Positions 1 to 64,000 of a DNA stretch of 64,000 bases are shown here, piece by piece. Source of the DNA: Sabellastarte sp. h YS-2021. Taxonomy: Eukaryota; Annelida; Polychaeta; Sabellida; Sabellidae. Each line of letters opens with the position of its first letter. The first letter of the stretch is position 1. The notes under the pieces were generated by a model that ran no database searches, was not told the DNA's origin, and was given only the letters and a program-made list of their open reading frames with translations. The stretch is from positions 80,690,706 through 80,754,705 of the forward strand of contig OZ024934.1 in the NCBI GenBank assembly GCA_964017235.1, given 5' to 3'. The position numbers and the translations under genes are program-made.

Positions 1-160
1 CACAAACACTGTATTCTTTAAAAAAAAAAATTTAAAAAATTAATGATTATTTCAATATCGTTTGATATCAGGGTTGGGTAATATTGTCCACTAATGAGTC
101 CAAATTCTTGGAGGAAGTCTGCGCTCTCTGAGTGCTCTTTGTTACTATTTAGATTCTTAC

Positions 161-3100
161 CTGTATTACCCCTCTCATCCTCCCTTAAATGCAGATCTTT
201 GCTGGTTGTCTCTAGGTCAAGTAAATCTCTCAGTTCTTCTTTGTACACTTCTATGTATGAAACTCGAACACAGAACTCTCGATCAGAGATCAACTGTAAA
301 TAACATAGAACAATGCAAGGAACAAGTTTATTCTGTGTTTAAATGCCCATACTACACATTATGAGTAAAAATGTAAAATATTGTACAAGAGTTTAGAACA
401 CAAACTGTTAGACTAAGCAACATTAAAAAAAACCCAGACAATTTACACATGCTGAAATAAAATGCAAAAAAGACCACTTCTTTAATTGACCCAATTTCAC
501 TTATCTTACTGTGAAAAAATGAAACAAAAAAATACGCTAGAAGGATATATGCAAAGTAATACATACATGATTGTATGATATTTGTGCCTGATTTTCTGCT
601 TTTTTATTTCAGAAAAGGTGAACAGAGAGAACCAAATAATGTTTAAAAAAAAACTACACAAAAATTGCTTTTTCACAAATTTTACAAGACTCTGCTTCAA
701 AGTATTACTTTTAATACACTGCTATCATGCTCAAGTCTCCAGTATCGATTTTATCTGACAAGAAAACTAACAAGAACCTACCTCCATGATGGCAAACATA
801 TCCTTAACAGCCCTTGGGATGACACCAAATTCATCTTCAGTTTGAGAAGACAAATTTCCGCCACCAATTGTATAGGTTTTGCCTGAGCCCTACAATATTG
901 TAAAACTTGCACTCTAATAGACTAAACAAACTGATAAACTTACCACAGTAAACTGGCATATATGCATTACTATATCATACACTCAAATGTACATTGTATT
1001 GTGTAAAATCTGACAGGTAATTAATAATAAAGTAAACTAAGTAAATAATTTTAAAATAAAAGATAGGTCAATAGAACACAATTCTAAATCTCTATAGTTA
1101 TATTTATACAATGTTCAATGGCATCATCAATTAGATTTTTTCAATTTACTTCTTTCACATCTGTTCTTAATTCTGATATTCTAAACTATTTCAAACTACT
1201 TATCATCTGATATTTTCTACAGAAAAAAACTAAGAGTATATTGGAATCATTTTTGAGAGACACAAGATTTAGTGACAGATTTTAATTGTTTTCTTTAAAT
1301 GGAAGTGGCATTAAAATCATTTATCTGGATTCTTATGAATTTTTCAGTGTGAATACAGTCAAGAGCACACTTTTTCAATTGATACTGACCGTCTGACCAT
1401 ATGCAAAGACAGTGGCATTGTAGCCATCAAAGCAACTCTTCACCAAAGGCTTCACACATTTCTCGTACATATCTTCCTGTAAATAGTGCAAGTAATTAAT
1501 ATTTACCCCTGCATGTCTATTTCAATCATTTTCAATCACTACTATACTTGATGTAATTCTTAAACCTGAATAATAAGATTTAGCATACGCCAGATGATTT
1601 TTGGCATAATTTCAGGATTATAGACCAACATTTGGTACTGATTTGGGCTGATTTACATCAATATTTCACCATTTTAAAGTAATATTTGGGTTAAATAATT
1701 TCTGTTCAGACATGTAATGTTCAAATGCACCTAAAATGTCGTCTATTATTGTTAAAACATGTGTAAAATGTAATAAGGCCTAGATAGAAACATTATTATA
1801 TTCCTGACATCTCCATGAAAGGACCACCCTCACATCCTGGAACTGAAATTTGTAATATGGCCCACAAGAGGGCTAGACCAAGCTTAATTCATTCTCTAAT
1901 ATAAACTGAGTTTCCTGAGAATATTTCAGCCAGATTGACCTACTTCAACAGGTGATTTGAATGGATCTGGCATTTTTATTATAAATAAAAATACAAAATA
2001 AACTTTTTCATTAGTACATGTACTAGATGTAATTGTTTATACAATTTAAGGAAATTACCTGGAATACTTTAGACGATAAAACATGATCAAATGTAAATGC
2101 TCTGTCTTTGCCAACTATCAGTTGATTTGTGGATGGTATAACTCGAACACAGGCCGATTCATTGGCAAGTTTCTCCTTTTGTAAAATGGGGCGTACCTGA
2201 ATAGAAAGAGAAATAAAGTCACAAACACATACATCACAAAAATTTGAATGTCATGGGATTGTAGTCTGGCCCTGAAAACTCTAAAGATACCTCCAAATGT
2301 TTAAAACTTCATTAAAGATGGTTGTATCTCTTAAGATGGCTGTAAAACTTTACAGATTGTGATTCTAACCATGTATGGTCTTCAACAGTGACTGCATCAA
2401 CAGAGACAAGAAAAAATTCACAAAAATGCAACAGTGGCTGACATGTAAAATATTTTAATATACCTCATGGTTCATGTACATTAACATTTTAACTTTCTGG
2501 TAAATAAGATTTTTGTGACACAAGAACAATTTTTTCAAAAGCAATATTTAAAAGCAAATTAGAGTTTTAAAATCAATTTCAATCCTTACTTTTCTATAGT
2601 AATATCTGTCAACGGGCTCTGTGTCAGCTGATTTGTGATTTAAGCTTCAGAGTACAAGTAACAGTAGAAAAGGACACAAAAGTTGTGCACAGTAAATGGT
2701 ATTTAGAAGTGACATACAAGATTAACTGTTAAGGTGCTTGCTAAGGAGCTACTGAGGACCTGGTTCTTGAATAAATGCAGAGAGATAAAAAAGTTGGTGC
2801 ACAGTGACTACAGATGCAGAGGTGATACCTTCACAAAGTAATCTTCCTCTGGCCTAGTATATACTAGCGAAATAACAGAGAAATCCCTGCACCCCCGTAC
2901 ACTTTGGGTGGGGGTACCTCGCCCGCTTGTAATGGCTCTGGGGAACACACAAACAAACAGATCTGCATGCCTTCAACAATTTTTCATCTTTGATAGATAA
3001 AATATCTTTTAAAAGAAACAGTATGTTTCTGGGTCAAAAATTTGACCCCAAAAATCATTGCAACTGGGTCCTTTGACAATTCAGGTCTTATTATTTTTCT

Positions 3101-4671
3101 CTCTCCAGAATATGTTCCAGATCTGTTTAAACCCATAGAAAAAGAGTCACAAGATCTGTTCATTACTTTTGGAGTAACCACAAACAAAGACATACAAACA
3201 AAAGGACGCACCCACAAAAATGTAACCTCATTGAGGAGAAAATGACACAAAAATACTATATACTTATATTATGTCAACATAAGGTGAGTCAGTGACTTTG
3301 TATCTTTGTTAAAAAACCTATTTATGGTTGTATTTATGTCCCATGTACACAAATCGAACATTTTATGGCTTGGCTAAAACTACCAGTTAATGAAACAAAT
3401 TAACTGAGTTTTTACTTTTCAGACCTGGTTTCGACACTAACTTGTCATTGTTTTGAGATGCGAGAGATGTAAATGTTTAAATATGGAAAGTCTCACCAGT
3501 CATAAAGCACCAACTAAGGTCCAATTTTAGGAGACTTTTTGTGGGTTGAATTAGAAAACACTGTGTACTGACATAGGGGCCTGGAACTGGTAGATTTGTA
3601 CAAGTTGAGAGAACATGCATATAAACAAAATATAACATAATACAAGACTACAAGAGGGTCAAAGATGCTCCAAAAGGCGGGTTGCGGAGGTAGCAATAAG
3701 GTTAGCGACTGCTATAATTAAATTTAGAAACAAGGAAAGAAATGTTAGGTCACCCAGTTAAGGTAAATATGTTAGACATGCTAAGAAATGTAAAACGTGT
3801 AATCTAGGTTACATAATTGTATCTATGCTATAAACGGTCAAACGAATGGACAAAATTACACCAATTTCGAAAGCAACTTAGCTATGATGGTGATCTATGT
3901 CCCTGTCAAGTTTGAATTCGATTGGACAAAGCATTTTCAAGTTAGAGTCTGGAAATGGAAATGTTGACGGACAGACAAACGGACGAAAAACAGACAAACA
4001 AACGACCAGAATTACACCAATTTCAAAAGCAACTTAGCTATGGTGGTGATCTATCTCCCTGTGAAGTATGAATTTGATTGGATAAAGTGTTTTCGAGTTA
4101 GAGTCCAGAAACAGAAATGTTGACGGACAGACAAACGGACAAACGTACACATGCAATTACACCAGTTTCAAAAGCAACTTAGCTATGATGGTGATCTATC
4201 TCCCTGTTAAGTTTGAATTTGATTGGACACAGTGTTTTCGAGTCAGAGTCCAGAAACAGAAATGTTGAGGGACAAACGGACAAAAAACGGACACACAAAC
4301 AGACGGAATTACACCAATTTTGAAAGGAACCTAGCTATGATGGTGATCCATCTCCCTGTCGAGTTTAAATTTGATTGGACAAAGCGCTTTCGACTTAGAG
4401 TCCGGAAACAAAAATGTGGACATGTAACCCGCCTAATAATTACTAATATAAAATACTTCATGAAAAATTAAATATATCTAGTATGACATATGAATTGAAG
4501 AAAACTATATAGTTATTTATTGAAACAAAACTGGTTTTTCCTGTTATATTTGATTAACTCTGTACTTTTCTTCTAATTTTCAAATACCAAAAGAAATTTT
4601 GTTAGACAGATAAACTCAAAGGAAAATCTTGAACTTACCCTTACCGCCACCTTCACATTCACTTCCTGCAT
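161..4671 (-). CDS. KIF27: KIF27/KIF7-type kinesin, N-terminal motor domain (5' part of gene, runs off left edge)
   Basis: Five coding exons on the minus strand: 4639-4671, 2059-2196, 1390-1476, 782-889 and 161-293. Each is bounded by GT/AG, and they encode 11, 46, 29, 36 and 44 residues plus one base. The first four introns are phase 0; the last exon ends in phase 1. The joined product starts [11 protein letters not shown], passes through [10 protein letters not shown] and [11 protein letters not shown] (the P-loop, split by intron 3), and reaches [15 protein letters not shown] and LREDERGNT. This matches the start of vertebrate KIF27/KIF7 residue for residue in spacing. The family are kinesin-4-like motors, relatives of fly Costal-2, acting in cilia and Hedgehog signalling (known for the family). 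Switch I (SSRSH), switch II (DLAGSE), the coiled coil and the tail lie outside the window. Intron 1 (2.4 kb) holds a TC1 repeat. KIF7 and KIF27 cannot be separated from this part alone. Confidence 0.93.
2835..3045 (-). repeat. TC6 flank fragment in kinesin intron 1
   Basis: The stretch around TACCTCGCCCGC and CAGATCTGCATGCCTTCAAC is the reverse complement of the non-tandem flank seen at 50476-50780 and 52640-52985, and matches the same-orientation copy at 54600-54910. No tandem core is attached here. Confidence 0.65.
3676..4443 (-). repeat. TC1 tandem-core element in kinesin intron 1
   Basis: Four imperfect units of about 145-156 bp. The phrase AATTACACCA recurs near 3854, 4010, 4155 and 4307. 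The block is closed by inverted ends GGCGGGTT (3676) and AACCCGCC (4436-4443). On the minus strand each unit reads CTAACTCGAAAACACTTTG, a form of the box shared by the other TC families, and ends ACCATAGCTAAG, as in TC6. Each unit also carries GACGGACAGACAAACGGAC. No coding capacity is apparent. Confidence 0.75.
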
Positions 4672-4699
4672 TTTACCAATGTCCGTCACCCAAATTTAT
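4672..4699 (-). other. KIF27: 5' UTR segment of the kinesin start exon
   Basis: Reading the minus strand, TTTTGCAG ends at 4700 and 28 untranslated bases precede the ATG at 4671-4669. The acceptor means at least one further non-coding exon lies to the right. I could not identify it or a promoter among the repeats there. Confidence 0.6.
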
Positions 4700-5034
4700 C
4701 TGCAAAATAAAAGTTAGACTTCAGTAAAAATTTGAAAGTGAACAAAAATGAAATTTGGCAATGTAAACACAGTACATAAATATGAGCATTTATTATTATC
4801 ATACTTTTAGTTTATAATTTTTATGTCGGTTATAACATTAGGGTGAATTAGTCGAGATATCTGTCTGCCTAACAAAGAAGATTGTTCAAAGATACATTGT
4901 ACATTTTTCTCAATGGGAGGGCACTAATAATGGGGACTTATTTAAGAAGCTAGAAGAAGTCTTTAATACCATGCAATAAAACATTGCCAACTTGATTGAT
5001 TCATTTACTATTTACTCTCTCATAAAGTAGATAT

Positions 5035-5420
5035 TTCTCAGCTATGCAATGAGCTACAGGTCTGCAATTTTATGTTATAGCTGATCCAAAAGTAGGTGAA
5101 CAACATATTTAAACAAAATACCCCAAATACAATAGTTTTCAAGTTACAAACTACGCCAAATGCAATAGTTTTCAAGTTTCAAGAGATTTTACTCATTATG
5201 GAAAGTACTGAAAAGTCAGAAAGTAGCTATTACACACTTAGCTTTGGGATAGACTCCAAAGCTAATCACCATGTTGTAGCTACGGAAATGTAGCTGAACA
5301 ATATATTTTAAAAAATGCTCCAAATGTGATACTTTTCAAGTTCTAAGTAATTTACTGTATGAATTCATGGATTTTAATGCAATAAAAATAGCATCAGAGA
5401 TGCCCGTACCCCACAGCCTG
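5035..5420 (-). repeat. TC6 type-A units, minus orientation
   Basis: About 2.5 units. The phrases AATAGTTTTCAAGTTACAA and GGTGAACAACATATTT are reverse complements of the type-A unit of the 50.8-52.1 kb array (TAACTTGAAAACTATTGCAT, ATGTTGTTCACCTA). They are diverged and bounded by unrecognised AT-rich DNA. Confidence 0.7.
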
Positions 5421-5789
5421 GGGAAATAGTTTTCAACAACCTTGAGATATAGAAGTAGTGAAACAGTACACAGATTGGGATAATTTTAGAGTGTCCAAAT
5501 AATGTTTAAGTAGAGTAAATAACATCTAAGAGAAAGAAACCGCATGTAAAGATTAAGTATTAAAACAGGACAATTCAGTTAACTAGAAATTATGAAGCTT
5601 TAAGACTTCTCCCATCTTGATATTCATTTGTATGGTCAAATTATGGTTTGAATGTTTTGAATATTACCTATATATTTCGATGTGGCAATACATGCTTTTA
5701 TGTGGAGTTGGGGCAAAACTTGTGGCTCACTTGATGCCATACCATCTGTTACAATGGGAAGTTGCAAAAGTAAAACAGTTAATGAATTC

Positions 5790-6690
5790 TAATATGACTT
5801 TAACAGTGCTTAATCTACATCAAAAGACACCCAAAGGTGCAACAACCAAGATTCAAGTAAAAAGATATGAGAGGTATAAGAGAGATAAAATAGTATCACA
5901 TATCCCTGTAGAGAGATATGCAAGATCAAAGGTCAAATCCAGGTCACACCATGAGGTTGCACACATATAACCCCCGACCAATGTCCCTACCAAATATCAA
6001 CTTCCTACACCTTGTGGTTTCCGAAATATAGCCCAGACAAGGCATTATAGGTTAAGGTCACTACCGCAAGGTCAAAGGTCAAATCCAGGTCACACCATGA
6101 TATCTACACACCCTAGCCAATGTCCCTATCCAGTATCAACTTCCAACACCTTATGGTTTCCAAGATATCCCTCGGACAAGATTTTATAGGTCAAACGTCA
6201 AATCAAGGTCACGCCATGACGTTGCACACCTACACCCACCGTCTAACCAATGTCCCTACCAAGTATCAACTTCCTACACCTTATAGTTGCGAGATATAGC
6301 CCGGACAAGATTTTATAACTCAAGATCACTACAGCAAGGTCAAAGGTCAAATCAAGGTCACGTCATGACGTTGCACACCTACAACCCCTAACCAATGCCC
6401 CTACCAAGTACCAACTTCCCACACCGTACAGTTTCAGAGATATAGCCCGGACAAGATTTTATAGGTCAAGGTCACTATGGCAAGGTCAAAGGTCAAATCA
6501 AGGTCACACCATGACGCTGCACACCTACACTCCCTAACCAATATCCCTACCATAGTATTAACTTCCTACACCTTACAGTTTCCGAGATACAGGCCGGACA
6601 GACTTCTTCCTGCTGCCCGTCCATCCAGAAACCATGGGTAAAAACAATACCCCAACAGCCCTTAAGGGCTGTGGAGTAAAAATGGACAGA
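5790..6690 (-). repeat. TC2 tandem-core element
   Basis: Minus-oriented copy. Its 5' tip is the perfect palindrome AGCCCTTAAGGGCT at 6657-6670, followed by a conserved flank (CCATGGTTTCTGGATGG on the minus strand) and five units of about 130-146 bp. Read on the plus strand each unit contains AGGTCAAAGGTCA-like sites, a CCCTACCAAGTATCAACTTCC phrase or variant, and a GAGATATAGCCCGGACAAG phrase. It is homologous to 53006-54110. Confidence 0.85.
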
Positions 6691-6773
6691 GTGACAAGTC
6701 AGCTGACTTAAAAGTTACTAAATTGGGTTTAGATACTTATAAACCAGTAAAACCACTGATATAAATGCATGCA

Positions 6774-7560
6774 CATAGAATAGAATAGGAACTTTTATAT
6801 AGCGCAAAATTGACGCATCATCCTCTAATGCGCTTGAAAGTCGAGGGACATGCCCAGGCCAAAATCCAAATTTAGCGCCCGCAAGGGGAGATATACTAAG
6901 GTGGAGGGTATGTAAGTCTAAACAAGTATGTTTTTAACTGGCTTCGAAACCCTATTATTGTGTTCTGTGATCTTCTGTTCCTGGGACGAACAGAAGAAAG
7001 AGAAAGCCGATTTCCACAAGTAAGGCTACTGGATTTGATTAAGGATGATAAGTATGTGGGTTGGGAGGATTTAATAGTCTTGAATGTAATAAGATTGTAT
7101 TTGAACAGGATATGGTATGAAATGGAGAGCCAATGTAGTTTTTGCAGATAGGAAGCAACATGGCTTGTTTTAATTAAGTCTGAAAACAATTCTACAAAGG
7201 GCATTTTGAATATTTTGGAGTTTAGCCACATTATATTTGTTCACAGCATAAAGTAGGAAATTGCAGTAGTCAATTCAACTACTGATCATTGAGTTTGCCA
7301 GCAGGGCTGCAGTCTCCAAACTGAGAAATTTACTAATATGTCTAAAATCTTTGAGATGATAGAAGCAGCCTAGCAGGCATGACAAACCTTGGTTAAATGA
7401 CTGGCAAAGGTGTTCCCAGAATCAAAAGTAACACCTACATTCTTAACTTTGTTGGTAGGGGAAAAAGAATTTCCAAGAATCTGGATGGGAAATTTTTGCA
7501 TAAGGGACTCTCTGGCACATAGAGAATATGATATATTACCTGCTTGACACAACTTTCACA
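6774..7560 (-). mobile_element. CR1/L2-like LINE, 3' fragment
   Basis: Minus-strand frames carry the end of a LINE reverse-transcriptase ORF. They include NSFSPTNKVKNVGVTFDSG, then LHWLSISYHILFKYNLITFK, then FRSQLKTYLFRL before the stop. These correspond to the LGV.FD, LHWLP..RI.FK and FKS.LKTYLF blocks at the C-terminus of CR1/L2-type proteins. The element ends in a short repeat tail (ATTCT units, reverse of ATAGAATAGAATAGG at 6775-6790). The 5' part is missing and the frame is interrupted, so this is a dead, 5'-truncated copy of a different family from the LINE at 34-37.7 kb. Confidence 0.8.
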
Positions 7561-7669
7561 ACAGGACATTTTAAAATTTTCTGAGATCTTCAAGAAAACA
7601 TTGAAAACGGGAAATTTTCATTTAATTTTACTCACTTTTGTATGTATGTTGAGGGAAAAATGACAAAAT

Positions 7670-7806
7670 AGTTGTGGGAATACTTGGGTGTACACATTTG
7701 TGGGGTGTCAGTTTTTGGAGCAAAATCTCTAGTTTTATGTGGGGTAGTGCCACAGCTCTACACACAAGTAAGTAGAGCTGAGGTAACCACGTCTAAACAC
7801 AAATCA
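7670..7806 (+). repeat. Arm of a foldback element (relative of 39223-40170)
   Basis: The phrases CAAAATCTCTAGTTTTATGT and GCTCTACACACAAGTAAG match one arm of the foldback element at 39.2-40.2 kb (39948-40025). Only one arm is recognisable here. Confidence 0.6.
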
Positions 7807-7969
7807 ATTGTAAATTGTACAGACATACAACAATATTCAACACAAGAAATTTGCTAGTGTTCACATGTTTATATGCTTTTCAAGGGAACTCCAGTACAAT
7901 TTACATTGGTATCCGACACGACTGTCCTGTGTGTGATTCATCGTCCATGGGTAGAATTATAAAACTAGC

Positions 7970-8710
7970 ATTTTTGTGTTTTGCAATTTTTGCGTAAAAT
8001 TCAAAATGGCCGCCATTTTTGGTGAGTCAAAATTTTTTTGAAAATTGGCATGGCTACTCTGCAGAGATATCCTGTGGGTCAAAAATTTCGTCGAAAACGC
8101 TCTATCTAGCACGATTTTCGAGATATAAGGATTTTTATGTTTTGCATTTTTTGTGAAAAATTCGAAAATTCAAAATGGCCGCTATTTTTGGCGAGACAAA
8201 AATTTTTTCAAAATCGGGATAGCTACTCTGCAGAGATACCCTGCGGGTCAAAAATTTTGTCGAAATCGCTCTATCTAGCACGGTTTTCGAGTTATAAGCA
8301 TTTTTGTGTTTTCCTTATTTGGAAAATTCATAATGATTAATCAATCATTAATTACTCGGCCATTTCTTAACCAATCAATGCCAAAATCTAATGATTTCCA
8401 GATTTTAATAGAATGAATGTATTTTCCAAGTTTCAGGTGAATTGATAAAATCCCTTTCAAGTTATCATCCGGACAAGCTTCCCCATCGAAAAAAGACATT
8501 TTTGGTCATGTGACCTCTCTGATTGGTTGAAATGTCACTGCAGCATATTCAAAACAATTCCCCAAGGCTACTGCATAAACCTGCCAAATTTGAAAAGAAA
8601 CTGGCTAACGGTTACAGAGTTATAAGGAAAACAAAATGTGGAGCCGGCGGAGCCGCCGGAGCCTGAAGGTCTCCCATACCCAAACAAGCGTCCCTTGCGG
8701 GATGCTTAAA
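7970..8710 (-). repeat. TC3 tandem-core element, short copy
   Basis: Minus-oriented. The tip CAAGCGTCCCTTGCGGGATG (8687-8706) pairs as GCGTCCC/GGGATGC, and the GGAGCCGGCGGAGCC flank follows. A conserved non-tandem region (8290-8640) and about two tandem units come next. The units contain TCGTCGAAA, CTCTATCTAGCACG, TTTTCGAGATATAAG and AAAATGGCCGC. It matches 57314-58620 in the opposite orientation. Confidence 0.85.
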
Positions 8711-8715
8711 AAAAT

Positions 8716-10731
8716 GGGTAAAACCTGTGTATTATAGTAAAGCCTAGAATGTAGCTTGAATATTTATTTTAGGTAAAGACAGACTCTTTAGGGTAAAACC
8801 TGAGACTATTCTAATAATTAGTGGTCCTACGATTAGATGGAAAATCGATTAATCGTCTATTTAAAACTTTCGATGTAGAAAATCGATTCTCATTTTAAGA
8901 ATCGATTGTGAATCGAAAGTAAGACTTATAAACCACCTAAGTTTCCCTTTTTCTACAGATGTTTAACATTTTATTTTCGTAACATTTGTTTACATTATCT
9001 GCCATGTTTCTTTCACTGGTATCTACTTCCTGTTGATTACAACTAAAACTCAAAATTTCTGTAGGTATTTAGAAGATCTTTTAATACAATAAACTAAGTT
9101 CAACCTAAATTAAATTTAACTTTCACTGCTTCACACACAACATGTATACTCCCTATAAATGGGGAATAATAACCTTGGCCATAAATCAAGTGGAGAGAGA
9201 TCACACTACTGTAATACTTCAGCAGTCTGCCATGAATATTTTTGACAAATTTTGTTGAACAAGAAAACTAAAATGTTTACTACATTGCCATACTTAGAAT
9301 TTTACAGTATCTAAGAAATTATAACTATATGAAATGAATAGGTCATGAAGATCTGCTTAAAAAACGAAATTCATGGAATATTGTTTTCAGGATAAGAGTC
9401 AGATTTTCCAGACCCCATCCAATACACATAAACTTGAGTGACAATGCTGAAATACATGTTCACTTGTGCCAAACTGTTTCATATAACCTAGTATATATTA
9501 CAAAACATCAATATTGACCAGAAACAATAAAAGTCACTCTTCCATTTGATTAATGAAAGTAGCATGTCTTTGAAAAGTGTCCTGAGTTAAAAATGGAAGG
9601 AAATTTCCATGAACACATGTCTATGTATTGTTTAGTTCCCAAAGAAGCATTTTATTCAGGATAATTTTCAGAAGCTGCTTGGCAGTCACTGTTCTTGACA
9701 TATGATAATGATAAGCAGATATTCTATTCTTCTTTGTTGCATATATACAAAGTGTCCTGAGTTCACAACACAGGTGTACCACATGGTGATGTTGAACAAA
9801 AGGGGTTGAAATAGACTTGCACCAAGTCTTTGTATTTCTCATCCCACTAAATCTGACATAGATGAAAACATTATACATCCACTTAAGGAGGGAAAAATCC
9901 TTCTCTATGCTGAAACAGTACTTTTGTCAGCCCCACATTCTAGTATAAAGTCATACAGTCCTCATATAATACCTTAGAAAAAAAGGACTTGAAGAAAGTC
10001 TAGGGTTGAAATATTGTTTATTTTAAGCATGATTGGTTGCTAATCTGCTGATGTTACATTCAAACACTGTAAATGATTTAGCTGATGAAAAGGGAGAATG
10101 AAAATAAATATTATTTTGTAACTGTTAAGGCCATCTTAATAGATTATTATATTATTGCTGATACACATACTTGTTGACTCTTCAACCTACTGGTTTCCTA
10201 ACATACCCCCTTCCCTACCCCAAAATGTAAACAAATAACCTAGATTTTTTTCACCACTGACCTATCGGAAGACTACTGTTATTATATTTGGTAAAAAAGA
10301 ATATTCTGTCTTTCTTACAAAGCAAGCAGAAAAACGATTATAATCGACAATCGATTGCTCAGAGTTACCGATTAATCGATTCTGATTTTTTAGACCGATT
10401 CCTAACACTACTAATAATGAATTAATAGTCTCTGCAGAACTTGAATTAATCTAAGGATGTAATCTTTATACTTCAGGAAGAAGGCAGTTTGCCAGATATT
10501 AGGAACATTGTATAATTAGTAATAGTTTGTTTCTTTTACAGGACAGTTTTGGGTGAACTATGACTATAGTAGTGTGTTGATGTACTGCCAGGGTAAAACC
10601 TGCAGGTATTGTTATTTTTAGTTGGAGTGTCATTGTTGATGGAATGTTCACTATAGATCTATGGTTCAGTGCATTCTTTTCATTTCAGTTCTAGGTGTCA
10701 GATATGTGAGAAATCAATGGGGTAAAACCTG
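8716..10731 (+). repeat. Recurrent GGGTAAAACCTG motif
   Basis: The 12-mer GGGTAAAACCTG occurs at 8716, 8791, 10591 and 10720, with weaker forms at 8772 (AGGTAAAGAC) and 11033 (GGTAAAACTTG). If the hAT-like insertion 8819-10410 and one target copy are removed, all four exact copies fall within about 420 bp at spacings near 75, 200 and 129 bp. It is probably a decayed tandem repeat that predates the insertion. Confidence 0.6.
8819..10410. mobile_element. Non-autonomous hAT-like DNA transposon, 1.6 kb
   Basis: The direct repeat CTAATAAT (8811-8818 and 10411-10418) flanks a segment starting TAGTGGTCCTACGATTA and ending with the reverse complement of TAGTGTTAGGAATCGGT. An 8-bp target duplication with a short TAGTG-type inverted end is the hAT signature. 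Both subterminal regions are packed with AATCGATT and ATCGATTAATCG words (8842-8915 and 10336-10385), the layout of hAT transposase-binding clusters. No transposase-like ORF is visible inside, so the copy is non-autonomous. Confidence 0.8.
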
Positions 10732-11220
10732 TTGAAGTTACATGAGGTACTGAACTTGTGCTTAGCGGTAGATGAACTAATGTGGTAGATACATTGTATA
10801 GGTTCTAGATGCTAAGGGTGATACACATGCAGTAGCTAGGTTTCCTGATGTGATTTTCTTCAGGTGGTTCTCCAGTATGTTTTTCTATAACTGATATTTC
10901 TGCATATGATTTTCCTGTTTTGATTATTATTGTTTTATCTGATATCAAGTAACTATTTAGTGTGAATATTAAACTGTTATTAAACATGTAAACATACGAA
11001 CTTTAAGTGTGCCAATTCAGCCCCAACTTTGTTGGTAAAACTTGTATATTTGTAAATAAATATTGTTTATTTGTTAACCCATGTTTTCATTAGTAATTTC
11101 CTGACTTGTATAAGGCCAACCTGTAGCACGCTACAGTATATACCACCCGTGAGACCGTTCTTGACCAATTTACAGGCTGTGAAGTCATGTTTACGGCCGG
11201 TAAGAACGCTGCATTACTGT
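10419..11220. other. Unannotated AT-rich interval
   Basis: Apart from two GGGTAAAACCTG motifs and an AATAAA-bearing AT-rich stretch near 11055, I see no gene, repeat family or conserved coding frame here. Confidence 0.4.
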
Positions 11221-12054
11221 ACTGTACAGTAGGGAGAAAAATTATTTCGAACTGGTTATTTACACCACGGCTGTGTATATAAGGGTATTTCAGTTCTTTA
11301 TGTACACCACGGCTGTCGAGTAATGCAATAATACACTACAATAATATAAAGTAAAACAAAAGCTGTTTTATCAGTGCTAGTTTGAAAATAAATGCAATTT
11401 CTCTCTTTTACAAGAATATATTTGATTAATGCTTATAAAGTTGAAACAGAAAGGCCAAAAACAAGTTGACATTGTCCTGTTCACTTTCCATGGATATGTA
11501 TTTAGTGAGAAATATAGAATCTTAAAAAGAATGTTTTTCTTTTTGTATTTTTGCTGTATATCACTTTTTTGTAAGGTGTGTAGATGGCCGTGTGTAGAGG
11601 CTTTCATGCCATTAGAACCTGGTACATTTGTAATGTATGTTACTTGTATGATTCTTGTTCCATGTGTATAATGAATAAATAATGAAACAATAAAATATCA
11701 CATCTTCACTGTCTTTGTCATCTAAGTGTCATCCAACCCAAGTTAAGCAACAACTATTCGACCTGTGGGGATCAAAAGGCTAATTATGTAACAAATTTTA
11801 CCTGGCCGGGTACACAACAAGGTGTGTATAAGAAATTTAATTTAGTTTCCACAGTACAATAGTGGGGAAGACTAATCATCCCATTTCTAGGGGGACTGAC
11901 ATAGCATGCACAATAAGGTGGTGTAGAAGACCATGTACATTAGCTTATACCTACATTTTAGTGGTACACAAAATATCCCAAATATCTTGCATATGTACAC
12001 AATATATTCAATCTAGCTTACATAAACAGCGGTGGTATACATGGAATCTGGACG

Positions 12055-12146
12055 GCTCGGCCCACTTCAAAGTCGGCCCGTTTCAAAGTCGGCCCACTTC
12101 AAAGTCGGCCCGTGTCAAAGTCGGCCCGTGTCAAAGTCGGCCCGTT
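12055..12146 (+). repeat. CAAAGTCGGCCC minirepeat, left arm of the MULE
   Basis: Five to six copies of a 16-bp unit of the form TCAAAGTCGGCCCGTG, in head-to-tail array. It is inverted relative to the array at 14806-14886. Confidence 0.85.
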
Positions 12147-12635
12147 ATAAACATATTGTTCAATATCACAATGCCTTTTTATTTATTACTTGGTATTTAT
12201 TTACATAATATACTATATATTTGGGGCACTTTATTTTACGTTTGTACCAAAGCCCAATTTTAAGAGTCACATATAAAGTGATAGAGTTTAAGAGTCACAT
12301 GTGAAATGATAGAGTCAGAATTTTCCAGATTTTATTAGTTAACTTCTACATTGCATAAGTTTGAGAACAAACATGTACATGTTTGGTATCATTTTGATTG
12401 TGAAATTATGCACAATCTTGTTCTTGGAAATAATATGAGATATTAACTTACCTATAAATGTTTACAATTTACCTTTATTTGGCCTCTTGCATGCAAACAT
12501 CAAAAGCTTTAAGGATTAACTCTTTCTTTCAACTTTCTGCCACATCAAAGGAGGTAGTCTCCTTTGTTCATGGGGGATTGTTAGGCACAACTCCCTAATT
12601 ACAATTGAAGCTGTGGTAAGTGGACCCTGGATGGC

Positions 12636-12775
12636 TTATGATTGATTGCAATTACACAAATCATGTCATAACAGTTTGAGATGCAGTGTCAGTTGGACAT
12701 TGCAAGGATTAAGCCTGATTGCAATAAGCATCATTTGTGTCATAACTGTGTGAGTTGCAGTGTCAAAATGTAATT
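12636..12775 (+). repeat. Imperfect ~75-bp duplication upstream of the transposase gene
   Basis: GATTGCAATTACACAAATCA with GTCATAACAGTTTGAGATGC recurs as GATTGCAATAAGCATCATTT with GTCATAACTGTGTGAGTTGC, ending 60 bp before the TATA box. It could be a transposase-binding or promoter repeat (inference). Confidence 0.6.
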
Positions 12776-12808
12776 AGGTAAGTTAGCAATCAAGTGTCCA
12801 GCTTTGTG

Positions 12809-12816
12809 TATATAAG
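12809..12816 (+). promoter_or_regulatory. TATA box of the MULE transposase gene
   Basis: TATATAAG lies 155 bp upstream of the ATG at 12971, inside the element and after the imperfect duplication. Its position fits a core promoter with a ~120-130 b leader. Confidence 0.45.
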
Positions 12817-12970
12817 GAGGTACAGTTTTGTCCCAAATCATTTGCATTCAGTGAGTTACATGGTGCACACTGGATAATATAAAGCAGGACTGAAGTTTTG
12901 TGATAATTTAGTTTGATTTTTATTAAGTTTGGAATTTGAAATTAAAACTGCATGAATAAAGTATTTAAGT

Positions 12971-14696
12971 ATGGAGGATCTGTGTATTGTCTGTAATACC
13001 AGTGTGAGAGCTAGACAGCATGGGGTGCAGTGTGATAGCTGCAAAATGTGGCAACATAGGACATGTGGCACTGGTATCTCTCTTGGGGAGTACAGAGCAG
13101 CTGTGAGGGGTAGGTATATTATTACTTACATTTCCAAAACTACAGTCAGTATAACTCTTTTTACAGTGTATTTGTTAATTCATATAACTACAGTCAGTAT
13201 AACTCTTTTTACAGTGTATTTGTTAATTCATATTTGCTATTTTCATTTATTTACTTTATTTTTTATTATTTATTTTATTTTTTCCTCTTTTAATTACAGA
13301 TAATGCTGAGTTACAGTGGGTCTGTGATGTTTGCCTGGAAGTTCGGGGTCACTTCATTGCTGAGAGCACCAGACTGAACTTCAACCGTTCCATGCCAACC
13401 ATTGCTGATGTGTCTTTTGGGCAAACTTTCCATGAATCTCTTTCTGATGTCTCCATGGAATCCACCCTTTCCGCTAATGGTGAATTCTTAGAGGCAGAAT
13501 TTCCAAGCCTACAGAATAGAGATCCGGAGTCCAGCGAGGCTACCATGGCTTCTTCCTCAGCCACTTCTTCCCATGGAGCTGCCCCTCAACCAAGTGACAT
13601 GGCTATGGATTCTACTGCTGAGACCAGTGCACCTAGTCTGACCTTCCCATCATATGAAATGCCTGATGTGCATGAGGAATCATCAATGGATGATACCTTA
13701 CCTGAGAATGTCAGTGCTACAGATGGTACCTTGACATATGAAATTGTGGATTCAGCAAGCCAGCGATCCAGAGAGATGCTTGTGGATAACCGGGGGTACT
13801 CTTACACGGTGAAGAGGAGGAACAATGCTGGTGTAACATGGAGGTGCACAGTGCGCAACAAGAAGGTGAAGTGTGGGGCCACTGTCAGCCAGAGAGGAGG
13901 ACAATTCATCTTTGGCAGACAACCTCACCTCCATGCTCCATCCCATGGGATTAAACATGTTGCCAAAGTGAATGCTGGTATCAAGGAAAAGGCATCTGCC
14001 AATGTTTTCACCTCTGCCTCCACCATTGTTGACGAAGTCCTACTGGATAAATTGAATCCAGGCACAGTTGTTGCAGCATTGGCAAAACATCAGAGCCTTA
14101 TCCGGACTGTGAACAGACGACGTGAGAAAAACAGGCCCAAGCATCCCCAGAACCTGGACTTCGACTTGGTAGTTGAACACCTCCCAGATAACTTCCTACA
14201 AGATGATGTGCGCATTGACGGCCAGAGACACTTGATATTTGCATCAAGACATATGCTTGAACTACTCTTCAAAGCGAAAACATGGTACATGGATGGTACC
14301 TTCAGGGTCATCAGGGCACCATTCCAGCAGCTATTTTCTATTCACGCTTTCCTGAAGAAAGATGGTGAGCTGAAGCAGGTGCCTCTTTTATTCGTCGTCA
14401 TGTCCAGTAGAAGAAAAAAAGACTATAAAGCAGTCCTCATGTCAGTGTTAAACATGCTTCCTCAGGATCCAAGATGTGAGTGTGCCTTCTTTGACTATGA
14501 GATAGCTCTGTGGAAGGCCATAGCATCTGTACTGCCTGATGTAGAACGCAAGGGCTGTGTCTACCACTGGGCCAATTCAATAATGAAGAAGGTGAAGTCA
14601 CTTGGCCTCCAATCAGCCTACCGGCATGACAAGGCCACACAGAAGTTTTGTCGGAGAAAAACAATACCCCCCATTCCCCATTTTATTAATGAATAA
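12971..14696 (+). CDS. MULE transposase with PHD finger and FLYWCH domain, 3'-truncated
   Basis: Two exons: 12971-13109, a GT-AG intron of 190 bp, then 13300 onward. The joined start reads MEDLCIVCNT...CDSCKMWQHRTCG...LQWVCDVC, a C4HC3 PHD-type finger split by the intron. A Ser/Thr-rich linker follows. A FLYWCH-type zinc finger comes next (GYSYTVKRR, WRCTVRNKKVKCGA, PHLHAPSHG, 13797-13956). The MULE catalytic core follows: first Asp in WYMDGTFRV (codon 14292-14294), second Asp in AFFDYEIA (14493-14495) and a CxxH motif in GCVYHWAN (14556-14567). The reading diverges from the family after KFCRRK (~14655) and the ORF stops at 14696. The region that should hold the catalytic Glu is absent, so the enzyme is probably inactive. 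The domain order is typical of Phantom-type MULEs. Confidence 0.85.
13139..13234 (+). repeat. 48-bp tandem duplication in the transposase intron
   Basis: ACTACAGTCAGTATAACTC starts at 13139 and again at 13187, and both copies run on to TTTGTTAATTCATAT. The two copies are essentially identical. The duplication creates extra TTTTTACAG acceptor-like sites inside the intron. Confidence 0.85.
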
Positions 14697-14805
14697 AATA
14701 GTAATTTTACTTACCTGAATGTTATAACTACAAACTCCAATAAACTCACCATACATAACCCCCATTCCAATTGATTAATGATTAATACAATACAATATCA
14801 CAAAA

Positions 14806-14886
14806 ACAGTGGGCCGAGTTTGCAGTGGGCCGAGTTTGCCGTGGGCCGAGTTTGTAGTGGGCCGACTTTGAAGTGGGCCGAGATGT
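14806..14886 (-). repeat. CAAAGTCGGCCC minirepeat, right arm of the MULE
   Basis: Five copies of AGTGGGCCGAGTTTG or GTGGGCCGACTTTGAA. They are the reverse complement of the left-arm array, with some A/G drift between units. Confidence 0.85.
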
Positions 14887-15055
14887 CCATAAAACGTATA
14901 CATAAGGGACATTATCTGGCTAATATACACAACGGTGGTGTAAATAAGGAACCTTATGTAGCTTATGTACACAGCGGTGGTGTACATAAGACGACTTTTC
15001 GGCATTGCGTACACAGCGGTGGTGTAAATATCCTCTGCCAAATTATTTTCATACT

Positions 15056-16018
15056 GTGCGATAGTATCGAGTTTCGCCACGAAATGAATTGAAAAATATA
15101 CATCAATTCCAAGATAGAATTAATCAAATGTGATTTCCTTAAACACGATTTCAAATATCTTTCCTGTCTTACCAGTGACAATTCTTAATACTATTTTGTG
15201 AGCAAATCGGAACCTCACTCTAAAGTTGTCATTCTTCTGTGATTTCACTAACAAAAACTAGGTGGCGCTTCAATTATAATCTAAAATTAAAACAAATAAA
15301 TATTCATATGGCCTTGACAAATCTTAATAACATATAAACCAATGAGAGAAAATTAAGATAGTAAACAGCTTTTGTAAAATGGTAAAAATATCACCCTTAT
15401 AAAAGGAATTAACGCAGCGGATATTTTGATTTGGAGGCTTACGCAAAAGATTTGGTCACGACTAAAACCTCAGAGTTGATTATGACGTAGAGCAGAACCC
15501 AAAAATTGTTTTTTTCCCGCATCATGTTGACTGATTGTTTGATTTAGGTTAAACGTCACTTTCAACACAAGCATCTATTTTATATGCTTTTTAACAGTTT
15601 CCCAACACGTTGATGACAGTAGCTAAGCCCCTTTGTCGTTTATTTTATAAGTTCATGCTATTATCTTCATAACAGTCAGCAGCTATGTGTCTGACAATCA
15701 AGTTTAGAAAAACTAAATAGAAAAAAGACTTATGAAAATCCAAAAACGTTAAAAACCAAGTAGAAAAATGTACAAGACAGTTAAAAAATACCTAAACTTC
15801 TAAGCCATAGTTTTTCCTTTGACACAGTTACCCATATTATGAACGTGGATTTTCATCAGAACCTTCTATTGTATTGTATAACATCATAAACCTTTATATC
15901 TTGATCATTTATAAAGATATCTTTCCCTAATTTACAGGGAATGTTTATGATTATAAAAACATGTCTATATAAAATTTTGGTCTCATTTTGAAAAACAAAA
16001 TGGCTCCATAGTCGAATG
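15056..16018. other. Interval without a gene; diverged SINE tail near 15536
   Basis: No coding frame is recognised. GGTTAAACGTCACTTTCAAC at 15548-15567 resembles the reverse-oriented tail of the SINEs at 17.0 and 23.5 kb (GTTTTACGTCGCTTTCAAC). It may be an old 5'-truncated SINE. GGTCTCATTTTGAAAAACAA near 15980 also occurs in the TC5 region (42.06 kb). Confidence 0.35.
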
Positions 16019-16270
16019 TTCAAAGTAGTAAGGGGAGGGGGCGACATGTAAAAATTTTTTCGAAATAATCTTACCCCCAGTAGATGTACACCAAAAGGTA
16101 TATGTCCACATTAATGAGAGTTAAGAGAGGGCTAATATCTCATGGCTAGTGGAGGATGGGAAGGCACATAGTAATGGTGTAAGAAGACATTTTCTTGAGG
16201 CCACTTAAAAAATTATATTTACTTTAAGGTTATTTAAATAGCATATTTACTTTATAATTAATGTAAGCTA

Positions 16271-17006
16271 AATAGTATAATCCCTCAATGGATCAGTTAG
16301 TGGCTTGTTAAAAGGCATGTATTAATGTTATAATAGGCCCCACTCTTCAACCAAATAAAAACAAATGCTATATTTACTGTCTGCTTATTCTAAAATAAAT
16401 GGTATAATCCCTCCCTCATGATGCTTAAAGGAGGGCACTAATGGCTCACACTGGTCAGTGGCCACAAGAGTTGCAGGGCCAATGAATGACTTCTGAAACT
16501 AGCATAACTACTAATGGACAATCCATCAATAATAAATCATTCCAAAAGAATTAAGTTTTTCACATACATTGGATGATCTATTTAATTTTTATTAGGAAAA
16601 TTTTTCCAAAATTTTTAGCATTTTGAAACCTGCACAGTGAGACCATTAAATCAACAAAAAATAAGACTATATTATTATGCCACAGGGTATTTATGGCATA
16701 TTAACTTCCTAATTATCCTGAGCTAAATGGTATATTTCCCTTAATAATAAGAGAGGATTCTTTATTTTATAGCATGCCTCCCCTACTTGTAGATCAATAG
16801 CTTCCTTTTATTCTAAGAACCTAACATAAACACTAGTGCAATATGGACTACCTGTTATCAATCCTACTTGAGTATATATAGATGCTTTCTATTTACATCT
16901 AATTTTCACTTATTTCTGCTTAATATTCTTATCATATATGCTTTTTACAATTTATAAAATAATACTAAACAAGATTATGTTGTTATTATACTTATTACAC
17001 CTAGAT
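16271..17006. other. AT-rich interior with TIR-like minor repeats
   Basis: Phrases such as AAATGGTATAATCCCTC (16397-16413) and GCTAAATGGTATATTTCCCT (16722-16741), with GGAGGGCACTAATGGCTCAC, echo the left arm. This suggests decayed repeats of the arm unit. No gene was seen. Confidence 0.35.
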
Positions 17007-17240
17007 TTTGTTTGTTTATTTGGGGTTTTACGTCGCTTTCAACACTGTACAGGTCATATCACGACAGGTAGTTGGAAGGGCAGAGGAAACCAGTACATAT
17101 AGTTCGCTAAGATTCTGTACTGTAAACTGCTGACCAACGGCAAGCAACTACCAGCTTTCCCACTTACGGCCATGACAGGGATCGAACCCCGGCCGTAGAG
17201 GTGGGAGGCGAGAGTGTTACCACTCTGCCACTGAGGCCCC
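17007..17240 (-). mobile_element. tRNA-derived SINE, minus orientation
   Basis: The minus strand begins GGGGCCTCAGTGGCAGAGTG, with an A-box-like TGGCAGAGTGG and B box GGGTTCGATCCCTG (17176-17189). It ends GCGACGTAAAACCCCAAAT with an A/T-rich tail. The 14-bp direct repeat TTATTACACCTAGA (16993-17006 and 17241-17254) is the target duplication, so the copy is full length. The tail resembles Meta/RUDI-type SINEs of molluscs (from memory). Confidence 0.92.
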
Positions 17241-17254
17241 TTATTACACCTAGA

Positions 17255-18799
17255 AGATCTTTCTACATTTGATATACTTGGTATACCTGCTGGTACTAAT
17301 TACATTTTTAAAATAAATCACTTGTTGTTCACCACTTATCACAAATTCCTCATAATATCCCTTCAACCTTATACCTTGTTCCACTGAGAGGGGGCTTAAT
17401 TGTTTAATCAATAAAAAAGCAAAGTAGCTCAGCAGGATATATAACAGAAGTGAAGACCACCCATTGAGTCCAGCTGTTAGCAGTAATTGGAGAATTTTGA
17501 CCTGGCTATATCAAACATTATGTGACATGATTCCGTTATCTTTCTTACAGGGTTTTAGTCACCATGTACCACAGCTTTTAATTTTTAAAATTTTAGGGGA
17601 CTTTTAATTTGTTAGATTACTCATGCAAAATCAAATTCTAATTTATACATTTATTTAGCATCTCAAAGAAACTCGCAATAAACTATTTAAAAATCCTACA
17701 TTAAAATCATAAAGATATCCACACACTTCCAAAGAGAAAAAATAATTATTGACACAGTCTACTTATCATGCATAATAAAATAAAATTCACATATAAAACA
17801 ATGAAAAACATACAGTAACAATTAGAGAATTACATGCTCAATGACTACATGTCTATAACTTAAATACCCGCATAACTTATAATTGTCCGATTGTCCAATT
17901 TATTAAATGACCCTAAATATGCATATTCCAAATAAAAACTGGTTACATTTTTATGCTTATAATATATTTAGAATTTGATCATTTTATTACACAGAAAACT
18001 ATTACCTTTTTTGTCTAGCCTCTTTACTTCAGTTCCTTCTGCTTTCTTGTTTTTTTCTCTCTTCTTCTGCTAGATCGAATTCAAATCCGGAAGCCCTGCT
18101 CATGTATGCTATTCTCTCCTCTTTAATTCTCATGTATCTTTTCTTCAGTCTCATATGTACCATCAGTAAAAAAAAAAAGAGCATTTATAATCACTGAGCA
18201 TACAATCACAAGTGAAAACCTTATATGAAAAGTACTATTTTTGATCATCTTTACATCCTTATCAAAATCATCCTGTGGAGCACAATCTCCCAACACTTTA
18301 AAATGTATTCACTTTCACAGTCTAAAAGATCACCACCCACAACAGTCCAAATTAGAAAAAAAAATCAGTAAAACATTTTCATCCAACAAAACTTTTTCTT
18401 ACTTCAATTTCCTTTGTAAATTGTGTGTATAGAAGCAATATTTTGTGATGGGGTTTTCTTATTTATTGAGGGACAATTCTCATTATTTCATCTATAAGGC
18501 AATTTATTACCTGCTTATTCATCTATTCAAATATATTATCACATTTTATCCTATTTATTGTTTTATATTCTATATACTATTTCACTATATATCTGATGCT
18601 CTTACACTATGACAATAAATTATGGGTCAATATCACTCATGAGTTTAGACTAAGTTCAAATTCTTATCAAACTACCGTGGTATTTTGGAAATTTTTGTTC
18701 ATCTCTGTATCCAATTATATGGCTGTTTATTCTATTTGTCATGAGGAGAAATTTAAAATAATGTATAAGAGACCAAACCATAACATTCTGAGGAGGTAA
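17255..18799. other. AT-rich interval
   Basis: No recognised gene. One minus-strand frame at 18029-18163 (44 codons, MVHMRLKKRYMR...GFEFDLAEEERKKQESRRN) is charged and looks protein-like, following a T-rich stretch. It may be the tail of a decayed transposon-borne protein, but I do not recognise a family. Confidence 0.25.
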
Positions 18800-21700
18800 C
18801 CAAATACCTGGACCCTGGGATTAGACTCTTGTTTGTAACAAAGTAGGATAGTTTGTTTCAACCAAGAAGAAAGTGTAGCGGGCCTGATGTTTGAGGTATG
18901 TCTTTTCTTGAAGGAGATAAACAGAAGGGATTAAGACCCTCTTAGATCTTTGGTTCGATCCAAATACATAGTACCTCAGGGTCCGTACCAAAAACAAGGT
19001 CCTGTCTTCTTTAAATTGTCTATCTACTATGGTAGTTAGAGCAGGAATAGTCACCTGAGACGCACTTTCAGAACCTTCTCTTGCTAGTTGGTTTTTGGCT
19101 ATGAAATCTGAAGAAGGGAACAAGGTAACCTTTTCCCATTGGCCTAGATTAGATACTTTGTTTGCAACCGAGGCATGAATTTCGGTGCAGTGCTTGCCGG
19201 AGGCCAAAGCTAGCAAGAAAGCAGTTTTGAGAGTAAGATGTTTGAGGTCTGTGTCTTTCATAGGCTCAAAGGGTGCTTTTGTGAGCTCATTGAGAACAAC
19301 AGAAAGGTTCCATTTTGGAAGATTCCTGGAACTTTTTGGATGATCCCTGTGAAAACTGGAGAGTAACCTGTGAAGGTCTGAATTTTGTGCAATATGGAGA
19401 CTGATTCAGATCTTCCACTGTCTGAGTGTTCACTTGTGCTTCTTTCTGAGACTGGGCCATGATAAGCCAGTTGTCCAGGGATTGGTGAAGTCTGATTCCC
19501 CTTGTCATGGCCATCAGCTTGACTTCCTTTACAATCATTGTGAGGACCTGTGGGGCCGTGGCTAGGCCGAAAGGAAGGGAGGTGAACTGGAACACCTATG
19601 ACTTGTGGCAAAACCTTACGTACTTCCTTGAGTTTGGGTGGATGGGGATGTGAAGGTAGGCGTCTGATAGGTTTATCGAAGACACCCATGCCACTGGAAT
19701 CCTGATAGTCTCTGGCATTTCCATTTTGAACCTGATGGTCTCTGGCATTTCCATTTTGAACCTTTCCACAAGTAGGAAGGTGTTGAGCCTGCTTAAGTCT
19801 ATTACTGGCCTACACCTTTGGTGAGGCTTGGGGACTAGAAACAGGCGACTGTAAAACCTGAGAGATTTTACATTTTCAACCCTTTCTATTGCGTTCTTTG
19901 ACAGAAGAGACTGGATACCAGAGGCCAGAGCTTCGTATTTTTGAAGGGCCTTATATCCTGAGTGAATCAGGGGAACTCTCGCTTAATTTGGCTTGGAGAT
20001 GAATGGTAGAATATAACCATTGGTGATAATGTTGTTTGAACATCTGCTTGTTAGCCAGTCTCCTCTGAAAGAACAAAGGCGACTTCCTATTGGTGGACTG
20101 ATTGGTTACTGCTTTGAGAGGAGTTGCCCTCATAGGGGCATTTCCTTTAGGAGTCTCTTTTCTTATTGTGGGGGGACCACAAAAGGGCTTATTTTGATAG
20201 GGTCCAAAACCCTTTGATTCTTTAGGGGTGCTTTTTAAATTAGGAAGTCTTCTCCACCCTTGACCAATTGTGACTTGAACAAAGGAGTAGCCCAAAAGGG
20301 TGAACTCCTGAGTTCCTGGCATCTCAGATCCCCTAGATGTGGTTGAAGGAGGGCCATTTCATCCTTGCATCTTAGCAGGCCAGAGTTACCCATGGTATAC
20401 AGCTCTCTCTGCTTACTTAGGTAAGCTAAAGCTCTCTGCTGAATAAAAATTCTTTTATTCAAAACCTCAAAGTAGTCACAGGTGTTTTCATAGCCATGCC
20501 TGGCTGCATTTTCAGGATTATCACCCTTCTAAATCTGGCTTTTAACCTTTTTGAAAGCAGACTTAAGACCGTCTTGACACTTCTCCATAGTAGTGTTACA
20601 CGCAGAAGCAGTCTTATGAAAGATAGCCGCAAAGTTGATGGTAGAGAGATTCTCCATAGGTTGGTGCTCAAGTTCTTTAAGAACTTGTAAGTGGACCTTA
20701 CCCATAGGGGTCCCAGAGGACTAAGGAGAGATACAGATCTTGGCAAAATCTGAATTCAGCTCCTTTAATTTGTCCTCAAAACCATTTGGCTGTAGAAGCA
20801 GGGGGTTATATATATTTACCTGAGGGTAAATTAGAGGCCAGGAAATCCTGCTCAAATCTGTCAAAGGCATCTTTGAGATAAGGACTTAGAGGGAGCATAG
20901 CTGAAGAGCCTCTTGGCCTAAGCTCCTGTTGGTCGTTTTCATCATCCAGGCCAAGAACAGTAGTAGAGGACCTAGGTATTGTTTCCCTGGGGTCAGGGAG
21001 ATCAAGTACATGCCTAAAAGTTTCAACTTCCTCTGCATACTGTGAGGGCAAGTCAGACATGTCTACTTCACTATAAAAGACTGGGTCTGGATTATTTTGT
21101 TGCTGGTCTTGCTCAGAAGGAGCCCTTTCGGGCTTAGCAGAGTTTTAATAGGGACAGAGGACTGATGCTCCTCTGAAGATGAAGACTGTGAGATGTATTT
21201 TGCCCGAACCTTTTTGTCTGAGTGTTTTTTTGACTCTAGGAGAACACACCATGTTCGGACTGAGCCGATTGTCCAAACCGTGGTGGACGAGAGGGACCAC
21301 AAAGGTCCATTTCCATAGGTTCCTGATCATCCTAATGTACGGATGGCCGAATGTTCGGTTGAGTGTTCGGGTTTTACAATTCAACAGACTGACTAGGTCT
21401 ACCTTTTGAAGTTGAAGTGGAGATCTGATCCACCTCCACTTCGGAGGCTATTTTTATTGTTTGGAATTCCTCTATAAGAGATTTCATAGCCTCTAGCTAT
21501 AGCATGGACGCTTGAAAGACCCCCATTTGCTGTAGCAGTTGGATGTTGAATTGGGTACCCATGGATTTTTCTAGTTTGCTTTCTATCTTATGTTACAAAG
21601 CTGTGCTTGGGGTGGGTGAGACAGTTTGTGGCGTCCCTAAAGAAAAAGACTCAAAACGTAAGGGTTGGGGGCATGGAGAAGATGAAAATAAACCAGAAAA

Positions 21701-22330
21701 AGCCTCCACGTCATCAACCCCCAACAAATCCAATTCATCTTTAGAGGTATTACAAGTATCGGCCACTTTTTGCTTTTGAACATATCTACATCTTTGTTTA
21801 ATCTTAATAAGCTGTTCTTCAGTAAAAGCAGAGCAAATATTGCATGGCTTTTCATTGGTTACACAAGGGTCATCCCTTTTCTCAGCTTCTCTGCAAGATG
21901 GACAATAGTTATGTGTATCAAAGGGGAAGCAAACGTGGAGACATTTTAATGTTAGAACTCATTTGCTGGGTGGACATTTTTACAGCAATAATTCAAGCAA
22001 TCCAAACCGAAAACTTACAACAATGAAAAAGTAAAGAGATACTTATCCTGCAGAATTCAAAGTTAGACAGAATAAGCTATGAACAATAATAAAGTAAATG
22101 GCTGAAAAGAAACATCCAACAACATGTATATCCTGAGAAAACAGTGAAATAAAGAAACCTTATTTCAAATGCTTGCTAGTCACGCAGCCAACGAGAAAAT
22201 AAGGACGATGCGTGGGATTACACTGCTATGGTACACTCTCAGGACAGGGGAATTCGGTCAATTCTAGATGTCTATTTTTCTTGGACGTTGGCCGGTTTCC
22301 TGCGGCCTCCCGAGATAGCATTTAGTTCTA
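18800..22330 (-). mobile_element. DIRS-like tyrosine-recombinase retroelement (fossil)
   Basis: On the minus strand, from right to left: a gag-like region (about 21.97-20.3 kb, with a DDPCVTNEKPCNIC-type cysteine motif near 21.87 kb), a reverse-transcriptase/RNase H region (about 20.3-19.3 kb, with FTSLPFGLATAPQV and RLHQSLDNWLIMAQS) and a tyrosine-recombinase region (about 19.26-18.82 kb, with LALASGKHCTEIHA and VTIPALTTIVDRQFKEDRTL). This gene order and the recombinase in place of an integrase identify the DIRS group. The copy is broken in several places (roughly half a dozen) and truncated at the recombinase end. It is moderately old. Element limits are approximate. Confidence 0.85.
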
Positions 22331-23515
22331 CTTGGTTAGCTATTCTAGTGCAATAAAAGCATATGTTCTGACAAGAAAGTTTCTTGTCTACAGTTAGATT
22401 TAAATGATGAAATGAAAACTGATAGGAAAACTGATATTGAGGGACAGCACATGAAAAATAGTCAGTACAAGAGAGGCTTTTCAAAAAACTAACTGATTAA
22501 ATTTCGACTTATCACAGATGCTGCTACTGGCATTTACAAAATTGAAAAACAACCAAACAAAGTGTGTCAATTTGTTATAGTCTGTATATTCTACCCTTTT
22601 TGCTTTTAGCCTTCTGTCAGGTGCCATTAAAAATTACATAAAAATTACATAAACCTTGTGGAACATTTGACCCTCCTCAGAGTATTTATACTAGAATGGA
22701 TAAAGACGCTAAGAGAAATCCTTAAGCACTGAATATATGAACCAAGCAATTACTGTGTTAAAGAGAGCACTAGGTATGACACAAAATAATACATTTTAAA
22801 TTTTAATTTGCATGTAATCATGAATCGAACTATCTTAAGTACACAATCCCCCATGCAGAACAACACTTTAGTGATACTAATTTTATTGTAGCTTTAAGCT
22901 TTCATAATAATCATTAAAAGCAGATCCCAAATATCAAGATTTAGTATATATGTTTAGTATGTTTAGAAAGTTTCAGAAGTATCTGAAAAAAATAAATTTA
23001 ATTTCTAATACAATGTAATCAATTTTCTGTACCTTTGATGAAACAAAAAAGAATATAACTACATAATATTAATATCTTGCTCTATCTTTTTTATTTTTAG
23101 GAAAGATGGCAATCCCTACAAGAGCATTTCGAACAAATCCACTGCAGCAACACCAGGCAGATGCTGAGATTCAAACCTTAAATAATAGCCAAATACTACA
23201 GTGAAGACTTGGACAGGGTGACGGACAGGACAGAAGATGAGATGCTGGAGAGGATGGGAGACAAAATGACAGGGAGGACAGAAGCCAAAATAGTGGACAT
23301 GGCAGACAGAACCATTACAATTTACAAACTAATATAAGCAACAAAGAATACTGCTTTTGGCTACCATCTTGTATTTCCGATGAATATCGTAACTATATAC
23401 CATCATTCATGTAATCATTATTATAACATTTACTTTAATTTAGTTTTACATATTTCACACAAACAAATCTATTGAAGACAATTGTAAATCACAAAAGTAA
23501 ATTAACTTCCGTGAT
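22331..23515. other. Interval without a recognised gene
   Basis: AT-rich. Near 23100 a T-rich acceptor-like TTTTTAG precedes GAAAGATGGCAATCCCTACA, which reads ERWQSLQEHFEQ and faintly recalls a MADF/Myb-like domain, but no partner exon or continuing frame supports it. A purine-rich GACAGG/GACAGA stretch follows (23210-23290). Confidence 0.3.
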
Positions 23516-23528
23516 TTGACTTTCCAAC

Positions 23529-23759
23529 TGGGGCCACGGTGGCAGAGTGGTAACACTCTCGCCTCCCACCTCTGAGGCCGGGGTTCGATCCCTGTCAAGG
23601 CCTTATGTGGGAAAGCTGGTAGTTGCTTGCCGTTGGTCGGCAGTTTACAGTACAGAACCCTAGCGAACTCTATGTACTGGTTTCCTCTGCCCTTCCAACT
23701 ACCCGTTGTGATATGACCTGTACAGTGTTGAAAGCGACGTAAAACCCCAAATAAATAAA
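23529..23759 (+). mobile_element. tRNA-derived SINE, full length
   Basis: GGGGCCACGGTGGCAGAGTG head, B box GGGTTCGATCCCTG (23581-23594), shared body (AAAGCTGGTAGTTGCTTGCC) and tail GCGACGTAAAACCCCAAAT with (AAAT)n. It is flanked by the 13-bp direct repeat TTGACTTTCCAAC (23516-23528 and 23760-23772). It is very close to the 17.0-kb copy, so both are relatively young. Confidence 0.93.
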
Positions 23760-24050
23760 TTGACTTTCCAACCCATTGTCATAACAATATTGCTTACTAA
23801 CAATAACGAATGCTAATTACTGCAACTAGTTAAATTGCAATCAGATAATTAGTCCTGAAGATTGAGATTAGGGTTGTCACTCAGAAAGTGCAATTCATAC
23901 CAAGCCACTGGAGCATTTTAATCCAATTATTGCGTAATTGTTCATGATCTGATCTCAAGATGTGTATTAATACCTCTACAGATCCATTGGCAACTCAATC
24001 CATTTCCCTCAGTTATATATTTTAGATAAATATTAGGCTACACCTTTAGA

Positions 24051-25620
24051 ATGGCTACTAGTTTTTCTGTTGGTCAAATCTTAAGTGAGTATTTTACTTT
24101 AGAGGAGAAAGTAAAAGACTTTGAGACCAGCAACTTTGTAAAGCTCTCAAAGTCTGATTGCAGTGAGATTGCAGCCTCTGCTGCCAGATGTCCTGATAAG
24201 ACTTTCAATAAAGGTATAGTCTACAGCCAGTTGAAGTACTCCAGCTACAATAGAGGGAAGGCCTACAAGTCAAGGTCCAGAGGTGATAGTTCCAAACAAT
24301 AACAAAAGAAAATATGTCACCCATTTTTAATAAGACTTGAGGCAACCAAAAATGGCCAGAGCCTTGAAATTATGTAATTTAACAACCAGCATAATCATTG
24401 TGACAGAAATGGAATTCAAATTTGCTTATACCATACCCGCATAGCTGTATAAGGAAATTGCGTGGGAGAAAGTACAAAACAAATCAACTGAAAGGAAACA
24501 GTCCCTGCTGCTTCTGGAGAAGTTAGCATACTTGACTCATGAAGAAGACTATTTTGCAGTATTGCTATCAAGGGTCCAAAACAACTGGCATGAGATCAAA
24601 TCTGAATGAGTTAGGGGATTGTTCATCTCAGTAATGACACAACAAATTGAATTTTTCTTCCCAAGGTTGAAAACATACTTTTTCCCATGTTCATGCAGCC
24701 TTAAGGAAACACTTTCTGACCGGATGAGTTGTCTCCACTCAATGTGCTCTGAGAGGAGGTATCATCAATTTAAATTCCTTAACCAGGTTAAGGTGAGTAC
24801 CAATTTAGAAGACAGGTACAACAAGCTCCTGACCCCATATGCCTCTGCTGTTGTACATGAACAACTATAAAAGAGTGAAGATGAGTCCAAGAACTATGAC
24901 ACAACAAGTGACCAGCCAAAATAAAGTTACCATGCAAATATATTTTCAAATTATACTGACAGTGCAGGATGCTGATCTCTATGCTTCTGACCTCATAGCA
25001 GAGAGATAGACTCAACAGTATACAACTATCTCATAAGCAGAAGGGAGCATGAGCCATCTGTGATTACTTTGCAAGCAACTCCCAGAAAAAAGTCAGTACT
25101 TTCTGCCATTCAAAATTTTAAAAGAGCTTCAACACAACTGTACCGACAGAATTCAATGGAAAAAATAGACATCACTGATCAACTTACAGCATTTTGGGAC
25201 AACAAAAAAGGTACACTGGTGGAGAGTGTAAAAGCTGTTCATTCCTTCAAAGAGGTTGAAATCCAGCCCACAGAAGAACCTGTAGAAGCACACATCTCTG
25301 ATGTCCATCCTACAGATGTGAAGAACCTGAGGAAGCGCATATCCCTGATGCCCAACCTACAGATGAGGAACCCATAGAAGTACATATATCCAATGTCCAG
25401 CCTACAGGTGAAGATGAAGATTTTGCCAATGTTCAACTCCCAGCTAAAAAGGCAAAGGGGAAGACCAAAAGATGCAGGTAACAGAGTTCTAGACCTACTA
25501 AACAAGAGGAAAGAGAAACATCCAAAGTCAAGATCCAAGAAAGTCAAATTTCAGATGAACCAAGTTGTGGGTAAAATGCAATTAATAAAAAGGATCTTGA
25601 CTCAGAGGATTAGGTGTGTA
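24051..25620 (+). pseudogene. Decayed ZSWIM/MULE-type transposase gene
   Basis: An 83-codon frame (MATSFSVGQILSEYFTLEEK... to CPDKTFNKGIVYSQLKYSSY...RGDSSKQ) resembles the N-terminal FAR1-like domain of ZSWIM1/3-type, transposon-derived proteins. After its stop, other frames keep later family pieces: IRLEATKNGQSLEI with NNQHNHC, then DRMSCLHSMCSERRYHQFKF with NKLLTPYASAVVHEQL (24720-24868), then ATPRKKSVLSAIQNFKRAST (25066 on). The central DDE region is missing and several stops and frame changes intervene, so it is dead. It sits inside the inverted-arm segment 16.0-26.6 kb. Family assignment is from pattern memory. Confidence 0.5.
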
Positions 25621-26029
25621 CATATATTCACGTTTCTTATCCTTTTACTTATATTATGTACTCATGCAAGTATATCTGTTGTCAAATGTTTTTTTTTCAA
25701 TTCCTGTTGCTATTATGTACCCATATATGTGGATTTTAAATTCCCAGATGCAGAAATAAAAGTTGTTATTTTCCTCAGACAATGGCTATATGAACTTGTA
25801 TTGTATGTAATTGTATGACTTTATAGTAAGATTTTGGTTAGATAAATTAGTTGTACACTATTTTGATTGCCTTCTAGTAGATTTTAGTGACTAACAATAT
25901 TGTCAGGTGATTGTCAGGTGATAATGAGTAACATATCATAATGTACATATTTGATCGACATCGGTCACACAAAACAGGGTAGGGTAGGTATCTAGGGTAC
26001 TAATGGACATACAGTTTGATTACAAAATA
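25621..26029. other. Interval without a recognised gene
   Basis: AT-rich sequence with short GTCAGGTGAT duplications near 25903-25922. Nothing else was recognised. Confidence 0.3.
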
Positions 26030-26250
26030 TTGCCCATTCGCTAATAAGGTCAATGTCTAACACACTATTGGATATACTGTTGGATAATAGGACTGTTGGA
26101 TTATGACTCATTTGGTCACAAGGACAAAATCTAGGATACTGACATACATTGGATTATAGGATATGACTCATTCAATCATGAGGACAAAATGTAGGATACT
26201 AATTGAAGTACAGATTTATATCATATGACTCATTTGTCATTAGGACAAAA
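26030..26250 (+). repeat. ~60-bp tandem repeat, about 3.5 units
   Basis: TATGACTCATT...AGGACAAAATCTAGGATAC recurs with AGGACAAAAT at 26121, 26181 and 26242. It is an imperfect minisatellite just inside the right inverted arm. Confidence 0.75.
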
Positions 26251-26251
26251 T

Positions 26252-26286
26252 CGGGGCCACCGTGGTAGAGTGGTAACACTCTCGCT
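26252..26286 (+). mobile_element. SINE head fragment
   Basis: CGGGGCCACCGTGGTAGAGT and GGTAACACTCTCGC match only the first ~35 bp of the SINE at 23529. The rest is absent, so it is a 3'-truncated remnant. Confidence 0.7.
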
Positions 26287-26588
26287 GATTGGACTAGATG
26301 GAAACTATCAATCTACAATAGGTATTAATGTACATTGGTTGGGTCTGTTATACCATAAAGCTATAATAAGAAGAAATATACCATTTGACTTTCAATAATT
26401 ATAAATATACCATTTGTTTCAAGTGGCCTAAAGAAGATGGCCTGTTACATCATTAATATATGCATCCCCAAAACTCCACTTGCCATGAGCCATTCACTTC
26501 CTCTTAACCCTCATTAGCCTGGACATATGCCATCTGGTCTACATCTCCTGGGGGACAGATTATACCAAAATATTTTTGGAATATCAGA

Positions 26589-26613
26589 CCCCCCCCCCCC
26601 CCCTCCCCCCCCC
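26589..26613 (+). repeat. Poly-C tract, 25 bp with one T
   Basis: A run of C from 26589 to 26613 interrupted by a single T at 26604, at the outer part of the right inverted arm. The left arm has the matching G-rich AGGGGAGGGGGCG at 16030-16042. Confidence 0.9.
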
Positions 26614-26739
26614 TCACCTACTACCATTTGAAAATCAGTAACAAAGTTCTGAAAGTTTAAATATTGAAGCTGGCCACATTAGATATGCACAAAATGTTTA
26701 TGGCTAGGAAAGCTTGCCTCGGAGTAATTTCAACCTTAT

Positions 26740-27185
26740 TTGCAAAACACAATGTCTGGCATATTAAAGAAACCTTGTATCTCCATTTTTATTGTTTCTA
26801 GAGCTTGGATGTGTACAAAAATAGATAAGAAATCATGTCCTGTGAATCTTTTGCAAGTGTCAAATTTGACATTTAACTCCTGCTTCAAGGTTGAATGGGG
26901 ACATCATACCCAAAAGCCCTTATATCTCCCTTGTTATTGGTTCTATAGCTTCAACATATGACAACAAACTATTGGAAATCACGGACTGTGAATCTTTAGT
27001 AAATGGTGCACCTTTCACCGTTACTTCAAAGTTAAGTGGGATCAACATCTAAAGAAGTCTTGTGTCTATCTTACTACTGGTTCCAGAACTTTAAAAAGTG
27101 AAAACGACACATAGGAAATCACAGCTCATGAACTTTTGTAACTGTGGAATTTGACCTTTGACCCTTGCTCCAAAGTTAAGTGGGG
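26740..27185 (+). repeat. Diverged TC5 units
   Basis: About three units of 138-147 bp. CCTTATATCTCCCTTGTTAT with GGAAATCACGGACTGTGAAT corresponds to the TC5 unit at 42.2-43.7 kb (CTTATAACTCGCTTATTATT with GGAAATCATGGGCTGGGAAT). It is more diverged than that array. Confidence 0.65.
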
Positions 27186-27297
27186 CCTTTACAAGCTCAC
27201 TAGGTCATTCTCCCCACTATGTGATGTCATTTTTAATCACAGGCTGAGTCATCCTCTCATCACTCTAATACGCCTCCTCTTTAACTAGAGGCTCAGT
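27186..27297 (+). repeat. ~65-bp minisatellite, left part
   Basis: Units of the form GGCTGAGTCATCCTC...CACTCTAATACGCCTCC. It continues at 29368-29540 after an insertion. Confidence 0.6.
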
Positions 27298-27400
27298 CCC
27301 AGCAGGCACACGCCTTGAAATGTCGTTGATTTAGAGTTGAAAACAGGTCCTGACGTTGAAATGCACATTACCAACTACTAAATCTAAGTTAGTTTTCTAA

Positions 27401-27720
27401 CATGAAAAAGTAGTGATATTTTGACCAGAAATCACGGTGATTTTTGGTTGAAAAACTGACACTGACACAATTTCAACAATATTTCAAAGCTGGATTTCTG
27501 ACTGGAAAAAGTAGTGATACTTCATAAAAAATCACCACTAAATCAAGTTAGGTTTTTCGACATGAAAAAGTAGTGATATTTTGACCAGAAATCACGGTGA
27601 TTTTTGGTTGAAAAACTGACACTGACACAATTTCAACAATATTTCAAAGCTGGATTTCTGACTGGAAAAAGTAGTGATACTTCATAAAAAATCACCACTA
27701 AATCAAGTTAGGTTTTTCGA
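27401..27720 (+). repeat. Two identical 160-bp tandem units
   Basis: CATGAAAAAGTAGTGATATT starts at 27401 and 27561. The two 160-bp units read the same throughout and a third starts at 27721 (CATGAAATCT). Identity implies recent duplication or conversion. Confidence 0.9.
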
Positions 27721-29016
27721 CATGAAATCTTAGTCATGTTATTGAACAGAAAACAGGTTGAATATTGGGAAATGAATGACTGGTTGATTGAAAATTCATT
27801 TTCTATAGAGGGTGATATAGTGATTAAGTCTAACTTTTTGAAAGAACTATTATTGCAATTGTTTTTGAATTTGTAAGGTATTTGTAAAGCAAAGACTAAT
27901 TTTTAAAGGTTATAAAGATGATAAAGATTATGTGTACATGTACTTGTACATTTTTATCCAGTCTCCTTATTAATTAACTGATGCATCCAAATATAATTTT
28001 CATAATTTATAATTATATTTTGATTAATACAATTCCCGATAATTAAAAAAAAACATTTTGAAGTCAAACTTATCTTAAATAAAAAAAAGATAAATTCAAA
28101 CTTATTCATCAAAACTTAGTAATTAGAATTTGTTTCTCAAAATTCTCCCATACACAAAGAACTAGTTTTCAGTTTGCAAATTTACACTGATAACTTCTCT
28201 ATACAGAGAACCTAAGCTATAACATTTTATCACACAACAGTGAGGTTGGGGGGTTCCTGGTTTTTCTTATCTGTACCCTGCTACACAGAACACTGGACCT
28301 GTGACTAAAGTAATTATATAACACAGCAGGGGTGGAGGTGGGGGTTTACCCTTGCCCACTTGCATGCATGGTGCATGCATGGTGTTTACTTCTTTAAGTC
28401 TGTTTTTGTGGTCAGCTCTGACAACTAATTAAGGTGGGGAGTAGTGGGTGGAGTTCTAATAATGTGGCTATTCTTGTGTTTTTTTCAGTTTATATGCCAA
28501 AGTTGTATGAGACACAAGCTTCTGAACTGAGCATTGTGGCTTTGCTACATGATTATAGCTTCTTTATAATTACAATATAATTGTAGCCAACTTAATAAAA
28601 CATTTAACCGAAACTGATTGGATAAAATACTGAAAATATAAAAATAATGTCACAATTGTTAAATTTTTACAAATATTTTAAATTTCACAAAAAGAATTTC
28701 AATTGAAGACATTGAATAATACTGGTCCTATTAAAACATAACAATGGATATCTAGTTGGATAATATTGATTTACATATCTTGAGCAATTATAATTATATT
28801 TGATGTAAAATTTTGTATCAGTACAATGTCATCAGAAATAGAATATTGAATATACAATGATTCATGAATACATGTCATCTTGGAAAGAATCAATTACTTT
28901 GAGTTGTATCCAAAGTGTAAAAATATGTATAAGGATACTTATTGTATTATATTATTAAGAAGTTATAATTATGACAAACAAGCTACAATGATTCAAATAA
29001 ATAAGACAATGTAAAT

Positions 29017-29350
29017 AACCTGATTTTACCCATTGAATTCAACCCTATTTCATACATTGGATCCAATCAAAACCTGTTTGCAAAATCTACATGTATTTCA
29101 ACCTGATTTCACCCATTGAATTCAACCAGATTTCAACAGTTGGTTTCAACATGATTTCACCGGTTGGATCCAACCAAAAACGGTTTGCAAAATCTACACG
29201 TATTTTAACCTGATTTCACCCATTGAATTCAACCAGATTTCAACAGTTGGTTTCAACATGATTTCACCGGTTGGATCCAACTAAAAATGGTTTGCAAAAT
29301 CTACACGTATTTCAACCAGATTTCACCGTTGGATTCAACCTGATTTCAAA
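29017..29350 (+). repeat. ~97-107-bp tandem units near the right TIR
   Basis: GCAAAATCTACACGTATTT recurs at about 29090, 29187 and 29294, with GATTTCACC and TTGGATCCAACC between. Units are rich in TTGAAATC/GATTTCAA, the word that also follows both TIRs. Confidence 0.8.
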
Positions 29351-29367
29351 GTTGCGTGCCTGCTGGG

Positions 29368-29540
29368 GTGGGTCATCCTCCTCAAACTCTATAAGGCCTC
29401 GTCTGTAATAGCAGGCTGACTGGGTCATCCCGTCACTCTGTATTATACCCCATTTTAATTACAGGCTCCCTGAGTCATCCTCCTCTCACTCTATTATGCC
29501 TCCTGTGTAATTGCAGGCAAACTGGATTCCTCTAGCATTT
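29368..29540 (+). repeat. ~65-bp minisatellite, right part
   Basis: GGGTCATCCTCCTCAAACTC, GGGTCATCCCGTCACTCTG and GAGTCATCCTCCTCTCACTC mark three units. They join the left part across the inserted element. Confidence 0.65.
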
Positions 29541-29983
29541 AATACGATTTGTATGGGTTGGGGTCTGTCCTAGTGAGCCAAAAGGCCTCACTTGTGGTAC
29601 ATTATATAACCCGGAATTGGAATTGGAATCGGAATTTTTTCTGGAATAGCACCTCCTACCGCACCTCCATGCTGATTGGCTCTTGAAAGTATGGGGGTGG
29701 GGCTTTAGTCCAACACACCTTTCATAAACCCCTGAATATAGTAGCCTATTTTAGGGTAGTGTAATTTGGAAATTTAGAGTTTTGCATTATTCCATCTCAT
29801 TTGAGAATATCAAATGTATGTTATAATTGATGGAGTTTTTGCAATAATCCCTACTTTCAAATGTAGTCACTCCTTTAAAGGGCAAGTATTGTAATTATAT
29901 CCACTATAATATACATGTATATTGGAATTTTTTCCGGAATAGCACCTCTTACCGCACCTCCTTTCTGATTGGCTCATACATAT
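29541..29983. other. Interval with a ~50-bp direct duplication
   Basis: GGAATTTTTTCTGGAATAGC (29631) recurs as GGAATTTTTTCCGGAATAGC (29924); both are followed by ACCGCACCTCC and CTGATTGGCTC. The two copies are about 293 bp apart. No gene was seen. Confidence 0.6.
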
Positions 29984-31847
29984 TGTAACGGTCCGACGAA
30001 TACCGTAACTTCGACGTGAGCGAAAATGAGGGATTATGGCAGTTTAAGTTCACCTCGAGTGTATATTGTCTTGGTTATTGCAGCATTTCACCTATTTTAC
30101 ATCGTTTAAGCATATTCTAAACTTAAATTAAGGGTTATTTGCTCGTTTAAAAGGAAATCTGTGAGATTTCTTCTTGGAAACAATATTTTGACAGTTCTAG
30201 CAGTCGATAAACTTCAGCCGGGGGTTAAAGCTTTTCAAAACAATTGGAGTAAGTAAAGTATTTGAATTTGTGCATGTAGTTTGTAATATTTCTTTTATAA
30301 TTGTGTGTATGTGATGTTAAACTATTGATTTAGGCAATGTTGCATAATATTTAACATAATTTATGTGAATGCTGGTTTTAAGTTTAAAAGCTATCACCCC
30401 TCGAAATGACAGACGCAACCTTCAGTATCGTCCCAGATCACGTGACCCCTACTAGAAACGTCTATATATTGGCCGCAAGCGAGAGATTCGGGGAGAATCC
30501 AGTATTGAATTCTCATTGGTACAACAGCCGAGAAGACAAGGAAAGAAGAAAATAGCCGCGAGGAATAGCCGGGAGAGCCGTGTATAGCCGCGAGAAATAG
30601 CCGGGAGAACTGGAAGAAAGAAGCTGTTGGATAGAAGATTTTGGAAGACAACTTACAATAAACCATTGTAAGTGAAGTTGAGAGTATTCAGTAGTCAATA
30701 CCCAGGTGCTGAGTCAAGAATTTAGTAGAGAGTATTCAGTAGTGAATACCCCTCCAGAATTCAGTGACTGAATTCTGGTTCATGAAGTTGCCTGTCCACC
30801 ATTGATGTAGCTGCCTGTTTCATCCCTAGTGACTGGCTAACTCATCCTCAGCAGTATTTCTGCACAAACCCCCACCCCCTTTTTCCTATATGTAGAACCC
30901 ATAACCTGTCCAATTGAAGCTGCATAGCCGTGTACATACATATAGCATAGGTCCCTCTGTAGCCCTAACCCCCCTTCCCGTCCATGTTAAGCTGATAAAA
31001 CATTGCAAGTACAGTTTGTAGTTATATAGAATAGATTCCCCATATATACACCCCAACCCTTGTGGAGCTGATATTTTGATTGCAACAGCAACTTGTGTTA
31101 CAGATCATAGTTCCCCAAACAGTCACTCCAGATCTGTCAGGCTGATTTTGTGATTGCACACATAGCTTGTAGTGTATGAATTAGATTTCCCCGATCCCTG
31201 TTAAGCTGATACCTTGATAGTAGGTGCAGCCAGTGTAGCATATTAATAGTTGGAAATTTAAATGACAGCCACTTTTATCCAGTCATTGTTCTTTTATTAT
31301 AAATAAATATTTATAACCTTATACTTTACTGCTTGCTTATTTCTTCCACTGTCCTCTGTGACTAATTAAGACTGTTGGAGATAAGATACCGACATTTTGG
31401 CAGTACTTTGATTGATCGGCTACGCACCAAGGAGGATTGTTTTTGGAATCCCCCCCATTCCAGGAGACGTCTTGGAGTGCGACTGATAGTCCTCGGCAGG
31501 TGTAAGATTCAGAGATTGAATCTGCTGCAGTCCCTGTTGAAGGTGTAAGATTCAGAGATTGAATCTGTTGGAATTCCTGTTAGTGTTTGATTCAGAGATT
31601 GAATCGGTTACAAATTCCTGTCCTAGGTGGTGATTCAGAGATTGAATCTGTGGAAATTCCTAAGCAGGTGTATTCGGATCTAGGGATCTGAAAGGCGAGA
31701 GGCCTTGTTATTGAAATTCCTGATCAGGTGAAGTTACAGATCTAGGCGATCTGGAAGGCGAGATGCCTTGTTAGTGGCACGGGAAATCTGACGTCAGTCG
31801 TGTCACTGTGAGATTTTTGTGAGGATTTTCCGCTCGGATCCGTCACA
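29984..31847. mobile_element. LTR-like fossil (solo-LTR candidate)
   Basis: A 1.86-kb block starting TGTAACGG and ending CCGTCACA, flanked by ATAT on both sides (29980-29983 and 31848-31851). It contains a TATA-like TCTATATATTGG (30461), AATAAATATTTATAACC near 31302, short CCGCGAG/CCGGGAGA repeats (30548-30612) and several GATTCAGAGATTGAATC units (31508-31660). No protein-coding region was seen. An unrelated TIR element with TGTRACGG ends is the alternative. Confidence 0.35.
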
Positions 31848-32110
31848 ATATATGGAGGCAGGAATTAACTCCTTGCCAACCTTTCACCCCACTTTAGTGA
31901 GAGTTAATTTATTATTCAGTCTCATAATTTAATCCAGCAGGAGTGTATATAATATATATAATATAAATAAAATAGCTGTTTTAAAGTTCAAATATTTTAT
32001 TAAACAAAACATTCTGAAGTCTCATAAAACCTTGACAGTTTCTAATCAATAATTCCAACTTACAAATATGCTGGCAGTTTTCATCTTAAACCAGCCTTTC
32101 TGGGAATATT

Positions 32111-32372
32111 AATGACTTGGGTGCTATGGCTGTGAGTTCTCGAGGTTAAAGTATTTGATCTTCGTCTATGCTTCCATTTTATAAAATATTACAAGGAAAT
32201 GCCAGGGGAAATCTGTGTCCTCATATCTTCTCATGAATAATAATGACTTGGGTGCTATGGCCATGAGTTCTCGAGTTTAAAATATTTGATTATCGTGTAT
32301 GCTTCCATTTTATAAAGTATTGTAAGGAAATCCCAGGGGAAATCTGTGTCCTCATATCTTCTCATGAATATT
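32111..32372 (+). repeat. 131-bp tandem duplication
   Basis: AATGACTTGGGTGCTATGGC starts at 32111 and again at 32242, and a third start (AATGACC) occurs at 32373. The copies differ at scattered positions. Confidence 0.85.
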
Positions 32373-32635
32373 AATGACCGCACCTCATACTTTAAATTCC
32401 GGAATTCCGGAAAATATAATGCACCCTCACTTGTTCTCCCCTTTTGCTCGCTGAACCCACGAGTTTTTTTTTGGCTTTGGGCGAAAATACAGTATCTGTT
32501 TACTGTACTAGTATGCTGCTTTTGGTGGAACTCTTCCTTGTGTTGTTTTATCATAAAATAGAACAATATTGAACGATTTTAGCGCATATAAAGGTTAGTA
32601 GGTTTTGCATCAAATGACAGACTGTCATCCAGTAT

Positions 32636-33645
32636 CCCCGCACGTCCAATTATCAACCACGTAAGCAGGAAAATCAACAATAAATAATATGAAATAACAT
32701 ACATTTGCAAATATCCAGTTGGTTGTTGTCATATTGTTATCCATCTATTGATATGTATATATCCCGGTTTGATATGATATTTTGCACAAAAATGATTGTT
32801 TTTCTTAGGTATGTCACACATGTTATACAGGAAGCATCACTTCCAATTATCGATCACATGACTAAAGGTTGCATCTAAAGCTAGAAGTAGCAGACTTAAG
32901 GTTGTGAGATAAATAAAAAATACTATTGATGACGGAAAATGATAAAAGTATAAAATTTATTGTATCAGCTTACGCCAAATTGTAATAATTAGGATCTGGA
33001 AGATCTTATGTTTCGAGGGCTGATGCATCACTACTTTTTTATTGACAGTAAAGAGCATATTTCAAAAACTTGGCTGCGCCTCTAATTGAGTGACCTTCAT
33101 CAATCACACCTTGCAATAATACAAAGGTCAGATAAGCTTCTTGGCAAGGTCAGGATTTTTCTGCAATAAGATGCAACAAAACCTTCTTTTAAAATGAAGT
33201 AATACAAATATTTGAGAAACAATTTTTAACTTTTCTGAGAGAGGACCTATAAGGACCATATCACTCCTTCAGGTTTATTACACATTATTCTGAACAGTTT
33301 AGATCTATTTATTGGTTTGGAATAAAAATAGACAGAATTCTGCAGGAGAGAAATGAAATTTGTGGCAGAAACATTTATAAAATACTACAAAATTGAAGAA
33401 TTATTAATTGTGAAAAACGGACATTAGTGTATTGAGAAATTATCACATACACTTTTTAACTTTTTAAAATTTCATACCGGTTTGACCTCATCTTTTTGAA
33501 AGTTTTGTGTGATATTATTTCATCAGGTGTTTACATTCAATTCTCCAATCGACAAATTCAAAATGCAGTTATGTGACCTGAGAAAGGAAAAAATTGCTCC
33601 CGGTCGATAATAGGAAGTGGTTGATAATGGGACGTGCGGCGATAT
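32636..33645. mobile_element. Possible small DNA element with inverted ends
   Basis: CCGCACGTCCAATTATCAAC (32636) is mirrored by GTTGATAATGGGACGTGCGG (33620-33639). The ~1-kb interior is AT-rich and non-coding. The arms are only about 22 bp and no target duplication was read. Confidence 0.35.
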
Positions 33646-34139
33646 GTGTAAGTTCGTTTATTTTGATCAACCACCATGCTATGCAACTTACAGCCATGAT
33701 TCGGCCGGTGTATACTGTACTGAGTAGGATTGTTGTACCAATTTCCAGCCTATTAACAAAATTGTGCAGTCTTTTTTCTCTGTAACATTTGAAACATCTC
33801 AGCGCACTTTTTTTGCTCCGCAAAATTGTGTGTATACCCCATAACAATTCTATTTTTAGAATATGTAACTTCTGTTTACATATTGACACAAAAACGTGCA
33901 CAAGTCTGATTTTAAAACCATTTAGACCGGAAAGTGGAATGGACCAGATTCTGGTTCACGAAGGATACTGTACTGGTGGCATTCTACCAGTAAATGCCCG
34001 TGCTGAAGTAAATATATTGAATTTAAATTATGTATACAGATTCATATTTTATTCTGGATGTTCGGTAGGACCGTAACGGACGCGTAATTTTAAAAATATA
34101 TACAATTGATGGAAAATACCAAATAATCTGGGCTTTTAG
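33646..34139. other. Interval without a recognised gene
   Basis: Short open frames exist, but none resembles a known family. No repeat match inside the window was noticed. Confidence 0.3.
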
Positions 34140-34237
34140 TCGTACTTTTTCTTATCATTACTGCTTTCCATGATATACCTTTAGTTATTTATCCTTTTTA
34201 TATTGTTCTGAATGCTTTTAACTGTACAACAGTTGTC

Positions 34238-34403
34238 CCAGTTGATATTGCGGGTATTATTGCCCACTACCGGGAGTTACTCGGTGCTGTTTGGTTGTGT
34301 TTTATATTTTGAATATTCTGCTAGTGGATATTACGGGCATTACTGTCCTTTACCAGGATTTACTCAGTCATTTTTGGTTTTGGTTTGTACTTTATTGTCC
34401 TTA
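34238..34403 (+). repeat. 83-bp direct duplication in the LINE 5' region
   Basis: GTTGATATTGCGGGTATTAT (34241) and GTGGATATTACGGGCATTAC (34324) head two diverged units. Both continue with TACC(G/A)GGA(G/T)TTACTC. 5' UTR repeats (monomers) are known in several LINE groups. Confidence 0.7.
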
Positions 34404-34459
34404 ATGTTTTTGCTGTCAATTTTTGCATGTTCCATTTCATCTGTGGTTTGTAATTCCTT

Positions 34460-35374
34460 ATGATGCGGACTGTTACACTCCTTCTTTGTATTGTTGGCCT
34501 CTTTGTACATTACCATAAGAGTCAAAACAGAATTCAGACTAGGTGCGATGTCGGCCTGCATGGACGTAAATATGATGGACCCACTACCAAATCCATTTTG
34601 TTCATTTATGTCAGGACACATAGAGTCACTTTTTGTGAAAAGGCGTCTTTCAGGCAGCTTGCTCTGGTTCTACTGTCGGGTGATGTCGCTCTAAATCCTG
34701 GGCCATTGAAGTTTGGGTTTGCTAACTGCCGGTCCATTAGGAATAAAGGTCCAATTCTCTGTGATGAAATCCAAACTGGAAATTTTGATGTTTTTTGTCT
34801 CACCGAGACCCATATTAAAGCTCTAGACACACCCTCATTTTTAAATGAGTTAACGCCTGAAGATTTTTCCCTTGTTCACACCAATAGAGAAAACAAACGT
34901 GGTGGCGGTGTTGGCTTTTTTATTAAATCTGCTCTTGATTTTAAAACCATTCATTCCCCTGAGTTCTCCTCCTTTGAAAATCACACTGTCTGTCTCACTC
35001 TTGATGGGCGTCGCTTGTTTCTTGGGGTCATTTACCAGCCCCCTGCCTCATCTGTAGTAAAATTTTTTGAAGATTTTCTGTCATATGTGGGTTTTTTGTC
35101 TTCCTTATCCCCCTCCTTTGTCATTTGTGGTGATTTTAATCTTCATGTCGACATTATGTCTCCAACAGTCTCTGAATTTAAATCAGTCATGGATTCTTGC
35201 TGTCTGTCCCTATACATTGATTTTCCAACTCACCTTCATGGTCATACCTTAGATTTGTTGATGGCTCCATCTGAGTTCTCTGCAATTTCTGATGTGAAAG
35301 GTTCAGGCTTCATTAGTGATCACAAAATTATCTCTTGTGTGGTTGACTTTCCATCTTTGGATACACCAATTTAG
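34460..35374 (+). CDS. LINE protein N-terminal part: 2A-like motif and APE endonuclease
   Basis: 304 codons opening MMRTVTLLLCIVGLF, just after an in-frame TAA. Residues 74-82 are GDVALNPGP, a 2A-like motif. APE-family blocks follow: FANCRSIRNKG, VFCLTETHIK, RGGGVGFFIKS, LGVIYQPP, FVICGDFNLHVD (catalytic Asp/Asn) and GFISDHKIIS (the SDH motif). The frame ends at TAG 35372-35374 but continues in the same frame as KVVTFRQYHKLNIDKF into the reverse-transcriptase part at 35405. The stop is therefore probably a nonsense mutation in one long ORF. The endonuclease would nick target DNA for target-primed reverse transcription (known for the family). Confidence 0.88.
   Translation: MMRTVTLLLCIVGLFVHYHKSQNRIQTRCDVGLHGRKYDGPTTKSILFIYVRTHRVTFCEKASFRQLALVLLSGDVALNPGPLKFGFANCRSIRNKGPILCDEIQTGNFDVFCLTETHIKALDTPSFLNELTPEDFSLVHTNRENKRGGGVGFFIKSALDFKTIHSPEFSSFENHTVCLTLDGRRLFLGVIYQPPASSVVKFFEDFLSYVGFLSSLSPSFVICGDFNLHVDIMSPTVSEFKSVMDSCCLSLYIDFPTHLHGHTLDLLMAPSEFSAISDVKGSGFISDHKIISCVVDFPSLDTPI
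34679..34705 (+). other. 2A-like translational recoding motif
   Basis: GGT GAT GTC GCT CTA AAT CCT GGG CCA encodes GDVALNPGP, preceded by the hydrophobic LALVLLS. The 2A consensus is DxExNPGP; here Ala replaces Glu. 2A-like motifs upstream of the endonuclease are known in CR1-like LINEs of sea urchin and other invertebrates. Confidence 0.75.
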
Positions 35375-35404
35375 AAAGTTGTTACCTTCCGTCAGTACCA
35401 TAAA

Positions 35405-37551
35405 TTGAATATTGATAAATTCAGAAGTGACCTCCTGACTATTCCGTTTGTTAGCTCACCATCTGATGACATAGATTTATTGCATGAACAGTACATGTCT
35501 GGTTTGTCTGGCCTTCTAGATATTCATGCACCAGTGAAGACTAAACAGCTCATCAAACCAGCCCCAAGCTGGATAACTGATGAGTATAGAACTGCCAAGT
35601 GCATGAGAAGGCAGTTTGAGCGTGCCTGGAGAAGAGACAAATCCCCTGAAAATCGTTCCCGTCTTCGACGGCAGATAAACAGATGTAACCACATCCTAAA
35701 TAGAAACAAGGGGTGTTTCTATCGTGATCTAGTTAGTGAAAATTACGGCGATAGCAAGAGGTTATGGCATGCACTAAACAGAACATTGAGTCGGTCAAAT
35801 TCTACTGTCCTCCCATCCTTTGATGATGAAAAATCTTTAGCAAACAGATTTGGTTCGTTTTTCATTGATAAAATTAAAAAGATTCGAGACACCTTTAAAT
35901 ACACCCGATCTCAGGTTCTTCATCCAGACAAGGAGCCGCCGACTTTCTGTTCCTTTCAAGCTGTCACTGAGACTGAAGTCCTTAAGTTTATCAAGGAATC
36001 CCCTTCTAAAACTTGCTCCCTCGATCCATGCCCCACTCACATTGTCAAACAATGTATTGACATTCTTCTCCCTTCATTGACTAAACTAGTTAACTTGTCC
36101 CTCAAAAACGGCATTTTCCCTAATCCTTTCAAACAGGCTATTGTCACTCCCCTCCTCAAAAAGTCCTCCCTTTTAAAAGAGGATTTGAAGAGCTACCGAC
36201 CAGTGTCCGGTCTTAGCTTCTTGTCAAAATTGGTCGAGCGAATTGTGGCTGCCCAAATTAGATCTCACATGGATTCTCATGATCTTGGTAATACTTTCCA
36301 GTCAGCCTACAAGGTGGGGCACTCGACAGAAACTGCCTTGTTGTGCATCAAAAATGAGATTCACTTATCTCTGTCCAAGGGCATGCCTACAGCACTAGTG
36401 CTACTCGACCTGTCTGCGGCATTTGATACTATCGATCATGACACACTCCTATCCTGTCTGTCGTCTAGATTTGGTTTTGCTGGATCGGCATTAAAATGGT
36501 TTAGATCCTATCTCCAGGATCGTTTTCAGTCAGTCAAGATTGGTTCTAGTCTTTCGAATTTGTTCAAATTGAAGTTTGGAGTCCCCCAAGGTTCTGTCTT
36601 AGGTCCCCTTCTGTTTTCCCTCTACACAACACCTCTTGGTCAAGTCATCAGAAAATATACCGGGGTCCGTTACCACTTCTATGCGGACGACACTCAGTTG
36701 TTCATTCACTTATCCCCTGATGATAGTCTCAAGTCTTTTGACCGTCTTAAATCATGTTTGAATGATATTCAGGTCTGGATGTCTGAAAACAAACTCAAGC
36801 TAAATCCTGATAAAACAGAATTCATAGTCTTCGGTGCCAAAGACAGACACAAATGGCTCAGTGACTCACTACCTGTCAATATCCTGGGTAATTGCCTCTC
36901 TCCCGCAGATGTTGTACGCAATCTGGGTGTTCTGTTTGATGCAAAGTTTTGTTTCACCAATCACGTAAATTCTGTTATCAAGTCCTGCTTTATCAGCCTC
37001 AGGGACCTTCATCGTATCAGGAGGTTTCTTTCTGTGGATACATCAGTGGTGATTGCAAATGCTCTGGTCAGTAGTCGTTTGGATTTTGCAACTCTCTTTT
37101 TCGCAGTTTGTCATCCCGAAATGCTACAAGGCTCCAATATGTTCAAAATGCGCTTGCACGGTTTGTCACTGGTGCTTCAAAGTACACTCACATTACATCC
37201 ACCCTTAGGACACTCCATTGGCTACCCGTTAGACAACGTATTATCTTCAAAACCCTAGTTTTGGTCTATAAGTACCTCACCACTGGCCAGCCTAAGTATT
37301 TTGCACCATATCTCCCCTTGTACAAATCTGCCGTGAATACAAGACGTTCCAATCCCAAAAATTTGTTCCTTCTGGTTCCCTCTTACTGTCCTTCCATCCA
37401 TAAATCAAAGGTCCATTTTAACAATAGTTTCTCATATGATGCCCCTAAGTTATGGAATGATCTTCCATATGATATACGCAGTGCTCCAAATCTCTCCAGT
37501 TTCAAAAGTCGACTCAAAACCTACCTATTTCAGAAATCATTCCCACCATAG
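35405..37551 (+). CDS. LINE reverse transcriptase and C-terminal domain
   Basis: 617 codons in the frame of the endonuclease ORF. RT blocks appear in order: FKQAIVTPLLKK, SYRPVSGLSFLSKLVERIV, SAYKVGHSTETALL, ALVLLDLSAAFDTIDHD (first catalytic Asp), GVPQGSVLGPLLFSLYT, YHFYADDTQLFIHL (catalytic YADD) and LGVLFDAKF. Near 37.1 kb the frame shifts. Frame one to 37551 carries RLQYVQNALARFVTG, LHWLPVRQRIIFKTLVLVYK, DAPKLWNDLPYDIR and SFKSRLKTYLF, the usual end of CR1/L2-type proteins. Catalytic residues are intact. One indel and the upstream stop disable the copy. Confidence 0.9.
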
Positions 37552-37710
37552 CTTCTTACTACCGAACACCGGACCGCCTCCCTGGCAACGACTCGGAACA
37601 TGTCTAATGTCTCATGATTTATGCCTTACGGATTGGATGGTGTGCCTTAGAATCCGTTGATATGGAGATTAAGCACCTGGACAACTGATTGATTGATTGA
37701 TTGATTCTTC

Positions 37711-38394
37711 TATCGCCAGATAGTCAAATGATGCACACCACAATTAATAATTCAGGTGCATGTTGTTATATTTGTTTCAAGCAAGAGTCTATTGATCGGG
37801 TTCCCGTTCGTTAGAAACGCTAGCTATCGATCAGGTCCCCTGTAATATAATATGATGTATTGCATATATTATGTATGACTGTCTTTTGTTGTGTCATGAT
37901 TTTAATGAAATAAAATAAAGCTAAAATAAGTTGAAAGGAGAAATATAGTGGCAATTTACAATGAAAAAAAAAAAATTTCGCCACACTAGTACTGGATCCG
38001 AGAATTGTATGAGTGCATTATGATCTACCGATATTTTACTCTCACTGCACCTACTGTTGAACTTGCAGGAAGTGAAGAAAATATAAGGCCATGATGCTGG
38101 TTTCTGGCAATATTTTACAAAAAAAATGTCAAATGCTGTTACTTGTACATATGCAAACTGAAGAAAATATGAGGGCACGATCGGTGGGTTTCCTTGCAAT
38201 AATATACAACTAGAAGATCTAGCCAACCGTGATTAATTTAATTAACCAATGAAAACAACTGTTACTGACAATTTCATCAATTAGTACCAACTAAATAAAA
38301 TGGGACCTGTTCGTTAGCCACGCTTTCTATTGACCGGGTCCCCGTTTGTTAGCCACTTCGTTGTTTCAAAGCTTTATATTTTAATAATATAAAC
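37711..38394. other. Interval without a recognised gene
   Basis: Related phrases GTTCCCGTTCGTTAGAAACG (37799) and CCTGTTCGTTAGCCACGC (38306) with GGTCCCC nearby suggest a small dispersed repeat. An AAAATAAAG follows at 37912. No coding frame was recognised. Confidence 0.35.
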
Positions 38395-38908
38395 TCTACT
38401 GCTACCCTAGACCAAGTTTCTGTCAAGTCGCCAATTGCTATTGATATATTGAAGGACGCAATGGCGAGGGACAGAGTTCACATGTACCTCTTTTCTGTGT
38501 AAATCTCGAATGGTGGGGAATTATTGTATTCACTTTCAAAACTCCTTGTTATGTCTATTATAGCTGTATCCAGTTTACAATACTTATGGTATTAAATAAA
38601 ACTGCTTTTAGAAGCCAGGAATTTCTTTTGTAGATAACTATGTAATGTTGAAGGTTTGTTTGGATTTTGAAAATTAGTTGAAATATATACATGCCAGTTT
38701 GATTGGCATAAAATACAAGTGAATGGCACATACTTACCTTAAAGAAACCAAATAACACTCTATACTTGTGGTAATATGTGTATAAATATGCCGTTCAGAA
38801 TTTACACAGAAAACAAGTACATGTGAGCTCTGTCCCTCGCCATTGCGTACCATCAGAAACATCAACAGCAATGTGCGACGGGACAGAAACTCAGTCTACT
38901 GCTACCCT
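38395..38908. mobile_element. Foldback/MITE element with long inverted arms and 14-bp direct repeats
   Basis: Direct repeats TCTACTGCTACCCT at 38395-38408 and 38895-38908 enclose arms of about 105 bp. The left AGTTTCTGTC...ACGCAATGGCGAGGGACAGA (38411-38476) mirrors the right TCTGTCCCTCGCCATTGCGT (38829-38848). The pairing continues through TTTTCTGTGTAAAT on the loop side. The ~270-bp loop is AT-rich and includes a short AGTTGAAATATATACATGCC stretch. No ORF. Confidence 0.7.
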
Positions 38909-39222
38909 GCATAAATTGGCCACAGGCATAAGATGTCTGCAGCTCATCTACAGGCTCCAGAAAGACAAATAGGTTATTGTACACCAATGAAAACTGTTGC
39001 ATGTAATAAGTTTAACAATAATACACGATTTCAGAGTGTAGTAGGCCACTCATATTAAAGCCCTGTGAAGGTGTGTTGAGGGCGGCCAACTTATGCCTGC
39101 AGCCAACTTATGCAGGGTAACCAGAAATACCAGTGAACGTCTATTTTGTAGATAAATGGAAGCATTTGTCCTTGACCTCTAACAAAGACATAATCGGGGC
39201 GTTCACTGATAGAAAGCCATTA
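38909..39222. other. Short interval between two foldback elements
   Basis: GCCAACTTATGCCTGCAGCC followed by CAACTTATGCAGGG (39091-39118) is a small local duplication. Nothing else was recognised. Confidence 0.35.
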
Positions 39223-40170
39223 GTAACATGAAATTTTTCCCTGAAGTAAAATTTTTCTTCTAGGTCCCTTCTAAACCACGGATATCAGTTGTTATTGTAT
39301 TTTGTTGTTGTTAAACGGAAGTTTAAGAAATATTATCTAAAAATATCGATAACTTTCAACAATATGTTGAATTTTATGCAAAATAAAGTATTTTCGGTAT
39401 ATAGCTTGTGCGATGGTGTAGAAACAGTGTCCTGTGAAATTGTTCCCCTTCCTGTCCTTGTACCCATTTTTATGCCATCGCGCCTGTGCAGAAATGGTTA
39501 TATTATAAACCGAAAATACTTTCATTTACATAATATTCAACATATTGAAAGTAGACGTGGTTACCTCGGCTCTACTTTACTTGCATGTAGAGCCGTGGTG
39601 CGACCCCACATAAAACTAGAGATTTGCTTGAAATCATTTTCTGTTGAATAAAACTTGATAAATTGACTCAAAATGGTTTGATATAGTTAAAAACAGTTCA
39701 CATTAAGGCAGTGAAACAGCAAATACAATATGTGTATAATATATATGCTATTATATAAAGCTTTTATAACCATTTATAACAAAAGAACATTTTCAAGTTT
39801 TTGGAGAAATGGTCCCAAAAATATTGAAAATGAGGAAATATCATTTAGTTTTTGTCATATATTTTTGCATGTTGACTGACTATTGAGGAAAATGTAACTA
39901 GGTAGTTGTGGGAACAGTTGTGTGTATAATTTGTATGGTATTTGTGTTTTATGCAAATCTCTAGTTTTATGTGGGGTCGTGCCACGGCTCTACACGCAAG
40001 TAAAAAGTAGAGCCGAGGTAACCATGTCTATGTTGAAAGTTATCGATATTTTTACATTAAATTTCTTAAACTATCATTTAACAACATTCAAACACAATAA
40101 TAATTGAGATCTGTGGTTAAGAAGTGACTTAGAAGAAAAATTTTACTTCCGGGAAAAATTGTCATGTTAC
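39223..40170. mobile_element. Foldback element, ~0.95 kb, with a nested smaller foldback
   Basis: The outer ends GTAACATG (39223) and CATGTTAC (40163-40170) open long imperfect arms. The left GAAGTAAAATTTTTCTTCTA mirrors TAGAAGAAAAATTTTACTTC on the right. TATCGATAACTTTCAACA (39343) mirrors 40029-40047. ACCTCGGCTCTACTTTAC (39561) mirrors 40000-40020. The loop is 39640-39945. The left arm is interrupted at about 39363-39548 by a second palindromic element. Confidence 0.8.
39363..39548. mobile_element. Nested palindromic MITE inside the foldback arm
   Basis: ATGTTGAATTTTATGCAAAA with AAAGTATTTTCGGTATATA at the left is mirrored by TATAAACCGAAAATACTTTC with CATAATATTCAACAT at the right. It sits in the left arm only, since the right arm is uninterrupted at the matching point near 40030. 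It therefore arrived after the larger element. Confidence 0.75.
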
Positions 40171-41441
40171 AACGGGTAAAAAGACGGGAAGAAGAAAAAT
40201 TTCACGACCCAAAAAATTTCAAGGGACACCGGGAGCCATGATTACGGTAGGCCGTCTGGATAGATTTATCATATGATCGTGATGTCAATCCTCATAAGCC
40301 TATGTGCATATTATTATTTGTTTTATGTTGCATTATATTTTTAAACTGAATTTTGAAACGAGCAGCAGGCTCTCATAAGCATTTGGTAAAAATGTACAAT
40401 GATACAAAGATCTTGCCCATCAAATATACCATTTAACATGCTTTTCAGGTCAATTAAGTGAAACATTGGAATAAAATAACTCAAAACAAATTATTTTTAA
40501 CTGTATCTGAATTTTGATATAGGGGGGCCAAAAGTTGGATCCCTTAGTTAGAAAATTTTACTGTTCCCCGGAAATTATAATTAACCCTATTAAATATAAG
40601 CAAAACAAAGAATTGAACAAAAAACATTTAAAAAGAACAATTAGTTGTTTGCATTTTTTTTTACCTTAAAGTGTAACTTTCCTTCTATTGCACTACTATG
40701 GTAGTATTAATGGTAACCTACCAATAAACACCTATGCTCTGATTAATATTTGGAAATTAATTACATTAACAGCTTTTAATAGGAAACCAGTTAGAACGCC
40801 ACCAAACCATAATGCCACCTCCATAGCACCGCCACTAACCAACATCAATAAGCAGGTACATCATTTGTATGTACATGTATGTATCTATTCACACCCATCC
40901 CTAAATTTATTAAAGACAATCACAGTAAAAAAATAAATAAATTGCCAATGTTAATAATCTATGTAATAGTAAACATATTTTCTGCCAAAAAATGTACCGG
41001 TAAATCTTTTAAGAAAATTGAGGGTGGGGACGTTAATTGGTCTACAACTACTATGGCTTTATTTACACATAAAGTTTAAACCATGTTTATACACTTACTT
41101 ATAGCCTGACCTACACTAGACTCTGCCATAGCAGAGCAAGGTCAACTCACATAAGTAACACATGTGGTGGCATTTTGGAGTGGCATTTGATCATTGTGCC
41201 TCTCATGTATCACAGTTTCTCCTTACTCCACGGCATTAAGTTAGTTTTCACAGTTCTCTACCAATGTCACTTTAGTTGTGTTTTTATTCAAGCCTTTAAT
41301 ATTTATTACCACGTCAGTGACACAGTCTTTTCAGAACATTTAATAACAGGCAGACAATTAAAGATCCCTTGATTGTTATAAAGTATTAGTTCAAACTTGC
41401 TATTTTTTGACTGACTGTCAATATTTTACTTATTAATTATT
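40171..41441. other. Interval without a recognised gene
   Basis: AT-rich, with a few short open frames and no family resemblance. No internal repeats of note were seen. Confidence 0.35.
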
Positions 41442-43760
41442 GTATCCCAGGGCGAAAGTCGGGGATACTTAGGATTCAGTACGGTCATGCCGCAGCCGCA
41501 GAGATTTCCTTTCGGATGCGATAACTTAAAAAAAATAATTTTGTGAGACCTTTAAATTTGGTATATGGGTATATACGGGCAATGCCACGAACGCAATTGT
41601 TTTGTGACCTTGACCTTCAATTTCAAGGTCACTGGTGGCCTCTTAATGGTCAGACTTTGGCCATTTTTTCACATTTTGGCCCAGTTCTCATGTACAGAAA
41701 GTTAGATCATCCTATGGGTGGTATATATAATACATATATATGTCCTCTGTAAGCATGCCGAAATTTGACCTTGAAGCTCTTCATTGAAGGTCATCCACAG
41801 ACTGCCAAAGTACCTCACCGAGGCCATTTTTGGAGATATTATCAGTTTTCACACTTAATGCTGATTATATTGCATGGAAACTATTTAAAATGGCTTTGGA
41901 GGTTGAGTATATGATGGTTTACCAGCATCCAGTTTGTTGACCCGCCACCGCAGTGTGTAGAGAGATTTCACCATTACTGCCCTAACGAAAAAATATTATA
42001 GCTACCCTTCTCAAATTTACAGGATATATTCATAACCATAAAATATTGCCTGGTAATATTTTTGGCCTCATTTTGAAAAACAAGATGGCTGCTACGAGTG
42101 TTTTTTGACTTTCAGCATCACTTTTGTTGGCCGTCTAGAGCAAAGGGTATTTATTATAGGTAGAGATATAAAAATTCTCAGGATATGTTCCCCATTACAA
42201 AATCTTGACTGGGAATATTTTTGGCCTCATTTTGAAAAAACAAGACTGAGAATCTTTTGGTGTGGTCAGATTTGACCTTGGACCCCTCATTCAAGGTCAA
42301 ATAAGGATAACCAAACCTAAAAGTGCTTATGACTCGCTTATTATTGATCCTAGAGGTTTGGGATGGTAAACCAACCTATAGGAAATCATGGGATGGGAAT
42401 CTTCTGATGTGGTCAGATTTGACCTTGGACCCTCCTTCAAGGTCAAACGAGGATAGCCAAACTTAAAAGTGCTTGTAACTTGCTTATTATTGGTCCTAGA
42501 GGTATGGGATGGTAAACCAACCTGTAGGAGATTACAGGCTGGGAATGTTTTGGTGTGGTCAAGTTTTTTTTTTTTTGTATGATCAATAGAACCACCCCAG
42601 GGCTGAACTTACCAGTACCCCAATACCTGCCTGAACAGCCCCTAGATGGTCAAGTCAAAAATAAAAGACAAAGTGGGTTTAATTTTCTATTTGATACTAA
42701 ATATTTTGACACATGCACAATTATGACAGTTTATATTTAAAATGATGAAGATGAATTAAGGATTAGAACTACCTTCAAATAACAACCAAAAGTGAAAGAA
42801 AGGTCAAGATGTTTGAAGGCCAAGGTCACTCAATTCGCTGCGACCTTGGAAAAACATGAAGTTCAAACTAACAGTAATGAGGGCAGAGCCCAGTAACCTA
42901 TGGACGAAGCCAAGGTTTTAAAAGAAGGTGGTTCGAACCCAAAACCACTTAGTGATATTACTTGACTTCATTACATTGAGGAATGTTAAGTTACATAAAA
43001 GTAGACCAATTCAATAAAGTTAAATTTAGGATATACCATGGTCTGTGTGTGATATTTATGATTTTACATGGAAGTGTATGCAGCTGAGGCTAGAAATAAA
43101 ACCATTACAAAATCTTTACTGGGAATATTTTTGGCCTCATTTTGAAAAACAAGATGGCCACCATGGTCATGTCAGTAGTGAAAAGTGCTTGTATCTCTCT
43201 TGTTATTGGTCCTAGAGGTTTGGTATGTGAAGCCAACCTATAGGAAATCATGGGCTGGCAATCTTCTGATGTGGTTGGATTTAACCTTGGACCCTCCTTC
43301 AAGGTCAAACGATGAGACCCAAACTTAAAAGTGCTTATAACTCGCTTATTATTGGTCCTAGAGGTATGGAATGGTAAACCAACCTGTAGGATATCATGGG
43401 CTGGGAATCTTTTGGTGTGGTCAGATTTGACCTTGGACCCCTCCTTCAAGGTCAAATCAAGATAGCCAAACCTTAAAGTGCTTATAACTCGCTTATTATT
43501 GGTCCTAGATGTTTGGGATGGTAAACCAACCTATGGAAAATCATGGGATGGGAATCATTTGGTTTGGTCAGATTTGACCTTGGACCCCTCCTTCAAGGTC
43601 AAACGAGGATAGCCAAACTTAAAAGTGCTTATAACTCGATTATTATTGATCCTAAAGGTTTGGGATGTGAAATCAACTTGTAGGGTATCATGGGCTGGGA
43701 ATCTTCTGATGTGGTCAGATTTGACCTTGAACCCCTTCTTTAAGGTCAAGTGATGGTTCA
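41442..43760 (+). repeat. TC5 tandem-core element
   Basis: The 5' tip GTATCCC...GGGATAC (41442-41468) forms a 7-bp stem with a 13-nt loop. A conserved flank (CAGTACGGTCATGCCGCAGC) and several related modules follow. A ~147-bp tandem core comes next, with unit starts in phase at 42261, 42408, 42554 and again 43270, 43416, 43563, 43710. The unit carries CTTATAACTCGCTTATTATT, TGGTCCTAGAGGTTTGGGAT and GATTTGACCTTGGACCCCT. It is interrupted at about 42575-43080. Confidence 0.85.
42575..43080. other. Unrelated insert within the TC5 array
   Basis: After a T15 run (42565-42579) the TC5 unit stops and ~500 bp of unmatched sequence follows, before a partial TC5 module resumes near 43110. No gene, TIR or target duplication was read. 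Confidence 0.4.
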
Positions 43761-44671
43761 CTGACTTTGGTCAGTTGTCTTTCTGGTGGATATAGATTTG
43801 TATCGGTTCTCCGATGCGTGAGTCTAGTTGATCGTCTTTCTGTAGCCACCTTATGAAAAATAGGAAAAGTTAAATTGCAATGGATAGAATTTCAATCTAT
43901 CGCTGTCATTATTATATTTGAAATTTTTTAGTCTATTACTATAACTATTACGTCAGATTTGACACCAATGTATTACTTTTCTGAGTTACTTATGCCAGTA
44001 TAGATAAACTGTCCCATTTTGCACCATGAGTCACCCAAATAGTTTGAAACCCACTAATGACGTTCTGTGGAACAACTGATTTTTTTTCCCAGTGTGACCT
44101 TGGCTGTTGGAAAGATATTTAATCCCAATTTAGCCCTTCAAACTGAAAATACCAGTAAAAGACCATTGCTGGGTTCTTTTCATCTCCAAACAGGTTATTG
44201 ATATTAATTTACAAAACAGTGTTTGGATTAAAGTTCATTTTGTTTTGCATGTAAGACACAATTGAACTGTTATTTTATGCTGTAAAATGCATAAATTGAC
44301 TCCCACCTGTTTCAACAGTTCACGATGCAATTCAGTTTCTTCATAAAATTTCATTGCTGGTAGAGATGGATTCAAAAGGACTTGTTTATTCTTAACACAA
44401 ACAAATGTCACCTTAACTGTTTAGTAAACTAACATTGACCAGGAAAAGGTGGTTTGAACTACTTTTAATTGCTTCTTTGCCATCCTTTCTCTTTTATCAT
44501 ACTTTACTTTTACTATTTGTAGTCTGTTGGGCCATTATTTTGAAGATATTTTGAGGTCATAGGGATTTAAGCAGCCTGTTATAGTTTCTCTTCTTAATAT
44601 CATCCATATCAAATATTTGCAGTGCATGTTTAGGTTATTTTTATTTTTTATTTCAGGTTACCTCGTACAGG
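43761..44671 (+). other. MED24: Region upstream of MED24 with 3' splice acceptor
   Basis: No repeat or coding frame was recognised. TTTTTATTTTTTATTTCAG ends at 44656, leaving a 15-base leader before the MED24 ATG. This implies an upstream non-coding exon joined here. I could not place its donor or the promoter. Confidence 0.5.
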
Positions 44672-47600
44672 ATGGAGAATAGGAAACTAGTTTCTTTGAA
44701 GTCGTTATTGCTCAGAAGTTGGCGTGAAAGATGGCTCGATACATACTGGAGTATTCAAGCCAAACAACTTTTGAAGTTTGATTCAGAATCTGAGCAGATC
44801 CTCTTAGCTGATCTGTTATTGCAGCAAGGTCTTGCTGGTTCCACCCCCAATTTACTGGTGATATCCTACTTCAAGCATGCAGTCAATGCACGGATGATAA
44901 ACTGGCATATAGGTTTTGAGAGCATCCTCAAGTTTGAAGATTCCACCAGAGTTTACTGCCTGAAGTCTTTGGTAGAAATAGTAGAATCATTATTGCCAAG
45001 AATATGTATCAATGGCACACAGGAAGATAGCTGGGTCTTAGGTACCACCAGTTTGAAACTGGTAAACTGGTTGTTGTTAGTTGGTGTTGGGTGTCTTGAA
45101 AAAATAGCCGAAGACTGCCAAAGTGCAGAGTATGCCACCGTGGTGGGAAAAAGTTGTGGAGTTTTGGAGGCAATGACTGCTCAACCTGCATTAATGGCAT
45201 TGCTTCGTGTTGCTCAGATGGAAAATCCAGATTTAGGTCAAAGAATGTGTGAATATGAGGCCAAAGCAAAGGTCCTGCTGAAATCACTGGAATCACTTCA
45301 TATTCAGATGGATGCAAAAACAGTCATGGAAAGGGGCTTAAATATCTCGAGTAAAATTGCCACACGACAGAGGAGCATGAATTTAATATTAGATCCATCA
45401 CATCAGCCCATTAATGCTAGTGTAAATGTACTGCTACATATCGATGCTGTGCTCAACCTTACAGGAGACATACAACCATTCATACATCAGTTGTGTGTAC
45501 TGAAATCCACTCAGGGAATTACTTTCCCAAGTTTGATATGCGACATGTTAAGGACATGCTTTGTTGAGATGGTTGAAGTGTTAGGTAGCCCTGATGAATT
45601 GAAATGGTCAGCCTATACTTTTGTCAAGATGCCACAAATATTAGTTCACCTTTGCAGGTTACCAGGGGCTGAGTTAGCCCATGTAGTTCAAGGTTTGGAA
45701 AAACTTCTGAATTATCAACCACTGTTAGATTTGGTTGACATTAAGTACAGTTCTGAATGCATGGACTTGTTGTGTACAGAACTGTGTTCCAGTACCATAT
45801 CGCTCTTAAGTCAGTCTCAGATGCAGTTGCTGTTAGAACGGCGAAAGAAAGAAAGCAAGAAACAAACAAAACTAGATCAAGTGACTTCACAACAGTCTTG
45901 TGCACCTTCTCCTAGCCGTATACTACGGGCTGCACCAACTGTGCAGAGCATGTTAACTGCACTTGAAACGGACTACAGCAAAAATTTTGAAGACTTAATA
46001 GGAGTGATGGGAAAAATGATGGGAAAGACCCTAGATTTATTGCTTACAGCGGCTGCAGCCACCACAGGCAAAGTACAAGCTTTTGCATCAGAGTTGATTA
46101 AGTTTAGTGAAATGGCCAAACAAAGCACGGGAGAAGCTGGAAAAGGGGCACAAACCAGAGCACACTTATTTGACATGCTGTTTCTAATGTTGTGCCACAT
46201 AGCACAGACCTATGGGCTAGAGATTTGTCATAGTAACAAGCCAGCACTGGAAAAATGCTTCTTTATTAAATGGGCACAAATGTGGTTACCTGAAGAGGGT
46301 CAATACAAGCCAGTAGATTGCCACTTAGTGCAGGATGATCAACGTGTTGACGGCTTACTGACTCAGATACAGCCTGGTGGAGAGCTCAAGACCAGTTTAA
46401 CCCGCTGGAATGAGGCAATGTACAACATTAGGTATGTAATTCAAGATATCGTCAATGCTTGGGAATATGAGGCCCTGTCACAAGACCAAGTTAAATCAAT
46501 ATTAATGAGCCTTAGAAGCAAAATGGGTTCTCTCTGCATTGGAGCAGCAGCTTTTCTATGCAGCTACATAAGCCAAGTAGAACGGCAGCGCCAACAGAAG
46601 CCTCTGCAGATGATGGAAATGCTCCTTCAGTCCCAACCCCAATATGAAGCCAATGCACCTTTCTATATGCAGGAAAGAGCCCAACTCCTACAGATGGTCC
46701 TTTCTAAGCTGGCCCAGCAAGTGCTACCAGCCAACAGCTCTCATAGCACCCCACCACCATACTCTCTGCCCATCAAAGAACCTCTGAAAAATGTACTAGA
46801 TGAGACATGGTCCCAAGTATTCAGGAGTGGCACCGTCACCACATTGCAGCTTCAGCGTTTGGAGAGTATCTTGAGTGTTGGAGGATGTCAGTGGTTCTCT
46901 TCTATGCTTATTAAAAGACTATTACTAGAAGAGCGGGTCGAGGATCTACACAAAGGTGCTTGTCTTTTGTTGTCTCTATTCTCACTAGATATGCATAAGA
47001 TTACCATTTGCCTCCTGCACCACACCCTGCCAATGTTATTCCAGAACTGCAGAAATCAGCTGCTCACTGGTCCCCGGGCCGTAGTTCTGGCCAAGTTATG
47101 TGCGAGCTGCTTGCTGATGTTGCAGCCCTCTGTAGCACCATCTGGGGCAGATGAAGAGGTAATGGTGAGAAAAAGTAGAAAGAGAACCAGGACAGAAATA
47201 GAGCTGGAAGACAGCGACTTGGACTTGAATGTCATTAGAAGTTCAGGAAGAACCAAGCTCATGTGCTACCCAAGGCCAAGCAAAATCCGCAAGTCGGAAT
47301 CTTCTGGAGCTCTGCCTACAGCTCACCTGGATGACCAAGATGCAGTTATTATTGAGCCTGATGAGATGCCCAATAGTGTCAGTATGGAACCAAGGATGGA
47401 GCCACTGGACATAGCCACTGCAGGCTTGATGCGTACATTTGATGGGGTTATCCAAGGGAATAGGATAGGGGAAAAGACCCAGTTCATTCACGCCTTTCTG
47501 AAGGAAGTGGTCAGAGCTGGAGATCAGCTCTCTCATTATATTGTACAGTTCATGCCCAACAATATGGTGCTGCAGCTCCTCAAACTGATGCCAGGCCAGT

Positions 47601-47731
47601 TTGATTTGGATGTACTGCTGGCTGTTTGTGACCTTTCATCTACCCAATGTCGTAAATTGGCAAGCAAAGTAATCTGCCATTATGAACAGCTCCATAGGAA
47701 GAATAGTGTGGCTATTGCTAACAAAGGTTAA
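44672..47731 (+). CDS. MED24: Mediator complex subunit 24 (MED24/TRAP100), single coding exon
   Basis: 1019 codons, complete. MED24 is a tail-module subunit of Mediator that links activators, including nuclear receptors, to RNA polymerase II in the nucleus (known). Human MED24 is 989 residues and aligns end to end. Matching pairs include LKSLLLRSWRERW with LKQAILQAWKERW near the start, ILRAAPTVQSML with ILRAEPTVTNIL, KTLDLLLTAAAATTGK (452-467) with KSLDLLLAAAAATGK, FLMLCHIAQTYG (504-515) with FLMLCHVAQTYG, and IVQFMP with VLQFMP near the end. LxxLL-type motifs are visible (LKSLL 9-13, LDLLL 454-458). A basic cluster RKSRKRTR (833-840) matches the human KKRHRED region. The start is fixed by the N-terminal alignment. 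Vertebrate MED24 is split into many exons, so an intronless coding region is notable. Confidence 0.96.
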   Translation: MENRKLVSLKSLLLRSWRERWLDTYWSIQAKQLLKFDSESEQILLADLLLQQGLAGSTPNLLVISYFKHAVNARMINWHIGFESILKFEDSTRVYCLKSLVEIVESLLPRICINGTQEDSWVLGTTSLKLVNWLLLVGVGCLEKIAEDCQSAEYATVVGKSCGVLEAMTAQPALMALLRVAQMENPDLGQRMCEYEAKAKVLLKSLESLHIQMDAKTVMERGLNISSKIATRQRSMNLILDPSHQPINASVNVLLHIDAVLNLTGDIQPFIHQLCVLKSTQGITFPSLICDMLRTCFVEMVEVLGSPDELKWSAYTFVKMPQILVHLCRLPGAELAHVVQGLEKLLNYQPLLDLVDIKYSSECMDLLCTELCSSTISLLSQSQMQLLLERRKKESKKQTKLDQVTSQQSCAPSPSRILRAAPTVQSMLTALETDYSKNFEDLIGVMGKMMGKTLDLLLTAAAATTGKVQAFASELIKFSEMAKQSTGEAGKGAQTRAHLFDMLFLMLCHIAQTYGLEICHSNKPALEKCFFIKWAQMWLPEEGQYKPVDCHLVQDDQRVDGLLTQIQPGGELKTSLTRWNEAMYNIRYVIQDIVNAWEYEALSQDQVKSILMSLRSKMGSLCIGAAAFLCSYISQVERQRQQKPLQMMEMLLQSQPQYEANAPFYMQERAQLLQMVLSKLAQQVLPANSSHSTPPPYSLPIKEPLKNVLDETWSQVFRSGTVTTLQLQRLESILSVGGCQWFSSMLIKRLLLEERVEDLHKGACLLLSLFSLDMHKITICLLHHTLPMLFQNCRNQLLTGPRAVVLAKLCASCLLMLQPSVAPSGADEEVMVRKSRKRTRTEIELEDSDLDLNVIRSSGRTKLMCYPRPSKIRKSESSGALPTAHLDDQDAVIIEPDEMPNSVSMEPRMEPLDIATAGLMRTFDGVIQGNRIGEKTQFIHAFLKEVVRAGDQLSHYIVQFMPNNMVLQLLKLMPGQFDLDVLLAVCDLSSTQCRKLASKVICHYEQLHRKNSVAIANKG

Positions 47732-47792
47732 TAATTTCAAAAGTTGCAAGGGGATCCATTTTATTGAACAATTCTATTTGTATGCATTTATT
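47732..47792 (+). other. MED24: MED24 3' UTR before the TC6 insertion
   Basis: 61 bp from the stop codon to the TC6 tip, with no AATAAA. The transcript must read into the repeat or use a variant signal. Confidence 0.5.
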
Positions 47793-48730
47793 ATCTCCCG
47801 CCGGCCGGGCGGGAGATTATAAAACGCATTCCGTGCGTGTGTCCGTGTGTTATTGAGTGTGTGTCACTCTTTTATAAAGGGCTGTACATCACACTGGTTG
47901 TTTCTGCTTGGCCTTTTCAATGTTTTTTATGACCTTATTGCTTATGTCCTTTCATTTGATGCTGTTATTTCACACCTAGGACCATAGCTAAGTGAGTAAT
48001 AGCAATGGTGGCTACTTTGAGTAAAGTGCTCATCACTCCAAAACGACTGCATTTAGAGTGTTTCTGTAAAATACGTTGTTCAGCAACTTTCTCCATGCCT
48101 ACAAGATGGTACCATCTTTAGGGTTCTATCTTCATAGCTAAGTGAGTAATAGCTATTTTCTGTTATTAACAATGAGCAAAATGAGTAAATTGATTTTGTC
48201 TTTGTAACTGTTACTTACAATATTGGCCTGAAATATGTTGTTCAACAACTCCTTCATGTACTATATCATGGTGAGGTGTCCAAGGTGTAGCACCATAGCT
48301 AACTGAGTAATAGCTATACTAAGTTTAACATTTGACCATTGAGCAAGTCACTTATAACTCAAAAACTATTGAATATAGAGGATTTTTGTCGAATATGTTG
48401 TTCACCTATCTTTTGGATATACTGTATTGTGAATTTTCACAGCTGTAACTCCATAGCTAACTGAGTAATAGCTACTTTGATGATAACCATAATGAGTAAA
48501 TGGCTTATATCTTCAAAAGTATTGCAGCTACACAATTTTGTTCCAATATGTTGTTCAGCTACTATCTCCACAGCTACAACATGGTCACTAGTTTGGAAGT
48601 GTATCTCCATAGCTAAGTGAGTAATAGGTACTTTGTCAATTTTTAATGATAACCATATAGGAGTTTTGTCAAATATGTTGTTCACCTACTTTTTGATGTA
48701 GTGCGGCGGGAGATCATACCACGGCAGTGG
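47793..48730 (+). repeat. TC6 element, type-A units, complete ends
   Basis: The tip is a 25-nt hairpin (stem ATCTCCCGCC/GGCGGGAGAT, loop GGCCG; 47793-47817). A conserved leader (AACGCATTCCGTGCGTGTG, GGGCTGTACATCACACTGG) and about five type-A units (ATAGCTAAGTGAGTAATAGC; ACTCAAAAACTATTG) follow. The right end is GGCGGGAGAT (48705-48714) with ACCACGGCAGTGGT (48717-48730). The right GGCGGGAGAT is also the inverted form of the tip. It lies in the MED24 3' region. Confidence 0.85.
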
Positions 48731-48764
48731 TCCTGCTTGTACTGTTAAACATACAATTACATTA

Positions 48765-48770
48765 AATAAA
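48765..48770 (+). terminator. MED24: Candidate MED24 poly(A) signal
   Basis: AATAAA in ATTAAATAAAGC is the first canonical signal downstream of the MED24 stop, just beyond the TC6 element. If used, the whole element is in the 3' UTR. Confidence 0.4.
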
Positions 48771-48966
48771 GCATTTATTGAACTGATTTGTCTGCTTTAT
48801 ATACAGGAGTTTCTCAATTAAATGAAACTATGGATTAAATTTTGGAACTAAATTGTGAATAAAGTTATTTCAGTGAAGCTATACAGTTGAACCCTATTAG
48901 ATTGAATGTGAACGAATCAGAAAATACTTCTGCTAAACAAGAAGTGTGAGATTGTTAATATCACCA

Positions 48967-49802
48967 GGGCCTGTATTCACAAAGATTGTTATTCTTAAAA
49001 TTTTTCTTAGAATTGTCATTTTTCTTAGAAAAATTCTAATAATTCTCCTATTCAAAATGGTGGGCATGGTGGTGCAGTGGTATCACACTCGCCTGCCACC
49101 TCTGTGATCAGTGGTTCAAACCCTGGACCCTATGTGGGAAAGCTAGTAGCTTCTTATCGATGGTCGGCAGTTTACAGTATAGGACCTTGACCAACTGTAT
49201 GTAGTGTATGTATTGCTTTCCTCTGCCCATAAAACAACCCGCCTATACAGTGTTGAAAGCGATGTTAAAACCCAAATTAATAAATAAATCTTAGATTTTT
49301 TTCTAAGAATGGTTTCTTAAAATTTTTCTAAGAATTTATCATTCACAAACTCTTAATCTTAGAATATTCTAAGAATTTGATTTAAATCTAAGACTGGCAC
49401 ATAACATGCTTAACTTTAGAAAAAAATAGTTCCTTTGGTGATTATAGTGCAGCAGCTGATTTCAAATCGACATCCAGAACAGGGTCTTGCATGCTAAGTT
49501 GCCCATTGTGCGTACTGTAATTAAATACGTATTGTACAAATTTCTCGGTTTCTATTCACATATACTAAGATTGGTATTCACAAAGATTTTTATAAGTTTT
49601 CTTAGAATTACATTTAATCTAAGAAAATTCTAACCTGTGCACTCATTTCTTTTTACATATATTCTTAGAATTATTCATATCTAAGAATTGTTTTGTGAAT
49701 AGCTTTTTATTCTAAGAGTAAGAAACTTCTTAGCTAAGAATTGTTCTCAATCTTGATTGTAATTCTAAGAAAAATTCTAAGAATCTTTGTGAACACAGGC
49801 CC
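48967..49802. mobile_element. Non-autonomous DNA element, TIR GGGCCTGTrTTCACAAAGATT
   Basis: It starts GGGCCTGTATTCACAAAGAT and ends with the reverse complement of GGGCCTGTGTTCACAAAGAT. The interior is filled with TTCTTAGAAT-type words in both orientations and a third TATTCACAAAGAT at 49572. No transposase. A SINE is inserted at 49060-49289. The superfamily is unresolved; GGGCCTGT ends occur in some Harbinger-like families (memory). Confidence 0.75.
49060..49289 (+). mobile_element. tRNA-derived SINE, diverged copy
   Basis: Head GTGGTGCAGTGGTATCACAC, B box GGTTCAAACCC (49113-49123), body GTGGGAAAGCTAGTAGCTTC and tail GAAAGCGATGTTAAAACCC with (AAAT)n. It is clearly the same family as 23529-23759 but with many substitutions, so older. 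Confidence 0.85.
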
Positions 49803-50475
49803 GGAAAAGGACTTTGGGGATCTTATATTTACTTCCTCCTGAAATTCAATTCTCTGTAACTGTGTTTTACTGTGTTTATTTGTAAGGTGTTGAACTGTAT
49901 TTATTCTTGCCTGGTTACTGGTAACATATACAACTTTGTGAACATTCAGTGTTCTATAGTCATTTCTACAGCCTTTGTCTCACATTTTTGTCTATTACTT
50001 AATACAGTAAGTTTGTCAGTTATCTGAACTAAGTTTATGCTTTTGTATATATTCTTGGCACTTAGTTTTACATTAAATATTATTTTCTTATTATATCATG
50101 TTCTTTTTCTTCAGTGATGTGTTTGCTTACCAGTAATTATTTGGGATTGAAAATTAATTTGTTTCTGTGGTTGGTATTTCATTTTAATAAATCAAATAAA
50201 TATTGAAAGTATTAAGTTGGATTTGTAAGGAAACTGTTCAAAATGTTTTCTCTCTTTAGTTTCAGGCTAAATGTACTGAAATTTGGGTTTGTACAGTGTT
50301 TATTGAATCACTAAATAATTTACTGAATTGTCATCTGTAAGCATTTATAATTTGAAGTGGTACAGTTTTCCATTACATTTATCTGTCTTGAGATTTATAT
50401 TGACTAAAGTTATGCCAATGTTCAGTGCAGAAAAAATAAATAGGAATTATTAAAATTTGTTGATAATTTTTATGT
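49803..50475. other. AT-rich interval
   Basis: No gene, TIR or tandem unit was recognised between the 48.97-49.80 kb element and the next TC6 block. Confidence 0.4.
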
Positions 50476-50780
50476 TGTCACTCTGCGGCGTCCGCGTGAA
50501 CAACTTCTCCAAAAAAACTACAAGGCCTAGAGACATGCTGTTTTTTTTAAAAGATACCTTATCTATCGAGGATGAAAAATTGTTCAAGGCATGCAAATCT
50601 GTCTGTTCGTCTGTTTGCTAGAGACATTACAAGGGAGGTACCCCCACCAAAAGTGTGAACATTTCAACACTTTATCACAATTTTCTCAGTGACTACTGCA
50701 GGGATTTCTCTCATATCTTGCATATATGTACTAGGCCAGAGGTAGATTCTCTTGTGTGAGTACGAGACCTGGATCTGTCT
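50476..50780 (+). repeat. TC6 non-tandem flank, plus orientation
   Basis: The phrases GAACAACTTCTCC, GACATGCTGTT, GATACCTTATCTATCGAGGA and CCCCACCAAAAGTGTGAAC match 52640-52985, and in reverse 54600-54910. It directly precedes a type-A array. The tip hairpin seen at 52608 is absent here. Confidence 0.75.
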
Positions 50781-50819
50781 TATTTTTTTTAATAAATTTT
50801 TTTAATAATTTTTAATGCA

Positions 50820-52385
50820 TTAAAATTCATGAAATCATGCACTAAATCACTTATAACTTGAAAGGTGTTGCATTTAGAGCATATTGTTAAAATATGTTAT
50901 TCAGCTACTTTTTTCATAGCTACAACATGGTGAGTAACTTGGGTGTCGGTCTCAATAGCTAAGTGAGTAATAGCTACTTTTGGGCTTTTCAGTAACTTCC
51001 ATCATGAGTAAAATCACTTGTAACTTGAAAACTATTGCATTTAGAGAATTTCATATAAATATGTTATTCAGCTACTTTTGGGTCAGCTATAACAATTTCA
51101 GACCTGTAGCTCATGGCATAGCTGAGTAATAGCTACTTTTAGGTTATCACTGTTGAGTAAATCACTTATAACTTGAAAACTATTGCATTTAGGGTATTTT
51201 GTTTCCTATGTTATTGACCTATTTTGGGGTCAGCTATAACATAGTAAAATTTCAGACCTGTAGCTCATGGCATAGCTGAGTAATAGCTACTTTTAGGTTA
51301 TCACTGTTGAGTAAATCACTTATAACTTGAAAACTATTGCGTTTACAGAAATTTGTGTAAATATGTTATTCAGCTACTTTTGGGTCCGCAATAACATAGT
51401 GAAATTACAGACCTGTAGCTCATGGCACAACTGAGCAATAGCTATTTTCAGGTACTGTATGTTGAGTAAATCAGTTGTAACTTGAAAAATATTGCATTTG
51501 GAGTATTTTGTTAAAATATGTTGTTCACCTACTTTTGGGTCAGCGATAACATAGTGAAATTACAGACCTATTGCTCATGGCATAGCTGAGCAATAGCTAT
51601 TTTCAGGTTCTCACTATTGAGTAAATCAGTTGTAACTTGAAAACTATTGCATTTACAGTATTTTGCTTAAATATGATGTTCACCTACTTTTGGGTCAGCT
51701 ATAACATAGTAAAATTTCAGACCTATAGCTCATGGCATAGCTGAGTAATAGCTACTTTGAGGTTATCAGTGTTGAGTATATCACTTATAACTTGAAAACT
51801 ATTGCATTTAGAGTATTTTGTTTCATATGTTATTCACCTATTTTGGGGTCAGCTATAACATAGTAAAATTTCAGACCTGTAGCTCATGGCATAGCTGAGT
51901 AATAGCTACTTTGAGGTTATCACTGTTGAGTACATCACTTATAACTTGAAAACTATTGCATTTACAGAAATTTGTGTAAATACGTTATTCAGCTACTTTT
52001 GGGTCAGCTATAACATAGTGAAATTACAGACCTGTAGCTCACGGCATAGCTGAGTAATAGCTAGTTTTAGGTTATCACTGTTGAGTAAATCACTTATAAC
52101 TTGAAAACTATTGCATTTACAGAAATTTGTGTAAATCATGGGCTGGGAATCTTTTGGTGTGGTAAGATTTGACCTTTAGACCCCTCCTTCAAGGTCAAAT
52201 AAGGACAGCCAAACTTAAAAGTGCTTATAACTTGCTTATTATTGGTCCTAGAGGTTTGGGATGGTAAACCAACCTATAGGAAATCATGGGCTGGGAATGT
52301 TTTTGTGTGGTTGGATTTGACCTTGGACCCCTTCTTCAAGGTGGAACAAGGATATTGCATTTGCAGTATTTCTTTAAATATGTTT
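50820..52385 (+). repeat. TC6 type-A tandem array, ~154-155-bp period
   Basis: About nine units. TTGAGTAAATCACTTATAAC or variants recur at 51153, 51307, 51462 and 51617 and onward. Each unit reads CATAGCTGAGTAATAGCTAC, then ACTTGAAAACTATTGCATTT, then TTCACCTACTTTTGGGTC, then ATTTCAGACCTGTAGCTC. A block of TC5 sequence (52131-52350) interrupts the last unit. Confidence 0.9.
52131..52350 (+). repeat. TC5 insert inside the TC6-A array
   Basis: From ATCATGGGCTGGGAATCTTT to CTTCTTCAAGG the sequence is 1.5 units of the TC5 core (GTGCTTATAACTTGCTTATT, GGTCCTAGAGGTTTGGGATG). It then returns to TC6-A with GATATTGCATTTGCAGTATT. The junctions carry no TC5 tip or flank. Confidence 0.85.
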
Positions 52386-52607
52386 TAACCTACTTTTTAC
52401 ACTTAAACAGTTACCTTGTTACTTTCCTTCATAATACCATTGGCAGGGCACAACTTTTTTCTCCTTTTGTTCTGTCAGCTTCAGAATTTCTTTTGAACAT
52501 GCTGTTCAATTACCATTTACTGTACTTCTGTACAGCACTTTCCCTGATAATTATGCTTTCTGTCATTATTACCTTTCACAAATGAAAAACACTCTGTCAG
52601 CTGACAC
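52386..52607. other. Non-tandem spacer
   Basis: AT-rich sequence between a TC6-A array and the next TC6 tip. No gene was seen. Confidence 0.35.
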
Positions 52608-52985
52608 AGTGCCCGTTCACGGGCACTCTCCTCTTGTTTTTTTATGTCAGCTGAATCACTCTGCAGTGTCCGAATCTGCATGAACAACTTCTCCTCCAAA
52701 AGTACAAGGCTCAGAGACATGCTGTTACTTTTAAAAATACCTTATCTATCATGAATGATAAATTGTTCAAGGGCTGCAGATCTGTTTGTTCATCTGTTTC
52801 CCAGAGCTGTTAGAAGCGAGGCACCTCCACCCAAAGTGTGAAAATTTCAACACTTTAACACAATTTTCTCATTGACTATTAAAGAGATTTCTCTCTTATC
52901 TTGCACATATGTACCATGCCATAAGTAGATTCCCTTGTGCGAGTATCAGGCCTGGACTTTTCTTAATTATGTTTTTATGAAATTT
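52608..52985 (+). repeat. TC6 flank with hairpin tip AGTGCCCG-TTCA-CGGGCACT
   Basis: The 20-nt hairpin at 52608-52627 (8-bp stem, TTCA loop) is followed by the flank shared with 50476-50780. Just before it is GTCAGCTGAC, itself palindromic. Confidence 0.8.
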
Positions 52986-53005
52986 TTAAATAGTGTTTAC
53001 ACTAT

Positions 53006-54110
53006 AGCCCTTAAGGGCTGTCGGGGTATTGTTTTCACCCATGTTGTCCGGATGGGCGGCGGGAAAAGTTTGTCCAGGCTGTATCTCAGAAACCATAAGG
53101 CGTAGGAAGTTGATACTTAGTAGGGACATTGTTGGGTGTGCAACATCATGTTGTAACCTTATTTGACCTTGCCGTAGTGACCTGGAGTTTGAAAATCTTG
53201 TCCGGGCTATATTTCATAGATTGTAAGGTGTAGGAGGTTGATACTTGGCAGGGACATTTGTTAGGGATTGTAGGTGTGCAGCGTCATGATGTGACCTTGA
53301 CATTTGACCTTGCTGTAGTGACCTTGACCTATAAAATCTTGTCCGGGCTATATCTCGGAAATCGTAAGGTGTAAGAAGTTGATACTTAGTAGGGACATCG
53401 GTTGGGAGTTGTAGGTGTACAATGTCATGGTGTGACCTTGACTTGACCTTTAACCTTACTTTAGTGACCTTGACCTATAAAATCTTGTCCAGGCTATATC
53501 TCAGAGGCTGTAAGGTGTAGGAAGTTAATACTTGGTAAGGACATTGTTTAGGGGAGTAGCTGTGCAACATCAAGGTGTGACCTTGATTTGACTTTTGACC
53601 TTGTCATAGTGACATTGAGTTTGAAAATCTTTTGTTGGCTGTATCTCAGAAACTGTAAGATGTCGGAAATTGATACTTAGTGGGAACATTGGTTTGAGGT
53701 TGTAGGTGTGCAACGTCATGGTGTGACCTTGATTTGACCTTGCTGTAGTGACGTTGACCTTTAAAATTTTGTGTGGGCTCTCGAAAACCATAAGGTGTAG
53801 CAAGTTGATACTTAGTAGGGACATTGGTTTGGGGTTGTAGGTGTGCAACATAATGGTATGGTCTTGATTTGACCTCGACATATTGACCATGAGTTTTAAA
53901 ATCTTGTCCTGGCTTTTCATTTCTGTAAGGTGCAGAAGGTTGACACTTTGGTTATGTATGTTTGGACATTGGTTAGGAGTTGTAGGTGTGCAACATCATG
54001 GTGTGACCTTGATTTGACCTTGCCGTAGTGATCTTGACCTTTGAAATTTTGTCCGGGCTATATCTCGGAAACCATAAGGTGTAGTAAGTTGATGCTTAGT
54101 AAGGTCATTT
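53006..54110 (+). repeat. TC2 tandem-core element, plus copy
   Basis: The tip AGCCCTTAAGGGCT (53006-53019) is followed by CGGGGTATTGTTTTCACCCA and seven to eight units of ~100-150 bp. The units have GCTATATCTCGGAAACCATA, AGGTGTAGGAAGTTGATACT, TTAGTAGGGACATTGGTT and GTGTGACCTTGATTTGACCT. It is homologous to 5790-6690. It is inserted between a TC6 flank (+) and TC6-A units (-). Confidence 0.87.
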
Positions 54111-54560
54111 AAACAAAATTCTCAAAATGTAATAGTTTTTAAATTACAAGGGATTTTTTCAACACTGAAAACCTGAAAGTAACTTTTACTCAGCCATGAA
54201 ATGAGCTATCTTATAGGTGACCCAAAAAAGGTGAATAACATATATAAAGAAAATACTGTAAATGCAATTGTGTTCAAGCTACAAGTGAATTAGACAGCAA
54301 TGATAACCTCACAGCTATGCAGTTGGCTACAGGTCTGCAATTTTACTATATTATAGCTGACCTAAAAGTGGGCGAATAACATTTTAACAAAATACTCTAA
54401 ATACAATAGTTTCCAATTTGCAAAATTATTACTCACTTAGCTATTGATATACACTCCCAGCTTACCCACTTGTAGCTATGGAAAAGGTAGCTAAATAACA
54501 TTAAAAAAAAATACTCTAAATGCAACATTTTTCAAGCTGTAAAAGATTACTGCATAAATT
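54111..54560 (-). repeat. TC6 type-A units, minus orientation
   Basis: About three units with AATACTCTAAATACAATAGT, AGGTGAATAACATATA and ACAGCTATGCAGTTGGCTAC, the reverse of the type-A unit. Confidence 0.75.
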
Positions 54561-54599
54561 TTAATGCATTGAAAATTGTTTTAAAAATTCATAAAATAT

Positions 54600-54910
54600 A
54601 ATTAAGAAAGATCTAGGCCTGATACACAAGGGAATCTACTTGTGGCTTGGTGCATATATGCAAAATAAGAGAGAAATCCCTTCCATAGTCTGAGAAAATT
54701 GTGTTAAAGTTTTGACATTTATACACTTTGGTTGGGGGTACCTCGCTTCTAACAGCTCTGGGAAACGTGAACAGACAGATCTGCAGCCCTTGAACAATTT
54801 ATCATCCACGATAGATAAGGTATTTTTAAAAGTAACAGCATGTCTCTGAGCCTTGTACTTTTGGAGGAGAAGTTGTTCATGCAGATTCGGACACTGCAGA
54901 GTGATTCAGC
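54600..54910 (-). repeat. TC6 flank, minus orientation
   Basis: ACTTTGGTTGGGGGTACCTC, CAGATCTGCAGCCCTTGAAC and GTACTTTTGGAGGAGAAGTT are the reverse of 52640-52985. The two opposite flanks at 52.6 and 54.9 kb bound an inverted arrangement of ~2.3 kb. Confidence 0.8.
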
Positions 54911-54984
54911 TCTGGGGAAAAGATGTACTGACAGATCTCCATGCCTTCAACAATTTATCATCCTTGATAAGATAATGTATCATT

Positions 54985-55318
54985 TAAAAAGTAACAGCAT
55001 GTCTCTGTCTATTGCATTTAGAGCATTTTACTAAAATATGTTATTCAGGTACTTTTTCCATGGCTACAACTTGGTGAATAACTTGGGTGTATCTCCCCAT
55101 AGCTAAGTAATAGTTAATTTCTGACTTTTCAGTACCTTCCATAATGAGTAAAATCACTTGTAACTTTAAAACTATTGCATTTAGAGAATTTTGTATAAAT
55201 GTTATTCAACTCTTTTTGGGTCAGCTATAACAGTAAAATTTCAAACCTGTAGCTCATTCCATAGCTGAGTAATAGCTACTTTGAGGTTATCAGTGCTGAC
55301 TAATTCACTTGTAGCTTG
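54985..55318 (+). repeat. TC6 type-A units, plus orientation
   Basis: Two units. TATTGCATTTAGAGCATTTT and CCATAGCTGAGTAATAGCTA match 50850-51130 closely, ending at GATTCACTTGTAGCTTG-like sequence where a GTPase fragment begins. Confidence 0.8.
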
Positions 55319-55453
55319 ATCCAAGAATCTCTTTCTTGCCACTGCTGCCAATATTGCATTGTCATATACGAATTTCGGGTGCTGTGTCAGTGCTGAACAC
55401 TCAATGTAGTCTAGAGCCCCAATTTCCTGAGCCTTTTGTTGTGTCACCAGCAT
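55319..55453 (-). pseudogene. Rho-family GTPase fragment trapped between repeats
   Basis: The minus strand from 55453 encodes MLVTQQKAQEIGALDYIECS then ALTQHPKFVYDNAILAAV and ARKRFLDQA, about 45 residues. This matches the C-terminal third of Rac/Cdc42-type GTPases (Cdc42: [20 protein letters not shown] then EAILAAL), including the SAL/SAK motif that contacts the guanine base. There is no membrane-targeting CAAX end: the reading runs into a TC6-A unit. Upstream (right) it abuts the TC4 tip with an in-frame stop directly before the Met. It is therefore a captured or stranded exon piece, not a functional gene. Parent subfamily (Rac, Cdc42 or RhoU-like) is uncertain. Confidence 0.75.
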
Positions 55454-55454
55454 T

Positions 55455-57310
55455 TATGCTGCGTGGCATATAGGGATTGCTTCGTCATCCAGTTTTGTGG
55501 CGTCGGCATCGTTGTCTGTCGTAGTCACACTTTGTATTCCGGACAGTATCTCAAAAATGGCTTGTCAGATTTAATTTAGATTTGGCATGTGGATTAAACT
55601 GGTCCTGAAGGTGTGCTGTATAGTTTGGTGACCTTAAACTCCCATTAGTAGGATACTTAAACTCAATTTAAGTTTTTTCGTTTCTGGACAGTATCTCAAG
55701 AATGACTTGATGGATTCAATTCAAATTTGGCATGTCGTTGTAACTAGTTTGGAAGGTGTGCCCTATTTTAAGGTGACCTTAAACTCCCACATATAAAAAA
55801 CTTATGTCCAGTTTATGGTTTTTCTTTCTCCATGGAGTATACTGAAAATAACTCCAGAAATTTCATTCAACTTTTGCATGTATATGTAACTGGTCATAGG
55901 TGCCATACAATAAGGTGACCTTAAACTACCAGTAATAACAGAATTATATTCGCTTTAAGTTTGGTAATTTTTGAACAGTATTTCAAATTTTGTGCAATTC
56001 TAGGCATATTTTTGTTGTGGATGTAACAAACCTTGAACAGAACCTTCAGAAAAAGATTACCTTAAACTTGCTACAATATACAGCAGTGCAAACAAACTTT
56101 GAGTTTAAGGTTGGGACAATATTTTTGGTGTTTGGATATTTTATATGCTAATTAGGACTTTTCACATTGATATTCATCATGTACATATATCTACAACAAA
56201 AATGGTCTCTTTTGTAAGGTTATATAGTAAATTACTGATATTTAATATACTTATGAGTTTAAGGTTGCATTAGTTTGTGTCACTAGCAACTATGATGGAA
56301 AACATACATGGACAGTGACGTCGTCACACTTACTTTGCAGACAGTATCTCAAAAATGGCTTGATGAATTAAATTCCAATTTGGCATGTTGATGTAACTGT
56401 TCCTCAAGGTGTACCCTATTTAAGGTGACCTTAAACTCACAGTAGTAACATATTGAGTTGAAGGTTTTCCGTTTCCAGACAGTATCTCAAAAACAGGTTG
56501 ATGAATTCAATTCAAATTTGGCATGTAGCTGTAACTGGTTTTCAAGGTGTACCCTATTTTAAGGTGACCTTAAACTCATGTATTAAAAAGTTATGTTGAG
56601 TTTACATTATTTTTCTATAGAGTATACTGGAAATAACTTGAGAAATTTCATTCAAATTTTGCATGTGTATGTAACTGGCCACAGGTAAGTGCCATAGAAT
56701 AAGGTGACCTTAAATTCCCAATAATAACAGAATTATATTCACTTTAAGTTCAGCAATTTTTCAACAGTATTTTAAACACTGCAATTCTCAGCATCTTTCA
56801 AGTTGTGGATGTAACAAACCATGAACAAAACCTACAGGAAAAGATTCCCTTAAACTCTCTCACAGCTGCAAACTAACTTTGAGTTTAAGGTTGGGACAAT
56901 ATTTTTGGTGTTTAAAATTAAGACTTTATTCTTTGATATTCATCATGTACATCTGTCTACACCAAAAAAGTTTCTTTTGTAAGGTTATAGTAAATTCCTG
57001 ATATTTCATAAACTTATGAGATTAAGGTTGCATTACTTTTGTGTCACTAGCAGCTATGTTGGAGGACAAGTATGGCCAGTGTCGTTGTCACACTTCATGT
57101 CCAGACAGTATCTCAATAATGTCATGATGGATGAAATTCCAATTTGGCATGTGGATGTAACTGGTACTCAAGGTGTGCCCTGTTTTAAGGTAACCTTAAA
57201 CTCCCACTAGTAACATACTTCTATTGATTGTGGATGTAACTGGTATTCAAGGTGTGTATTATTTTAAGGTGACCTTAAACTCCTATGTATAAAAGAATTA
57301 TGTTGAGTTT
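55455..57310 (+). repeat. TC4 tandem-core element
   Basis: The weak tip TATGC-TGCGTG-GCATA (55455-55470) is followed by a leader (CTTCGTCATCCAGTTTTGTG) and about a dozen units of ~145 bp. The units read GGACAGTATCTCAAAAATGG, ATTCAAATTTGGCATGTGGA, TGTAACTGGT and TTAAGGTGACCTTAAACTCC. Two higher-order groups repeat (56300 restarts near the leader-type GTCGTCACACTT). Confidence 0.85.
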
Positions 57311-57313
57311 ATT

Positions 57314-58620
57314 AAGCGTCCCGCAAGGGACGCTTGTTTGTGTATGGGAGAGCTTCCGGCTCCGCCGGCTCCGCATTTTGTTTTCCTTATAACTCTGTAA
57401 CCGTTAGGCGGATTCTTTTCAAATTTGGCAGGTTTAGGCAGTAGCCTTGGGGAATTTTTTTGAATATGCTGCAGTGACATTTCAACCAATCAGAGAGGTC
57501 ACATGACCAAAAATGTCTTTTTTCGATGGGGAAGCTTGTCCGGATGATAACTTGAAAGGAATTTTATCAATTCACCTGAAACTTGGCAAATACATTCATT
57601 CTATTAAAATCTGGAAATCATTAGATTTTGGCATTGATTGGTCAAGAAATGGGTGAGTAATTAATGATTAATTAATCATTACGAATTTTCCAAATAAGGA
57701 AAACACAAAAATGCTTATATCTCGAAAACCGTGCTAGATAGAGCGATTTCGACGAAATTTTTGACCCACAGGGTATCTCTGCGGAGTAGTTTTCCCAATT
57801 TTCAAAAAATTTTTATCTCGCCCAAAATGGCGGCCATTTTGAATTTTCGAAATTTTCGCAAAAATTGCAAAACACAAAAATGCTTATATCTCAAAAACCG
57901 TGCTAGATAGAGCAATTTCGACAAAATTTTTGACTCGGAGGATATCTCTGCGGAGTACTTTTCCCAATTTTGAAAAAAATTTTGTCTCGCCAAAAATGGC
58001 GGCCATTTTGAATTTTCGAATTTTTTGCAAAAATTGCAAAACATAAAAATGCTTATATCTCGAAAACCCTGCTAGATAGAGCGATTTCGACGAAATTTTT
58101 GACCCACAGGGTATATCTGCAGAGTAGCCATGCCAATTTTCAAAAAAATTTTATCTCGCCAAAAATGGCGGCCATTTTGAATTTTCGAATTTTTCGCAAA
58201 AATTGCAAAACATAAAAATGCTTATATCTCAAAAACCCTGCTAGATAGAGCGATTTCGACGAAATTTTTGACCCGCAGGGTATCTCTTCAAAGTAGCCAT
58301 GCCAATTTTCAAACAAAAAATTTCTCGCAAAAAATGGCGGCCATTTTGAATTTTCGAATTTTTCGCAAAATTGCAAAGCACAAAAATGCTTATATCTCGA
58401 AAACCGTGCTAGATAGAGCGATTTCGACGAAATTTTTGACCCACTGGGTATCTCTGCAGAGTAGCCATGCCAATTTTCAATGGCGGCCATTTTGAATTTT
58501 CGAATTTTTGCGCAAAAATTGCAAAACACAAAAATGCGAATATTTCGAAAACCGTGCTACATAGAGCGATTTCGACGAAATTTTTGATCTTCAGGGTATC
58601 TCTGCAGAGCAGCTATCCCA
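57314..58620 (+). repeat. TC3 tandem-core element, 169-bp period
   Basis: The tip is a 9-bp stem AAGCGTCCC/GGGACGCTT with GCAA loop (57314-57335). GGCTCCGCCGGCTCCGC and a conserved ~400-bp leader with AATGATTAATTAATCATTAC follow. The ~169-bp units then read GCTTATATCTCGAAAACCGT, GCTAGATAGAGCGATTTCGA and AAAATGGCGGCCATTTT at 57824, 57993, 58162 and 58331. The array is broken by a TC6-B block and resumes at 60971. Confidence 0.9.
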
Positions 58621-60970
58621 AAGAGCTTTCACTTGGTGAAGTTTCAGACCCATAGCTAATTGCTCACCTACTCAAAAAGAGTAAATGCGAATTACCTCTA
58701 AAAGTATTGCAGATGGCCAATTTTTCTCAAATAACTCATTCACCTACTTTTGGAAGAGCTTTCACATGGTGAAGTTTCAGACCCATAGCCAATTACTCAC
58801 CTACTCAAAATGAGTAAATGCGAATTATCTCTAAAAGTATTGCAGATAGCCAATTTTTCTCAAATAACTCATTCACCTACTTTTGGGAGAACTTTCACAT
58901 GGTGAAGTTTCAGACCCATAGCTAATTATTTACCTACTCAAAATGAGTAAATGCTAATTATCTGTAAAAGTATTGCGGATACCCAATTTCTATCAAATAA
59001 CTCATTCATCTACTTGTGGGAGAGCTTTCACATGGTGAAGTTTCAGACCCATAGCTAATTACTCACCTACTCAAAATGAGTAAATGCGAATTATTTCTAA
59101 AAGTATTGCAGATAGCCAATTTTTCTCAAATAACTCATTCACCTACTTTTGGGAGAGCTTTCACTTGGTGAAGTTATCAGACCGATAGCTGATTACTCAC
59201 CTACTCAAAATGAGTAAATGCGAATTATCTCTAAAAGTATTGCAGATAGCCAATTTTTGTCAAATTAATCATTCACCTACTTTTGGGAGAGCTTTCACTC
59301 GGTGAAGTTTCAGACCCATAGCTAATTACTCACCTCCTCAAAATGAGTAAATGCGAATTATCTCTAAAAGTATTGCATATAGCCAATTTTTCTCAAATAA
59401 CTCATTCACCTACTTTTGGGAGAGCTTTCACTTGGTGAAGTTTCAGACCGATAGCTGATTACTCACCTACTCAAAATGAGTAAATGCGAATTATCTCTAA
59501 AAGTATTGCAGATAGCCAATTTTTGTCAAATTAATCATTCACCTACTTTTGGGAGAGCTTTCACTTGGTGAAGTTTCAGACCCATAGCTAATTACTCGTC
59601 TACTCAAAATGAGTAAATGCGAATTATCTCTAAAAGTATTGCAGATAGCCAATTTTTCTCAAATAACTCATTCACCTACTTTTGGGAGAGCTTTCACTTG
59701 GTGAAGTTTCAGACCCATAGCTAATTACTCACCTACTCAAAATGAGTAAATGCGAATTATCTCTAAAAGTATTGCAGATAGCCAATTTTTCTCAAATAAC
59801 TCATTCACCTACTTTTGGGAGAGCTTTCACTTGGTGAAGTTTCAGACCCATAGCTGATTACTCACCTACTCAAAATGAGTAAATGCGAATTATCTCTAAA
59901 AGTATTGCAGATAGCCAATTTTTCTCAAATAAATCATTCACCTACTTTTGGGAGAGCTTTCACTTGGTGAAGTTTCAGACCCATAGCTAATTACTCACCT
60001 ACTCAAAATGAGTAAATGCGAATTATCTCTAAAAGTATTGCAGATAGCCAATTTTTCTCAAATAACTCATTCACCTACTTTTGGGAGAGCTTTCACTCTG
60101 TGAAGTTTCAGACCCATAGCTAATTACTCACCTACTCAAAATGAGTAAATGCGAATTATCTCTAAAAGTATTGCAGATAGCCAATTTTTCTCAAATAACT
60201 CATTCACCTACTTTTGGGAGAGCTTTCACTTGGTGAAGTTTCAGACCCATAGCTAATTACTCACCTACTCAAAATGAGTAAATGCGAATTATCTCTAACC
60301 AATTTTTCTCAAATAACTCATTCACCTACTTTTGGGAGAGCTTTCACTTGGTGAAGTTTCAGACCCATAGCTAATTACTCACCTACTCAAAATGAGTAAA
60401 TGCGAATTATCTCTAAAAGTATTGCAGATAGCCAATTTTTCTCAAATAACTCATTCACCTACTTTTGGCAGAGCTTTCACTTGGTGAAGTTTCAGACCCA
60501 TAGCTAATTACTCACCTACTGAAAATGAGTAAATGCGAATTATCTCTAAAAGTATTGCAGATAGCCAATTTTTCTCGAATAACTCATTCACCTACTTTTG
60601 GCAGAGCTTTCACTTGGTGAAGTTTCAGACCCATAGCTAATTACTCACCTACTCAAAATGAGTAAATGCGAATTATCTCTAAAAGTATTGCAGATAGCCA
60701 ATTTTTCTCAAATAACTCATTCACCTACTTTTGGGAGAGCTTTCACTTGGTGAAGTTTCAGACCCATAGATAATTATTCACCTACTCAAAATGAGTAAAT
60801 GTGAATTATCTCTTAATAGTATTGCAGATAGCCAATTTTTCTGAAATAACTCATTCACCTACTTTTGGAAGACCTTTCACACACGAAAATGAAAAATTGT
60901 GAATATCTCGGAAAAGCTATTTCTTCTGCTTTAATGCTCGGCGGGAGATACACACCACGGCAGTGGTCTT
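58621..60970 (+). repeat. TC6 type-B tandem array, 133-bp period, with TC6 right end
   Basis: About 17 units at a 133-bp period (for example GCTTTCAC at 59690, 59823 and 59956). Units read GTGAAGTTTCAGACCCATAG, CTAATTACTCACCTACTCAA, AATGAGTAAATGCGAATTAT, CTCTAAAAGTATTGCAGATA and ATTCACCTACTTTTGGGAGA. Units 3-16 are nearly identical, implying recent homogenisation; one lacks AAAAGTATTGCAGATAG near 60298. It ends in GGCGGGAGAT (60940) and ACCACGGCAGTGGT, as in the 47.8-kb element. Confidence 0.93.
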
Positions 60971-61224
60971 GACAAAAATTTTTGTGTCCCCAAAAATGGT
61001 GGCCATTTTGAATTTTCAAAGTTTTTGCAAAACACAAAAATGCTTATATCTCGAAAACCATGCTATATGGAGTGAACTCAACAAAATTTTGGACCTGCTG
61101 GGTATCTCTGCAGAGTAGCCATGCCAATTTTCAAAATATTTTTGTCTCGCCAAATATAGCGGACATTTTTAATTTTTTTATTTTTTGCAAAACACAAAAA
61201 TGCTTAGATCTTGAAAACCGTGCT
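60971..61224 (+). repeat. TC3 units resuming after the TC6-B block
   Basis: CAAAAATTTTTGTGTCCCCA, AAAATGGTGGCCATTTTG and GCTTATATCTCGAAAACCAT are TC3 unit sequence, continuing the array left at 58620. Confidence 0.85.
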
Positions 61225-61385
61225 AGATAGAGCAGACTGCGCTGACTTTGGTTGCCACAACAGTATAAGGCTAGAAACGAAGCATTTTCTTAATACTTTA
61301 GCACTCACCTTTATATCCTTTTTGGGACGCTTTGTTTTTGCTATGCAAAAACATTGTCTTTTTTTTTTTGCGAGCGATCCTCTAG
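61225..61385. other. Unmatched ~160-bp stretch between TC3 and TC4
   Basis: It includes a T-rich run (61361-61371) and GTGAGT-like sequence on the minus strand. It does not match any TC unit, and no recognisable protein was found in either strand. Confidence 0.35.
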
Positions 61386-62085
61386 TTTTTTTTACTTTTC
61401 CGTAGAGTATAATGAAGATAACTGGCCATAGATAACTGTAACTGGCCATAGATAAGTGCCACACATTAAGGTGACCTTAAACTCCCAGTAATAACACATT
61501 GTGAGTGTTGTCGTCACACTTCCTTTCCAGACAGTATCTCAAAAATGGCATGATGGATTAAATTCATATTTGGCATATGAATGTAACTCGTACTCAAAGT
61601 GTGCCCTGTTTTAAGGTGATATAAAACTCCCAGTAGTAACATACTTTTATTGCTTTTAAATTTTTCCGTTTCCAGACAGTATCTCAAAAGTAGGTTGATG
61701 GATTCAATTCAAATTTAGCATGTGGTTGTAACTGGTATTCAATGTGTGTCCTATTTTAAGGTGACCATAAACTCCCATGGATAAAAGAATTATGTTGAGT
61801 TTAAGTTTTTTTACTTCAGAAATTTTATTCAAATTTTGCATGTATATGTAACTGACCATAGATAAGTACCACACATTAAGATGACCTTAAACTCCCAGTA
61901 ATAGCACATTGGTAGTGTCGTTGTCACACTTCATTCCAGGCGGTATCTCAAAAATGAAATGATGGATTAAATTCAAATTTGGCATGTGGATGTAACTGGT
62001 ATTCAAGGTGTGTATTATTTTAAGGTGACCTTAAATGCCTATGTATAAAAAAATTATGTAGAGTTTAATTTTTTTACTTTTAGAG
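61386..62085 (+). repeat. TC4 units, second copy
   Basis: Five units with CCAGACAGTATCTCAAAAAT, TTTGGCATATGAATGTAACT and TTAAGGTGACCTTAAACTCC. No TC4 tip; the start is mid-unit. Confidence 0.85.
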
Positions 62086-62319
62086 CCCTCTAGGTCACAA
62101 ACTATGAGGCGGATCTGGCTAAAATTTTACCTGAGAACACATTAATATATTCTTGGTAAATGTGCCGAAAATCAAGACTTAGTTTAGGAGAAAATTGTGT
62201 TTGAGGCCCATAAAGACCCCACTTAGGGATTTTTTCCTACATTTTTCACATATTTTTTCCAATAATTTGGAAATGGTAATTCTGATGACTCTCAAACTGC
62301 ACTAGGTATAACTTTTATT
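62086..62319. other. Unclassified spacer with one box-like phrase
   Basis: CTAGGTCACAAACTATGAGG with GGATCTGGCTAAAATTTTAC resembles a single diverged TC box. It is not tandem. Confidence 0.35.
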
Positions 62320-62490
62320 ATCTCCCGCCGGCCGGGCGGGAGATTATAAAACGCATTCCGTGCGTGTGTTCGTGTGTTATTGAGTGTGTGTCACACTTTT
62401 ATAAAGGGCTGTACATCACACTGGTTGTTTCTCCTTGGCCTTTTCAATGTTTTTTATGACCTTATTGCTTATGTCCTTTCATTTGATGCT
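62320..62490 (+). repeat. TC6 5' end, cut off by a second TC6 copy
   Basis: The same tip and leader as 47793-47970 (ATCTCCCGCCGGCC..., GGGCTGTACATCACACTGG), ending at GATGCTGTTATT where a new tip begins. Confidence 0.9.
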
Positions 62491-64000
62491 GTTATTATCT
62501 CCCACCGGCCGGCCGGCCGGGAGATTATACAGCGCATTCCGTGTGCGTGTGTTCGTGTGTTATTGAGTGTGTGTCACGCTTTTATAAAGGGCTGTACATC
62601 ACACTGGTTGTTTCTCCTTGGCCTTTTCAATGTTTTTTATGACCTTGTTGCTTGTGTCCTTTCATTTGATGCTGTTATTTCACACCTAGGACCATAGCTA
62701 AGTGAGTAATAGCAATGGTGGCTACTTTGAGTAAAGTGCTCATAACTCCAAAACGACTGCATTTAGAGTGTTTCTGTAAAATACGTTGTTCAGCTACTTT
62801 CTCCATGCCTACAAGATGGTACCATTTTTAGGGGGTTCTATCTTCATAGCTAAGTGAGTAATAGCTATTTTCTGTTATTAACAATGAGCAAAATTAGTAA
62901 ATTGATTTTGTCTTTGTAACTGTTACTTACAATATTGGCCTGAAATATGTTGTTCAATAACTCCTTCATGTACTATATCGTGGTGAGGTGTCCAAGGTGT
63001 AGCACCATAGCTAACTGAGTAATAGCTATACTAAGTTTAACATTTGACCATTGAGCAAGTCACTTATAACTCAAAAACTATTGAATATAGAGGATTTTTG
63101 TCGAATATGTTGTTCACCTATCTTTTGGATATACTGTATTGTGAATTTCACAGCTGTAACTCCATAGCTAACTGAGTAATAGCTACTTTGATGATAACCA
63201 TAATGAGTAAATGGCTTATATCTTCAAAAGTATTGCAGCTACACAATTTTGTTCCAATATGTTGTTCAGCTACTATCTCCACAGCTACAACATGGTCACT
63301 AGTTTGGAAGTGTATCTCCATAGCTAAGTGAGTAATAGCTATGTCAATTTTTAATGATAACCATAGTGAGTAAATGCCTTATATCTTCAAAAGTATTGCA
63401 GCTACACAATTTCTCTCCAATAAGTTGTTCATCTACTTTTTTGTGAACTGTAACATATTTAAGTTTTACAACTGTTGCTCAATGTACAAGTGAGTAATGG
63501 CTACTTTATTGCTACTTTTGGTGAAAATGTGAAAAATGACAAATATCTCGCAAACCGTAATAGCTACTTTGTCAATTTTTAATGATAACCATAATGAGTA
63601 AATGCCTTATATCTTCAAAAGTATTGCAGCTACACAATTTCTCTCAAATAAGTTGTTCATCTACTTTTTAAGTCATTCATCTACTTTTGGGAGAGCTTTC
63701 ATATGGTGAAGTTTCAGACTCATAGCTAATTACTCACCTACTGAAAATGAGTAAATGCGAATTATCTCTAAAAGTATTGCAGATAGCCAATTTTTCTCAA
63801 ATAACTCATTCACCTACTTTTGGGAGAGCTTTCACTTGGTGAAGTTTCAGACCCATAGCTAATTACTCACCTACTGAAAATGAGTAAATGCGAATTATCG
63901 CTAAAAGTATTGCAGATAGCCAATTTTTCTCAAATAACTCATTCACCTACTTTTGGGAGAGCTTTCACTTGGTGAAGTTTCAGACCCATAGCTAATTACT
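62491..64000 (+). repeat. TC6 element with type-A then type-B units, runs off right edge
   Basis: The second tip ATCTCCCACCGGCCGGCCGG (62497) and leader are followed by type-A units nearly identical to 47.95-48.7 kb (62680-63660). Type-B units (GTGAAGTTTCAGAC, ACTCACCTACTGAAAATGAG) then run from about 63670 to the window end. It shows that A and B arrays belong to one element. Confidence 0.9.

Follow-up and report, generated by a model that had tools for sequence, protein, structure and literature searches.

A split box in the tandem cores of Helentron-like elements of Sabellastarte sp., most likely part of an old shared core module

The tandem arrays in the window (the whole 64,000-nucleotide stretch of Sabellastarte sp. 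DNA analysed) carry a recurring box whose commonest form is the split motif TAWCTC-N3-AACYRT, not quite the TAwCTCnAAAAC-like box of the preliminary description. We give a probability of about 0.58 to the reading in which no other part of an old core module is as widely shared as this box, the module having been inherited along with the tandem cores of Helentron-like non-autonomous rolling-circle elements. An old shared core is the most likely origin, and selection may also hold the box. The arrays and element ends in the window are as follows.

3832..4421, minus strand: TC1 array, unit of ~154 bp, boxes at 3944, 4100, 4245 and 4397.
5929..6682, minus strand: TC2 array of element Z, 146-bp unit, left end near 6682.
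7967..8334, minus strand: TC3 array, 169 bp, minus-strand copy, with the box of its leader unit at 8622.
42246..43753, plus strand: TC5 arrays, 147 bp, as 42246-42561 and 43181-43753, with 7/12 of the box of the preliminary description and a downstream TATTG..TAGAG in common with TC6.
47968..48703, plus strand: degenerate TC6-C units, boxes at 48033 and 48355.
50843..52140, plus strand: TC6-A array, 155 bp, box TAACTTGAAAAC; TC5-like sequence comes next, at 52133-52354.
52996..54109, plus strand: TC2 array of element Z, left palindrome AGCCCTTAAGGGCT.
55531..57311, plus strand: TC4 units of 138-145 bp, the left portion of a TC4 region interrupted by element X.
57312..57336, plus strand: left end of X, TTAAGCGTCCCGCAAGGGACGCTTG palindrome (5' subTIR and its inverse).
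57390..57430, plus strand: T3L, the single leader unit in X, TAACTCTGTAACCGT, with AAATTTGG at +31.
57679..58621, plus strand: TC3 array in X, box TATCTCGAAAAC and variants.
58622..60880, plus strand: TC6-B array in X, 133 bp, ~17 copies, box TATCTCTAAAAG.
61047..61218, plus strand: two degenerate TC3-like boxes in X, to the right of the TC6-B array.
61324..61385, plus strand: right end of X, subTIR GGGACGCTT, hairpin GTTTTTGC-TAT-GCAAAAAC and a CTAG end before TT.
61437..62082, plus strand: right portion of the TC4 units; the unit at 62025-62110 corresponds to the empty site for X.
62728..63503, plus strand: second copy of TC6-C units.
63669..64000, plus strand: second copy of the TC6-B array, cut by the window end.

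The abundance of the motif was assessed in the 1.786-Gb genome, where TAWCTCNNNAACYRT (TAWCTC-N3-AACYRT) had 360,745 matches and its reversed pattern 2,396, and TAWCTCGAAAACNNT had 64,900 against 454 in the reversed control; these counts represent copies, not independent events, and the reversed pattern used as control is no proper background. Permitting spacers of 0-9 raised the matches to 383,997, with 25,645 in the control. The nine spacers other than 3 jointly contribute 23,252 of them, about the control figure, so spacer lengths other than 3 occur at the level of chance. The centre of the box includes the old variants GAA, CTT, CCA and TGT, its freedom being partly built into the search pattern. 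Variation in the box is due in part to these central variants and in part to CpG decay (CTCG to CTTG or CTCA); positions 5-6 of the TC2 box read CA at 0.46, CG at 0.40 and TG at 0.09. A calibrator search with at most one mismatch returned 122,929 matches against 48 in the control, exact matches coming first, so that it yields no mutation ratio. The strict box sites, 98 in 331 kb, fell into six flank clusters of 68, 21, 5, 2, 1 and 1. In word-enrichment scans of a random sample the box words did not come first, being some of many enriched words.

Individual families differ in how closely they follow the motif. TC2, TC3 and TC6-C fit TAWCTC-N3-AACYRT exactly, TC6-A and TC6-B have one mismatch, TC1 and TC5 two, and TC4 three. 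The preliminary description had placed a box in every named family, and those of TC1, TC2, TC3, TC4, TC6-A and TC6-B were found at the positions it gave, spaced approximately one unit apart (sites with at most two mismatches were listed, hence some TC2 and TC6-B units are absent). When the best match to TAWCTCRAAAAC in each unit was compared with those in 200 dinucleotide shuffles of the unit, on both strands, TC1 (12/12, P 0.000), TC2 (11/12, P 0.000-0.005) and a family not in the window (L021:5872-6198; 12/12, P 0.000) exceeded the shuffles, as did two TC4 arrays (P 0.010 and 0.005) out of three, the other having P 0.095. The TC6-B match was weak (10/12, P 0.060-0.115). TC5 failed, its best match of 8/12 lying elsewhere in the unit (P 0.940-0.955), and so did the TC3 consensuses from loci L029 and L022 (9/12, P 0.71-0.73), those from L029 having CTT instead of GAA at the centre. 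This test took the three best-scoring arrays per cluster, leaving TC6-A and the window's TC3 uncovered singly, and a significant box was absent from 14 of the 21 tandem clusters.

That TC5, TC6-B and the TC3 consensuses in the test did not beat shuffles singly is what chance likeness in AT-rich repeats would produce. The genome counts oppose it, and so does a motif finder that was not supplied with the box: given seven box-bearing unit consensuses, it chose the box at width 12 with 17.15 bits, a score reached by none of 100 shuffled sets (14.45 +/- 0.50 bits, maximum 16.32). The seven consensuses were selected for carrying the box, which favours this test; the genome counts are free of that bias. 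The preliminary description had set the box against AT-rich random sequence, and by this comparison it is more similar between families than such sequence. Taking all families together, chance is refuted, and we regard it as extremely improbable.

The preliminary description also called the families otherwise unrelated, which was only partly right. TC6-A, TC6-B and TC6-C are a single family, and other families come in pairs: TC3 adjoins TC6-B in the window and at L001, L007 and L020, and in the window, at L022 and at L027 (short gap), TC5 comes after TC6-A in the same orientation. L034, unlike these places, has TC5-like and TC6-like arrays on opposite strands. The 36 bp downstream of the box were compared gaplessly in box register, with 5,000 base shuffles, and 9 of 45 pairs were similar at P < 0.005, three of these within TC6. 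The similarity links TC1, TC2, TC4 and the TC3 leader unit (identities: TC1-TC4 24, TC1-T3L 20 and TC4-T3L 24, P 0.0000; TC1-TC2 19, P 0.0008; TC2-T3L 18, P 0.0020), and also TC3 with TC6-C (20, P 0.0000). TC5-N158 and N158-TC6A each shared 21/38 (P 0.0000 and 0.0027). Downstream similarity thus separates two groups of units, I and II, and group I has a AAATTTGGCA-like box 31 bp from the first one. The L021 family is weakly linked to group I (downstream P 0.14, 0.074, 0.024 and 0.018). Genome-wide, TAWCTCNAAAACN{5,35}AAATTTGG had 3,279 matches against 1 in the control, and the distance from box start to AAATTTGG was exactly 31 bases in 88/100 among the matches listed, most of which come from a single family that the window lacks. 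In viral contigs the two-box pattern had 0 matches, against 2 for its reversed control. The AAATTTnG-like stretch that the preliminary description put 10-20 bp beyond the box is borne out for one group.

Beyond the box, groups I and II have no significant shared register (columns 12-49, 0.295 vs 0.277, P 0.29; columns 12-29, P 0.086); they look most alike, at 0.356, when shifted by 6. The box consequently carries the case for a common origin of the two groups. When whole units were aligned with the box masked, the box register gave no better result than other registers for most of 28 pairs, and whole-unit homology across all families was rejected. Descent from one ancient unit, as previously suggested, is thus supported for the module within groups, and is not supported for whole units.

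The TC3 and TC6-B arrays adjoin within one element, X (about 57313-61385), with the layout of a HINE (Helentron-associated interspersed element, a Helentron-type non-autonomous element). Several module-bearing units lie in this element, and the main boxes of T3L, TC3 and TC6-B are all on one strand, the arrays standing between the end modules. L007 and L020 have matches to its left end, and L005, L006, L020 and L037 to its right end. The 5' subTIR and complementary repeat, AAGCGTCCC ... GGGACGCTT, were found with small variants in four of five left ends inspected (window 57312, the window's minus copy near 8622, L007 and L020); L001 does not have the left palindrome. A short imperfect GGCTCC/GGCTCCGCC repeat, the left-flank microsatellite, follows the palindrome. 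At the 3' end, GGGACGCTT and then GTTTTTGC-TAT-GCAAAAAC precede ..CTAG in the window, L005, L006, L020 (repeat with one base changed) and L037. HINEs insert at TT without target-site duplication. This was also seen for X, in one insertion inspected by eye whose host is a TC4 unit: the flanks ..GAGTTTAT and TTTTTTTTACTTTT compare with an uninterrupted ..GAGTTTAATTTTTTTACTTTT, with one base different at the joint. A left palindrome was seen in element Z (decayed at L031) and a right hairpin in TC5/TC6-A. The Helitron_like_N domain had 24 matches, and the 126-bp array next to Rep is a coding repeat that lacks the box.

Similar arrangements have been described in clams and oysters. Cg_HINE of Crassostrea gigas, as described in the consulted part of its report, is a HINE with tandem cores whose units are mostly 140-180 bp (133-169 bp here), and X resembles it in the 5' subTIR and inverse, the left-flank short repeat, the 3' subTIR and the 3' palindrome (PMC7492417). 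X differs in having two different arrays and a leader unit in one element. In the same source, cluster CL4 has two segments in common with CL1/2/10/13, the remainder being dissimilar, and by description, not by sequence, such conserved segments amid divergence are like those of the families here (PMC7492417). The bivalve satellites BIV160, Cg170 and HindIII and the pearl elements have ~160-bp monomers, some arrays lying within Helitron-superfamily elements; BIV160/Cg170 monomers keep two well-conserved motifs despite divergence, a pattern that resembles ours as described in the sections consulted (PMC5139131). The BIV160 primer bivF resembles the TC3 box (CTTATATAGGGAAAA vs CTTATATCTCGAAAA; P 0.06 among 33 comparisons, of primer letters alone), and bivR resembles TC3 at P 0.03 on a strand not compatible with the primer pair; the sequence searched held no close copy of BIV160. 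According to the part of another study consulted, Helitron-related repeats make up 75.61% of the Pacific oyster satellite DNA set (PMC8268682). The portions of the literature consulted describe no function for such tandem cores, and a text search with the box strings, covering titles and abstract openings, returned none related to repeats, figures and supplements being outside its scope.

Under the preferred reading, an old module of ~40 bp would occur once per unit in the tandem cores of several Helentron-like non-autonomous elements, and in group I would consist of the split box, 16 more bases and a AAATTTGG-like second box. The module would have come along with an ancestral core repeat, and the elements bearing it would have been copied by rolling-circle transposition. 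Array expansion and swapping of core units could then have brought it into elements that differ in their ends, the units diverging elsewhere, and part of its retention may reflect selection on active elements. A less probable alternative would replace vertical descent by transfer, with recombination or template switching during rolling-circle replication moving module-bearing units between families. The recurrent pairs TC3/TC6-B and TC6-A/TC5 agree with it, and X combines a group I leader unit with group II arrays, but no chimeric junction within a unit was traced and the unit sequences of the groups are highly diverged, so any transfer must be old. That a pol III promoter or a structured transcript, for instance a hammerhead, maintains the box is suggested by repeat size alone and seems very unlikely: at gathering scores the window had 0 matches to Rfam covariance models, including that of the hammerhead retrozyme, ARAGORN found no tRNA, and a 12-row module alignment had no consensus pairs.

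Tentatively, the split box may instead be a working site for a transposition protein or for a DNA-binding protein of the host. Selection would then keep it in rolling-circle elements that are active, and the array units would serve as repeated putative binding sites. The rigid 3-bp spacer and variable centre would suit such a site, although the latter comes partly from the pattern design. Positions T0, A1 and T4 rarely change, hinting at constraint with modest statistics: they mutate at 0.33, 0.34 and 0.56 of same-base columns at three clustering thresholds (P 0.059, 0.008 and 0.045) and, in copies from as many as eight families, at 0.21-0.40 of the unit mean (P 0.0004-0.026). The second box (27-38) mutates at 0.58-0.71 (P 0.013-0.065). 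This apparent slowness counts against descent alone, which does not predict it. Yet the whole box showed no consistent slowing once base identity was controlled for (P 0.22, 0.019 and 0.73 at the three thresholds). Substitution neighbours genome-wide (matches/control; 360,745 exact) were few at positions 0 (9,656/6,556), 1 (12,274/14,574), 2 (C or G; 4,372/965) and 4 (8,318/10,351) compared with 3 (28,026/15,714) and 5 (183,470/12,003); these counts have no calibrated expectation, because the reversed pattern is a poor background and many listed neighbours resemble true mutated copies. Within families the box is mid-ranked in conservation (93 of 158 windows rank higher in TC3 and 86 of 135 in TC2b), and the proposition that it is the best-conserved part of each unit was not supported. 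The likeness of variability across families dropped from P 0.0007 to 0.05-0.08 once CpG columns were masked, and the 15 columns upstream showed it equally (P 0.009, masked 0.021). At one locus read on both flanks, the box arrays lie kilobases from the autonomous element, whose boundaries were not located there. Constraint on the box is a tentative reading.

The old shared core remains the preferred reading, and the split motif provides a handle for following cores between families that can no longer be aligned at their ends. With a spacer of constant length, over 360,000 copies in one genome and outer positions that seldom change, it makes core function directly testable in binding and transposition assays. 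It is possible, at the same tentative level as the working site above, that TAWCTC-N3-AACYRT is a putative split recognition site selected across many rolling-circle families and multiplied by tandem cores. If so, the cores would be arrays of a binding site for transposition or host factors, not passive filler.

The sequence analysed comprised the window (G000:C8:80690706-80754705), 20 random 10-kb stretches, search-derived loci and two 10-kb stretches flanking a Helitron gene; later analyses used 331 kb in total, with duplicates removed, and the assembly searched held 1.786 Gb in 647 contigs. Scanning the window directly and with Tandem Repeats Finder located the box, a TAwCTCnAAAAC-like word, at approximately unit spacing in the tandem-array families TC1, TC2, TC3, TC4, TC6-A and TC6-B, with more than two mismatches in some TC2 and TC6-B units by the direct scan. 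Compared with shuffled units, the single-unit match was significant in TC1, TC2, the L021 family (absent from the window) and two of three TC4 arrays (P = 0.010 and 0.005; 0.095 in the remaining one). It was borderline in TC6-B, did not exceed shuffled units in TC5 and the tested TC3 consensuses, and 14 of 21 tandem clusters had no significant box by this comparison. The preliminary description gave every family one box per unit; this holds by spacing for the six families listed but not against shuffles for TC5 and the tested TC3 consensuses, and only marginally for TC6-B. In L028 an array of 139-bp units lacking the box (1-9859, about 70 copies) takes up nearly all of a random 10-kb stretch.

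Taken as a set rather than unit by unit, the evidence for the box is strong. A motif finder run on seven consensuses, which were selected for carrying the box, returned it at 17.15 bits, versus 14.45 ± 0.50 for 100 shuffled sets (maximum, 16.32); with TC5 left out it scored 18.81 bits versus 15.24 ± 0.61 (shuffled maximum, 17.08). Box sharing is therefore not of the kind seen in AT-rich random sequence, the outcome that would have undone the original claim; it is real and far above chance. The genome counts are free of the selection for box-bearing consensuses. In 80 TC3 copies, which read TATCTC, a centre of mostly GAA or CTT, and AAC, agreement was 0.96-1.00 for the outer box bases and about 0.5 for the centre. 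These fixed outer bases and variable centre led to the pattern TAWCTC-N3-AACYRT, with 360,745 matches genome-wide versus 2,396 for the reversed pattern. Permitting spacers of 0-9 gave 383,997 matches versus 25,645 reversed, so that spacers other than 3 contribute 23,252, about the control level. By eye, the consensuses of TC2, both TC3 forms, T3L (the leader unit of element X) and TC6-C fit exactly; TC6-A and TC6-B have one mismatch, TC1, L021, TC5 and N158 (a further unit consensus) two, and TC4 three. Within the 331 kb, 98 sites with enough sequence on both sides matched the pattern strictly, against 0 for the control. Since these form six flank clusters (68, 21, 5, 2, 1 and 1), the genome counts represent the copying of a restricted set of lineages. 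At one unit (about 146 bp) per site, such units would occupy about 53 Mb, some 3% of the assembly.

The AAATTTnG-like stretch initially reported to follow the box proved to belong to one set of families. AAATTTGGCA-like letters lie in a 31-base register from the box start in TC1, TC2, TC4, T3L and L021 (group I), with good downstream statistics for the first four and weak ones for L021 (P = 0.14 to 0.018). Genome-wide, TAWCTCNAAAACN{5,35}AAATTTGG had 3,279 matches versus 1 control; among 100 matches listed, AAATTTGG stood exactly 31 bases past the box start in 88, most from one family absent from the window, and at 26, 27, 34, 37 or 38 in the other 12. A family TAACTCAAAAACTATAACACCAATCGAGCTCAAATTTGG, also absent from the window and frequently spaced about 187 bp from copy to copy, occurs among the matches listed (G000 C1:736854 and others). 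Group II instead has TATTG..TAGAG, common to TC5, N158 and TC6-A/C, or TAGAG, which TC3 carries with further letters in common with TC6-C; TC3 showed no downstream likeness to TC5 (P = 0.52) or N158 (P = 0.59). Between groups I and II there was no significant common register beyond the box (P = 0.29), and the two were most alike when offset by 6, as a small insertion might produce.

Two explanations had been proposed, descent of all cores from one unit and a shared constraint. Gapless downstream similarity links TC1, TC2, TC4 and T3L and, separately, TC3 with TC6-C; it reached P < 0.005 in 9 of 45 pairs, three of them within TC6, and favours descent of the module. Whole units gave a different picture. 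With the box masked in 28 pairs, the box register was unmatched by any null score in TC1-TC2 and TC2-TC4, and its values were 0.015 in TC2-TC5, 0.016 in TC5-TC6B, 0.033 in TC6A-TC6B, 0.037 in TC3-TC5 and 0.055 in TC1-TC4; the remaining pairs, at 0.099 or above, did not favour it. These alignments speak against whole-unit descent. In favour of constraint, substitutions counted across the genome were close to the reversed-control level at positions 0, 1 and 4 (from box start, 0) but not at position 3 and above all 5, the control being no calibrated expectation and many listed neighbours resembling genuine mutated copies. In sampled copies of up to eight families, these three positions, chosen from those counts, mutated at 0.21-0.40 of the unit mean (P = 0.0004-0.026), a comparison that is not blind because low values at positions 0, 1, 4 and 9 were already known from the sample. 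T and A columns mutate less generally; against same-base columns, positions 0, 1 and 4 gave 0.33, 0.34 and 0.56 (P = 0.059, 0.008 and 0.045) and the entire box 0.80, 0.68 and 1.08 (P = 0.22, 0.019 and 0.73), with a middle rank for conservation within every family. Cross-family likeness of variability profiles went from P = 0.0007 to 0.05-0.08 once CpG columns were masked, and the 15 columns 5′ of the box show the same likeness (P = 0.009; masked, 0.021). In the units, CG often appears as CA or TG, at columns 5-6 of TC2 and at further CpG columns, as expected from methylated-CpG decay. Selection holding the box is a possible constraint at positions 0, 1 and 4, but the box overall is not consistently slow.

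The families are not all "otherwise unrelated", as first described. TC3 adjoins TC6-B in the window, L001, L007 and L020 (L numbers denote other sampled places). In the window and L022, TC5 comes after TC6-A, both on one strand, as it does in L027 with 0.1-0.2 kb between them; L034 has TC5-like and TC6-like arrays on opposite strands, 0.7 kb apart. Segments 47776-48657 and 62481-63365 (about 0.9 kb each, both with TC6-C units) are 96.6% alike. TC2 units at 6188-6605 and 53129-54109 contain AGGTCAAAGGTCA-like direct repeats (TGACCTTTGACCT), which resemble nuclear-receptor DR1 sites; GACCTTG stretches occur in TC5 units too.

Contents of element X, a HINE-like (Helentron-type non-autonomous) element
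About 57313-61385, main boxes on the plus strand: T3L leader, TC3, TC6-B and two degenerate TC3-like boxes

TC6-B units also match the box on the minus strand with two mismatches (TATCTGCAATAC); at 58622-60880 the box and following letters form an imperfect palindrome (TATCTCTAAAAGTATTGCAGATA), which yields this opposite-strand box in many units. Element X begins with a 5′ subTIR (AAGCGTCCC) and its inverse, then a short left repeat, and finishes with a 3′ subTIR (GGGACGCTT), a 3′ palindrome and a CTAG terminus before TT. These ends were found again in other sampled copies, L001 being without the left palindrome, and their layout is that described for HINEs in PMC7492417. Element X is inserted within a TC4 unit, with no target duplication as judged against the uninterrupted unit at 62025-62110. 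Element Z, which carries TC2, has a left palindrome (AGCCCTTAAGGGCT) unlike that of element X.

Helitron_like_N matched 24 places, several with long open frames. Rep-gene places L012, L014 and L017 share 98.9-99.2% identity with L015 over 1.4 kb, and for this reason a Helitron probably moved recently; all have a 126-bp (42-residue) coding tandem repeat in the protein upstream of Rep. In L039 and L040, which flank the L015 place, TC1, TC4 and TC5-like arrays lie kilobases off; as arrays are dense everywhere and the element limits were not located, these are neither tied to the Helitron nor excluded from it.

PMC5139131 describes BIV160 and Cg170 as a large family whose monomers are diverged yet have two well-conserved motifs in common, and places some satellite arrays of that study within Helitron-superfamily elements. 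Similarly, PMC7492417 reports that oyster CL4 has two conserved segments in common with CL1, CL2, CL10 and CL13, the remainder being dissimilar. The box-bearing families resemble both sets, likened by description rather than by motif letters, and their box sharing is a new instance of a pattern already known from BIV160/Cg170 and the oyster clusters. The favoured reading makes the box an old module in the cores of Helentron-like elements.
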